DNA of 64,000 bases, taken from Amyelois transitella (Eukaryota > Arthropoda > Insecta > Lepidoptera > Pyralidae). The stretch covers positions 1,798,001-1,862,000 of the forward strand of contig NC_083513.1 of the NCBI RefSeq assembly GCF_032362555.1, written 5' to 3'. The notes beneath the pieces are model-generated. The model ran no database searches, had not been told where the DNA came from, and saw only the letters and a program-made list of their open reading frames with translations. Both the position numbers and the translations under genes were made by a program. Below, one piece after another: positions 1 through 64,000 of this stretch (positions within the stretch are counted from its first letter, which is position 1; every line of letters starts with the position of its first letter).

Positions 1-200
1 GTCTCGAAAAGATTAGAAGGTTCAGCAGTATGCCTTTGAGACTGGTGGAATTGAGATTCAAATAGTGACAGGTTGCTAGCCCATCGTCTACAAGAGGAAT
101 CCCAATTTTATAAGCCTATCTCTCAGTCGCCTTTCACGACATCCATGGGAAGGAAATAGAGTGGGTCCTATTCTTTTTTCAATTAGTTCCCGTTCCCGGA
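1..200 (-). repeat. SINE-A copy, truncated by window edge
   Basis: Inverted copy of the commonest interspersed repeat here (called SINE-A in these notes). Its hallmarks are present on the complement: a cccatggatgtcg block, a gatgggctagcaacctg block and a GT-rich head. It faces the next copy at 264-535 head to head, and lies downstream of the FBXO9 stop codon. Confidence 0.75.
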
Positions 201-263
201 CCTTGGAATATATATTTATCCCAGTTTCCGGAACTATATATGCCGTATAATATCTTATTTCAG

Positions 264-535
264 TGCCGTGTGGTTTCCGGCACCATTAGAAAAGAAAGAA
301 TAGGACCACTACATCTCTTTCCCATGGATGTCGTAAAAGGCAACTAAGGTATAGGCTTCTAAACTTGGGATTCTTCTTTTAGGCGACAGACTAGCAACCT
401 GTCACTATTTGAATCTCAATTCTATCATTAAGCCAAACAGCTAAACGTGGCCTATTAGTCTTTTTAAGACTGTTGGCTAGACTGTTGGCTCTGTCTACCC
501 CGCAAGGAGTATGGACGTGATTATATGTATGTATC
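264..535 (+). repeat. SINE-A copy
   Basis: Nearly complete copy, from a gccgtgtggtttccggcacc head to a tatgtatgtat tail. A short internal duplication repeats the ctagactgttggct block. It lies just downstream of the FBXO9 stop codon and may overlap its 3' UTR. Confidence 0.8.
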
Positions 536-561
536 TTATTTAACTTACCGTCTCCCTCTCA

Positions 562-3500
562 CTACAACGGCGCCGCAGACTCTGCCATGTAGCTCCTGAC
601 GCCGCTGAACATGAAAGGCGGGAACTTGGCCGGCGTGATGTCGAACTGGGTCCGCTGATCGCGCCGCGTGCAGATGGAGTACCCGCGCCACGCCAGCTGG
701 AAGTTGCGCCTGCTCCGCACGTCTCGGAGTTCCAATTCCTGATTACGGAAAAGGAAAATATTTGAAGTCATGTTATACATTCAGTCAGAAAAGTATCGGG
801 AATGGATTATTTATTTGTGGTTCCAAATTCAAATTTTTGTTCTTTTTGTTGTTGTTAGATTGGCACAACTGTTTTCCATTTTGGCGCGGAGTTAGAGTTG
901 CATCTGTTGTTTACATTAAATACAGTGCTATTTTTAGTTATATCATATCTAGTGTGTATTGCTAATTTCATAATGGATAAAAACATCGAACAAAGAGTTT
1001 GTCTTAAATTTTGCATTGCCAATGGAATATCGTGTTCGGAGTCACTGAAAATGTTACAGAAGGCTTACGGTGAATCGACTTTATCAAAAACTCGTGCTTA
1101 TGAGTGGTACAAAGCGTTCAAAAGCGGTCGAGATGTGATGGAAGATTTGCCTCGCTCTGGTAGGCCATCAACGTCTGCAACTGAAGTTAACATCGCAAAA
1201 GTGAAGGAAATAGTGACTGAAAATCCTCATTCAACTTTGAGAGAGATAGCCACCGAACTTTCTGTATCTCACGAGTCGATCCGTACCATTTTAACTAATA
1301 ATTTGGGTATGAAACATGTTGCCGCTCGGCTAGTCCCAAAAGACCTGAATTTTTTTCAAAAACTCAATCGCATGAGAGTCGCTGAGGACATGCTAGAACG
1401 AGTCAATTCCGACCCAACATTCATGAAACGCATTGTTACTGGTGACGAGACGTGGGTTTACGAGTTTGACATGCAAACTAGTCAACAAGCTTCGGAGTGG
1501 CGCCTTCCAACTGAACCGAAACCGAAAAAACCACGCCAAAGTCGTTCAAAAGTCAAAGTCATGTTGACTGTTTTCTTTGACTATCGCGGTGTTGTGCACT
1601 CGGAATTCTTGCCGGAAGGTCGAACGGTAAATAAGGAATATTATTTGAGTGTTATGCGGCGTTTAAGAGAGCAAATCCGACGAAAAAGGCCAGATTTGTG
1701 GAAAGAAAATTCTTGGATTTTGCACCATGATAATGCACCTTCGCACAAGGCCATCATTGTGAACGAATTTTTAACCAAACACTCAACAAATACCATCGAG
1801 CAACCACCATATTCACCAGATATGGCTCCAGCCGACTTTTTTCTTGTTCCTAAACTCAAATTACCACTTCGTGGCACCCGTTTTCAATCGGTAGAAGACA
1901 TAAAAGAGAATTCGCGGCGAGAACTGACCTCAATTCCGGAAACAGCGTTTAAAAAATGTTTAGATGATTGGATTATTCGTTGGTGTAAGTGTATCGTTTC
2001 TAAAGGAGCATATTTTGAAGGTGATAAAATAAATTTGGATGAATAACAAACAGTTTGTGTATTATTGATCTTTTCCTGCTACTTTCTTGACAGAGTAGTA
2101 TATTCATTCGTCATATTTTAAAGTCATGTGCCGTGTGGTTACCGGCACCAATACAAAAAAGAACGGGACCACTCCATCTTTTTTCCCATGGATGTCGTAA
2201 AAGGCGACTAAGGGATTGGTTAACAAACTTGGGATTCTTTTTTAAAGCGATGGGCTAGCAACCTGTCACTATTTGGATCTCAATTCTATCATTAAGCCGA
2301 ATAGCTGAACGTGGCCATTCAGTCTTCTCGGGACTATTGGCTCTGTCTACCCCGTAAGGGATATAGACGTGACCATATGTATGTATGTATGTTTAAAGTC
2401 ATTGGATTGATTCGTATAAACACGTCTATATCCCTTGCGGGGTATTTCGCCACAACGCAACGGAGACAACAGACTTGAAAAGACTGAAAAGCCACGTTCA
2501 GCTGTTTGGCTTAATGAAAGGATTAAGATCAAATAGTGACTTTGGAACAAATGTTTGTTTGTAAACTGTTTATTGCACATTAAAAAGAAATAAAAAAAAA
2601 TACAAAACAGTTATTGGATTAAGAAGGATATGTACAATGGCGGACTTATCCCAATTGGGATATGTTCCAGTCAACGCAAAATATAAAGGAAAATCCATAA
2701 TTAAAAAGGCAGCGCACATAAAAAAATCACTGAAGATGCGTTATAATATCGAATCAATAACGTTATTAAACTAGTATATCTCACCACATGGTAGATCTGG
2801 TCGTGCTGTTCAGGCGCGTCTCGCCTTCTGGAGCGGAACCTGGAGTTGATTGACTGCGGCTGCTTTTTGTCGGGACACTTCTTTATTACTATCACAACCT
2901 GTGGGACAATTCGATAGGTTATTTATTTATTAACTAGCTGACCCGGCAAACGTTGTTTTACCGTTATATTTAATGACATACATACATACATACATACATA
3001 CATATGATCACGTCTATATCCCTTGCGGGGTAGACAGAGCCAACAGTCTTGAAAAGACTGAATGGCCACGTTCAGCTATTTGGCTTAATGATAGAACCGA
3101 GATTCAAATAGTGACAGGTTGCTAGCCCATCGCCTAAAAGAGGAATCCTAAGTTTATAAGCCTATCCCTGACAACGAGGATATTTAATGACGTTTGATCA
3201 GTTATCGAGCGGTGTTCATGCAAATTGTAATAATAATATGTTATATTATGTTATGCATGTGGATGAAGCGAAGGAAGTATGCAGAGATCGTGGCAAGTGG
3301 AAAGAGGTAGTCTCTGCCTACCCCTCCGGGAAAGAGGCGTGATTTTATGTATGTATGTATGTATATTATGTTAAAACAAATGCAACTAAAACTCTTCCTG
3401 TACTAATTTAGAACTTTATATTTACGTTAGTGGCGTGTGGTTCCCGGCACTAATACAAAAAACAATAGGACCACTCCATCTATTTCCCATGGATATCGTA

Positions 3501-6500
3501 AAAGGCGACTACGGGATAGGCTTACAAACTTGGGATTCTTTTTCAGCCGATGGGCTAGCAACCTGTCACCATTTGAATCTCAATTCTATCATTAAGCCCA
3601 ATAGCTGAATATGGCTATTCAGTCTTTTCAAGATTGTTGGCGTTAAGGTTATAGACGTGACCATATGTATATTTACGTTACGTTAAAACAATTACAAAAA
3701 CATTATATACAATCGGGTCTTATATGTTAACAATTGGTCTGTAACTCATCTTACGATCGTCACTTTTTTTATTTTCGTCGTTCTATTTTATTGTAGTTTC
3801 TATTTGTTGCCAGCCTGCTTTGCTGACGATTTGTATGTGTGGTCACGCCGTACAAAAACCTTATCGCTCATTTACTGGTGATTTGCATGTCAATTAGACA
3901 TACCTTGTCTCCCATGAGTCTATAGTGGCCCGCCATGATGCCGAGGCTGGCCTTAGGCTGCCTTGTCTTCAGCTGCGACACGCACGAGGCCGGTTCTTCA
4001 GCAGTTGTCCACATCAGCACTGTACCCTCCGGGAAGAACCTGGTGAAGAACATTACATAACTTCATCATCATTATCATGGTCTTCCGAGTCTTGATTCCG
4101 GTTATTAATTATATATAAATTTATTGGGGCCACCGCCTATGCCAAATACATTTATATATAATTAACTAGCGACCTGCCCCGGCTTCGCGCGGGTATAATT
4201 TATAGACATAAACCTTCCTCAGAAAACCCTCTTTCCAAAATTTCAAACAGGAACAAAATGCGTCCACAACTTTGCGAGATTAGCGCAGACATACAGACAA
4301 GAGAAAATGGAAGACTCAAAAGTAAATAAATCTATACAAATACCTGAGATATCTATAATAATTGATGAGGAACAGCGGCCTATAAAATTGATCCTGGAAT
4401 GAGTTCTCCCCCTGGCGGAGGTACGTCGTCTTGCTGATGTAGCAGCCGTGCAGTAAAAGCCGAGGCCGGGAAATGTACATGTCGCGCCATGATGGGAATC
4501 CCAGGGCGCGGGGGGTGCCGCATTCTACGCCCCATGTTCTGTAAATGTAAACGTGAATGAATGAATGAAATTGCACATGAGGGCAAAACAAAATGGAAGA
4601 AAATAGTAATAAATTTATTTATTTATTTATTTATTAATGGAAGTCTTACAGTCTAATTTATATGATATATAAGTAGTAATAATATATTGCGATTGCTAAT
4701 TACAAGACTTCACAAGTAGAATTGCAACCATGGAAAGATTTACAAAAACTGCGTCATGACATATGTACATAGATAAATGTATAAATTAACATAAAGTAAA
4801 AGAACAGATAAAAGCAACATACTTATTAAATAGCATTGGAACTACATTATAATTTTCCAGTGAATATAATAGTTTTGTATGTTAGTACTATTACAGACTA
4901 GCATAGATAAAGCGAATGAAGTAAGCAGGGATTGCGGCAAGTAGAAAGACGTAATTTCTGCCTTCCCCTCTAAGAAAGTATAGTCACACCTCTTGCTCAG
5001 AGCATAACCATCGCCAATAACTACCAGAACCTTGGCTATGGTAGTTTTTGGCGATGGTTCTTTTATGAATTCTATTTATGAGTATTTTTCTACAGTCATG
5101 TCAATAGCCGCCTGGTGGTTTTATCTAAAGCTCGCGCTAGATGTAGCTGTTAGCCTAAGTACCACTTAGGAGCTATACAACCAGACTACGGTTAACATGA
5201 TAGTAATTCCTGGGAGGCCCCCCCACACCCTGTATACGCACCGCACACACAGGTCGCGGTAGAGCGCCGCACTCCGCGCCCGCCCCCCGCGGCCCCCCAC
5301 CCTGTATACGCACCGCACACACAGGTCGCGGTAGAGCGGCGCACTCCGCGCCCGCCCCCCGCGGCCCCCCCACTGTATACGCACCGCACACACAGGTCGC
5401 GGTAGAGCGGCGCACTCCGCGCCCGCCCCCCGCGGCCCCCCCCCTGTATACGCACCGCACACACAGGTCGCGGTAGAGCGGCGCACTCCGCGCCCGCCCC
5501 CCGCGGCCCCCCCCCTGTATACGCACCGCACACACAGGTCGCGGTAGAGCGGCGCACTCCGCGCCCGCCCCCCGCGGCCCCCCCCCTGTATACGCACCGC
5601 ACACACAGGTCGCGGTAGAGCGGCGCACTCCGCGCCCGCCCCCCGCGGCCCCCCCCCCCTGTATACGCACCGCACACACAGGTCGCGGTAGAGCGGCGCA
5701 CTCCGCGCCCGCCCCCCGCGGCCCCCCCCCCTGTATACGCACCGCACACACAGGTCGCGGTAGAGCGGCGCACTCCGCGCCCGCCCCCCGCGGCCCCCCC
5801 CCCCCCTGTATACGCACCGCACACACAGGTCGCGGTAGAGCGGCGCACTCCGCGCCCGCCCCCCGCGGCCCCCCCCCCCCCTGTATACGCACCGCACACA
5901 CAGGTCGCGGTAGAGCGGCGCGGCGCGCGCCAGCAGCAGCCAGCCGCGGCTGGCGGCGGCGGCGCGCTCCAGCGACCGCGCGTCGCACTCGGCGCCCGCC
6001 ACCCAGCGCAGCACCAGCGACACCACCTCGCTGGGCAGACACGATATGTGCGTCTCCTAAGAGAGAAACCTTCTCATTTCACATGCCAATAAATAAATAT
6101 ATACGGGACAGATTGACACAGATCGAGTTACCCTCGAAGTAAGTTCGAGGTTGTGTTACGAGATACTAACCCGTGGGTTGGGTTAACTAACTACAGGGTT
6201 ACTTTTAATTCAACTGCATAAATTTAACTGTTAAGTGTACTCATCTAAAGGATATTTAAAAACGTTAAAAAAAATATCGGTTCATATTTCATAAAGTACG
6301 AAAAAAAAAAAAGTATTGAAATCCACGATCCTAAATACGTCATATCACCCCGGCCGGCGGAAAAGCGACGCGTAAGATTCAGAGGTCAACGACACAATGC
6401 ATTCAGCTGAGCGATCTCGACAACTCTGTACTTTACTTGATCTTGATACTACTAGCTTATTTTACTTTACTTGATCTTGATACTACTAGCTTATTTCTTT

Positions 6501-9500
6501 GCTTATTTTTCAGACATTTATTTAGATGTTTAGTTTTAAATTCTTTTTGTAGTATTGGTCTTTAATAAAGCGTGTGACGTAGTTTTTGATGGTTTTTTTA
6601 ATGTGAAAATGATGACGTTTAATTTAAATAAAAATAGGGTCAAACAGCTCAGAAGCATGGGTATAGTCTATGTTTAAAATGATGCAGTTGTTTAAATGTC
6701 ACCCTGTATACGAACTCTTACATATTGACCGTAGTGACATTATTAATAAATACCCTTGAAGAACTTAATCTGAAAAAGTATGAGGATCATTGGGGTATGT
6801 CGGCTGTTGTGATATGTCGTATTATAAATATTATAGCTGGCGTCGGAGTGTTTTAGGATCTGACTAAAGCATTTGATTGCGTAGATCATAGAACTCTTCT
6901 GCTCAAGCTCGCTCATTACGGGTTCGACACTATTGCGGTTGAACTAATTAAATCACATCTTAGTAATAGATTACAGACGGTAGATTTAAATAACACAAAA
7001 TCTAAAGCACTAAGGTAAAAATAGGGGTACCGCAAGGTTCCATTTTGGGACCTTTTCTCTTTCTGGTGTATATTAACGACCTGCTATATTAACGAACTGC
7101 CATGATTGAGAAATAGACTGGCATCGTGTTGTTTGCAGTTGTGTTCAGTTGATATGCTAACTCCATACATATGTAAAATCGCGCTTCATTCCGATCCTTG
7201 CTTACTTCTTTCGCTTCAATGACATTCATTTTTTTTTCATACAAGTACATCGGTTTCTGATACACTTAACCTGACCTTCCACCAGGACGTCCTTGATTTG
7301 ATTAAGCAAGGTACGTTCGCCTAGTCCTTCTATGTCAATCAGAGGTAACACAAGGTGTTTAAAAACAAAAATAGCAAAAAAGTGGAGGAAAATAATGACC
7401 TTGGTAGGATGTTCAGGTTCACAAAAAGTTCCCTTCTTGGCCACGAGGCGTTGGATCCGCGCCAGCAGATCTTCACCCTCGATCCATTCCTCATCATCAC
7501 TCTGGTTGTTATTCTCTGTCGGGGCCTCCTCTGGCTCTGATTGTTCTGCAATATGATAAATTAAGTTTATTTCCCCCTTCATTTCCGTGCCGTGTGGTTT
7601 CTGGCACTTTAGAATACTTTTCCCTGTCCTTTCAATGAATGGCGTAAACGGCGACTAATATATATGTAGGATGGTATGTACATGCGATTATCTAGTGTTT
7701 CGCTGAACCGATTTCGATGCAGTTTTCAACAAAGTGTTTATTACAGTTAGGAGTAGGTTTTTTAGAAATTTAACCGACTTTAATAGAAGGAAATTGATTG
7801 GAGGCGATTATTATTACATGTATATATATATATATATATATAAGTGCTTTACTCTCCCTTTCTACAAGGTGATATACATGAGCACAGGATCCTACACTAC
7901 TTATTTCATTCATTCATTCATATTATCACGGCTATATCCCTTGCGGGGTAGACAGTGCCACCAGTCTCGAAATAGTGACATTGCGAGTCTATCGCCTAAA
8001 GGAAGAATCGCAAACCTATCTCTTAGTCGCCTTTAACGACATCCATGGGAAAGAGATGCGAGTGGTCCTATTCTTTCTTTATACTTACTGGTGCCGGGAA
8101 CCACAGACAACTATTTATTATTTTTTGTATCCATCTACCTTCAGGCTCGTCTCCGAGCTCCCCGCTCTCGTACAGCCTGCTCTCCACGTCAGGCAGGATC
8201 TGCATCGCACGCTTGTAATGCTGAATAGCTTCATATAAATCCCCACCACGTTCTAGTTCCACGGCTCGCATGAATAACGATTTCGCCTGTTATTGACAAA
8301 CAATAAAAACATGGATGAAGCGAAGGAAGTATGCAGAGATCATGGCAAGTGGAAAGACGTAGTCTCTGCCTACCCCTCCGGGAAAGAGGCGTGATTTTAT
8401 GTATATATGTGTGTAATAAAAATATATAAGTATACACATACACATACACATACAGTCTACAATCCTTGTTGAGTAGACAGAGTAAACAGTTTGTTTGTTT
8501 GTGATATCTTTATTGCACTGAAATTTACACATACATACATATAATATAGACGTCTATATCCCTTGCGGGGTAGACAGAGCCAACAGTCCTGAAAATACTG
8601 GTAGGCCACCAGCAGCAGCAGCATTAACTATTTGGCTTACTGATAGAATTAACATTCATATCAAGTGACAGGTTGCAAGGCCGAAATAACACAGATACAA
8701 GAAATAGTACATATCGTAATAAACGTAATAAATTCACATTTAGCTGTATGACTTTATTATGTAATTTAAAATTTAGACTCAAACAGTGACATACTCACAA
8801 ACTTTCGCATTTATAATATCAGTAGGATAGTTATGTGCCCTTTAGTCGGAAAAGGAAAAAATTATGATAAATAAAGAACCACAACCTAGCCATAAAGTGT
8901 GAAGGATGATTCTAATTAGATAAATTTAAGTACCTTGTCTTCATCGCTTTGAGGCAGCTTGTGTTCCTCCCTATTTTCCTCCTGTCTTTCTGTGCCAGGA
9001 GTGGGGGTAGACTCCAATTCTCGCTGCCATTGCTGGCGGAACGCCGACAGCTCATCCTGGGGTTAATTTGGGTAAAATCAAGAATGGAGTCACTTAAACT
9101 AAAATAGCACACCTCCTTACTAATTAAAACCGCGCCTTGAGGTGACCAGCACTTTAAAATAAGACTGCTCCTTCTCTTGCCCATGGTTGGCGTAAAACTC
9201 CACGAAAGTGTGACTATTTACTACACGTGAGTTAGGTAAGTATATCAATTGAAGAAATATGGATGTAAAATAATTTAATCCACCTCTCAATTTGAATATT
9301 ACGAAAGATTATTAACTTCTTAGGAAATTTATAAACTTGTGGTTTTTAATTTAGGCTTCTAATCTGACCACAAGGTATGGGAAAGAATCATGCTTATTAT
9401 AAAATAATGTAACCTTGTCTTCATCGCTTTGAGACATCTTGTGTTCATCCCTATTTTCCTCCTCTCTTTCTGTGTCTGTAGTGGGGGTAGACTCCAACTC

Positions 9501-10429
9501 CTGCTGCCATTGCTGGCGGAATGCTGACAGCTCATCCTGGGGTTCCTTTAGAGCAGGTAAAACCAACATATCACACGACCAATAAAATTAGTATATATAT
9601 ATTAAAAATCATCCATTACAGACTGACTTTTAGCGGCTAGGCATGAATTGTACCATAGCCATGAGTATATATACTTTATTGTTATAATTAAGGTGTGCTA
9701 AAACCTTTAACCTTCAAGGGACAATCAAGGATAAGATGCCTAATGCACATAAATTAAGACATTGTGAGCTACAGTGTGGTCATACAAATGTGTGATAATT
9801 TTTTATTTTAGTAAGTACCTCCAAATCAATATTGGCCAGGCCTTCACTGACTTCAGCCACAGGTGAAGAGGAGTCTTCAGGCTCCTCACATTCTCCACTA
9901 GGGCCATCTGTAGAACCTACACTTGATGCCTAAAGAAAGATATATTTTTTTGAGTCAAATCTAAAAGATTTAGTATATAACTAGCTGACCCGGCAAATTG
10001 TTTTGCCATATAAATAATACTGAACAACAATTGATCACTTATCGACCAGTGATGAAAAATGATTAAATTACTAAAATGGCTATTAAAAAATAGTTGTGGT
10101 GATAAAAAGGAAAAAATTTTGCGTTGTATGTATTTTTTATTGCAACATAATAAAATATATAAAGAAATAGAATAATAAAAAACATAAAAAATGTCTAAAA
10201 ATTAATAAAAAAAACACTCATGATGGCCTCTTCACATACCAAAATGAGGCATCACACTAGAATGTTTATATACCTACAATTACCTAGCCAGATAATTAGG
10301 GAACATTATATTTATAGAAAAGTGGGTAGCTGTGTTATCAGACTTAAATCATTTTTGGCAACTTCCTAAGATAAGTGAATTCAGGCAGTGTAAATCAAAA
10401 GATACTAATTGAATCCAAGATCTTACCAT
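562..10429 (-). CDS. FBXO9: F-box only protein 9 (FBXO9), 11 coding exons
   Basis: Substrate-binding subunit of an SCF (SKP1-CUL1-F-box) ubiquitin ligase; in mammals FBXO9 is linked to turnover of mTOR-pathway adaptors. Coding exons, 5' to 3' on the minus strand: 10427-10429 (ATG only), 9819-9929, 9414-9536, 8934-9056, 8139-8286, 7400-7545, 5893-6056, 4344-4538, 3904-4039, 2785-2898, 562-738. Phases agree at every junction: 1440 bases, 479 residues with both 41-residue exons, 438 with one; the human protein is about 447. Visible parts: acidic N-terminus; TPR/MIT-like helices (AKSLFMRAVELERGGDLYEA); F-box exon (THISCLPSEVVSLVLRWV); the family-typical GCYISKTTYLRQGENSF and YYRYLRFFPEGTVLMWTT; and C-terminal GVRSYMAESAAPL, matching the human ending in RSYTAFSERPL style. 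Odd points: the start codon ends at a splice donor, one exon is duplicated, and a minisatellite carries copies of the exon-7 donor. The last intron holds a mariner. Very confident of family; the exon-1 ATG is inferred from ATG|GTAAGA. Confidence 0.93.
778..2098 (+). mobile_element. mariner DNA transposon, apparently complete
   Basis: A 1.3 kb element in the last FBXO9 intron, opposite in strand to the gene. It is flanked by TA dinucleotides (776-777 and 2099-2100), the expected mariner target duplication. Imperfect terminal inverted repeats of about 25 bp share a TCA-GAAAGTA-C-GGAA pattern at both ends. It encloses an uninterrupted transposase. Length, target site and gene content all fit the mariner family. 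Exact repeat ends are read by eye and could be off by a few bases. Confidence 0.88.
973..2046 (+). CDS. mariner transposase, DD34D, open reading frame intact
   Basis: Cut-and-paste transposase of 357 residues. The N-terminal half has paired helix-turn-helix features, including the linker LPRSGRPSTS typical of mariner and SETMAR-like proteins. The catalytic triad is visible: Asp in TGDETWVYEFD, Asp in HHDNAPSHKA, and Asp in SPDMAPADFF, with 34 residues between the last two (DD34D). The start chosen is the ATG before DKNIEQRV, which matches the usual start of this lineage; the frame is open for 25 codons further upstream but without an ATG. No stop or frameshift, so it may be young or still active. 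Confidence 0.93.
   Translation: MDKNIEQRVCLKFCIANGISCSESLKMLQKAYGESTLSKTRAYEWYKAFKSGRDVMEDLPRSGRPSTSATEVNIAKVKEIVTENPHSTLREIATELSVSHESIRTILTNNLGMKHVAARLVPKDLNFFQKLNRMRVAEDMLERVNSDPTFMKRIVTGDETWVYEFDMQTSQQASEWRLPTEPKPKKPRQSRSKVKVMLTVFFDYRGVVHSEFLPEGRTVNKEYYLSVMRRLREQIRRKRPDLWKENSWILHHDNAPSHKAIIVNEFLTKHSTNTIEQPPYSPDMAPADFFLVPKLKLPLRGTRFQSVEDIKENSRRELTSIPETAFKKCLDDWIIRWCKCIVSKGAYFEGDKINLDE
2128..2391 (+). repeat. SINE-A copy with target-site duplication
   Basis: Full copy from gccgtgtggttaccgg to a tatgtatgtatg tail. Direct repeats tttaaagtcat at 2117-2127 and 2392-2402 flank it, showing insertion by target-primed reverse transcription. It begins 29 bp beyond the mariner end. A short inverted fragment of the same family follows at about 2420-2540. 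Confidence 0.85.
2540..2690 (-). mobile_element. 3' end of a LINE, fragment
   Basis: On the minus strand this reads gactggaacatatcccaattgg, then gtccgccattgtac, then a cttcttaatccaa stretch and a long AT-rich 3' end. The same arrangement recurs on the plus strand at 43440-43572 and, diverged, at 43130-43275, so it is the 3' untranslated end of one non-LTR retrotransposon family. Confidence 0.6.
2976..3171 (-). repeat. SINE-A copy, truncated
   Basis: Inverted copy starting with a (catacata)n tail and reading through tcacgtctatatcccttgcg to the cctatccct block; the head is missing. Immediately before it, about 2934-2970, is a fragment reading ctagctgacccggcaaacg, seen again at 9980 and belonging to another lepidopteran repeat. 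Confidence 0.75.
3255..3365 (+). repeat. SINE-B copy, fragment
   Basis: Second repeat family (SINE-B): ggatgaagcgaaggaagtatg, then gtggcaagtggaaag, gtagtctctgcctaccc and a gtatgtatgtat tail. Other fragments lie near 4905-4995, 8310-8420, 11600-11715, 18180-18295 (minus), 21765-21855 (minus), 24560-24695, 38520-38615 (minus), 44045-44190, 53810-53955 and 63090-63170. Confidence 0.7.
3431..3668 (+). repeat. SINE-A copy with target-site duplication
   Basis: Copy with a shortened tail. Direct repeats atatttacgtta at 3418-3429 and 3669-3680 flank it. Confidence 0.82.
5006..5059. repeat. inverted repeat, 21-bp arms
   Basis: Arms at 5006-5026 and 5039-5059 are reverse complements with one mismatch (core aaccatcgccaa) around a 12-base loop. 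It sits in the FBXO9 intron between exons 7 and 8, just downstream (in transcription) of the minisatellite. It could be a hairpin-forming remnant of a MITE; no function can be read from it. Confidence 0.7.
5216..5925 (-). repeat. GC-rich minisatellite carrying ten copies of the FBXO9 exon-7 splice donor
   Basis: Ten units of 71-75 bp. The conserved marker tgtatac occurs at 5231, 5303, 5374, 5445, 5516, 5587, 5660, 5732, 5807 and 5882. On the coding strand each unit holds the end of FBXO9 exon 7 (residues APLYRDLCV plus CG), the donor GTGCGTATAC, and a G-run followed by a CGCGGGGGGC tract. Only the copy joined to the full exon (donor at 5891-5892) follows the conserved F-box sequence. Length variation is confined to the G-run. 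Long open frames across the array are a by-product of its low stop content. Confidence 0.93.
6087..6180 (+). repeat. tRNA-related SINE fragment
   Basis: Sequence tatacgggacagattgacac and a ctcgaagtaagttcgagg hairpin-like block, shared with 17325-17470 and 48000-48240. The copy at 17325 continues into gggacctccggtgtc and ccgctgcgccacag, resembling the B-box end of a tRNA-derived SINE. It lies just upstream of FBXO9 exon 7. Confidence 0.6.
6850..7092 (+). pseudogene. non-LTR retrotransposon reverse transcriptase fragment
   Basis: Broken reverse transcriptase coding sequence. Segments read DLTKAFDCVDHRTLLLKLAH and, after a frameshift and a stop, GVPQGSILGP with LVYINDL, the classic motifs of Jockey/CR1-type LINEs. 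The catalytic YADD region is missing. It is an old fragment in the FBXO9 intron between exons 6 and 7, antisense to the gene. Confidence 0.85.
7165..7330 (-). repeat. SINE-B fragment overlapping an AT-rich intron
   Basis: Minus-strand copy showing acgtcctggtggaaggtcag, a block also seen near 11610 and 44045, plus the cgaaagaagtaagc region. Just right of it is FBXO9 exon 6 (7400-7545). Confidence 0.5.
7920..8105 (-). repeat. SINE-A copy, internally shortened
   Basis: Inverted copy ending in gtgccgggaaccacag, with part of the middle deleted. It sits within 35 bases of the FBXO9 exon-5 donor. A (TA)n tract precedes it at 7818-7843. A further truncated inverted copy lies at 8541-8676. Confidence 0.72.
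8934..9536 (-). repeat. tandem duplication of a 41-residue FBXO9 exon
   Basis: Two copies of one 123-bp exon, 9414-9536 and 8934-9056, 480 bp apart. Both have AG acceptors and GT donors, both are phase 0 at both ends, and both are open. They encode variants of DELSAFRQQWQ-ELESTP...SDEDK: one reads PTTDTEREEENRDEHKMSQ and the other PTPGTERQEENREEHKLPQ. Differences are few and mostly conservative. Because the exon is symmetric, including one or both copies keeps the frame. Confidence 0.9.
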
Positions 10430-11196
10430 AATTTAGCACTCAAAATCCGTGTTTGTTTAATTGGCACACTGTCAGGATAAAATATATTCGATGTTAGGAC
10501 GTATAAACAGTCAAAAAGCCCACAATTCAGAAGGCTCACAATCAGATAGCAAACAAGTGCAATGCAAAATCAGATAAAAGCGGAGGGAGGGCCAAGCCGG
10601 CCAAATACCTAGGTAGCACGAAACGAACAAAACAGAAACAGAAAAACAGACAGACAGTATTTTATTCACGAAATATTATTAAAAATAAATCTGCTTGTTT
10701 TTTCTATTTACACTTGACTTGAATTGACTTTGACAGTGACAGGAAAGAAAACGAATTTTGTTACCGCACGATAAATTGTCAGATTTAAAAACATTTTATG
10801 CCATGCTATTGGATTGACCCACAGGATAGAGGCAGGATCACTGTTCTTAACTGAGGGCAGGATGGAGATTTTGCATATGAACAATGTCTTTGCGTCCAAT
10901 TATTTGTTTCAGAAAAAAAGTGTAACAATTTGACATTATCATTTGAAAATAAATACGTCAAATGTCAAAATCAGCTGGTTGGCAATTTAATCTTGTTTTG
11001 TTGAATTATACGAACCTTTCAAAATCAAGGTCTACAAGAATAAGATTTGAGAAATGTAACTTAGCTAGTTATCGAGCGTAAATTCGCACAATCTCTCGCT
11101 GCGTTGCCACTGCATGGCCAGAATTCGAATAGATAAGTTATCAGATAGTGGAATTTATTCAGTGAAAGGACGCAGTGAAATTAATATTCGCGCACT
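10430..11196. promoter_or_regulatory. intergenic region between divergent FBXO9 and Pex11c
   Basis: 767 bp between two divergently transcribed start codons, so it should hold both promoters and the FBXO9 5' UTR. It is moderately AT-rich with no interspersed repeat that I recognise. No TATA box could be assigned with confidence. The sequence acagacagacag at 10645 is a short GACA tract. Confidence 0.5.
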
Positions 11197-14100
11197 ATGT
11201 CTTCGATAACCGAAGATATTTGCGAACTTTTGGACAGTTACAATGGTAGAGATAAGGTGAGGAATGCGGAATTAACCTTGGTTAAACAAAAAATGTGAAA
11301 GGCAGTCAATAACCTATTACTTTTATTATTCTACAATTTAACAAGATTCAATCAAGTAACTTAAATGAATAATTTTGTGTGTACTTGTAATGCCATCTAA
11401 AATGCTGAAATAAATAACAATAATACAAAACCAGTATACTATAATTTACATTTAATATAAAATCAGTCAATTACTTACACAATAATTTACAATCATTTAT
11501 TGACATTACTTACAAATAGTTTTACTGATTTAATAGTGTAACTATTGTAACTAGTGTAACTATTAAATGTTAATGTAACAAAAGGGGACGTCTTGGCAAA
11601 AGGTCAGGTCAGAAGTACCCAAAGCTTGTATGAAAAGAGTTATTAATGTGAATGAAGCAAAAAAGTATGCATTGATTATGGCAAGTGGAAATATGTTAAA
11701 ATGGCGTGATTTTATGTTACATACAAAAATCTATCAAACAAACAATCTTACAAAACAAATGGAAGCCAGAGATAACAAAAGAAAAATAACAAATATTAAA
11801 TAATTATTGCCAATTGGTTAGCACCTGTAAAATCACCTATACCTATACCTGTCACTTTTTGAATCTTAATTCCATCATAATGCCATAAGGCCTTTCAAGT
11901 AATTTTAAGACTGCTGACTCTGTCTACTACGTAAGGGTTAGAGGTGATTATAATAAGTATGTATACATTTTTTGATTAAGTGCATGTTACAGGTAGTGCG
12001 GTTAGCTTGCTATGCGTTTAAGCTGTACGGCTGCATCAAGGAGGAGAAGCCGTGGCAAGCGGCTGGCTCAAGGCTCTCCAATGCCCGGCTCATGCTGAGG
12101 TTGTTCGATGACATACCCATGATCAGACACACATACAACTATGGCTTAGGAAGACATGTATGTATTTAAAATTGTAATAAAAAAATCAAAGAAAGATCCA
12201 ATACAATAATTCAAAATTCAAAATTCATTTATTCCTTAAAAATATGTGTACATAGAGGTGGTCAATAAAATATGGTGTCAAACATACTTTGCCATCTGAG
12301 GCGTAGGAAATAACATTATGTCAAATATAAATTAATAGAAAATGTCAAATATAAAGGAAAGATAATTGAATGCATAAATTATATCATTCAAGTAATACCT
12401 CCATTAAATTCAGTCATTAAGGCATACAGCTGAATATGGACTACCAGTCTTTTTGAGACTGTTCACTCTGTCTATGCCATCTATACTAATATTATAAAGC
12501 TGAATAATTTGTTTGTTTGAACCCGCTAATCTTGAAAACTACTGGTTGGAATTGAAAAATTATTTTTGTGTTGAATAGACCATTTATCGAAGGCTTTAGG
12601 TTATACATATAACATCACCCTGCAACTATTAAGAAGCAGAGAAATAATGGAATATGTGAAAAAAACGGGGAAAATTATTCATCCTTGAGGGCTTCAATGA
12701 TGCCCAAAACAACTATTCCACGCGGACGAAGTCGCGGGCACAGCTAGTAAGGTATAAAGACATGATTATATATTTATGTATGTAATACCTCTATTTATCT
12801 CAGGAATCATCAAGAACATCAGCAGCACTAGGTGTTTTAGCCAATGCGGTGGACCAGTTGTTTTTGCCTGTGGAGAAAGCGTGCTGGCTCTTTGAAGTGG
12901 GGATCCTGAAACTGAACCCGGACACTGCTGAAAAGTTGGACATTGTGAGCACTGGACTGTGGGCTGCCAGCCTTTACATTTCATTATTGCAGTGAGTATT
13001 AATAAAAATGTATTAATAACTGTTTAATTTAATATATATTGGTGTATGGGACCAAAAACAAAAAAGAATAGGACCACTCCATCTCTTTCCCATGGATGAT
13101 CGTAAAAGGCGACTAAGAGATAGACTTATAAACTAGCAATTCTTTTTTTAGGCGATGGGCTAGCAACCTGTCACTATTTAAATCTCAATTCTATCATTAA
13201 CCCAAACAGCTGAATGTGGCCTTTCAATCTTTTCAAGACTGTCGGCTCTCTCTACCCCGAAAGGGATATAGACGTGACTATAAGTATGTATGTATGTATA
13301 AATATTTAAGAACCTTAAGAATATATACACATAAGCAAGTTACAGCAACTATTTTTAAGAAAATAAAATCAAAAAGTTTCAATAATTAGTTACAAAAAAA
13401 AGTTAAATACTGCCAGTAATAAGTAGTTCTATCAAGTTTTGTAATAATTATTTTAAATTCATAACTAATTAGTCTGGAACATGCATATTCATTAGAGATA
13501 ATTACATAACTATACATGTACCTATCTGAATAATCTATACTTTCACATTTTCTGTATTAAAATCTTAACTTACTACTATGGTCATATGTTTTTTGTATGA
13601 TAGGTAAATGAAAATTATATACCTCTGTCGTTAGTAGCACAATCTGCCGCCATTTCAGTTAGATTAAACTTATATCACCTTATTTGTTCAAATTGTACTA
13701 AGTGTGCTAATTGTGGAAGAAATAAAGACTTTTTACATACATACATATAATCATGTCTATATCCCTTGCAGGGTAGACAGATCCAACAGTCTTTAAAACA
13801 CTGTTAGGCCACATTCAAATAGTGACAGGTTGCTAGCCTGTCGCCTAAAAGTTCTTCTCTTCCTTTTCCCAAATTTATAAACCTATCCCTTTTTTTTTAA
13901 TATTTCTTTAATATTTTTTTATTATTTATTATTATTATACTTTAGGTTTTATACTTGATAATTTATTTCCAGAACAATCCGCTCAATCAGACAGCTATGG
14001 TGGAGCCGGGATTGCCTTCAGACCTGCTCCGAAGACGGCGGAGCTGACGCCAGGCGGAACCTGGACGTGAGACTTGTATTGCAGCTGGTGACTGCCGCCA

Positions 14101-14255
14101 AACAGTGTCTGGACATCACTCACGCCGTCAGCTGTCTTCCAAGCGGGTTTCTCTGGGGGGAGAGAATTGGGGGGACGAAGGTTGCGGCCATAGCTACCAC
14201 TTCTTCCGTTATTGGCATAGCGTTGTATTTTGCTAAAAAGCGTTTGCTCAAATAG
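11197..14255 (+). CDS. Pex11c: peroxisomal membrane protein 11C (Pex11c), first tandem copy
   Basis: Peroxin of the PEX11 gamma type, a peroxisomal membrane protein that helps elongate and divide peroxisomes. Exons 11197-11256, 11993-12157, 12804-12991, 13973-14255; 696 bases, 231 residues, phases consistent (human PEX11G is 241). Motifs typical of the family: N-terminal ICELLDSYNGRDK, then ARLMLRLFDDIPMIRHTYNYG, then ANAVDQLFLPVEKACWLFEV, and the C-terminal THAVSCLPSGFLWG, equivalent to the human NAVHWLPRGVLWAG. A hydrophobic segment near the end (KVAAIATTSSVIGIALYF) fits a membrane anchor, followed by a basic tail KKRLLK. SINE-A debris ends close to the acceptors of exons 2 and 3. A poly(A) signal candidate aataaa lies near 14819. 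Confidence 0.92.
12480..12752 (+). repeat. interspersed repeat ending in gcgggcacagctagta
   Basis: Runs from aatattataaagctgaata to cggacgaagtcgcgggcaca and ctagta, inside Pex11c intron 2. This is an abundant lepidopteran repeat pattern of uncertain class. Related fragments occur at 27515-27715 (starting with cgcccgcgacttcgtccgc), 36290-36510 (ending gcggggacagctagta), 44500-44610 and 56600-56730. Confidence 0.65.
13041..13298 (+). repeat. SINE-A copy
   Basis: Copy with a decayed head and a tatgtatgtatgta tail in Pex11c intron 3, sense to the gene. An inverted, truncated copy follows at 13737-13890. Confidence 0.78.
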
Positions 14256-15595
14256 GTTTGGATAAGCAGTCTAATCAAATCTAGTTTCATTTGATATAGT
14301 TAGCATATTTCTTGGAGAATGATGAGGGTGCACGGAAATGGCAGTTGCTATGACCTCTATCAAGGGGTATAATTAGTATGTTTTTGGGAGAAGAGAGGTA
14401 ACTCCTTTGATTGTTGACAAAGCACTGTAATGAACTTTGCTAAAAAGACGTTTTACTGACTTTAATAGGTACTATTAAGTAGTATCAAGTTTAGAAAAAG
14501 TAGAAAATGGTGCAGGAAATTGACGTTTGAAATTGGACTATATGTAAGAAGCGTTGATGAACCCCGCCCTGATGATTGAGAGCCCTGGTTGACAATGCTG
14601 AGATAAGTTTTAGAAATCTTATTTGAAAAGGGCTGCTTCTAGAGTCTTTTCTAGTTTTCCTTTTGGAGAGGCTATATAATATGAGCAGCCCCAAGAAATT
14701 CTTAAAATAGTTGCATTTGCAAAAAAAATAATTAAAAATCTAAACTTGACCCGGTTTAGATTTATCTGGGATGTTAATGTCAAGTTTTATGAATATTATA
14801 AATCGAGATCTTCATTCTTAATAAAACTATAATAAAAGTTCATAAATTTATACTAAAATACAGTACAAGAATTTAATTTGTAAAATAAATTAAAAAATAG
14901 TATTCTTAGATGACTACAAGAGGTGTTCTTCCATTTTTGCAGGGATTGTTATGTTTTTCTAAATATTTTATCAGCATTTATTTTTAATGAAAAAACCTTG
15001 TAAATACAGGATATAATGTTTATTACGTAAGAAATAAATTTTTATATTTATAAAAAATACACAAATTTTTCAGACTTCGTACTTTTTTTCTGTTAGTTAT
15101 TTATAATTTACTTTTGACTTTGCAGATTTCATCCTTTTGTTCCCGTAGCTTTTAAGTATCAAATGGAGAAAAAAATACTATTAAAACAAGTGCTGATAGC
15201 GGTAAGGCTAATATAAATTTAAGACTAAAATACAAAAAAAAAAAATAAGAAAAATTACTCTATTGTTTAATTTCATAATTACAATTAGACCACATACACA
15301 TGTGTTAGAAATTCGCATATAATTGACTACGTCACACTCTTTCTTATCTTCAATGTTTTACCGCAAACGTCATAATCCTCAGGCGCCTGATCAAGTACCT
15401 ACTTATATACCAAGTATATCAAAATTATCTTTGCCTGATAAATAATACAGTATTCGCATAATACATCAGACAAACCAAATTGTGGTTTCACACGTACTAG
15501 TATATTTTTATACCTATTTTGTTTTTTATTTATTTAATTAAATTAAAAAAAATAAGGCTGTCTCGTGTGGTGGCAAGTTGTTAAAGTGAATAAGA
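14256..15595. other. AT-rich spacer between the two Pex11c copies
   Basis: Contains the 3' UTR of the first gene and the promoter and 5' UTR of the second. No open frame resembles a known protein, and I see no clear SINE. Candidate poly(A) signals occur near 14819 and 15026. Nothing else can be supported. Confidence 0.6.
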
Positions 15596-17973
15596 ATGAG
15601 TGCGGTGGTGAACGAAATCTGTGACTTGCTGCAAGCGCATGCGAATAGAGATAAGGTAAGATTGCACGATTACGGAATTATGTTTATTGAATAACATCAT
15701 GATACGTTAATTAATTTGTTTTTAAATACATCCTTGTTTTATTACTTGATAATGAATTTACCTACGTAACTATTTTTTTTTTAATTGAAAAGTAATTCTA
15801 ATATCGATATAAAGGGTTTGTTTTTCGCAAAGTAGAATAAAACAACTCAATATCTACCTGTGGATGTTGTTGTCGTAGAAAATGACTTAAGGATAAGGAA
15901 GTGCACTGATCACGAGTGCAGCAAAAATTATTAAAGCAAGTTAGTGTCAAGAAAATAATATGCCGACTACATACCGATATGCCTAAGGTAGAGTTTTTAA
16001 GGTTACCAAACAGATAACGCACTCTTTATTAATCAATGATTTTGTAGGTAGTATCACTAGCAAGTTACATCCTCAAGCTATGGGGTGCGTCTGCGCAACG
16101 CAAGGACTTACTGGCGGCAAGCGCGCGGTTGGGCGCCGCGCGAGCTACCATGCGCCTCTTCGATGACGCAGTAGCTCTGAAAACTTTGTTAGCTTATGGG
16201 CTAGGAAGACAGGTTAGTATTTGATATACTTTTATTTATTTATTTACAAGACCAACATCTGTTTCCAAAAAAAAATAGCGCCACTTAAGTGAAACAAATG
16301 GTACCTAATATAGGTACAGGTCGTTACTGATAACAAAACAGTAATACATTAAAAAAAAGTAACATCAATTTCTCAAATTCAAGATTAACTATTTATAAAG
16401 AATTTAATAACTCACTAACCTTAACTCACTAAACTAAGTTAGGTAACATCTAGTTACTGTATTTAAATATACATAAAATAACGTCTCTTTTGCTCGAAAG
16501 AAGGCAGTCACGGTCACGATCCCTGCGAACTTCTGTCGGTTTAGTGTTAGTATTTTACAGATAGGATAGATACCTAATTATTATTTGGTTGCGACACTGG
16601 ACCTTATCTAAATACTTAAAAATTATAAAGCTTATCTTTCTCTGTTTAGTTCCCAGCTTTTGAATATACCTACCGTTTCCTCTTTCTCTTACTTAAACAA
16701 CTAAGTGAAACATTCACCTTTGATGAAAGCTATAACCTCAGGTTAGATTCCTCTATTAACATGGTCTCGGAGGTCAGGCGGGTTCCTTAGTAAATTTGCT
16801 TAATGTATCTACTATTATACTATTGCATCATGGTATCTTGTAATCGATGGGCTAGCAACCTGTCACTATTTGAATTTAAATTCCATCATAAAGCCAAACA
16901 GCTACCAAAACGCGGCCTTTCAGTATTTTCAAGACTGTAGGCTACGTCTAACCAGCACGGTGCGACTATATATATGTATGTGCGTTGCATCATGGTGATA
17001 CGAGAACCCAGGCAGGACTCTGGGATTCTAGTATGACCTTGATGAGATGTATGACCAAGAAATGATGCAACCGGGACAATGGGCAGGAAAACTGACTATT
17101 TTTTGTTTTCAGGATGGCCCCCTATGGGGCTCCCTGGGGGTGGCAAGCAGCGTGTTTAACCTGGCGTACCTTCAAGCTGAGAAGGTGGTCTGGCTTATGG
17201 ACACTGGCGTCTTAGTGGTTTCCAAAGAGTTTGATTATAACGCCAGAACCGCTCATAAGCTGTTCTGGTCCCTCTCTGCATTCGTCGGGCTTGTACGGTA
17301 AGTGCTCCATGTGAAGACCATTAATTAATAAATAAATATATACGGGACAAATTACACAGATTGAGTTGGCCTCGAAGTAAGTTCGAGACTTGTTTTACGT
17401 GATACTAACTCAAAGATACCGGGACCTCCGGTGTCAAAGACAAACGTACTACCGCTGCGCCACAGAAGCCGTCAATGGTCACCATTGGTGGTAGAGTGGT
17501 AGTGGTATAACCACTGGATTTACTTGAGATTCAGAGACTAATCGACGCCTAAGCAAAGAATCACTAGTTTATAAATAAGCCTTGTAACTTCATAGACCTC
17601 GCCCTAAATTTTTACGTCCTGGACCGTATCATCTCAATTTTTATAGATTTAGATATACCTATATTGTATGTATTTTGCCATCTAACAGATATTTAATATT
17701 TGTTGCAGATCAATAAGAGCGCTACACGCCAGCGCTTTATCCTTGCAATCTGCTCAACGCACAAAATGCGCCGGCGCACGCTACAGACAAGCTTGCTTCG
17801 TAACCAGCAAGGCGTTTCTCGACGTCATTCACTCTGTCAGCTGGCTGCCTCAAGGGTGGCTGTGGGGTGGCCGGCTTAGTGCCGAGAAAGCTAGCTCAGT
17901 GGCTATTGGCTCGGCGGTCTTAGCTTTGGTCATACATTACCATGGGAAGCGGTTGGCGTCTGTTAAAAAATGA
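15596..17973 (+). CDS. Pex11c: peroxisomal membrane protein 11C, second tandem copy
   Basis: Paralogue of the gene at 11197. Exons 15596-15655, 16048-16212, 17113-17297, 17709-17973; 675 bases, 224 residues. Exons 1 and 2 are exactly as long as in the first copy (60 and 165 bp), and all three introns have the same phase, so the pair arose by gene duplication. Matching motifs: EICDLLQAHANRDK, RATMRLFDDAVALKTLLAYG, LAYLQAEKVVWLMDTG, and HSVSWLPQGWLWGG; the C-terminus again ends in a hydrophobic stretch and basic residues (HYHGKRLASVKK). Sequence between the copies has diverged widely, so the duplication is old and both frames have been kept open, which suggests both are used. Confidence 0.92.
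16841..16982 (+). repeat. SINE-A fragment
   Basis: 3' half only, starting at gatgggctagcaacctgtca and ending tatatgtatgtg, in intron 2 of the second Pex11c gene. Confidence 0.65.
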
Positions 17974-19866
17974 TGCTATGAAGATGTCGAATGGATTTTG
18001 ATTGTAAGGCAGTAGTCTCGAGAAGCGATAAGAATGTGTATAAAGCACATTTTATGTCGGGATAATGCTGTTAGCATTATTTTGTTCAATATTTATTGCA
18101 CAAAAGTCAGTATGTAGAAGTAGATCAAAAAATATTTAATTATTTAGGTATGTAGGTTTAATACTTATAACATATCTAACATAAAATTATCACGCCTATT
18201 TTCCGGAGGGGTAGGCAGAGACAACATCCGCTTGCGACGATCGTTGCATACTTCTTTCTTCCACCACACCCATAACTCTCTTCATGCAAGCTGAATAATA
18301 TATATAAAAAAAAAAACTTTTTTTTTTAATTTCACCAGTCTTAAACCTCTACTTTGTTTAATATGTAATTACCTATTTAAATGCTCAATAATTTAGTTAA
18401 CATACTATTGTAAAATATGTAATAAAAAATCTAATTACATAATAAAGTATATCATATCAGCCACTTGAAAATGGCAAACGGTAGGAAAAACAATAAAATA
18501 TAAGTACACGTGAAAATTATCTGGGATAAAATATAATCCGTATCGCGACATACCTAACAATATATCAGATAAGTTTATCGATATTATGATATACGATCGA
18601 ATCTGTTTTACCGTCTGGTTTAGCCCGGAAAACTAATTCGAGGCGATAAGACAATGTCCGACTTTTCATGACCTTAGGTACTGACGTAATGAAGACATCG
18701 GGAATTCTACTTTAAATTTTTACAAAATTGTGAATATTTCATGTGAATGAATTTTTGATGTTGATGTACCACGAATTTAAAAATTCCATTGACAGATCCA
18801 ACATACAATTTTCATAAAAATCAGACCAACGTTCGAAAGTGCTCGCGTGACAAACATAGGTACATACAAAAAATGTGTTTTCGTCCCAAGTTGTTTGCTC
18901 GCTTCGCAATTGTACATCACTCAAATTTTGTTACTCATAAAGACCTGCGGAGCTTTTTACAATCGTTGATAGGAATTTCTTATATTTTCTCTCGATCCGT
19001 CTCCTAAATACCTACCGATGGACATGGAATATCTGAGGCCAAACCCGCGGGCTTTTAGCCAAGATACAAAAATAACTGACGTAAATTAATTTACTTAATA
19101 AATCAAACTGAAATAATTTTTTAAAGTATTTTACAGAATGTTTTTCTTCATACGAATGTTAAACTAGCCATGTATTATATAATTATGTTAATTTTTAAAA
19201 ATAAAACTAATTATTTTGAAACATATTTTTATTCGTATAAAAATGACATGGCTTTTTGAGCATATAATAATATTTTTTTTATTATATAAGTAATTCTATT
19301 TACAAGTATTTTTAGGGTTAACATTGTCTTTTCATCATAAACAAATACAATACTTTAGAGAGGCGGTATATTTAAAAAATTAAGCTGTCTGTGGTAATGA
19401 ATACTGTAGCGCGCATAACTATTTTAGCAGACATTCCCCAACCCTATTTTTATGCTAAGGTTGGCGGCCTCGTCGGCCGCAGCCTATCACCATGCGTAGC
19501 GCCGCGTGCATTGACAATTTTCCTTTAAACGGTTGTCGTTTCATCTCGAACGCCCAATGAGAGAGCTTCCCGCCTTTTATGTTAATAAACTAAAATAATA
19601 TTTTAGGAAACAATTTTCATATCACAACGCTAAAAAATTGCCTCAAAACTAAACAAATAATGAAAATTTAGTATTTATAAAACTGTGATGCAATACCTAA
19701 TACGTAACTGGATTTAAATTAAGTCTTAAATTAATTGTAAGATTAGTTAATGGCAAAACAAATTACAATAACGACAATGTGACTAGTTTTCACACTTGTA
19801 ATTAGAAAAAATAATTTTTTTTTTGTTTAATCTATATATAATAAAATATATAAAAATCTTTATGGC

Positions 19867-19921
19867 ATGTCATAAACTGTAAAACTCAAATCAAGTTTCC
19901 AAATATTACAGTTTATGACAT
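19867..19921. repeat. perfect 16-bp inverted repeat
   Basis: atgtcataaactgtaa and its reverse complement separated by 23 bases. This is probably a small MITE remnant; no coding or splice function. Confidence 0.7.
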
Positions 19922-20399
19922 CCTTGGTTCCAATGAGTTCCAAACTAAATTTTTAATCGTAAAATATAAATATAATAAAAGCGCGATGCAACTCTCAACA
20001 TCACTAGCTATGCCCCCCGGGTTCGCTCATGTGGGAATTCAAAATACTTTGTTTCTTTACACGATGGTCTGCACTTGCAGCGACCGCTTGTAAAACAATC
20101 AGTAGCCCAATTTGAAAAAAAATACTGTGTAATTATTTGGAAAAATAAAATAGGCAAAGCGCCATCTATTGAATATCAGGGGTACTAAAATAAGCAAATC
20201 ATCGAATTTAGAATAATAAGTCGAAAGCGCTGAAAACTCTGAACTTCAACAATATTTCTTGGAAGCATTTTCCTAAACTCCCACAGGAACTAAAGAATAC
20301 GTTTGATACGGAGCGAAGCCGCAAGCAAAGTATTGTACGAAAAGATATAGATTATAATAACGTAAATATATTTTTCTAGCATCTTTAAAATAGCCTTCA

Positions 20400-20485
20400 T
20401 TCTTCGATTTACCATAGAATTTTCTAATTCGACAGCCAGCCTCAACTACTTCTTAAAGTTTACCTCCTGAACCGAAAACCAACGA
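20400..20485 (-). pseudogene. relic copy of the EPG5 terminal exon
   Basis: Resembles 20545-20625, the end of the EPG5 coding sequence. Shared words include tctaattcgacagcca (tctagttcgacagcca in the real exon) and tacctcctgaac versus acacctcctgagc. It lies downstream of the EPG5 stop codon and has diverged by many substitutions, so it is non-coding. Confidence 0.75.
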
Positions 20486-20542
20486 AATTTGTTTTAGTAT
20501 TAAGATAACCTAATTTTTTTATACTTTTTCAGTCTTCCCAAT

Positions 20543-23500
20543 TCACTTTCCCATAGATTTCTCTAGTTCGACAGCCATCTCCAATTCCTCTTTGAAGTAC
20601 ACCTCCTGAGCTGGATGGAACCTCATGGCTAGCCTCGGCACCAAAGACACACTAGGTTTCCTCCCCCAGGCGATGGCGTCCCCTATTATAGCGGGGTTGA
20701 CGGAACTGCACGCGGATTCGAACCCGCGAATGGATGATTCGTTGTTCGGCGATAGTACGCATAGCGCTAAGTTGCAGAGTATTCTGTGCCTGTAATTAAA
20801 ATAATTTAATACATAATACATAAATCACGCCTCTTTTCCGAAGGGGTAAGCAGAGACCACATCTTTCCACTTGCCACGATCCCTGCATACTTCTTTCGCT
20901 TCATCCACATTCATAACTCACTTCATGCAAGCTCGTCGGTATCGGGTATATCGGTATATCGGCTCTTGACCTGACCTTTTGCTAGAACGTCTCCGAGTTG
21001 ATCATGGTACATTCACACTACCTTTGTTTATTTGCTTAGTCAACCTGCTTTCATTCATCCTCTCGACATTACCAAACAAAATACTAATTTAACTGAGTTT
21101 AAGATTTCCCTTTCTATATTATCAAGGTTTTTTTTTCTATTGGCTTCCATGCCTCTTTTAATGACAATTTTGCATTTAAAGTTTCATTTGGAAAGTCAAA
21201 TTAGACACTGCTGTTTCTTTTGTTATACATACATACATACAACATACATACATAAAATCATGCCTCTTTCCCTTAGAAATCTAATCCTTCTCTTTTTTTT
21301 TTTTGTTATTTGCTTGCTAATTAATTTTGGTAGAAGGTTGTCATCTATCTTATCCACATGGATGTCTTAAAAAAGACTAATTAGCCTTACTTACTTAACT
21401 ATATTAGCAAAAAGAATCCAGAATTGGCTACAGAAAAAAATAATAAGAAGTCAAAATCTAGTATTTTTTAAGAAAATGAAACAGGGGCGCCCTCTACCGA
21501 TATCTTTTCACATTACATAGTATTGAATAGTAACTATCTACTCACTCAGCCGTCGGCACCGTCGCTTGCTGTCTGACCAGCCTCAACAGATTCCTCCTGG
21601 TCTCGGCCCAGCGGCTCAGCAAGGCAGTGGCGGCCGCCGTACACTCGCGGGGCTCCGGGTTCGAGTCCGTCACGAGAGAGCAGGCCAGCGCTGTTCTGCA
21701 CGCGAGGCAGATCCATGTCGATATTATCACACTGTTTTCTATGCTGTGAGAGAAACAATATACTTACATAAAATCACGCCTCTTTTCTGGAGGAGTAGGC
21801 AGAGACTAGGTATATTTTTCCACTTGCCACGATCCCTGTACATTTCTTTTGTTTCATATACATATACATATAGTCACGTCTATATTTTTTGCCAACAATG
21901 AGCCAACAGTCTTGAAAATACTTAAAGATCATGTTCAGCTGTATGCCTTTATGATAGAACTGAGATTCAAATAGCAACAGGTTTCTAGCCCATTGATTAC
22001 AAGAAGAATCTCAGGTTTAATAAACTTTCCTTAGTCGCCTTTTACTACACTTGCATGAGAAGATATGAAATGGTTCTATTGTAAAGCGCCGGAAACCACA
22101 CGGCACTGAAATAAATAAAATGAAATACAGTGCAAACTCACAAGTTGATATCGGCGGCGAGCAGCGCCAACAAGGCGGCGCGCAGCGAGCGCGGGCCGTG
22201 CGCGCGCGCGGCCGCGGCGCCGTACGCGGCGTGCGCGCGCGCGCGGGCGCACAGCGGCGCCGCGCCCGCCCGCGCGCTGCGCGCCCACGCCTGCCGGATC
22301 TCCGCCCAGCCCGCGCTCTCTGATCAACGAATTCTTATTATATATATATGTTTCTTTTACTAAATAAATATTGTAATATATACCTTTAGGATGATAGGTA
22401 ATTATGTGCAATGCCAACTTAGGAATCCTGCTTCAGTCAGTGGCAAGTAAAAGTCCAATTGCAGTTCACGGTGTTTATTTCCCAATACACAATTACACTG
22501 GTAGCACAAGCACAACCAGTTGAAGAATAGAGGGTCGGAAGGAGAATAGAGAAAGTTCCCAACACACAATAAAAGGTGGAAGAAAAAACAGTCACAAAGC
22601 GTAGTGTTAACAATGCGGCGCGTAAGCCGAGAATATTCTAGCGGAACAGCGGCGGAGCGCATGCGCGCAACATGCGCAAACGCACGTTTGCCTCTCAGAC
22701 AAATTTCGACTGGCGAGCGCGCGGACAACGGTCGCCGCAGGAGTGGGCATAAAGAGCTACGCCCCGTGTATGGTTCCACTGCATTGTTTTAATGACGATA
22801 CGGTAAAAGTGAGATCGTATTAAGTTATATATATTATAATTTATTTTTAGTGATATTTAGGTACTAGTTTATGAGTTGTATATTTTTATATGTGTTAGGT
22901 ATAATTTATTAAGTCAATTGTATTTGTGTATATGTGTCTACATACATATCAATAAACATAACGTTAGTTTTGCGTTTTCAAATACATAGTTTTAATTTGC
23001 GTTTTCGCATAGTCAGAGAGCTGGCTCACCCACCAGGCGAGGACATGTTGTCCTAGCTGACGACGAGACACTGACCTTGTGTGTTCAGCAGCGCTCGCGC
23101 AGCCGCGTCGGCCACTGCGGCGAAGGGCTCCAGGGCCGTGAGAGAGCTGACACTCCACACGCACGCAGACACTAATCGAGGGGGACATGTTGACACCCAT
23201 TTCTGCCATACCTACCAAAAAAAATACACATTAAAACAATGAAAAAAAAAGAAAAAATATCAAATTAAGAAATTATCTCGAATGACCGTCTTTTTAAACA
23301 TAATCATTTATGCCTTGAAAATTAAATTTGGAAATTTCAAATTTTACTTATTAGAAAGAGACATATTATATGTCTCTTACTATTTACACTGATTTTAAGA
23401 AAAATATCAAACTGAAATCACTTTGATACTCTATAATCCCGTCAGAATCTAGTCCGCATCGTCGATCCGTTGTCATCTAAGAAATCCTGCGAATCCATGA

Positions 23501-26500
23501 ATTCCTACCAAGGTATTTTTTGCAATGTTTGTTTATACTCACGGGCACAACAGCGGAGCCGGCTGGTTCTATGCACATGATGAGGATGGCGCGGCAGAGC
23601 AACTCTTCCACCTCAAGTGGAGAAGATTCCAAGTACGGCGCTGAAATTGATGCTGAAGTTAATTTTTGGTTCTTTATAAAATTTTAAATAGTGCGGAGAA
23701 AAGAAAAAATAATAATACACACACATATATTTTATTACAATCGCCTAATAATTTTTTCCTCTTTGACAAATACAAGTAATTTTAGAATTTACAAAATATT
23801 ATGGCGAGTATAATTTTTCGGATTTTATTTATTATTTTTGTCGCAAAGTGTTCTAATTAACAACGTCCACGTTCGTATTAAATTTTGAATGGCACTAGGT
23901 ACGGCATGACATGTACGTAAATACGTACATGCCAGATCCGTACCTAGTCTGAGTGAGTTTAGCTATTACCTATCTTTGTGATAGTACGGAGCACAGCAGT
24001 AGCGTGCGCGGGCGCATGCGCTATCAGTTTGGGCGCGCTGGCGGCTCGCTGCCACGCCGCGACCCCGCGTTGGCGCTTCTGTCGCGCCACACTGTCAATC
24101 CGCATCGTCAATCCGTTGTCATCTTCCATTGGAATCAGCTCACATGCGCTAAGTAGCACTCTGCGAAAGATATATCACTTATCTACGCGGTTGGTCAACC
24201 TAATATGTATTTGTAATAAAAAAATTTAAAGTATTCTTCTTTTGAATTGCTACGCTCTTGGCAGAATAGTCATGGTAGTTTAGTCCGGCTTAGTAGTCAC
24301 ACAATCATGCGACATTTCATCATTTGGTATACTAAAAAATAGCATTAGATATTCCAATATTGCGAGGTCATTAAGTGTTAAAATTCTAAAGCATTGAAAT
24401 TTATTTACCATAATTTTTGAATCGAAAGGAAAATATGTGTCAGGTATCCTACAAGCGCCGACTATTAATCAACTATTATTAAACAGTATATTATCTGTTT
24501 GATAGATAGGCTAGGTATATAAATATACAATGGAGCTTGAATGACGAACGTAACTTGATCAAATCGATATACCCGAAACCGATGAGCTTGCACGAAGAGA
24601 GTTATGAAATCAAATAAGTATGCAGAGAGAGTAGCAATGTAGTCTCTGCCTATCTTTCCGGGAATTAGACGTGATTCTATGTCTAACTAAGCATGCCTTG
24701 TTACCTGAAATGAGGGGCTTCGTGGTAGCTCAGCGTGAGGTTGTAGTGCTCCATGAAGAACCGCTCTAAGGCCTCGTCTAATGCCACCTCTGGTAAACGA
24801 TGCCATGGCAGTCTGCACGCTTCCTTCAGGGTCTAAAAGCAATCAGGATTATTTTTATTTTTTTGCATATTGTCATATCCAGTCTGAGCGTTTAGACAGC
24901 CATAAATGCATACTTTATCAAAACGATCTAAAATATGCTTTAACATGAACTTTCTCTCAATATCTCAATAGTGCCTAAAATATAACTTGATCGCTTTGAC
25001 GGAAATTTGCGAAAAAGACAGACTATAAAAAATTATGCTTTACTTTTTATAGTCTGTCTTTTTCGCACCTACGTCACAATTATCGTTCCATCCTGCTGTC
25101 ACAGAGATCGAGTTATATATTAAGGAGTAATAATTTATAAAAGTTAAAAGCTGTAATACCTGGTCAGCATAAGGTACATTAGGTGCCGTGAAGAGGCACA
25201 GCAGAACCAGTTGTGGCACTAATTCTGCCTCATTCCGTGTAGGCGTTACATTGGGTGAGAAACCTCGCATTGTGAAGAAAGCTAAGAGCAATTTTTAAAA
25301 ACTATTCATATGGAATTTTCAAATAAACTCCGCTTATGTCCTTTCCCGCGGGAACTTCTCAGTGCACCCCCTAACTACACCAGGAAACTTTGTGCCAAAA
25401 TTCACATCTCTAAATCCAGCTGTTTGGGCCGTGTGTTAATATGTCAGTCAGTATTTTATAATTTAAATGTTTCCAAGAAGATACCTGGTCAGCATAAGGT
25501 ACATTTGGTGCCGTGAAGAGGCACAGCAGAGCCGCCAGTTGTGGCGCTAATTCTGCCTCATTCCGTGTAAGCGTTACATTGGGTGAGAAACCTCGCATTG
25601 TGAAGGAAGCCAAGAGCAATTTTTAAATACTATTCATATAGAATTTTCAAATAAACTCCGCTTATGTCCTTTCCCGCGGGAACTTCTCAGTGCACCCCCT
25701 AACTACACCAGGAAACAATGTGCCAAAATTAAAATCTCTAAATCCAGCGGTTTGGGCCGTGTTTTAATATGTCAGTCAGTATTTTATTATTTTATATGTT
25801 TCCAAGACGATAAATGGTCAGCATAAGGTACATTTGGTGCCGTAAAGAGGCACAGCAGAGCAGCCAGTTGTGGCGCTAATTCTGCCTCATTCCGTGTAAG
25901 CGCTACATTGGGTGAGAAACCTCGCATTGTGAAGGAAGCTAAGAGCAATTTTTAAATACTAGTCTTATGGAATTTTCAAATAAACCCCGCTTATTCCCTT
26001 TCCCGCGGGAAACACGCCAAGAAAATATGGTGCCAAAATTAAAATCTCTAAATCCACCGGTTTGGGCCGTGTTTTAATATGTCAGTCAGTATTTTATAAT
26101 TTATATGTTTCCAAGAAGATACCTGGTCAGCATAAGGTACATTTGGTGCCGTGAAGAGGCACAGCAGAGCGGCCAGTTGTGGCGCTAATTCTGCCTCATT
26201 CCGTGTAAGCGCTACATTGGGTGAGAAACCTCGCGTTGTGAAGGCGACCCACGTGCGGATCTCCGAGTGCTGGGCTCGGCATATCTGTCAAAATGATTCA
26301 TGTTTAAAATCATTCAAAAGTGATGTTTAACACATAGAGATAGGTAAAATATTTTTTTTTAAATACATACATACATAAATTCACGTCTCTTTCCCGGAGG
26401 GGTAGGCAGAGACTACCTCTTTCCACTTGCCACGATCTCTGCATACTTCTTTCGCTTCATCCACATTCATAACTCTCTTCATACAAGTTATTTTTGAAAT

Positions 26501-29500
26501 TTTAATTAATATATCAAATTAACCTTAACCTGACCTTCCCGTTCCAAATTACAATTTACAGTCTCCTTGTATATTCGCTCAGTTAAACTACTTTTATTCA
26601 TGTTCTCTCATTATGACCACACCATCTTAATACTCCCTTTTCTATTCCTGTCACTATATCTTCTTTTAGATTACAAACATATATACATATAATCACGTCT
26701 ATATCCCTTGCGGGATAAACAAAGCCAACAATCTCGAAAAGATCAAAAGACCACGTTCAGCTGTTTAGCGTAATGATTTATATCATTCACAGAATTGAGA
26801 TTTCAGATTACACGCGTAGGTACAATAATTTACCTGTAAAGCGGTATGGACATGCCTGGCACTAAACCAGGGCCGGTTGAACGACAGTTGCTTCAACTCT
26901 CGCAGCAGCGACCACATTTGGTCGCGCGTGACGTCATCGGTCAGGTTACCCGACGTCGCTAAAGATAGGTATGTGTTCGATGCCCACTCCCACACCTCGC
27001 CTAGTAGATGTTCTTCAATACCTGTTAACAGTAAATGATACATACATACATATAGCCACGTGTATATCCCTTGAGGGGTAGACAGAGGCGACAGTCTGTA
27101 AAAGGTGACATTTTCAGCTCTGGCTCAATTATAGAATTTCGATTCAAATAGTGACAGGTTGATAGCCCATAGCCCATCCCCTACGAAAAGAATCCAAAAT
27201 GTATAAGCCATAATTAGACAGTAAGAATTAATTTATAAATCATAAGTTTTTGGCTTATTTATAAACTGTCTTCTAATATTGCGTACGCGTGGAATTATTT
27301 TTCTTAATAGGTATCTGGGGTATCACATAAAAAAAATTAAACAACAAAGTATAGATCTGTGTGTAACAAGAATAACAACATCAACTGTTACTCAGTGATA
27401 TCACGATTGATAGGTAAACACGACTAACACAGATCAACAATTTTTTTTATGTCAAATCTTTCCTATACACAGAAACAAACTTCAAAAACAATTTTATATT
27501 TATGCATATTAAGTCAACTAGAGGCCGCCCGCGACTTCGTCCGCATGGAAACCCTATCAATCCCGCGGGAACTCTGGGATAAAAAGTAGCCTATGTGTTA
27601 TTCTGGGTCTTCAGCTACCTACATACCAAATTTCATGGTAATCGGTTCAGTAGTTTTTGCGTGAAAGAGTAACAAACATCCATACAAACTTTCGCCTTTA
27701 TAATAGTAGTAGGATTTTCACTTATTGCGCAAAGAAATCTAAGCTCTATCAGTCACACTGCTACCTTTATAAGTTAAACCTTAATCCAACCAACACACGG
27801 CTGCATACTAACCAGCACAATCAAGTACAGTGTGCAACAACGCGGCCGCCCAGTTGTGAAGCATGTCTTCGGCCTGCGGCAGCGGCGGATGCGTGGCCGG
27901 CTGTACCCACGGAGACCACGATTCTCGGGCGCCACTCCACGCGTACATGCATACTGTTAAATAGTAATACTGAATCACAATTTATCTGAAATAGTGCATT
28001 AATCAACATAACTAAATTGCGTTTATGTCAACCTATGTAGAGACAACTGTTTAAAAATGCAATCTGTAATTTACGTACTGGCCGCTAGTAAAAGAGTTAT
28101 TGTTTAAATCAAAGAAAAAGCACAATTCTTTAAGAGATTTTCACACAATGACTTAAGACGTAACATAAGTTACGAGTTATTTTTATTTTTAAGAGCGCGA
28201 TGAAAGGAGCTTATAAAGAGTACTATAACGTGAGTTTCACTCGATCCTTTCCCCCCACTATCTCAAAAAGTTACCTCTTTCTGACTCAAACCTTTACCTA
28301 ACTGAGTCTCAAACAATAACCTATCTCTGGCTCATAATGTGACCTCTTTTACTCATATATTTACCTCTCTCTCACTCATATAGTTACCTCTCTCTGGTGC
28401 GTAGCTGAGAGCTACAGCAGCCGCGACGAAGGCCTGCTGTAGTGTTGCCAACAGTTGCGCTATGTGAGGAGCGTATAAAGAGTATAGCTCGTGAGTTTCA
28501 CTCGACTGTTTTGAAGAGCGAGCTTCCCACCACACACAGCCTAAATCGCGGAGGAGATGGCCCAGCTGTTTACAGACAAACAATCATTTATACGTCGTGT
28601 CAATATAGTATAATTGAAAATAACCACCCAAAATATATACAAAAAGCAGTATCCAATCTAATTTACGATATGAATAAACTTCTGAAGTTAATTTCTCAGT
28701 GTTTCTCGATCGTGAAAATGAGTTTCGTCCGTGTCTGTTGATGTTGTAGGGACAAAGAATAAATACATAATTTACTAAGATTGTCTGCGAAAACTTTCGA
28801 GTCATAGTTCATGTTAGTCAGTCAATAAAACAGTTTACTCTTTCATAAATATCGAAAATAGATATGTCAAGCTAAAGAAAAATGGGTTATGTGTAAGTTT
28901 TGTATCCTGGAAAATTTAACAAAACCAACAAATCACTTAAAAATAATTTAATATAAATGAAAAGACCTAGTGTCATAAAGAATATAGAAAAAAAAAATAG
29001 TCAAAAAATCAATTAAAAGAGACAGAAATTACCTCGTCTAAAGGCACACTGCCAGCGTGAATAGCGACGCTTCGCAGCACGTGTGTCCAATGCTGCGGCG
29101 GCAAGCGACACGCCACGCTCGCCCGAGCGCAGCGAGCAATGTACGAGCACAGTTCTGTATTGGACAGCAGTGCGGATGTGTGTACGCCGATTAGCTGATG
29201 AAAATAATAATGAAAACGCAGTATTAGGCGTAGAATGAGTCTACTGATACCACGCACTGTTGTGTTAGAGTTTCTCATACAAAGAGCGATCCTGCTCCTG
29301 ATGTAGTCAACATCACCACCAGATGAGAAAGGTTTAAAATGCCTTCCCGAACACAAAGTAAAAATTTCTCATTTCTTGGTTCTATTTTCTTATCGGAGAT
29401 TCAGATGATGTTGTTTGTCGTTTGTGCAAGGGGACAACACTGTTCTTAGCCTTTTCAGGTCAACATAAAGCGTCTGACATAACTTTACTGCCATCTGGTG

Positions 29501-32500
29501 ATGAAAGGCTACCAATGACGTAAAAAAACTTACTTCTATGATAGGACTCTGACCTATCGTCAGTCGATGGTCCCAAGTAAACATTTTTTCGTCTGCATAA
29601 AACCAAAGAGTCAGGGTCTGGAGTAAGGTTCGTGTAGGAACTTACTTCTAGAAGGATATGATATTGGTGGTCAGGCTTGGCGCCCCAGCGAGTGGCGGCG
29701 TCCCACAGCGACGACAACATGGCGTCGCGACACTCTGGTGGCAAGGAACTAGCCCATCGTGACACGTCAAACTGCAATAAAAGTAAAAGTTATATAAACA
29801 CGGCAGTGACTGTCTGTTGTCAGAACGAAACTCTTTGGTTAAACAAGTCATAACTTGTTTAGATTGAACATTAGAAAGCCGAGGTGCTGTTGCGTATTCA
29901 AATTTTCTATAGTGTTTTAATATTATTTTTTTTTATTTCATCCGACGCTTTACACGGCGGCAGCGTGGCGGCCAGCAGCGCCGTGTCGAGCGGCGGCCAG
30001 GCAGCTCTACAGACACCAGTGTACCTTGCTGAGGTAGCTGAAGGCGGCGTGCGGCGGCAGCGGGGCGGCCAGCAGCGCCGTGTAGAGCGGCGGCCAGGCA
30101 GCTCTACAGACACCAGTGTACCTTGCTGAGGTAGCTGAAGGCGGCGTGCGGCGGCAGCGGGGCGGCCAGCAGCGCCGTGTAGAGCGGCGGCCAGGCAGCT
30201 CTACAGACACCAGTGTACCTTGCTGAGGTAGCTGAAGGCGGCGTGCGGCGGCAGCGGGGCGGCCAGCAGCGCCGTGTAGAGCGGCGGCCAGGCAGCTCTA
30301 CAGACACCAGTGTACCTTGCTGAGGTAGCTGAAGGCGGCGTGCGGCGGCAGCGGGGCGGCCAGCAGCGCCGTGTAGAGCGGCGGCCAGGCAGCTCTACAG
30401 ACACCAGTGTACCTTGCTGAGGTAGCTGAAGGCGGCGTGCGGCGGCAGCGGGGCGGCCAGCAGCGCCGTGTAGAGCGGCGGCCAGGCAGCTCTACAGACA
30501 CCAGTGTACCTTGCTGAGGTAGCTGAAGGCGGCGTGCGGCGGCAGCGGGGCGGCCAGCAGCGCCGTGTAGAGCGGCGGCCAGGCAGCTCTACAGACACCA
30601 GTGTACCTTGCTGAGGTAGCTGAAGGCGGCGTGCGGCGGCAGCGGGGCGGCCAGCAGCGCCGTGTAGAGCGGCGGCCAGGCAGCTCTACAGACACCAGTG
30701 TACCTTGCTGAGGTAGCTGAAGGCGGCGTGCGGCGGCAGCGGGGCGGCCAGCAGCGCCGTGTAGAGCGGCGGCCAGGCAGCTCTACAGACACCAGTGTAC
30801 CTTGCTGAGGTAGCTGAAGGCGGCGTGCGGCGGCAGCGGGGCGGCCAGCAGCGCCGTGTAGAGCGGCGGCCAGGCGCGCGGCGGCAGCTGCAGCACGCCC
30901 ACCAGCGAGTCGCACAGCGACAGTCGCAGCGCGCTGTCGCCGCTCGACAGTTCCGAACTCCAGCTGGAGAGGAGTTCGGCGCATAAGACGCTGTCGTGGC
31001 ATATCCAACGCTGAAATTAACAAAAAATTAGTAGTGTAACATACTAAACTTTAAAGAGACGAATAAGGCAACAGTTAAATTAGCTGAAAGTCTTAAAGAA
31101 ACGTACATAAATCTCAATTTTCCACGATCAAATTTCACGAATTTATGTTCCAAATTCAAATCACGTTTAGCCTCAAAACGCGTTCAGCTTCCACTTGCAT
31201 CATCAGCGCGCTGTTGCCGTGCTTCCTCGCTACACTCACCTCGGCGACGCTCCGGCAGGTCGCCCCGAGCGCGGCGTGCGCCGGCAGACACCCGCTACAA
31301 GCGGCAACGCCGCGCCACGCGCGCTCCACCACGCGCCGCGCTGTTGCCGTGCTTCCCACACTCCTATAAAAAAATGTCATTTGTGAAAAACTTCACAATT
31401 ACTTTATAATTAATAAAAAATCATCGGTACATTTATCGACAGATAAACAGAAGTAAATCAACTATAAGTTTTTTTTTACTTTAACCGAAATTAACAACAT
31501 GCTTATATAATGACGAGGAGAGATTGTCCCTTTTCTTGGAAAATAATTCCTTCTGCATCTCGTCTCGCTGGTCCTCTAGAGGTCCTCTCAGAAGACTGGT
31601 CTGGAAAGATAACGCATACCTGCCCTATGCCTTGTGAAGCCCTACAAAATAACGGACATCTAAAACGATAACACATACCTGGCTAACGCTTGTAGCGCCA
31701 CCGCGGCTCGAACTACAGGCAACGCTGGTCTGCTCAGGCGACGGACGGACGCGAGAGCTGATCGCCTGCAAAATAATTACGTACACAACCTTTATACCTT
31801 AATCGAATCTTAATGTATTACAATAAAGCACATAATGATTTAATATTATATCCATAATTAATGAGATTTTTTTATTAAAGGATTCTTAAACTCTTTCGAA
31901 CGGACAGACGAATATAATTGGGAAACATTTTCAGCCGGACACTGAGTCCATTGATAAGAAGATAGTACGTCGATGATTAAATTTTGAGTAAACTTACCGA
32001 TTTTCTCTGATTCCTTCCTCGACTCCAGTCGAAATACACCATTCTCGAACCTGTACATACAATTACTATATCGGATGGTTAAATTTCAACAACCTCAATT
32101 ATGCCTTTGAAATTATGTACGATCGCGTTCATATCTGCAGTCATAGTTTTAAAATTCTTACGGGTTAAAATAGCGTGCACTGTGGTTCCACTAGATTCAC
32201 ACACATGCATTATTTAAAATGAATAATATTCCTTCAAATGAATACGGTCTTTAATATCAATGATTACTAAGTAAAACAGTTTATTATTCTATGACATATA
32301 ACATAACAAAACAGAAAGAGACGGTAATCAACGATGGCCGAACTGGGCCCGATAATTGTCGATCGAGATATCGTCGTCTCTCATTATTTGCATAAGATTT
32401 GGCTATAGAGGGAAGCCTGCGACTGCCAGACTTATGTCATTTCAATAAGGTTGAAAGTTTGTCTGCACACGACCCTAACATAGGTAGTGGTTCCTTTGAA

Positions 32501-35500
32501 AGTTATTGGATAGCAATTTTATTACTTCGTGTGAGCAAGTGAGATCTAAGATATATTAGATAATCTCGCTTGCTCACACTCGCTTGTTCTAGTAACTAGC
32601 TTTACTTGGATTCCGGAGTTATTCAAGGATTTTTTTTGTCGGTTTTAGTGTTACTGACAATGTTTAATGTTTCAAGGTGCCATTTGAACTAAGTAACTGA
32701 CTGACTAACTAACTAACTGATATCTAAGAATTACAATACCCGTGTCTTCGTCTTCAAACACGGGAATCTACGAGAAATATTAAAGAAGAGGGAGCAAAAT
32801 AAAACATTCAATAATTAAAATTAGTAAATTTTATTAAAACAGTTTACCTATAGTTTTATTTACATATTGATTATTGATGATTATATAAAGCTATACATAT
32901 ATAGTATATTACACTAATTGTATTATCCACTTATCTCCTGTTATTAAGGTTACAGCTTAATTATTCGTTTTCATAAAGAAAAGATATTGAAGCTGTCCTT
33001 AAAATACTATCCAAGTAATTAGTACTTTTAATATATAAAATAAATAAAATGTAAATTGGCAGAACCTTTCACGCACTATATGGACTCGATGCACAGAGCA
33101 GTTGTCTTGCACAAATGATATTGTTGGAATATCATCAATCGGATAAATACACCGCACAGTTGCACAAATGATATTGTTGGAATATCATCAATCGGATAAA
33201 TACACCGCACAGTTGGTAACATGGTTTCTTCCAGCACTTGCACATGATGAGCAGCTGTAGCGCGTCCTGCTATCCACACCTATTCCCCAGGTCCAGCAGC
33301 ACTCATACAGCCCCACATATTTACAGTTATGTGTCCAGACTCCATATTTGGCACAATATTTTTTTCTTCATACCGAGTTGCATTTCTTCGCCATAAATGA
33401 AGCCTACCGTGTTGTGCTGACATAAACGAACTTTTCGTCCGTAAATATCGCTTTTTTCCAGTCAAAATCCAAATACTGCCGAGCAAATTCTAAACGTCTT
33501 TGCTTATTTATTTCGGATAAATACGGCTTTCTTGCTGGCTGTCTGTGGTGTAGTCCCTCACGATGCAAACTCGACGAACAGTAACCACTGATGTGTCGAA
33601 CTGTTCCGCAAATATTCTGGTTGGTATGAAGCCATTATTTTCGTACTGTTCCACCATGGATCTCCGCTGTGTGGCTGTCGCTGTGTTGATTAGCGGACGA
33701 CGGCCGCTGCGCGGTCGACTTTTTACACTACCCTCTTCTTAATGGCGCATTACCCAACGTTTCACCGTTTGTTGTTTATTGTGTTATTTGTTTGAATGTG
33801 TGAGTGATAGCAGCGGTGCAAGCTATAAAGTTTTGCTAACTATGACTGCAATTATGAACGCGACCGTACATTAGTTTCCATACTGTTGTGAACTATTTTT
33901 ATGACAACCTTTTTTTGTATAATGTTTGCTTTTCTTTTTTATGTCTGTTACTAACGTCAAATAATAAAATTACCGTCTGTTCACAAGTTTTATGATTTTT
34001 CATAATAATATCCAATTTTATTTAATCTAATTATACAGTCCACCTTTTCATAACATTTTTTGGTCCTTCGAGCCGGATGATCCGACAACCTTAACTCCTT
34101 TTCATTTCCTAATAGGAACATTATCCGTAAAGTGCCTTCCGATCGCAACTTTCACTGAAAATACATTTGTGGGTCGCTCAGAGTGGAAAAAGGCCTTACA
34201 ATTAGCGGACCATTTTTGGAACAGATGGGTGCGTGTAGTGCTTTCTACATTGCAGCTACGAGAAAGAAACAAGGATGAACATATTGACGCCGATGACGTT
34301 GTAATAATAGCAGATGGTTATCTACCACGGAAGAAATGACCGCGTGGCCGCGTTGCTAAAATCTATCCCGATAGAGATGGGGTGGTCAGAGTGGCAGATG
34401 TGCAGACATCAGGTTTGTTCCGGCGTCCCGTCCTTAAATTGATTAAATTAATTTAAGGGCGGGAGGATGTTGTGAACTATTTTTATAACAATCTTTTTTG
34501 TATAATGTTTGCTTTTATTTTTATGTCTGTCACTAACGTCAAATAATTTGATTAAATTAATTTAAGGGCGAGAGGATGTTGTGAACTATTTTTATAACAA
34601 TCTTTTTTGTATAATGTTTGCTTTTATTTATATGTCTGTCACTAACGTCAAATAATAAAATTACCAATTATGGCTAACCCCGGGTTATTCTCCAAAATGG
34701 TGAGGATCTAAACCCATCAAGCGAAGACCCTGGTACAACTAATGAAAGAACAAAACTTACCTGGGGTATAAGCGTACAAGGCTTGCAATTGTTAGCGCAT
34801 TGCACATGTTGGGGCGGGAGTTCCCGAGGGACTCTGAGAGACCTCACTAGTGCCAACAACTTGTCGTCCAAGGAGGTAATACGGGACACTTCTGACCGCC
34901 ATTCCCTATTCAAAGTAAAGTGAAAACAAATAAAACCAAATTTATATACATGGATTTGTTTTGCCGTGTGGTTTCCGGCACACTATAATAGGACCACCTA
35001 CCTTTTTTCCATGGATGTCGTAAGAGGAAATAACTGGATAGGCTAAAAACCTTGAGATTCTTCTTTAGGCGATGGGCTAGCACGCTGTTATTATTTGAAT
35101 CTTTAATTCATAAAACTGGACATGACCTTTTAGTCTTTGTGAGACTGTTGGTTATGTTTACTCCGTAAGGGATAAAGACGTGATTATATATGTGTATACA
35201 GGAAAAGACTAATCTTCAAAATTACTTTTAAACAATGATTAAGATGTCCTACGCTTCTTAAAAATTGCTTGATTAGAATGATACTAGGACAGAATTATGA
35301 CTATAATGTAGAAGCGTCAAAAATAATAATAATTTGACAGCTGTCATTTATTTAAGAATTAATAGCGGTTTGTTTGTATATAATAATTGTGAACATTTCT
35401 TAATAACAAATTAACAAGACTGTTCTGTTGTGGACATTGTGCAGGTTAACTGTCTTAACAATTTTTTTTATACTTTCATAAGAAATTGTATAAATGAAAT

Positions 35501-38500
35501 ATGAATGTAGCTAATTGCACCACCTACTGCACTATTTATTTAGTTATCATCTCATCATTATTTAGTCTCACACTTTGTAAAACGATGTAGATTCTCATAA
35601 TGATAACATGGAAAATATGTTGGAATATTATACTTTTAGTACAAATTTGTACATACAAAGTGCCGTGTGGTTCCCGGCACCAACATAAAAAAGAATAGGA
35701 CCACTCCATCTCATTTCCCATGGCTGTCGTACGAAGCGACTAAGGGATGGGCTTATAAACTTGGGATTTTCGTTTTAGGCGAAGGGCTAGCAACTTGTCA
35801 CTATTTGAATCTTAATTCTATCATAAAGCCAAACAGCTGAACGTGACCTACCAGTATCTTCAAGACTTTTGGCTCTGTCTACCCCGCAAGGGATATAGAC
35901 GTGACTATATGAATGAATAAATTGTACATACAAGTGTCATACGTAACCCCCACCAAAAACATACCTAGCGTATCTCTCGATGACTTGCAGATGTTTGTCG
36001 ACGAGGGAGAGCAGCGCACGCGCATCCGAAACGTTCTGGTCTCCGAGGGCCGATGTCAATGATATGGTTCGTCTTCTGTTAAAGAATTATATACTTTAAT
36101 TGCTTATAGGTATTTTATTTTTACATAAACTATTTTTTATATTATTTTTTTTAATAATTCGAATATGGTCGTATACTCGTTATACGTAAGATTTTGCCTG
36201 TGCTCACGTAAATGTTTAATGATAATGTTGTAATTATAGATTTATTAATACCCTATATGAAAAATATATCTTATATATAAAAATATATCTTATATATAAA
36301 ATTCTCGTGTCACAATGCTCGTTCCCGTACTCCTCCGAAACGATTCTCATGAAATTTTGTGAGCATATCGATTAGGTCTGAGAATCGGCCGACATCTATT
36401 TTTCGTACCCCTTAGTGATAAGGGTTGTACATCCTTGCCATTTTTTTAACTAGAAATTACTTTAAAATTATTTATATGGCAAAACGTTTGCGGGGACAGC
36501 TAGTAATATATATTTTGTTTGTAATTCTCAAAACTACGTAGACGATTTCGTGGATACAAGCTAGGTTCTCTTTTATTTTTAAATGGAGCCTTACAATGAT
36601 GGCTTTGTATTAACGAACCTTTGAGTGGACCTGTCTGTTATCATCAGAATGCTGTCAATAGTTCTCTGGGACACTGTTGGCTGCGGCGGCGGGGGGTTTG
36701 GCGGCGGGGTAGGCAGCGGGAAACTGCACTCGATGTTGGGGCGCCTCTGAGCTATCACGCGCCGCCACGCTGCATGTAATGCCTGTTGTCGCAAATCCAA
36801 TATGTCTGTCATATAGCTCTGATAATCTCGTTTCCAGAAACCCTGGGTAACTGAGTTCTGTGTCATAAGCAGACCCTGGGTTGATTTGATCCTGATTTGA
36901 TCATCCCTTAAGGGATGATCAAATCAGGACGTACGCAATGAGGTTGATAATTTTTCTCGTGTTTTATTAAAATGGAGAAGACGAAATATTTATAAATTGA
37001 ATAGTTATCAGATTAATGTAAGTTGGCGTTTATTGCTAGAGGCCAATATTTAGCATTGAGTGAAAACGGGCTGAAGAAGAATATTAATCTAGGGGGATGT
37101 TTTATCGTTTCTCACTTCTATCAGAGTCACTGAACGGATTTCGCTTAAATTTGACAAACCGGTAGTTATAATATAGTAGGTACGCTATAGATTTTCGGAA
37201 GGAGTATTACAGGAGCTATGAGGCAAAATCTGGATTTATATAGCAGTTATAACAATGCAATTTGAGATATCGATATCGTACCTGTTCGGGTATGAACCTG
37301 GATATCTCAGCGTGATAAGGAAGCGCCCGAGCTTTGTCACCTTCCTCCAGCCAGCGGAGGTACTCGCGGAGCATTCTGTATAGAAAACATATATTAATTA
37401 AACTTTTAGGAACTGAGAATACAGTTATTTGCTGCAGTGGAATTCGAATCCTCGTGGGAACGTGTACGCCTACAATTCGGATTGTTTAATCACACGATCA
37501 CTGACGCTTTGACTTAGCCCCTATGGAATTAAGTCTACTGTGATATTTCTCATCACAGCGTATTTTGATCATGAAGCTTTATTTCATTGCGTCGTTACAT
37601 TCTTTCTGAATGAGCCAAATTTCAGAAATAAAATTTTACATGATAACAACCTCAAATCAAAAGATAAAAAAAATATGGTTGTCTAAATTATGGACAATGT
37701 TTAACACAGAATCATCAATTTCATCTCAATGCTGAGGGTTTCGTTCGAAGTCCGGTAAATTATCGAAGCAAACAAATACATTAGGTTTTAACCTTAAGGC
37801 ATAGATAAATAAAAATTTGTAATAAAAAAATACGATACTCACTTTTCAGCAGCGACGTGGTAACAATACATATGGAATGAATCCTTATCCTCCTCCGTCG
37901 ACGAATCCACCACGATCACACCCCTCGACTCATCCTCAGACTCTTCCGAGTCACTCGATTCGCTCGATTCAGTGAAATCGGTAATCGATAACGACGCAGG
38001 AAACTCGTCCGATTTGTTTTCTCTAGGTTTCTCGACCACTTCTTGGCTCGAATCTGGTTTTAGCTCGGAGTCTTGTAACGTTTTGTAAGTTGTAGCTTCG
38101 TTTTGGTGGTAAGCGATGGTGTCTTGCAGTCGTCTCTTTATGGAAGATAGTGTACGGGATTTCATTATGCCACTGAAGAATAAAGGACCGACAGGCGGTG
38201 TTGATTCTGGCCTGTAAAAAATACCAATAATCAATTCAAAAATTCAAAATTCAACAATTTTATTTATTCATACATCTCTTAATAAATGTCATGTATTTTG
38301 GTATCCGGCATTGGTTGACGTCAAATAAATTACTTTAAACTAAGTTTACCGCCGCTTCCAAAGCGTCAGTACAGAGGAAGCGGTAACAATCTGCACTGCA
38401 GCATTTTCTTCAATAACTTCAACTTTACAATTATCGTACGTTATATAGGAAGCTGACATTATACATATATTCCATTGGAAGTATAAAACAGTACCAAGAG

Positions 38501-41500
38501 AATTGGGAAAGTCCGACTAAACATACATAAAACTCATGCCTCTTTTTCGACAGGGTAGGTAGAGACTACATCTTTTCATTTGCCGCAATCCCTGCATACT
38601 TCTTCTATGCATTCAATAAAGCAAACTGTCCATAAATATAAAACTCTGCTCTTTGTGATATAAGAAGATTGTGTTCTTTACTATTATATGTTAAGATTCA
38701 TTTGCAAACGGACAGACGAATTTCTTTATTTCGGACATTTCTTCAGCGGGATTGTGAGTCTATAGGTATGACGGTACGTGTTCTCAGGCCGGTGCTAGTC
38801 GCTGCAAGTTCAATACAAACAGACTCACAGACTGCCAGGCGGCCGGCGCAGCCACAGGTTGACGAGCAGCCTCCACAGCATGAGGTGAGCTGGGTGCGAG
38901 TGTGGGGCGGAGACAGCGGCGGAGCTCGCGCGATGGATCACTAAAGAGTCCGACTTCAGCCCCGTGCCAGTCGCTGCAAGTTCAATACAAACAGACTCAC
39001 AGACTGCCAGGCGGCCGGCGCAGCCACAGGTTGACGAGCAGCCTCCACAGCATGAGGTGAGCTGGGTGCGAGTGTGGGGCGGAGACAGCGGCGGAGCTCG
39101 CGCGATGGATCACTAAAGAGTCCGACTTCAGCCCCGTGCCAGTCGCTGCAAGTTCAATACAAACAGACTCACAGACTGCCAGGCGGCCGGCGCAGCCACA
39201 GGTTGACGAGCAGCCTCCACAGCATGAGGTGAGCTGGGTGCGAGTGTGGGGCGGAGACAGCGGCGGAGCTCGCGCGATGGATCACTAAAGAGTCCGACTT
39301 CAGCCCCGTGCCAGTCGCTGCAAGCTAATACAAACAGACTCACAGACTGCCAGGCGGCCGGCGCAGCCACAGGTTGACGAGCAGCCTCCACAGCATGAGG
39401 TGAGCTGGGTGGGAGTGTGGGGCGGAGACAGCGGCGGAGCTCGCGCGATGGATCACTAAAGAGTCCGACTTCAGCCCCGTGCCAGTCGCTGCAAGTTCAA
39501 TACAAACAGACTCACAGACTGCCAGGCGGCCGGCGCAGCCACAGGTTGACGAGCAGCCTCCACAGCATGAGGTGAGCTGGGTGCGAGTGTGGGGCGGAGA
39601 CAGCGGCGGAGCTCGCGCGATGGATCACTAAAGAGTCCGACTTCAGCCCCGTGCCAGTCGCTGCAAGTTCAATACAAACAGACTCACAGACTGCCAGGCG
39701 GCCGGCGCAGCCACAGGTTGACGAGCAGCCTCCACAGCATGAGGTGAGCTGGGTGCGAGTGTGGGGCGGAGACAGCGGCGGAGCTCGCGCGATGGATCAC
39801 TACCGAGTCCGACTTCAGCCCCGTGCCAAGTTGCTGCAAGTGACAAATTAACTTAATAAGTTTGCTTAATATTAAGTACGGCCACTTTCTCCAACTCCTT
39901 CTCTGTCCATGCTGTTAGATTGTGGAACTCATTGCCTCCCGAGATACGTGACTCTAAATCAATGTCCCAATTTAAAAAAATAATTAAAAATTATTACCTT
40001 TCCAAGCCTTGCTAATTTGGTATATATTGTACATATTTTATGTAAGTTTATTATTTTGTATTTATATATGTATTTTATTATATTTTATATATGTACTTAT
40101 TTGTTTATGTATGTCTATTATTAGTTGTGTGAGTGGAGTACACGCCTGTCACCCTTTCCATCATGTTTCCTATCTCGGGTCTGCTGGAAGAGATTTCTTT
40201 TGAAATAAGCAGAACCTTTGTAATTTTGTTTCTTGTGTTTATCAGTCTCGATGTTTTCTGTGTACATAAATTAGTAAATAAATAAATAAATAAATAAGTT
40301 CTTATAAGCACACTGCCGTGTGGATCCCGGCACCAATATAAAAAAGAATAGGACCACTCCATCTCTTTCCCATGGATGTCGTAAAAAGCGACTAAGGGAT
40401 AGGCTTATAAAATTGCGATCCTTTTTTTAGGCGATGGGCTAGCAACCTGTCACTATTTGGATCCCAATTCCATCATTAAGCCAAATAGCTGAACGTCGCC
40501 ATTCAGTCTATTCGAGACTGTTGGCTCTGCCTACCCCGCTAGGGATATAGACGTGATCATATGTATGTATGTATAAGCATAGAAGTTTGTTGATAAACTG
40601 TTAAGTTTAATCCGGCCTCAAATATTTACATGAGTCTATACCGCAACATGAGTCGATAACCTAATACAGTCCCAGCAATTCTTATCGATTCACGCGAGTT
40701 ATTATTGTAGATACCGCCGATACTGAGTAGTAAGTCGTCTCTAGTGAGTCGTCGCGTGATTGCGTCACTATGCGCCTGCTATTCGCTCTAGTAATATGAG
40801 TAAGATTCGAACTTAATTTTAATAATATTTATTTCATTGTCCCTGCCTAAAAATTACTTGAATTCACAGCCAGTGATCCTAATGCCGATTTATGTTTTGA
40901 ATTGAATATTGAAGTATTAGAAGTCTATGAGCGGGAGCCGATAAGGAAGTCGTTAAGAGGAATCGCTACTGCGTGAGTACTATGATTCAGTCTGAATACT
41001 AAGTCAAGATTACCAATGTCTAGGGAGGACTTCATAAGTAACAAAAGTAAGCCTGTAAAAATTAAATAGAAAACGATACTATATCTGTAACACACTGACC
41101 TGTAACGCGGCGTCCACATTGATCCTAACATTGGCCGTTCTCTGCAAGTGAAGCGTGTCAAGCAGACGATCCAACATTCCCCCTTGTTCTTCTTTTACGA
41201 GAAGTGCACGGAGAATGCATTCAACTACTTGAGGAGCATTGCTTGATAGTTTGATCCATTGCGACGCTTGGTCCTTCGTTAAATCCTGTTAATAAACTCT
41301 TGTAAAGTTCAATACCAGACTTAATGCTAATAGAAAGACATTCTACTCTTGGATTTCACGGGTGATATAAATCCAACACGTAGAGGCCCTATGGAGAAGT
41401 TGTTGTCATGCTACTATTAATATATAATCGCCTCATTGTAAGCGATAATTGTATGGTATCCCACTATTTGAATCATAAATTTAGCTTTTACGACAGCGCT

Positions 41501-44500
41501 TTGGTTTGTCGATTGTCATTTGGCTACAGTGGAAGTTTTACTTCAGAGTCCGAGATATACCCTTAAAATGGTTCTTAGGTTGATTATTTCAAAGGTCAAA
41601 GTTCAGAAATTATATCTTTTTTTTTTGTTTTTATTTAAGATTATTTTTTTTCCAATCTAGTCGTTTCATTGAAAATGCAGTTTTCTGACAAAACAATTAC
41701 TTGCGTGAGCTTCATAGCGTAGTCCATGGCTGTATGGAAGTCTCTGGACATCAACAGCGCGGTGTCTATTAGCGCGGCGGTGGCCGGTGACGTCACGGGG
41801 CGCCACAGAGCATGCAGCCACGTACGTAACATCATCGATTTATTGAGCTGGTAATCGACCCTGTAAAAATAAAAAATTGTAGCTTAACATCGCCATTCAG
41901 TTAACCCAGTATGGGTGACAGACATGATATGTATGTCATGATATGTGTATAAAGGACCACTCCATCTCTTCCCCATGGATGTCGTAAAAAGCGATTAAGG
42001 GATAGGCTTACAAACTTGGGATTCTTTTATAGGCGATTGGCTAGAAACCTGTCACTATTTGAATCTCAATTCTAACATTAAGTCAAATAGCTGAAGCGTG
42101 GCCATTCAGTCTTTTCAAGACTGTTGGCTCTGTCTACCCCGCAAGGGATATAGAAGTGACCATATGTATGTATGTATGTATGGACTCACGGATCCTTGTC
42201 ATCTCCCAGGTGAGCCATCATGACTGCCTGTAGCAGCAGCGTGCCGTCGACACCTCCAAGTCCTAGGGCCCTTTGTACCAAACCCGGTCCAGAATTTTCC
42301 ATTACGCTGAAGAACTCCGTGAATCTGGACCAAAGTTAGGAAAGTCATTATCTTGTCCATACATAGTATAAAATTGTCACAAGTCGAATGTTTGTACTTA
42401 AAAGATATTGAAAACAAAATCTACTAGATTTTATCCAACCACTAGATAGATACAAAATGCTAAAATTTTTTAGCAACGAATGACGATGAACGGTATCTAC
42501 AAAAGAATACAGATTTTTTGCAATTCCCAATGGAACTATAGTTTTTACCGGGATGAAACGTACCCTATGTGTCTGGAGAAAGCTACAGACTGATAATTAT
42601 ATATGCAAATATTAATTCAGTATATAAGTATATATATTACCATGAAGAGGTAACAAACAAACCAATAAACTTACTTTCGAATTTATACTATAAGTTGGGA
42701 TTTATAAGTGGGGATTCCACTCCAAAGATGGCGTTAGTGGAACCTTCACCAAATCATTGTACCGCAAAATGTGTATAAATAATATATAAACAACACGTAC
42801 TTGCTGGCAAGAGAGATGGAGTCGGGAGATGCAGCCATAGCGAGCAGTATGACAGACAAACAGTGCGCCGCGTCCAACGGCCTCACATTAGCCAGGCGAC
42901 ATAAAGCCGATGCGCCACGAGCACATATCTAAAAAAATATATGTATAACAGATTTGTGATGTCAATAAATCGACAACTTTTCGCCGATGTATCAGAACAT
43001 CTTACAATACAATACAATACAGCAAATTCAGCATCATGTATTAAAAACATAGCGGAAAGATGACTTTATCACTAAAAGCGATCTCTTCTAGATAACTTGT
43101 AAATTGCCAATCTCCTGTTTGGTTTCCTTCCACCCAAAGGTTGACTGGAAGAGATTGCATTAGTGATAAGTCCGCCTTTGTACCATCTCTATCTGTTTTG
43201 TGCTGTTTTGTATGTTTTACTTTTATGGTGCCATAAAGAATTTTGTCTATATATCTATCAATAAAACATTACCCAGAGAAAAGAATAGCAGGTGGCGCAG
43301 AGTGAACTTATAGCCTATTCTATTGTCAATATCTTATATCTTAGTTTATTATTGTAGTTTTCCAACCTCAATTGTTCACATACTAGGTAGATACTATAAG
43401 TAGTTACATCTCTATCACTTTGAATGAACTAACGAAATAAGAATTGGTATAGTTGACTGGAAATCCCAATCGGGATAAGTCCGCCATTGTACATATTCTT
43501 CTTAATCCAATGACTGTTTTGTAAGTTGTTATATATATTTTTTATGTGCAATAAACAGTTTACAAACAAACAGACAAGAATTACAAATATTATTAGTTTT
43601 TACTGTATAAATCACAGATTTAAATAGGGCAAATTTTCATCAATACTTCTATATCTATGGTAGAAATCTATCATCAACTACATGTGATTAACCCAAAATA
43701 TCAATTATTACTATTCGCAAATTAAACCCTCATAAAATTATTACAAAAACTGTAGCTTACAGACAAGCATTGACTCACCAGCGGTACAGAATGCCCCCAC
43801 GACGTAGCCAACAGCGCGTGCGCAGTGCCAAACAGATCCGCCGGATCCGGCTCCGGGTCCGGATCCGGGGCGTCCAACGGTAATCGCCAGGCGGCGCGGT
43901 GTATCCGTAATCTCCTCAATACCGTCCAACGCCATTCACAAGGCGGTTGGCTGCGAGACCAGTTGCAAAGCCAAGTAGCCAAGGTCAGTTGACTTTGGAG
44001 GGATAAGCCACTGTAAGTAAGCCAATAGTATATACAATAATGGTCAAGCTGGCAAAGGGTCAGGTCAAGAGTACTCGAAACCGCCGAGTTTGCATGAAGA
44101 GACTTATTAATGTGGATGAAGCGAAAGAAGTATGCAAATATCGTGGCAAGTAGAAAGATGTAGTCTCTACCTTTTTCCCAGAGGGATTTATTTAGGATTT
44201 ATTTTCAAAATTAGATACAAGGTATCACTTATTGACGTCACATCACTTAAATCTAATTATAACTACTACCAAAGCGCGTCAAGAAGCGGCGTAACAAACT
44301 ACACCGCAGCATTTTCACCGGACGTCAATTGACAAATATAGATCTTTTAAATATAAACCGCGGACATAGTCTTCATTAAAAAAAATATAGTGAAGAAGTA
44401 TAAAATTGATGATTTCAATACGAATATTGCGATAAGTACTATCATTGATGAGGACTGGAAATAGTCATTACAAGTACTATCATTGGTATGACTTCTTATA

Positions 44501-47500
44501 GTCGCAGCGTGATGTTATATAGCCTAAAACCTTCCTCGATAAATGGTCTATTCAACGCAAAAAGAATTTTTCAATTCGAACGAGTAGTTCCTGAGATTAT
44601 AGCGCGTTCAAACAAACAAATCATATACACAATCATATAGATCATATACACGTACCGTGTGGTTCCCGGCACCAATACAAAAAAAGAATAGGACCACTCC
44701 ATCTCTTTCCCTTGGATGTCGTAAAAGGCGACTAAGGAATAGGCTTACAAACTTGGCTTTTTTTAGGCGATGGGTTAACAACCTGTCACTATTTGAATCT
44801 CAATTCTATCATTAAGCCAAATAGCTGAAGCGTGGCCATGCAGTCTTCTCAAGACTGTTAGCTCTGTCTACCACGCAAGGGATATAGACGTGACCATATG
44901 TATGTATCATATACACCATATACAAAACGGTGACTCACCAATGCTGAGTGTAGGTGAGACTGGTCATCAGCTGCTGAAGCATGGAGGGGCAACGTTGGGA
45001 CCAGTCCTCCAACACCACCAACAGCTCCCCAGTGTTGGGCCGCCATTTGTCAACACTGATGTACTTCAGGCATGAAGCCTCTAGGGTTTCTACTGTTGAA
45101 CACAAAATAGTTAACGATAAATAAAAAAATTGTCATATATATAACTAGAAATTGTATATATATAACTATAATAAAAAAATGTTATATGACAATTTTTAAT
45201 TTTCTTTTTTTAATTTCACTTATTTTGTTCCGCCGCTACTTCTACACATGCGCTTTGGAAGCGGTAGTGCGGTTTGAATCTCAATTCTATCATTAAGCCA
45301 AACAACTAAATATAGGTCTTTTCGAGACTTTTGGCTCTGTCTTTCCGGCAAGGGATATAGTGATTATATGTATATAAGCTTTAAATAAAAATCATTTTAA
45401 TCATTTGTTATTTAAGACAGTCAAAATGCTAAATTTATGTGTCTTGCAAACATATACATACAAATGAGACCGAGATGGTACAAAGGCGGACTTATTTATA
45501 AAACAATCTCTTCAAGTCAAAGTTTGAGTGAAAGGTAATAATGTAAATAAATATGTATATGTCACAGTCAAAACTCTTAACCAGTCAAAAGTACTATTGA
45601 CTAGCACTTAACCAGTCAAAAGTACTATTGACTAGCAAAATCAGTTAAAAGTACTTTTGACCGTTGCTGCATGAAGCAGGTACGCGCTCTTACTAACAAA
45701 TAAGTAGTCGTATTCTTTTCGGACATTGTTCTCAGACGCGACATGCATGTGACAGGTTCGAAGGGTGATCGCGAGCGCAGCGAGCGATCACCCTTCGAGT
45801 GTTAGGTATTTTTTTTGTAAACCACCCAAAAAGCTTTTTTGTTGCTAGTCAAAAGTACTTTTGACTGGTTAAGAGTTTTGACTGCAACATATATATATTT
45901 ACCCAGGCTCATGTCCGCAATGAGATGTAACGCGATGGTGTAGAGGTAAGGGTGAGCGTCCAAAAGGTCCGGCAATCTGTTCCGAGCGGCCGCTTCGCAA
46001 CCACCTTTGCAGGGAACCGACTTCTTCTTAAGACCAGTCTACAAATACATAAATATATTTTGAATAAATTAAAAATAAATGCCGTGTGGTTCCCGGCACC
46101 AATAGGAAAAACGAATAGGACCATTCCATGTCTTTCCCATGGACGTCGTAAAAGGCGACTAAGGGATAGGCTTATAAATTTGAGATTCTTCTTTTAGGCG
46201 ATTAGCTAGCAACCTGTCACTATTTGAATCTCAATTCTTTCTTTAAGCCAAATAGCTGAACGGGGCCTATCAGTCTTTTCAAGACTGTTGGCTCTGTCTT
46301 CCCCGCAAGAGATATAGACGTGATCATATATATGTATGTAAAAATAAATATAATATAATACTACCAAAACGTGCAGGTTTCCACGTGATATTTTTACTCA
46401 CCGTAAGAGTATCGGTTTGCACTCAAACTAATGTAGGTACATAACTCGAAGAAGAGTAAACGAACCTGTGCCTGCTATTTTATCGGACACCTCTCTACAC
46501 TTTATGATTTCTATACAACATACTTATTTTTTATAAAAGCTTCGAATTATAAAGAGAAGAAACACAGGTCCCAGGTTTAAACCTGGGACCACAAGACAAC
46601 ATACCAACTCCAGGACCAACATCAAGTCCTGGTCAAACCGAGCAAGCTCGTGCTCATTGTACCGTACTAGAGCTGCTTTTGATATTATTTCTATACAAGC
46701 TTCCTATTATAAATACATACATACATACATATAGTCACGTCTATATCCCTTGCGGGGTAGACAGAACCAACAGTCTGAAAGACTGATAAGCAACGTTCAG
46801 TTCGCCTAGCCGCTCGCCCAGTGGTAGGTTGCTAACCCACTGCCTAAAAGAAGAATCCCTATAAGCCTATCCCTTAATCGCCTTTCAAGACATCCATGGG
46901 AAAGAGATGGGATGGTCTTTCTTTTATTGGTGCCGGAAACCACACGGCATAGTATAATAAAGAAAAAAAAACACACTGGATTCGAACCTGGGATCTCAAG
47001 ACAACATACCTGCATCAAGAACTCTAGAACGATCCGAGCAAGCTCGTGCTCGTTACACCGCAATACAGCCGCTTTGGATACTATTTCTACACGCGCCTCG
47101 CAGCTCAATGGCGGGAGGCATACATCCAAGATGTTAACTTGATGTGGAGTCGTGTCTGAAACAAATTGTCTATTTTAATACATACATACATAATATGTAC
47201 TCGATCATATTATGATCACGTCTATATCCCTAGCGGGGTAGACAGAGCCACCAGTCTTGAAAAGACTGATAGGCCACGCTCAGCTGTTTGGCTTAGTGAT
47301 AGAATTGAGATTCAAATAGTGACAGGTTGCTAGCCCATCGCCTAAAAGAGGAATCCCAAGTTTATAAGCCTATACCTTACGGCACCTATCTATTTTAATA
47401 TGATTATTAATATTTATAATAATTAATGTGCCATGTGGTTCCTGGTACCAGTACAAAAAATAATAGGACCACTTCATCTCTTTCCCATGGATGTCGTAGA

Positions 47501-50500
47501 AGGCGACTAAAGGATAGGCTTACAATCTTGGGATTCTTTTTTTAGGCGATGGGCTAGCGACCTGTCACTATTTGAATCACAATTCTATCATTAAGCCAAA
47601 TAGCTGAAGTTGGCTGATTAGTCTTTTCAAGACTGTTGGCTCTGTCTACCCCACAAGGGACGTGACCATATGTATGTATGATAATTAATAATCATATTAG
47701 AATAGTAGTGTGTGAAATAAATTGTCTATTTTAATATGATTATTAATTATTATAATTATTAAAATAGACAATTTATTTCAGACACGACGGGTAGGTGGTG
47801 TAAGGTGAGAATGTAACCAGATGTACCGCCAAGAGGAAATGTTGTAGTAGATAGGTTCGGAGCAACCCACACACATATTTGGTTAGAAAAATAATAACGT
47901 CATAGACGAAGAAAAAAAGGCGGACTGAGTTTACTATAGGGCAAAATGAAGCACCGATAGTATGCCGTAGCGTCAGTGCAAAAGAAGCGCTATGATGTTA
48001 CAAATAAATAAATACCTATATACGGGACATTGAAGAAAATGCTGCAGTGCTTTGGAAGCGACAGTAAACTTAGTTTTAAGTTATTTATTTGACATCAACC
48101 AAAAAATATTACAATTATTAAGTGATATTGAAATGTCTTATAATACCTAATCAATAAAAAATTTGAAATAACAGATTGAATTAGGGTCGAAGAAGTTCGA
48201 GGCTTGTGTACCGAGATACTAACTTATCGATACTATATAAGTATTTTAACTTTAGTACTTTATTATTGTAACTGCTTGCTCATAACAAGTTTTACATTAG
48301 TTATTAAGCTTAAGCAACTGCGCATACGCGTTTAGGATGCTAAGTTGGAACAATTTTAGTTATTAAGAAACCTTGTATCTTATTAGTTAGTGTCTGTTGT
48401 GTTGCCTTATAAATAAATAAAAAATAAATACGAGTTGTAAATATAATAGTCAATTCAAACAAACCAACCGTGAAGTTGAAACATCAGTTCCATGCAGAAT
48501 TCTCTAGCAGTGTTCTCAGTGAGCAACGTCGTCGGTATACGATGTAGGTCGTGTTGACCAAACAAGGCGAGCCCCGCTGCGAAACTAGCTTCCAGCTCGG
48601 GCGGTATGCGTGTGCGCATCTCTGCTGAGTACGATGACCTGCAACAAATATACATGAAATCATTTTGATTAAAATATTAACGATTATTCAATATTTGTTC
48701 TCAATACCATTTAACTAGCCGTGTGGTTCCCGGCACCAATACAAAAAAGAATAGGACCACTCCATCTCTTTCCCATGGATGTCGTAAAAGGCGACTAAGG
48801 GATAGGCTTACAAACTTGGGATTCTTTTTTAGGCGATGGGCCAGCAACCTGTCACTATTTGAATCTCAATTTTATCATTAAGCCAAATAGCTGAACGTGG
48901 CCATTCAGTCCTTTCAAGACTGTTGGCTCTGTCTACCCCGCAAGGGATATAGACGTGAACATATGTATGTATGTATGTACCATTTAACTAGTATTATTGG
49001 AATAAGCTTTGGCGTCAACACTGATATGGGAGATAAAGAGCAACTTTTAATTTAGATATAACATGAAATGGAGATTCATCACTATGTTAATCTTAACAAT
49101 AGAAAAAGAAATGAGTTGAAATGAAATACGAACTTATTTAGTAGGTGTAGCCCGGCCAATCCCTGCAAGGCACTTTCCGTTATCCTCCTCAAAATTTTGT
49201 GCAATCTGTGGTAATGCGCGTGCGCATCTCTAGCGCTCTGAAACGTTGCTAAGAGTGCGCGCACGCCGCTACTAGCGCGGAGTACCCCGTGCCCCCCAGT
49301 GGGGTCATGGAAGTCTTGTTCGCGGGCTTTGGTTATGTCCTGTAAAATTATATTAACAAAATGAGCGAGTTAACGAAAAAAATGGTATAAATAAAAAGAA
49401 AGTATTTTGTTTTTCAAGTAAAAAAAAATGTGTATTTGGTTGAGTATCAAACGTGAAGCGCCTTGAAAACTGGACAACACTTTCATGCGGGCGATGTCGA
49501 AATAATTGTAGTCAAACAACAATCTTGTAATGGAAAATAAAGAGTCAAAACATAAGAAACAGGATTTTTTCAGACGGAAAATATTGCTCGTTTCGAGATA
49601 AATACTCACTGCCTGTGTCAGCAGCAGATTGGCCACAAGCGATCGCAAAGGAATGGCTCGGAGCAACGACAAGAGGTCTCTCTCCCTCAGAGCGCCGTCA
49701 TCGACTGCTCCGCCACCGCCGCTCGCGTGGACCTCCTCCCACGCTTCTTCTATGTCTGTTCCAAATTCAAATTATTAATTCTTGAATTCTTAAACACACG
49801 GCCGCTTGCGTTGTTCTGTTCCAAATTCGAAATTCAAATAGTTCTAATTAAATCTTGGAAAAAACAAGACTCACCCTCAGTACACTCGACAGCGGAGTCG
49901 GGCGCGGGGCGCGCCAACATGGCGGCGAGCACGGCGAGTGCGCGCGCGCCGGACACGCGGTCTGACACGTTAAGCTGAATAGCTCGTGAGGCCCAGCGCA
50001 CTGAACGACTTTGTCTGCAATTAACACAAAATTTATCTATAGAAGTAGGTAGAGCATTGATACTCTTTTAAGTTACACCTGCACAGAAGTCAAATGATTG
50101 TGTGACGCGAAAAGCTTTGAGCCTGTCAGCCTGTCTTATCTATCAGTGCGTGCCTTTTGAACCTACGAACTGAACGTGTCGGTTATTATGAGCAAGATAG
50201 CAGTTTTCGGATTTTTAGTTTAATGTGCTTGAAATATGGTCGTTATTTTATTGAGTTTACATTCGGTATGATTAGAATAAGACCGATGCGACTTATAAAA
50301 GTGGTTGTTCTCTAGCCTAAAATTTAAAATTAATATGTAACATACTTCAAAAATTAACAAATAAAAAAATAAATTATGGACAACTTTCAAACCAACAACC
50401 TGCAAACAGCTTATGTCTTCACCTCACATAGCGACCCTGCCAGGAAGCCTTACAGCGCTACATAACTGCAAGTCTATTTAATATTTTATTACATATTTGT

Positions 50501-52895
50501 TTGATTGCTGTGAGAGATAATTTGTTTAAGAAAAGTTAACTTTTTTGATCGCATGTAGTGAAAGGAGACTAAAGGACAAAACACGCAAGCACACAGTTTG
50601 CCGTAAAATTTATATTTCATTATTAATTTAAGCGAGTCATCTCACCTGAACAAATGATGTATCAGAAACAGCAGCTGCCTCGGGTCCCTGGCATCAACCA
50701 GCACAGAGCTCAGCATGCCAGCCCACCGCTCCAACAGTTTGGATAACACTATGGGCGCACTGTCACTCAGTTTCAACGCTTGCAATATGAGGCTGAGTGA
50801 TTCTCTCATTTCATTTTTGTTAGCTCTTACAACGTGAGAGAGGTAGTCTTCTATCTGTAATGAATAAATATGTTTGGTAAAAACCAATCCCTTTCTTTTG
50901 TAAAAAAAAAAATAATTATATAAATTAATATATGTATTGCCAAGTAAATATGAATCTTGAATGTGAAATAATTAACCTAATAGTGTATGCAACTCATAAT
51001 ATTTTGGGAACCTGTAACAAGTGTCCTCCATAATTCTTAGGACATGTTCATTCTGAACATTGAACACTGGTCAGTTTATTATTACCCTTAGATTGTTTAT
51101 AGCAGATACAATAGGATTAATAAAACTTCCCAAATCTTTATAGTAACGAAGGTGTCACTTAACATTAGCTTTGTGTGGTCTATGAGTTTTTAATTTAACA
51201 GTTGTGCACACAATTAGTGCTTATAAACTTGAGATTCTTTTTTTTTAAGCTAGCAACCTGTCACTATTTAAATCTCAATTATATCAATAAGCCTAACAGC
51301 TGAATGTGGCCTATCAGTCTTTACGAGACTGTTGGCTCTGTCTACCCCGCAAGGGATATAGACATAATTATATGTATGTATGTGCACACAATTGATATGC
51401 TATTACTACAATACAAGTGACAATATTATACCTGATAAAAAGCTACCAAAGCTGAGTGTTGATGATGACAATAACTCTCTTGCACATCTCTTAAGAGAGC
51501 TGTCAACCTCATCCTAGCAGCCGGCAGCCTCTCCAATTGGAACTCCGCATGATCATACTTCCCCAGGAACTGTACTGAAGCACCGCATTGACACGTGTCA
51601 GTGAGATATAAGGTCCGTTTCTCCACTGTCCACAGTCTACATCTGCATTTCTCTTCTTCGTAGAAACTCTTCAATAACTGTGATTTCTCCCTTTCCAAAC
51701 ATATTAGAGAGCTCCTGGTTTTTAAAAAATAAAATAAATCATTCAAGTGTATTTTTATTTTTTTTTAAGAATGGATTTCCTGTGAATGTCACTGAATTAT
51801 AATATTTTTAAATGTCAAAATACAGAATTCAATACATAAACCGCAAATGTAAAAGAAGGAATTAGTTTTTATGCTTTACTAACTGAAATTCTTTACATTT
51901 TACAAGGAAATAATTAAATACTGATGGGTATATAATGCCTGCCTTAAATAAATTACAGTTCATAACACCTTATATATTACAAACATATCAAGCATGTAAT
52001 CACCTTAATGTTGACAACAAGTCCACCAAGGGATGGTCAGGTCCACTCACCGGCCCAACTTCCACTATAGCCTCTTCCCGCTCACTCATCACCCTAACCT
52101 CCGCAATTGCCTCTCCACCAAACAGCCACACAGCCTCCTCCAAACTCATACATTTAGCTTTAGCTACAACCTCTTTATCAATTTTGATTTCCTGACATGT
52201 TTTTTCTGGTTGTGACATTTCCTCAAAGACTGGAGCAGAAGGTAACACTTTATCTTGAGAGACATCTACTTTTTGCTCTTCTAATGTTATATTGGTGTCT
52301 TTGATATATTCACCAGGTGCCTCCAAGGAGACTTCTTGTTCAACATTCAACGGGACAACTGGAATTTGCATTCTTTGCATCTTCAAATTTAAGTCTTCAT
52401 AAGTGCCACCTGGGTACTCATCCCTCAATGGCTTTGATATGTCAGTCTCATTATGCTTATGGCTAATCAACTGCTTATCTTCTAATACTCTAAAGGAAGT
52501 GTTTGCATGAGAAAATTCTAAATTTAGACTATATGACACAGTTTGTTCAATACCTTGTGGAAGATCATTGGATATAACGTTCGTAATTTGTTCATGACAT
52601 ATACTAGGGTCTACGTCGATATCGACAGATGTTATATCAACATTTTCAACAAAAGATGCAACTGTTTCGGTGGTATACTCAACATCATTTTGTACATGTT
52701 GTATGCTGGCAGATATCAATGGTTCCGATGCTGCTACTACATTATTAGGTACGTGTTTCTCTTTGACTTTCTTTTTCTGGAAATAAGCATAATTTTTAGC
52801 AATCAACTACGCAACAAAGTACTAATGCAAGCAACAAACAAGTGCAAGTTTTCAACAAATACCTCCCGTTTCTTCTCCTTCACCATTGTAGCCAT
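20543..52895 (-). CDS. EPG5: ectopic P granules protein 5 (EPG5), 39 coding exons
   Basis: Large autophagy tether, a RAB7 effector that promotes autophagosome-lysosome fusion; loss in humans causes Vici syndrome. Minus-strand exons: 52863-52895, 52004-52776, 51432-51714, 50646-50854, 49875-50014, 49610-49755, 49134-49339, 48469-48638, 47010-47155, 45903-46038, 44939-45092, 43779-44010, 42801-42928, 42190-42324, 41701-41860, 41100-41285, 39688-39833, 37843-38211, 37282-37375, 36619-36842, 35965-36075, 34761-34905, 31998-32050, 31679-31765, 31240-31363, 30801-31010, 29646-29771, 29033-29194, 28388-28565, 27813-27953, 26834-27021, 26123-26284, 24705-24832, 23970-24160, 23543-23640, 23076-23202, 22142-22319, 21546-21695, 20543-20789. 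Total 6876 bases, 2291 residues, every phase consistent (human about 2579). Recognised segments include RQLLFLIHHLF then VRWASRAIQLNV; ELSRF-like REYLRWLEEGDKARALPYH then FWKRDYQSYM; SYLSK/FDVSRW; and IAWGRKPSVS near the end. Exon 18 is Ser/Glu-rich and exon 20 proline-rich. Several exons carry tandem echoes. Confidence 0.94.
20820..21025 (-). repeat. SINE-B copy
   Basis: One of the longest SINE-B copies: begins aatcacgcctcttttccg, passes cacttgccacgatccctgc and ttctttcgcttcatccacat, and ends near ttgacctgaccttttgc. It lies in the last EPG5 intron. Confidence 0.72.
21857..22106 (-). repeat. SINE-A copy
   Basis: Inverted, diverged copy in the EPG5 intron between exons 37 and 38, ending ccggaaaccacacggcac, within 40 bases of the exon-37 donor. 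Confidence 0.78.
25009..25066. repeat. perfect 23-bp inverted repeat
   Basis: Arms gcgaaaaagacagactataa and its reverse complement (each extended by AAA/TTT to 23 bp) around a 12-base loop. It lies in the EPG5 intron after the exon-32 echo array. The arms are identical, so it is recent or maintained; probably a MITE remnant or hairpin. Confidence 0.8.
25155..26284 (-). repeat. EPG5 exon 32 and three downstream tandem copies
   Basis: The working exon is 26123-26284. Copies of its 3' two-thirds plus donor and flanking intron follow at about 25812-25945, 25494-25610 and 25158-25285, spaced 309, 319 and 335 bp. All read NEAEL-PQL followed by LCLFTAPNVPYAD. The donor is destroyed in the 25812 copy (ataaatgg in place of atacctgg) but kept in the other two. 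The copies lack the first part of the exon and their nearest acceptor would shift the frame, so they are probably not used. Confidence 0.88.
26365..26640 (-). repeat. SINE-B copy, long
   Basis: Begins with an atacatacat tail, then tcacgtctctttcccggagg, gactacctctttccacttgcc and ttctttcgcttcatccacat, and extends through the ttaacctgaccttcccg region to about 26640. It lies in the EPG5 intron between exons 31 and 32. A truncated inverted SINE-A follows at 26676-26775. Confidence 0.72.
27038..27215 (-). repeat. SINE-A copy, truncated
   Basis: Inverted copy starting with catacatacata and tagccacgtgtatatccctt; its tail lies about 20 bases upstream of EPG5 exon 31. Confidence 0.7.
28195..28388 (-). 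repeat. donor-like ladder and relic copy downstream of EPG5 exon 29
   Basis: Two layers. First, about six units of 20-24 bp after the exon-29 donor, each containing an acct core; on the coding strand they give successive GAGAGAG|GTAACT, GAGAGAG|GTAAAT, AAAGAG|GTCACA, GATAG|GTTATT, GTTAG|GTAAAG and AAAGAG|GTAACT. Second, 28198-28250 repeats the middle of exon 29: ttataaagagtact and gtgagtttcactcgat compare with tataaagagtat and gtgagtttcactcgac at 28474-28505. Confidence 0.75.
29955..30870 (-). repeat. 97-bp minisatellite carrying nine copies of the EPG5 exon-26 donor
   Basis: Units of exactly 97 bp; the donor word gtac falls at 30021, 30118, 30215, 30312, 30409, 30506, 30603, 30700 and 30797, with a partial tenth unit at the low end. 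On the coding strand each unit holds the end of exon 26 (residues PPHAAFSYLSK), the donor AAG|GTACAC, and intron. The copy attached to the full exon (30801-31010) is the real exon; the next exon continues with FDVSRW, as in the human protein. Units are almost identical, indicating recent expansion or ongoing homogenisation. Confidence 0.94.
31195..31239 (-). repeat. truncated echo of EPG5 exon 25 start
   Basis: The word gcgctgttgccgtgcttcc at the beginning of exon 25 (about 31339-31357) recurs at about 31208-31226, directly after the exon-25 donor, about 130 bp away. It is a short tandem copy on the transcriptional 3' side. Confidence 0.7.
32118..33874 (-). mobile_element. Tc1-like DNA transposon, degenerate
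   Basis: Inverted repeats about 30 bp long frame a 1.75 kb element: tcgcgttcatatctgcagtc near 32123 and its counterpart gactgcaattatgaacgcga near 33845. The size fits Tc1. Between them, minus-strand fragments of a transposase are visible: an N-terminal helix-turn-helix part (VEQYENNGFIPTRIFAEQF, 33490-33720) and a catalytic part (VNMWGCMSAAGPGE and IYPIDDIPTISFVQD), separated by frameshifts. A 53-bp segment is tandemly duplicated at about 33109-33214. It lies in the large EPG5 intron between exons 22 and 23. Confidence 0.8.
33076..33720 (-). pseudogene. Tc1-like transposase remnant
   Basis: Broken coding sequence of the element above. Diagnostic pieces are NIVPNMESGHITVNMWGCMS, followed in another frame by WIAGRATAAHHVQVLEETML and PTVRCIYPID. 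The first catalytic region (TDEKF-like) is frameshifted and the final Glu/Asp region was not found. The 53-bp tandem duplication breaks it further. Inactive. Confidence 0.8.
33884..34671 (+). mobile_element. BEL/Pao retrotransposon remnant
   Basis: The end of a pol polyprotein (34060-34465): LTPFHFLIGTLSVKCLP, then WKKALQLADHFWNRWVRV, a stop after GYLPRKK, and VVRVADVQTSGLFRRPVLKL, the integrase C-terminal pattern of BEL/Pao elements. It is flanked by related AT-rich blocks starting tgttgtgaactatttttat at about 33884, 34469 and 34575, probably LTR ends. The element is truncated and rearranged, immediately beside the Tc1-like element. Confidence 0.78.
34963..35199 (+). repeat. SINE-A copy
   Basis: Diverged copy from gccgtgtggtttccggcaca to tatatgtgtatac, just upstream (in transcription) of EPG5 exon 22. 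Confidence 0.78.
35661..35921 (+). repeat. SINE-A copy with target-site duplication
   Basis: Full copy; ttgtacatacaaag (35647-35660) and ttgtacatacaag (35922-35934) flank it. The right end lies about 30 bases from the EPG5 exon-21 donor. Confidence 0.84.
36891..36928. repeat. perfect 38-bp palindrome
   Basis: cctgatttgatcatccctt joined directly to its own reverse complement with no spacer. It lies about 50 bases upstream (in transcription) of the EPG5 exon-20 acceptor. Confidence 0.9.
38777..39833 (-). repeat. 172-bp minisatellite containing six copies of EPG5 exon 17
   Basis: Six units of 171-172 bp; the marker aaagag ends at 38948, 39120, 39292, 39463 and 39635, with a variant at 39807. 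Each unit carries a whole exon: acceptor CTTGCAG, about 145 coding bases (HLMLWRLLVNLWLRRPPGS near its end) and donor GTGAGT, then only 27 bp before the next acceptor. The 5'-most copy (39688-39833) is 146 bp because of one extra T, which puts it in frame with exon 16 (phase 0); the other five are a base shorter and would shift the frame. Confidence 0.92.
39850..40309 (+). mobile_element. 5'-truncated LINE, 3' end
   Basis: The last 42 codons of an ORF2 protein are open at 39887-40015: AVRLWNSLPPEIRDSKSMSQ then KKIIKNYYLSKPC and stop, the typical C-terminus of Jockey-like LINEs in insects. An AT-rich 3' UTR follows and ends in an (AAAT)n tail at 40275-40297. It is antisense to EPG5 and begins about 15-20 bases upstream (in transcription) of the exon-17 acceptor. 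Confidence 0.85.
40314..40575 (+). repeat. SINE-A copy with short target-site duplication
   Basis: Full copy directly beside the LINE tail; tataagca occurs on both sides (40303-40310 and about 40572-40579). Confidence 0.82.
41951..42182 (+). repeat. SINE-A copy abutting the EPG5 exon-14 donor
   Basis: Head-truncated copy whose tatgtatgtatgtatgg tail ends one or two bases from the donor hexamer of exon 14 (GT at 42188-42189). On the coding strand the intron starts GTGAGTCC and passes straight into the element's complement. Confidence 0.82.
43440..43572 (+). mobile_element. LINE 3' end fragment
   Basis: Reads gactggaaatcccaatcggg, gtccgccattgtacat and ends gcaataaacagtttacaaac. Same family as 2540-2690 (opposite strand); a diverged relative lies at 43130-43275 and a short piece at 45470-45535. 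Confidence 0.6.
44653..44905 (+). repeat. SINE-A copy with target-site duplication
   Basis: Flanked by atcatatacac at 44641-44651 and 44906-44916. The right end lies about 20 bases from the exon-11 donor of EPG5. A fragment of the same family follows at 45272-45378. Confidence 0.84.
45565..45884. mobile_element. foldback-type MITE, 320 bp
   Basis: Terminal inverted repeats of 42 bp (45565-45606 and 45843-45884) with one mismatch, beginning cagtcaaaactcttaacc. The left terminus is partly repeated in tandem (cttaaccagtcaaaagtac appears twice). The centre carries a GC-rich hairpin with 14-15-bp arms at 45759-45772 and 45784-45797 (cgaagggtgatcgc). No coding sequence. It lies in the EPG5 intron between exons 10 and 11. 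Confidence 0.88.
46081..46339 (+). repeat. SINE-A copy with target-site duplication
   Basis: Clean copy with aaaaataaat at 46071-46080 and 46340-46349. Confidence 0.85.
46600..46710 (-). pseudogene. relic copy of EPG5 exon 9
   Basis: Translates on the minus strand as EACIEIISKAALVRYNEHEL followed by ARF, clearly related to EARVEIVSKAAVLRCNEHEL in the working exon 47010-47155. Its downstream half has lost the LEFLMQ ending. Flanking bases acaagacaacatacc are shared too, so the copy included intron. It lies downstream of the real exon. Confidence 0.85.
46714..46949 (-). repeat. SINE-A copy
   Basis: Inverted copy between the exon-9 relic and exon 9, from a (catacata)n tail to ccggaaaccacacggcat. 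A further inverted, truncated copy lies at 47180-47385. Confidence 0.82.
47428..47680 (+). repeat. SINE-A copy with target-site duplication
   Basis: Flanked by ataattaat at 47419-47427 and 47681-47689. The following 47700-47790 is an imperfect inverted repeat built on aaattgtctattttaat. Confidence 0.8.
48000..48240 (+). repeat. tRNA-related SINE fragments
   Basis: Split copy of the family also seen at 6087 and 17325: aaataaatacctatatacgg at the start, then cgaagaagttcgaggcttgt and gagatactaact near the end, interrupted by other AT-rich sequence. Confidence 0.5.
48719..48978 (+). repeat. SINE-A reference copy with 13-bp target-site duplication
   Basis: The cleanest copy: 260 bp, starting ccgtgtggttcccggcacca and ending tatgtatgtatgt, flanked by accatttaactag at 48706-48718 and 48979-48991. 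This is good evidence that the family moves by reverse transcription. No pol III A/B box pair could be assigned with confidence. Confidence 0.9.
51215..51385 (+). repeat. SINE-A copy, 5'-truncated
   Basis: Starts at the gcttataaacttgagattct block and ends tatatgtatgtatgtg, in the EPG5 intron between exons 3 and 4. Confidence 0.78.
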
Positions 52896-53961
52896 TGTGA
52901 AATATTAATCAGACGTAGATAAAGACCAAACAAAAAATATAAATTTGCTTTAATATTGTGAAATAAACCAACAATTTATTTATTATCAATCAAAACAAAT
53001 CATGAACTGCTCCTTTGTTTATGATTTTTTGTTGACATTGACATTCTCAGCTGTAAAGTAGCTGACATAGGTAACTTAGTATTTCAAAATGTCACTATGT
53101 CACTGTCAATATGATGATATAAAGAACGAAACTTTCCGTTTTTCAGCGCCGAATTTAAAAAAAGAGTTTAAACCTATCCCTACTACTAACCACTCTCTAA
53201 AAAGAACAACTGATAGAAATTTAGGTAATAAACATAAATTCGACATGCATGCAGTATGCCATATGCTTAGCAGAGTCACTAAATCATTCGTAAGAAATAT
53301 TTACGATTTTTAAGGATTTTATACTAGGTTGCTGGAATCGGTATCTACTTACTTGACCAAAAATTCAAAGAGTAATTATGTAAAGAATTTACTTTGTGAG
53401 AAAGCTTAGTGAAGGACTTGATGACGACCTGAATAACAAAAGGTTCAAATCCAAATTCGGTACACTCTGTAAGTACATCAATTCATTTAAATTTGACATT
53501 CCATTTAAAATTATAATATTTTATTATTTCAATAAAAAATTGAATTAATTGAATTTTAAATTTCATTTAAGTAAATCAATTCATCAAACAATGAATTCTC
53601 TCGTTTACATTTCTATTCTAATTCTAAGTTAGACTAAGTAAAGTTAAAGAAAATATTGCAGTACAGTTTGTTACCGCTTCTTCTGCACTGACACTCTGTA
53701 AACGGCGGTACTTATTTCTAACTTTACTGCAAGATTACAAAATACAAAAAATATATAGGCATTAAGTAATCCCTATTTTATTTGCCGCATAAACATATTT
53801 CCATTACCTACGTCTCTTTCCCGGAGAGTTAATACATATGTAGGTCAAGTCAAGAAACCGAAACCGCCGAGCTGCACTTCATCCACATTCATTTCTCAGT
53901 GAGTGACTACAGTCTCTGCCTGCACCTCTGGAAAAAAAGGCGTAATTTTATATAGTGTAGG
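52896..53961. promoter_or_regulatory. EPG5 upstream region
   Basis: 1.07 kb between the EPG5 start codon and the Tigger element. It should contain the EPG5 promoter and 5' UTR. It is AT-rich, with a SINE-B fragment at 53810-53955. No TATA box or other site can be assigned reliably, and no further gene is visible. Confidence 0.5.
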
Positions 53962-56132
53962 TACAGTAGAAACTCGATTATCCGGCCCTCAATTATACGG
54001 ATTCGCGATTATCCGGCCCTCAGTTATACGGATTCGCGATTATCCGGACAGACAAACCGCATTAAATGTACCTATCTACAAGTCGTATTTATGCAAGCAT
54101 GAACCTGTCGGAAACTCGGAACTGGCATCACCCCTCCCGCGATCGCTGCCTCACGCGTTTCGTTATTGTTTTAGTTAGTTAGCAATTGCTACTCTGTCCT
54201 GACGTGCGTGTCACGACTAGATACATATTTAAAAATGTCAAAGCGTAAGAGAGTGGTGTTATCGCTTAAAGAAAAATTGAATATTATTGATTCATTAAAA
54301 AAAGGAGAAACAGGTCGTAAGTTAGCTGATAAGTATGGTGTAGGTACATCCACGATAAGTGATATTAAGAAGAATACCGATTCAATTTTGTTGTACACCT
54401 GCAAATTAGATTGTGAAAACGGGAGTAAACATCGGAAAATGATGAAGAAACCGAAAAATGAACTTTTAGAAGACGCTTTGTATTGCTGGTTTTTACAAAA
54501 ACGATCAACTGGGCAACCGATATCTGGTCCTTTGCTGTGTAAAAAAGCATTACAGTTAAATAAAAAAATAGGGGGCGATGAATTTTTTGTGGCAAGTAAC
54601 GGATGGTTATACAGATTTAAATCTCGTCACGGAATTCGAGAATTGGAAATACAAGGTGAAAAAATGTCAGCGAATGTAGATGCAGCAAACTCTTTTAAAG
54701 ATGATTTCAAGAAGAATTTGGACGAAAATAACTATGACTTAGATTTTGTTTATAATGCTGATGAAACCGGATTAAACTGGAAGTCATTGCCTTCAAAATC
54801 TTTAGCTACTAGGCGACAGAATTCAGCTCCAGGATATAAAACTAACAAAGAGCGAGTAACAATATTAGTTTGCGCTAACGTTACCGGGACCCATAAAATA
54901 CCTTTGCTTCTCATCGGAAAATCAAAAGATTCCAGATGTTTTAAAAATATCAGGGTGCCCTTAATTTACAAAAATCAAAAAAGCCCATGGATGAACTCTG
55001 AAATATTCATTGACTGGTATGACAACACTTTTGTCCCTGAAGTAAAAAAAAGACAAAACGAAATTGGTAAAGAAGGAAATGTACTACTTTTATTGGATAA
55101 TGCGCCAACCCATCCTTCGGCTGAGGTGTTAGAAAGAGAAAATGGCAAGTTTAACGTAAAATTTATGCCTCCTAATGTGACATCCTTGCTTCAGCCAATG
55201 GACCAAAGTGTTATTGAAACATTGAAACTACTTTATAGAAAACAACTTTTACGAAGATTGCTATCTGTTGATAAAGACAATGTAGAAGTAGTTTTATCAT
55301 TTTTTAAAGAAATTAATTTAAAGGAGTGTTGTTACATGATTGCAGATGCATGGGATTTGATTGAAAGGAAGACTCTGACCAAGGCTTGGAACAAAGTACT
55401 TAATCGGCAGAATGAAAATTCAATAACTAATACGGATGATTCTATTTTGGAGGATATTGACGAGCTATTGTCAATGATACAAATATTCCAGGATTGTGAT
55501 GATAATGATATGAAAGAGTGGGTCACTTGTGACAGTAATGATCAAGGCTTTCATATTATGTCGGATGACGAAATCGTAGCAAACATATTGCAGAGAGATG
55601 AACAGCAGGATATGCAAGAAGATGGAACAGAAGATAATCAAGAAGGGGGAAATGATACAGCACCATCTCATGATGAAGCACTGCATGCCCTGGAAACATC
55701 TCTCAAGTGGTTTGAAAAACAAACAGAGAGTGATACTGTGAGTTTACTACAGCTGAAACGAATTCGTGACATAGCAGCAATGAAGGGAAAAAGTGGCTTA
55801 CGTCAAATGACAATTACCAAATATTTCAAACCAAATTAAACTTATTACATATTTTATTTCATGATTACCAAATGCAAATTACCAAATACATATTGTAAGC
55901 AAATTATTCGTACGTACCTACGTACCTCTTAATAATTTCTTATTAAACATTGATTTTCGTTGATATGTATTACTTAACTAGTTGTTTTTATTAAACGTAT
56001 AACAATATGTACTTACATAATATGCTCAAAACCCGATTACCCGATATTTTTCATACTTTCGATTATCGGGATTTTCGATTATCCGAATGCCTTTCAACAA
56101 CAATTAGTCCGGTTAATTGAGTTTCTACTGTA
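53962..56132 (+). mobile_element. Tigger/pogo-type DNA transposon, apparently complete
   Basis: 2.17 kb element. The left end tacagtagaaactcgattat matches the reverse complement of the right end (tacagtagaaactcaattaa), the typical pogo/Tigger terminus, here including the TA target site. Subterminal repeats attatccggccctcaattat and cggattcgcgattatccgg occur two to three times on the left and, diverged, on the right (56028-56090). It encloses a single open transposase gene. Confidence 0.92.
54235..55839 (+). CDS. Tigger/JERKY-like transposase, intact
   Basis: DDE transposase of 534 residues. Order of parts: N-terminal CENP-B-type helix-turn-helix (LKEKLNIIDSLKKGETGRKL then ADKYGVGTSTISDIKKN), a second CENP-B DNA-binding part (ALYCWFLQKRSTGQPISGPL), and the DDE_1 catalytic core with YNADETGLNW, VLLLLDNAPTHP and LLQPMDQSVIETLK. 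An acidic C-terminal region ends in KYFKPN. The ATG of MSKRKRV is chosen as start because it matches the usual start of this family; upstream codons in frame lack ATG. No disruption is visible, so the element may be young or recently active. Confidence 0.93.
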   Translation: MSKRKRVVLSLKEKLNIIDSLKKGETGRKLADKYGVGTSTISDIKKNTDSILLYTCKLDCENGSKHRKMMKKPKNELLEDALYCWFLQKRSTGQPISGPLLCKKALQLNKKIGGDEFFVASNGWLYRFKSRHGIRELEIQGEKMSANVDAANSFKDDFKKNLDENNYDLDFVYNADETGLNWKSLPSKSLATRRQNSAPGYKTNKERVTILVCANVTGTHKIPLLLIGKSKDSRCFKNIRVPLIYKNQKSPWMNSEIFIDWYDNTFVPEVKKRQNEIGKEGNVLLLLDNAPTHPSAEVLERENGKFNVKFMPPNVTSLLQPMDQSVIETLKLLYRKQLLRRLLSVDKDNVEVVLSFFKEINLKECCYMIADAWDLIERKTLTKAWNKVLNRQNENSITNTDDSILEDIDELLSMIQIFQDCDDNDMKEWVTCDSNDQGFHIMSDDEIVANILQRDEQQDMQEDGTEDNQEGGNDTAPSHDEALHALETSLKWFEKQTESDTVSLLQLKRIRDIAAMKGKSGLRQMTITKYFKPN

Positions 56133-57824
56133 TCTACAATTTTGTGGTACCATAATACGGTCCACGTGCTCCAATAGGATTTGAACCCACATGTACATAA
56201 ACAAGTGTAGATAAAGCCAGTATTGATTAATCTAAAGGTCATTGTAACTTCCTACTTTAGGTACTTACCTTGACTCATGATTTCGTGATGATATTGTGAT
56301 GCAATGACATGAAATTACATGCCATCACAGAGCTCAGACGTCGCGCCGGCCGCTGCAGTGTACTTTGAGACCTGATGTCATGGAATCCTCTGAAGTCGTA
56401 TGCTGTGGCTATTAGTCACAGAATTCGGAATAATATAAGACTAAATCTATTTTTTTTTCTAAATAACGTACATACTACGGGGTAAAAGTTATGATAGTGA
56501 GTAATACTTATTATATCGATAATTAGCTTATGGCTGCAACTTTGCCCACGTGGTCTTCTCCCCTTTTTCTTCTCTTTTTTCGCAATAAAAACTATCTTAG
56601 ATACTTATAGGTTCTTCCTCAGGGTCAACTCTATCTCTGTACCAAATTTCATCTAAACCGCTTCAGTGGTTTCGGTGTGAATGCGTAACAGACAGACAGA
56701 GATTTTTTTGGATTTATAATAATTAGTAGTGACTTGGCGGCAGACCCCGGGCTCCTCCCGCGGAAGTATACAACATCAGATACAAACGCCGTTGGATGAT
56801 ACCTAATGGTAAAACTTGGGCGGCGAGCTCCTTATAATAGGTCCTTATAATATTTTAATGTGTTGGTTTATTCCAATTTGGTCACCTGAGTGATCTTTAT
56901 TGAAAGTAATGACAGTGACAGAGGAAATTTTACTACTGCTATTCAAATAATTAAGTACATCGATGTCGGCGCCAGTACGACCTAACAAACATTACGCGAC
57001 TTTGATCCTATCTACTCGTAGTTTGATTAGGTACGTCATACATCACCCCATATGTCAATTTTTATGAAATATTGATAATTAGTGTGTGGGAAGATAAAAC
57101 GTATCCGCATCCTATTGTTATATCTTTATCGGCAATCAGTTCCGATATTTTAAACCACCAACGCGAAAAGAGGGGTGTCATACTAGGTTAACTTGGGTAT
57201 TACTAAGCAAGTGCTAAATGGCATGAAACTCTCCCATTCATACGTGCTCTAGGTTTTGTTCTCACCTTCTCTTCACTTTGACCGGTTAAAGGAGACACTC
57301 CATAAAATTTAAGAAAATAAAACCATAAATAATGACTAATTTTTTGTTTAATTTTCACAAAATCACCATTCAGTTATTCAGGGTGTGTTGAAAACAAGAA
57401 AGAAAAGAAGCGAGGGAAACGCAAATATTTCTCAGAAAAAATCGGATTCTGTAGTGCTAATGAAATCATAGTCATGTGCTCGGGATAGTTAGAATGGAGT
57501 CCGTTCCGGCTAATATTTAAATCACAGTTTAAATTTCCATTCAATGGTTATAGCTAAACATATCACTTTTGGGGAAAACTCGCCTCACACATTTTCCTGG
57601 AACAAACCTCAGCGCGAAGTTTGTTAAATACCTACATTTTTAAAGCAAGTACCTAATCGTATAATATATTCAATCGCATCAAGTGTTTGAACAACCCTAT
57701 CGACGCGAATCGCGCTGTCAGTAGCTCAGCAAAATATTATACGTCCAATTTTTGCATTCCGCGGTAAAATACACGGAACGCAATTTGTGAATATTCTGAT
57801 AGCCCAATACAAAAACACCATTAT
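56133..57824. other. non-coding interval between Tigger and the MADF gene
   Basis: 1.7 kb of AT-rich DNA, with a fragment of a lepidopteran repeat at about 56600-56730 (accaaatttcatctaaaccg, then aacagacagacagag). The right part should include the 3' UTR of the minus-strand MADF gene. No open frame resembles a known protein. Confidence 0.6.
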
Positions 57825-59315
57825 CTAAGACGGTGGCTGTGGTTGCATGTGCTCCTGAAACGGGGTGTTTTCATCTTCGTACTGCTGATGTGTCTGTTGG
57901 GCTACTATGAATATAGGTGACCTCACTTTCCTCGGCACGGGCGACGGCGACGAGGAATAACTTCTCTGCGTGTTGCTACTCTGCATTTTGGCGCGAAACA
58001 TGATATTGTCTATCTCATGCATTGCTACGTCACGCTGATGCTCGTCTAGTTTCCTCAACTTCTTAGCTAAAAGCTGACCGTACAAGTCATACTCGTCCAT
58101 ATCCCTTTTCTCCCCAGTATTAAACGTGGCCACTGGATTATCAACCTTTTTCGCATAAGACATGGTGCTTTTAGTAATAGACGAGACTGGCTTGGTGGGA
58201 CGACCCATGTTTCTATCTACTAAGCCCATGGCTTGGGTGGTGTTGTCTGGTAAGGGTGGTGTTGGATGTGAAAACACCTCAACGTTGTTGAAGAACTGGA
58301 AAGAAAATAAATAATGTGAATATTGTGTGCATTTGTTTGTGATATACCTACCTAGGTGTTGTTATAACACAAACACATATAAAGTGGCTTGGTTTATCCT
58401 GATTCTGTCAGTGAAAACGAAAAGTTTCCGTAATATGTAGGTACTTAAGTATTTGCTTACATAATTCTGTTTCTTTATTATTTCGATTTAAAAAAATAAT
58501 AATTCATAGTACCTACATAAAGTATCCTGTTAATAGGTAATCACCTATTTTAAATAAGTACATACCTACTTAACGAACAATTGATCATAGATAGTCAAAG
58601 TAGATAGTCGGCAAATGTTATGAAACATTCATTTCCGGTAGGTACATAGGTACCTACTTCATTTGCTTATCCCAAAATACAGGATTAAAACTTTGACTTT
58701 GATATACCTACATATACCTCGCTATCTCTAATAATAATATTTATTCATATTTATCACATAAATACAATTCCAACTTCCGAGTTTGCGCCATAGCGCACAG
58801 AACAGAATCGGTAGTTCCGAGTATTTGACCAATAAAAGTAAACCAACTCCCAATATTTTCGACACATGCGCGATTGGCGCAACATTTGACCAAATATGCT
58901 GCCTAATGTTTGTAAACAATCAACAATTTAGAATCTATCTTCCGAATTACCTAATTACATTTTTTTTAAGTTTGTTGAGTGAGCTTACCTCGTGTTCCAT
59001 TTGATTCGTGCTATCACATTCATATTTCCCGCTCAAAAAACTTTCCATTAGAGGATATGCGAACCACGTCGTATGATAAGCCTCCTGGCATTTCTTCTTT
59101 TTATTAAAATGCATTCTAAACGAAGTCATCAGTGATTCCTTTTTCTTTTTAAGGTCGGTGATCGCGCAATTTATACTTAGCGACGATTGTATTCTCACCC
59201 AGGCGTTATTAACTTCACCTCTATTACGGTGATGCGGATGTTTTGGATCCCATAGATGCTGTTCTCTTCGATACAGTTCCAAAAACTCTAGAACAACATC
59301 ATTTGTCCAAGACAT
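57825..59315 (-). CDS. MADF-BESS domain protein (Adf-1-like)
   Basis: Putative sequence-specific DNA-binding protein of the insect Adf-1/MADF-BESS group. Two exons, 58989-59315 and 57825-58295; 798 bases, 265 residues, joined in phase 0. Exon 1 carries the MADF domain (about residues 7-95: VVLEFLELYRREQHLWDPKH, VNNAWVRIQSSL, TSFRMHFNKKKK, TTWFAYPLMESFL). Exon 2 carries a likely BESS motif (DLYGQLLAKKLRKLDEHQRD then VAMHEIDNIMFRAKM) and a Gln/Pro-rich tail. The start is the ATG of MSWTND; the frame is open further upstream but without an ATG. BESS motifs mediate protein-protein contacts. No member name can be given. Repeats are absent from its single intron. Confidence 0.87.
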
Positions 59316-61826
59316 TGTGAGAATTCTATTTCTGTCGGCACTAAATTGTAAGCAATCTTGACGTCCGGTCACTCTATGAGGCGGAGCGGTACTGAGTTCG
59401 TCAGCCAATCAGATGTCCCCGTCTATCCAATGTTTGTTTATGAGTATGTTGGCCTCGTTCCACAAATTATGCGATCGATGTTCGCTATTGGCCTGCCACC
59501 TTGGCGGCCAACCAAATGATTCACAACACACAACATTGTGAGAGAGATGAAAGAAAATTGTACCTAACTAATTTATATTTTAATTGTGAAGTCCAAATAT
59601 ATTATGTACCTATTTAGTTCTATAATATACTTAATATTAAATCACTAGGCAAAGAAACTACCTAAGTAGGTGTATATCTAAACTTTTCGAGTTAATCGGG
59701 TACAAAAAAATATTACTGGAACCTAGGTACTTACCTAAAAAAAGAGAACCTACAACAAAATTAAGTGGATAAGAATTTCTTCAAATACAGACAGAATCTT
59801 CTTTTCAGGGTTCTCTAGTATTTAAACAAGGAACCCATAATAGTTTCACCATGACTGTGTGTCTGCAGTTTTTCTGAGAGACTAGGTAGGTGAATGTGGC
59901 AGCAACCTGTAATTTAGTTAAATCCTAGGTTATTTAGTGTGGTACCATACCTTTAACTAAATTATTGCTAATAGCTTATTCCTTTAGTCACCGAAGTACA
60001 TAGGAAAGAGATGAATTATTGCTCCGATTTGAAAGCGGTTTTCTCAGATATATTACGCTAGTTTAACTTAAAAACTGGTTTACAAAAATTCTTCCTCTAA
60101 GGGGCAATAGAAGGGGTCAGCTTTTTTAGTGACTTTTACGGAGAACAAAACCGCGGGCATCAACTAGTAGAAACTAATTCTTCACTAATGAAAGAATAAT
60201 TTAGAACTTAGATTTTTTAGATTGAATTGAATTTCTGAACTGAAATTCGATCTGTGTTGCCATAAAATGTGTATTTAACGAAAAAGTATGTAAAAGTCGT
60301 TACTGCTGAGGCAGTACACCATTACTGTGATTTTATCTTGTGTCATAATAATATTGTAGCACCACTTTCAACTACACTCGCAATACAATAGTGACAGCAT
60401 GTGTGGTTGCTTTGGAGGTCGAAAACGCCCGACGACTTACGAATGGAGCCATAGAACACTTCAAATTCAAAACCAGAGATTAAAAGAAAAAATATAGACG
60501 CTCCGCGCACAATTTATAAAAATAGTAAAAGTGTGTGTTTTAACCCTAAAGCAAGAAGAACCCTGGCCAGGGCCTTAAAAGTTAACAAACAATAATTTAA
60601 GGTACGTGTTCTGCTTTTCAGATTCTCGCCTCTCGCTATTCTTCCACATAATCCTTTCGGCAATTTCTAATCTTCGCTTTAAACCAAAAATCCAGCGACC
60701 TCAATAATTTGTTTTTAATTCCAAAAGAGACAATGCATAGCACATAAATACAAAGTGACATGTACACAACAACTAAGACCATAGGTGGTTTAGAAGCAAC
60801 AAAACTAAACTTGTCAAAGTTAAATCTGATATGCAATATTTAGTTAATTCAAATTATAGTTCAAATTTCTTAAATACTATTTTAGGTATGTACCAAACAA
60901 AAATTATCTTGTTTTGGGTAAAATTAGCTAAAATCATGCAACATTGCAGCATATGTCAAATGTCAACAGTTCAGAAATCCTCTTTTTGTTTTGATTCAGG
61001 ATGCGAAAGTAAAACTTTTTTTTTACATTTAAATTATCGCGCTGACGGTGACTCAGAAGGCTGATCAAAGATCACCGGCTTGTTGCAATATATTATCAAG
61101 TGTTCGCAGCAACTGGCCAGTTTAACCAGTCGAGTCGAAAGAGTTAAAGTGTTTTACATTATTTGTGAGTGCTAGTAATTTGATATCTACCTACTTGCGA
61201 CCAGCGATCAAGGATAAAACAAGCATCTTCCATTCTATTTGAAAGTATTTTGTTTTTCAACTTCGTCAGAGGTAAGTTTCCGTTTTTAGATTTGTTAACA
61301 ACAGTCATGACTCGCGCAGGTTGTACAATCAGCATTTTGTCTTTCAAATATTCTTTCATTGTAAGTTTGTTTTTGTTAAAGTTTCTGATTGTACTTGGTT
61401 CAAATAACTGCAGTTGTAATTGCTTAGTTTTTGTAGTGGATGTTTAGAAATTAAATTTTTCACTAAGCAGTGTTTGTGTGCCAGTATAATTTCTGTTATA
61501 TTCAGATTTATTTCATCCAATAAGTGTTATAAAATTGACAGTAAATATCATTTAATGGAACAAAGATTTTTTAACTGATTATGTTGGAAAGTTATAGAGT
61601 ACCAACAGTACCTACTACTATCCAAATGAAAGTGAGCTTAACTTTTTGTCAAAGTTTTTGGACTATCAAAATTAACTTTCTCAAAGACTTGGCCTCTTTA
61701 GAATTACAGTCCTTACTTTAGAAACAGAAAACTTTTTGAAACCACTAAATTTGCAGGATTTTCCAGAGACCAGCATGTTTTTTCTTTTAACCCTATAACC
61801 ATAAAGAATTCATAAATTGATCACAG
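59316..61826. other. intergenic DNA between divergent MADF gene and perilipin
   Basis: 2.5 kb between a minus-strand and a plus-strand start. The left part should hold the MADF promoter. A possible non-coding first exon of perilipin ends at about 61164, before GTGAGT, with the matching acceptor at 61825-61826 directly before the ATG; this is an inference from splice sites only. One tiny open frame at 60399-60497 is listed separately. No SINE-A copy is present. Confidence 0.5.
60399..60497 (+). CDS. possible 32-residue small ORF
   Basis: ATG-initiated, stop-terminated frame reading MCGCFGGRKRPTTYEWSHRT and then LQIQNQRLKEKI. The N-terminus has Cys residues followed by basic ones, as in lipid-anchored peptides, and the end could be a short helix. 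It could equally be chance: nothing else supports translation, and no family is recognised. Confidence 0.2.
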   Translation: MCGCFGGRKRPTTYEWSHRTLQIQNQRLKEKI

Positions 61827-62925
61827 ATGGCAACAGAAGTGAGCTCATCCCCGTCAGCGATGCCCCAGCTACAGTCGGTGCAGAAAGCCATGGCACTCCC
61901 CACAGTGGGAGCAGCTGTGGGCCAGTTTGGAGCCATCTATACAAAAGTCAAGGGTAAGTTCATCTACTTTATAACTATAAATTGTAACATTACTGTATGT
62001 GTATGTATAAGCATTTTGGATAATTTTGAAAGTATTTTGTCAGTTAATTTTATGCATGTAAAAAAGAATTCCTTAATTTGATCTAGGTATAAAACAACAA
62101 AAGTACAAGAACTTTAAAATAGATTCTTATTAGATTACAGTCAAATGAGAATAAAACATATTTCCAGTAAGACTTTCTTCATAACATTTCTACTGGATAA
62201 TAAAACAAAATAAAAAGCTTATGGGTATATCTATCCTATTTGCTTCATCATTCATACATTAAATAAGTAAATAAATGCTTTACTATTAATTAAAGGAGTA
62301 GTAAAATCAGTACAAAGGCAGACTCATCCCTTTGTGAGATCTCTGTGTGGCTCCTGCTGTAGCCGTGTGGTTCCCTGCACCAATAGAAAAAAAATAGGAC
62401 AACTCCATTCTTTCTTTTTCGCACTTTCCCATGGATGTGGTAAAAGACAACTTAGGGATAAGCTTATATACTTGGGATTCTTCTTTTAAGCAATGGGCTA
62501 GCAACCTGTCACTATTTGAATCTCAATTCTATCTTTAATTCAAACAGCTGAACATGGTCTATCAGTATTTTCAAGACTGTTGGCTCTGTCTTCCCCGCAA
62601 GGGATATAGACATGATTAGATGTTATGTTATTGGGATCTCTTCCAGCCAACCTAATATTAAAACTTTAGGTTAACGAACTTATTTCTCACAGGTGTACAC
62701 TCCATCCTCGACTGGGCGCTATCCACAGCTGAAGCCAGCGTGACCCTCGCCGCCACCACAGCCGCCCCCTATGTGGCCACACCCTTAGCCGCCGGAGACG
62801 CGAGGATCGCAGCTGCCATAGACGCTTTGGAGAAGAGGGTGCCCCTCGTGACAGAAGAACCTAAAGTCATTATAGAGACCACCAAACAGGCAGTCATGTC
62901 GAGATTAACGCCTCATGTAACGAAG
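61827..62925 (+). CDS. perilipin (lipid storage droplet protein), 5' part, gene runs off the window
   Basis: Lipid-droplet coat protein that controls access of lipases to stored triglyceride, important in the fat body. Two exons are visible: 61827-61953 and 62693-62925, 120 residues, phases consistent. The PAT domain is recognisable: QSVQKAMALPTVGAAVGQFG, IYTKVKG, ILDWALSTAEASVTLA, then ALEKRVPLVTEEPKVIIETT, matching the order in Drosophila Lsd-1 and Lsd-2 (…LP.V…Y.KVK…WALSTAE…LE.KVP.V). The ATG directly follows an acceptor (atcacag), so a 5' UTR intron is likely. Remaining exons must lie beyond 64000. Which of the two insect perilipin types this is cannot be decided from 120 residues. A SINE-A copy occupies intron 1. 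Confidence 0.88.
62362..62622 (+). repeat. SINE-A copy in perilipin intron 1
   Basis: Diverged copy from gccgtgtggttccctgcacc to gacatgattagatg, ending about 70 bases before the exon-2 acceptor. Confidence 0.8.
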
Positions 62926-64000
62926 GTAAGTTAATTGATTCAGAACTAAGCTTCTTATTTGACCACACCCTTAGCCGCTGGAGACGCAAAGATAGCTGCT
63001 TTAAACGCTTTGGAGAAGTGAAAGTCTTGTGTGTGAAAGGCCCAGTTTAGGTGAAGAGGCAGAAGAGCCTTATATCATCATAGTGATCACCTTGTGGAAT
63101 GAAGAGAAAGAAGTATGTAGAGATCACGGCAAGTGGAAAGATGTAGTCTCTGCCTATCCCTCTTCACTTGCGTATCAGACGATTATCACAGATAATTGGA
63201 GGTAAACAAATTAATTTAGATAAGGAATTATTGACACTTATGTTAAAGGCATCAAAATTCCTGCAGCAGCTATCATAATCACATGATTTCAGGCTAGATT
63301 AAGATAACGTTTTTAGTGCAGATTATGAAGTACATACACACACACACACACACTTATGCGGTGGACAGGGTCAGTGGTCACAAGACTCGAAGTCACGTGG
63401 TCACATGCTTAAATGAATTTAAAGATGTGACGATGATCGAGATGTTATGTAAAAAAATGCAACGATTATAAATTATTCCCCTGATAAAATGTTATTAAAA
63501 TTGCCTTTATATCAACTTCACATAGCCTTTCCAATAGTTTTTGTGTTTAGGCTTAGATTATACCTTTTTCTTTTTCATTTTGTAACGAAAGTAATTTTGT
63601 TATCAAATAGAATTCAACATTAACTTAGCACAGGAAGGCTTTCTATATTGTTGCAATTGTTATAACAAGGTCATATAAGTAAGGTTAAATTAGTTACATG
63701 ATTTAACTGATAATTACCGACGCGTTATTAGCAATTCAAATCGTCAGACAATATTTCATAAACGTGTGTGTTAATATTTGAAAACAATTCAATTGTTCAT
63801 TGTTATAGAGGTTATGACGGCACAGTCTCAATACGAGACAGTGTTGGAAGCACAATAAATAATATTGTTTCTATATATATATTCACCTACCGCCCAAACC
63901 GCTGGGTCTAGAGATTAAAATTTGCTATGTAGATTTGCCTTATGTGGTCGAGGGGTGCACTGAGAGATGATTTTACGAAATAAAATTATCGGCATTTTTC
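62926..64000. other. perilipin intron 2, partial
   Basis: Holds a decayed copy of perilipin exon 2 (62960-63020), a SINE-B fragment (63090-63170) and a (CA)n microsatellite at 63333-63352. I found no further perilipin exon before the window ends. Confidence 0.6.
62960..63020 (+). pseudogene. relic copy of perilipin exon 2
   Basis: ccacacccttagccgctgga compares with ccacacccttagccgccgga in the working exon (62777 onward), and acgctttggagaagtg with acgctttggagaagag. It starts only 35 bases after the donor of exon 2 and runs into a stop (aagtga). It cannot serve as an in-frame exon. Confidence 0.85.

Follow-up and report, generated by a model that had tools for sequence, protein, structure and literature searches.

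Tandem duplication beside splice junctions is familiar from several settings. In two cases from the intron-gain literature, ATP2A1 and the potato RdRp gene, coding-exon sequence near AG|GT was duplicated in tandem; in potato, the segment copied was an intron-exon structure that already existed (PMC4974935, PMC3443670). The repeats described here are likewise tandem and close to AG|GT of coding exons; they differ in that each unit holds an existing donor and the start of its intron, the copies are intronic and a new intron is unneeded. Tandem exon duplication can also yield mutually exclusive exons (PMC6071210). Compared with such clusters, one exon of our locus (exon 17 of an EPG5-like gene) is similar in that whole exons of near-equal length are separated by a spacer too short to be spliced; however, its copies 2-6 are frameshifted and thus not interchangeable in frame, and most other cases in the locus lack an acceptor. 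Insect Mhc is said to be a further case of tandem exon duplication giving mutually exclusive exons.

The choice among identical donors has been debated since the early duplicated-site experiments. Lang and Spritz (1983), Kuhne (1983), and Reed and Maniatis (1986) reportedly performed such experiments in the debate over 5'-to-3' scanning. Our arrays likewise place identical competing donors in one transcript, but they are natural, contain up to ten donors and are read from surviving duplications. Intronic minisatellites, or VNTRs, resemble them in unit length, tandem growth and high identity, whereas the unit here straddles the exon-intron junction. A small search of open papers found no report of donor/acceptor polarity in exon-junction tandem repeats.

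The window, i.e., the whole 64,000-nucleotide stretch of the Amyelois transitella genome analysed here, contains 46 modelled exons on its minus strand: 37 belong to a gene that we take to be EPG5 (hereafter EPG5-like), and nine to FBXO9, with a duplicated exon counted twice. The FBXO9 identity is backed by a Pfam FBO_C match. Two long pieces of the EPG5-like model had no Pfam match, and the first of these also had no PDB match. A plus-strand gene, which we take to be perilipin, has a weak Pfam match (E 0.0075, below the Pfam cut-off). The exon-chain model was anchored on peptides from the window's reading frames and then trimmed by eye: one doubtful exon was removed, FBXO9 exon ends were trimmed, and the end of EPG5-like exon 17 was placed by eye. 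After masking dispersed repeats, we aligned each exon, extended by 30 nt on either side, to 2.5 kb on each side, and counted copies at E<1e-6; matches of 15-20 bp at E 0.001-0.01 (exons 3, 6, 7, 8, and 23), found on both sides, were left uncounted. TRF was run besides self-BLAST, which overlooked arrays of period 31-53 bp. An Rfam search of the window returned zero matches.

A local copy on the 3' side was found for nine of the 46 exons (EPG5-like 9, 17, 24, 27, 30, 32, and 37; FBXO9 2 and 6), and a match on the 5' side for two (FBXO9 exon 3 and EPG5-like exon 9). The direction is the same on both strands, as the original prediction held, since 3'-side copies occur in the minus-strand genes and in plus-strand perilipin. 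The features are as follows.

5221..5921, minus strand: array of 9.7 units of 71 bp, end of the FBXO9 F-box exon (TRF, sequence, exon model)
8920..9544, minus strand: duplicated whole FBXO9 exon (self-alignment, sequence)
20408..20609, minus strand: end of EPG5-like exon 37 (terminal) and its copy in the 3' flank (alignment)
23453..24124, minus strand: EPG5-like exon 32 and copy of its interior (alignment)
25156..26244, minus strand: array of 3.4 units of 328 bp, end of EPG5-like exon 30 (TRF, sequence, alignment)
28195..28505, minus strand: donor repeats and interior copy of EPG5-like exon 27 (alignment, sequence)
29955..30875, minus strand: array of 9.5 units of 97 bp, end of EPG5-like exon 24 (TRF, sequence)
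38784..39841, minus strand: array of 6.2 units of 172 bp, whole EPG5-like exon 17 (TRF, sequence, alignment)
46580..47092, minus strand: donor end of EPG5-like exon 9 and an older copy (alignment)
47691..47800, strand not given: inverted-repeat element (alignment)
62770..63018, plus strand: perilipin exon interior and its 3'-side copy (self-alignment)

Both copies predicted in FBXO9 proved real. The first is an exon pair (9536-9414 and 9056-8934), each member 123 nt long, open and ending in GACAAG|GT, within blocks (9544-9399 and 9064-8920) that share 89% identity. The members differ at 12 nucleotides, affecting three codons synonymously and seven nonsynonymously. The 5'-side match of exon 3 is this same pair viewed from its second member. 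The second is the 71-bp array at the F-box exon (6056-5893), whose unit joins the exon 3' end to GTGTGCG|GTGCGT and about 42 nt of intron. Nine downstream donors, spaced 71-75 bp apart, match the working donor exactly. Reading past the first donor stays open for 724 nt, six of the nine later donors are in frame, and none of the three minus-strand frames is closed across the array; Gly/Arg-rich length variants of FBXO9, made through the later in-frame donors, are therefore possible on the reading frame. The last modelled FBXO9 intron also holds an uninterrupted mariner-like transposase frame of 395 aa (859-2043, plus strand; Pfam Transposase_1 and HTH_48).

In the EPG5-like gene, the predicted copies of exons 9 and 17 were recovered, and those ascribed to exons 25, 29, 32, and 39 correspond to our exons 24, 27, 30, and 37, all of which carry copies by alignment; the predicted "exon 26" did not hold up, as neither of the exons that follow the exon 24 array (29771-29646 and 29194-29033) has a copy at E<0.01 within 2.5 kb. 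Exon 17 (39833-39688) is present in six copies, each with an acceptor and a donor, the first of 146 nt and the following five of 145 nt, separated by gaps of 26-27 nt. An insect intron would not fit into gaps of this size, so no more than one copy could enter the message at a time. A 1-nt deletion common to copies 2-6 shifts the frame and leads to a stop after five codons in the model phase; of the two whole-exon duplications, this one thus has frameshifted extra copies, whereas both FBXO9 copies are open. Exon 24 (31010-30801) contributes to its unit the exon 3' end, CTCAGCAAG|GTACAC and about 22 nt of intron; eight further copies of the donor follow at 97 bp with 0 mismatches in 14 nt, and an in-frame stop lies 15 nt beyond the first donor. 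The exon 30 (26284-26123) unit consists of the exon 3' end, GACCAG|GTATCT and about 203 nt of intron, and among its three extra copies the donor is exact in one, carries 2 mismatches in 14 nt in another, and is lost in the nearest (GACCATTTATC). Judging by reading frame and phase, the working copy appears clear for exons 17, 24, and 30.

EPG5-like exon 27 (28565-28388) has decayed 23-bp repeats, made up of roughly 8 bases of exon plus 15 of intron, across its donor CAGAGAGAG|GTAACT, together with a copy of an interior piece at 28244-28195 (84%); the earliest later donor, at 23 nt, precedes the read-through stop yet shifts the frame. Exon 9 (47155-47010) has a 72% copy at 46696-46580 that spans the exon 3' end and the donor, whose position now reads GAGTTG|GTATGTTGTC, and no near-identical donor copy lies close by. 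Its 5'-side match, 33 bp at the acceptor (47736-47704), was rejected as a tandem copy, as it sits in the inverted-repeat element and matches at 97% in inverted orientation and 91% in direct orientation. Exon 32 (24160-24093) has a small interior copy of 26 bp (23478-23453, 96%), and the end of exon 37 is copied at 20470-20408 (78%). In perilipin, the interior (62770-62835) of exon 62693-62925 is copied at 62956-63018 (83%), as predicted; the copy begins 30 nt past the exon end AACGAAG|GTAAGT, the detected part excludes the donor, and no near-identical donor copy lies close by.

The typical repeat unit is therefore an exon 3' end, a donor and the start of an intron. Four arrays are clear minisatellites (71 bp x9.7, 97 x9.5, 172 x6.2, and 328 x3.4 by TRF), whose units follow one another head to tail, measure tens to hundreds of bp and are highly identical; the prediction of three was right as to their presence and short in number, and the decayed 23-bp array comes in addition. 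Of the 22 TRF rows of period at least 20, five straddle donors, all five inside the window. Donor copies are identical in young arrays, and some are lost among older copies. In the three arrays measured, the donor junction is internal to the unit, at a variable distance from its ends (29 exon and 42 intron nt in FBXO9, 75 and 22 in exon 24, 122 and 203 in exon 30), so the proposed duplication process favouring AG|GT junctions is not supported. We then read eleven cases, from the window and beyond, through the first donor. A stop followed within 1-72 nt in eight (EPG5-like 17, 24, 27, and 30, perilipin, and the outside loci L056, L069, and L072a), and later in EPG5-like 9 (201 nt), L072b (301 nt) and FBXO9 (724 nt). 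The early stop in 8/11 cases implies choice of the first donor.

A partial copy lies 3' of its exon if it spans the donor and 5' if it spans the acceptor, so that the polarity is an excess of donor over acceptor duplications. We consider it likely, though far from assured, that ordinary tandem duplication filtered by splicing explains this excess. Short tandem duplications would strike exons as they strike introns. Where one spans the donor, the exon body would keep its own donor and the extra copies, at first equally good donors, would fall downstream, leaving the gene working while the first, upstream donor is chosen. Where one spans the acceptor, an extra acceptor would come to lie upstream and be reached first, adding junk and usually a frameshift, and such alleles would be lost. 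The 3' polarity would then be a selective filter that reads out a 5'-to-3' (first-come or exon-definition) choice among identical sites, and tolerated arrays would grow and shrink as minisatellites, and decay. We infer the duplication mechanism, the selection and the use of the first donor from what can be read directly: the copies, their polarity, the identical donors of young arrays, the read-through stops and the frameshift in the exon 17 copies. The prediction had offered unbiased duplication followed by loss of whichever copy is spliced second; its outline is supported, but the filter would act on the splice site duplicated and not on the copy spliced second. A win of the upstream donor is compatible with either exon definition or first-come commitment. 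It is at odds with the in vitro proximity rule, reportedly from Reed and Maniatis (1986), under which the downstream donor would be preferred; that rule counts against our explanation. Moreover, where units hold little intron (22 nt), an equivalent acceptor duplication might be harmless, which also argues against the filter.

To look beyond the window, we scanned outside exons in the same manner, namely 117 HMM-located exon matches in 70 loci and five in one further locus (L080), 122 in all; these include about 30 kinase loci that are apparently intronless, some overlapping, so the true intron-flanked total is smaller. Loci were chosen regardless of repeats, except two fetched on suspicion and kept in the 122 (L070 and L071), while L069, fetched for its array, was left out of the rate. 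Donor-spanning copies were found in three of the 122 exons, two in a CCT gene (L072; 89%/83% and 93%) and one in a helicase (L056), where the nearer of two decayed copies (72-76%) keeps CATAGG|GTGAGT and the farther has lost it. Acceptor-spanning copies counted among the 122 exons were zero. Matches on the 5' side came from L021, where a kinase paralogue lies in tandem, from the intronic array of L058, and from L080, where a 33-bp match is ambiguous. The kinase paralogue, and another on the 3' side (L026), were removed before the count. The L080 match lies just ahead of the HMM match, at an ambiguous exon border, and was not counted. Also not counted as donor-spanning were an interior piece about 1 kb downstream (L077; 57 bp, 77%) and a 40-bp 3' match just beyond the HMM match (L078). 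A kinase pair (L070, C4:7923162-7923874) and a kinesin (L071, C4:7067781-7068464), suspected from the match tables, have no duplication in their sequence. The L058 array (1735-2671) is a 52-bp x18 intronic minisatellite on the acceptor side of a helicase exon match; it ends no more than about 10 bp from the match and contains no exon sequence, as the filter predicts. In L072, a run of about two dozen C (~7635-7660) lies immediately ahead of a CCT exon acceptor.

We further read by eye the match tables of 11 Pfam families, with at least 790 matches listed; the E limit was 0.001 in the first five tables and 0.1 in the remainder, and several scored only part of the candidates. Four exon-end arrays appeared among the matches listed. 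The helicase array on C12 (L069) shows eight matches, mostly 195 bp apart, and its sequence contains the exon end and donor CCAG|GTGTGT. The other three are seen by match coordinates only: two extra exon-end copies about 150 bp apart in a myosin (C28), four at 129 bp in a cullin (C1), and one in an adaptin (C21), with the myosin and cullin copies scoring weakly (E 0.01-0.02). Among the matches listed in the 11 families, no clear exon-start array was present, three overlapping pairs aside (helicase C12:1015338-1016553, cullin C1:7167980-7168719, and CCT C21:3364976-3365698). Matches at C12:10167187-10168555, which we take to be the known alternative exons of Mhc, were set aside. Inspection by eye places a portion of a dispersed, SINE-like repeat inside the L069 unit; this repeat was probably inserted before the array grew.

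Altogether, partial copies outside the window numbered seven on the donor side (two helicases, the CCT gene twice, myosin, cullin, and adaptin; three of the seven by coordinates only) and zero on the acceptor side (two-sided sign test, p=0.016; two of the seven cases lie in one gene, and the tests were chosen after the pattern was seen). Adding the window's five partial cases (EPG5-like 9, 24, 27, and 30, and FBXO9 6) gives 12:1, with the inverted-repeat case scored as acceptor-side (p=0.003). Because the pattern was the reason for choosing the window, the fair figure is that from outside it.

The strongest rival, which we nonetheless consider doubtful, is a mutational bias at exon 3' ends or nascent donors, for instance transcription- or R-loop-linked slippage, that would create the polarity with no selection needed. 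Density speaks for it: local copies are about fourfold more frequent among exons (10/46) than among exon-sized intronic segments outside exon-derived arrays (12/220), which is more than chance. The 12 segments come from just two places, and their matches are without polarity (five 3'-side and eight 5'-side). An earlier control that included the arrays was discarded (81 of 300 segments, 50 with a 3' match and 75 with a 5' match). The exon excess exceeds what a pure filter would lead one to expect; because constraint on one copy would slow the decay of exon pairs, about a factor of two of it may be explained in this way, and mutational bias is possibly part of it. The units are also short and amplified many times, as such slippage would have it. 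However, the unit ends at no fixed place in the three measured arrays, GC content does not set the array exons apart (0.61 in these seven versus 0.56 in the remaining 39, p=0.34), and composition would be expected to act symmetrically at donor and acceptor.

Less likely still, copies might be retained for use, as decoy donors or as poison exons, adjusting expression by way of unproductive splicing or U1 recruitment. The intact donor contexts of young copies would suit such a role, as would the exon 17 copies, which keep both splice sites and whose spacing precludes splicing them together, and the FBXO9 array with its long open frame and mostly in-frame donors. Yet recent array growth predicts high identity equally well, and the donor is lost in the farther L056 copy and in the nearest exon 30 copy.

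That the pattern reflects an assembly artefact or the chance choice of a striking window seems to us very unlikely. Density does differ, at 7/46 exons in the window and 3/122 outside (Fisher's exact test, p=0.005), so the window is not typical, and the predicted bias extends elsewhere in direction (7:0) but at lower density. Nevertheless, the same anatomy recurs in genes on other contigs, the shared differences among copies (the 1-nt deletion in five of them, a varying poly-G) are hardly of a kind that assembly software would make up, and an assembly of 327 Mb in 33 contigs points to long reads. Least probable of all is that intron birth by AGGT tandem duplication (the Rogers model), as the original prediction had entertained, is under way here: tandem AG|GT-bearing units do adjoin exons, but the model needs an exonic unit, the units here contain an existing donor and, in the three measured, 22-203 nt of intron, and between exon 17 copies an intron would have just 26-27 nt available.

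Should splicing-filtered duplication operate across the lineage, which we put forward tentatively and hold more loosely than the explanation itself, the polarity would preserve, across the genome, a fossil record of how splice sites are chosen. Among up to ten identical donors the first would win, and likewise among several acceptors, so that arrays of donors would persist while those of acceptors would be lost. The surviving arrays would then be natural competition experiments that measure the choice rule, and steady raw material for new isoforms. If the polarity is genome-wide, any assembled genome with RNA-seq could be used to measure the donor-choice rule, and exon-end minisatellites would form a recognisable class, one that may be mistaken for exons in gene prediction and variant calling. 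A genome-wide polarity would further help in deciding whether tandem duplications close to splice sites owe their origin to mutation or to selection.

Several neighbouring features were recorded in passing. Two tandem plus-strand genes (11957-14252 and 17032-17970) are presumably PEX11-like; a 52-aa piece of them had no Pfam match. At 54175-55836 (plus strand) lies an uninterrupted Tigger/pogo-like transposase frame of 554 aa (Pfam DDE_1, HTH_Tnp_Tc5, and CENP-B_N), possibly a young element or a domesticated gene. Elsewhere in the genome, C15:3085936-3163673 holds at least 16 partial RRM matches on one strand, mostly about 4.4 kb apart, forming a large tandem array of an RRM-bearing unit.
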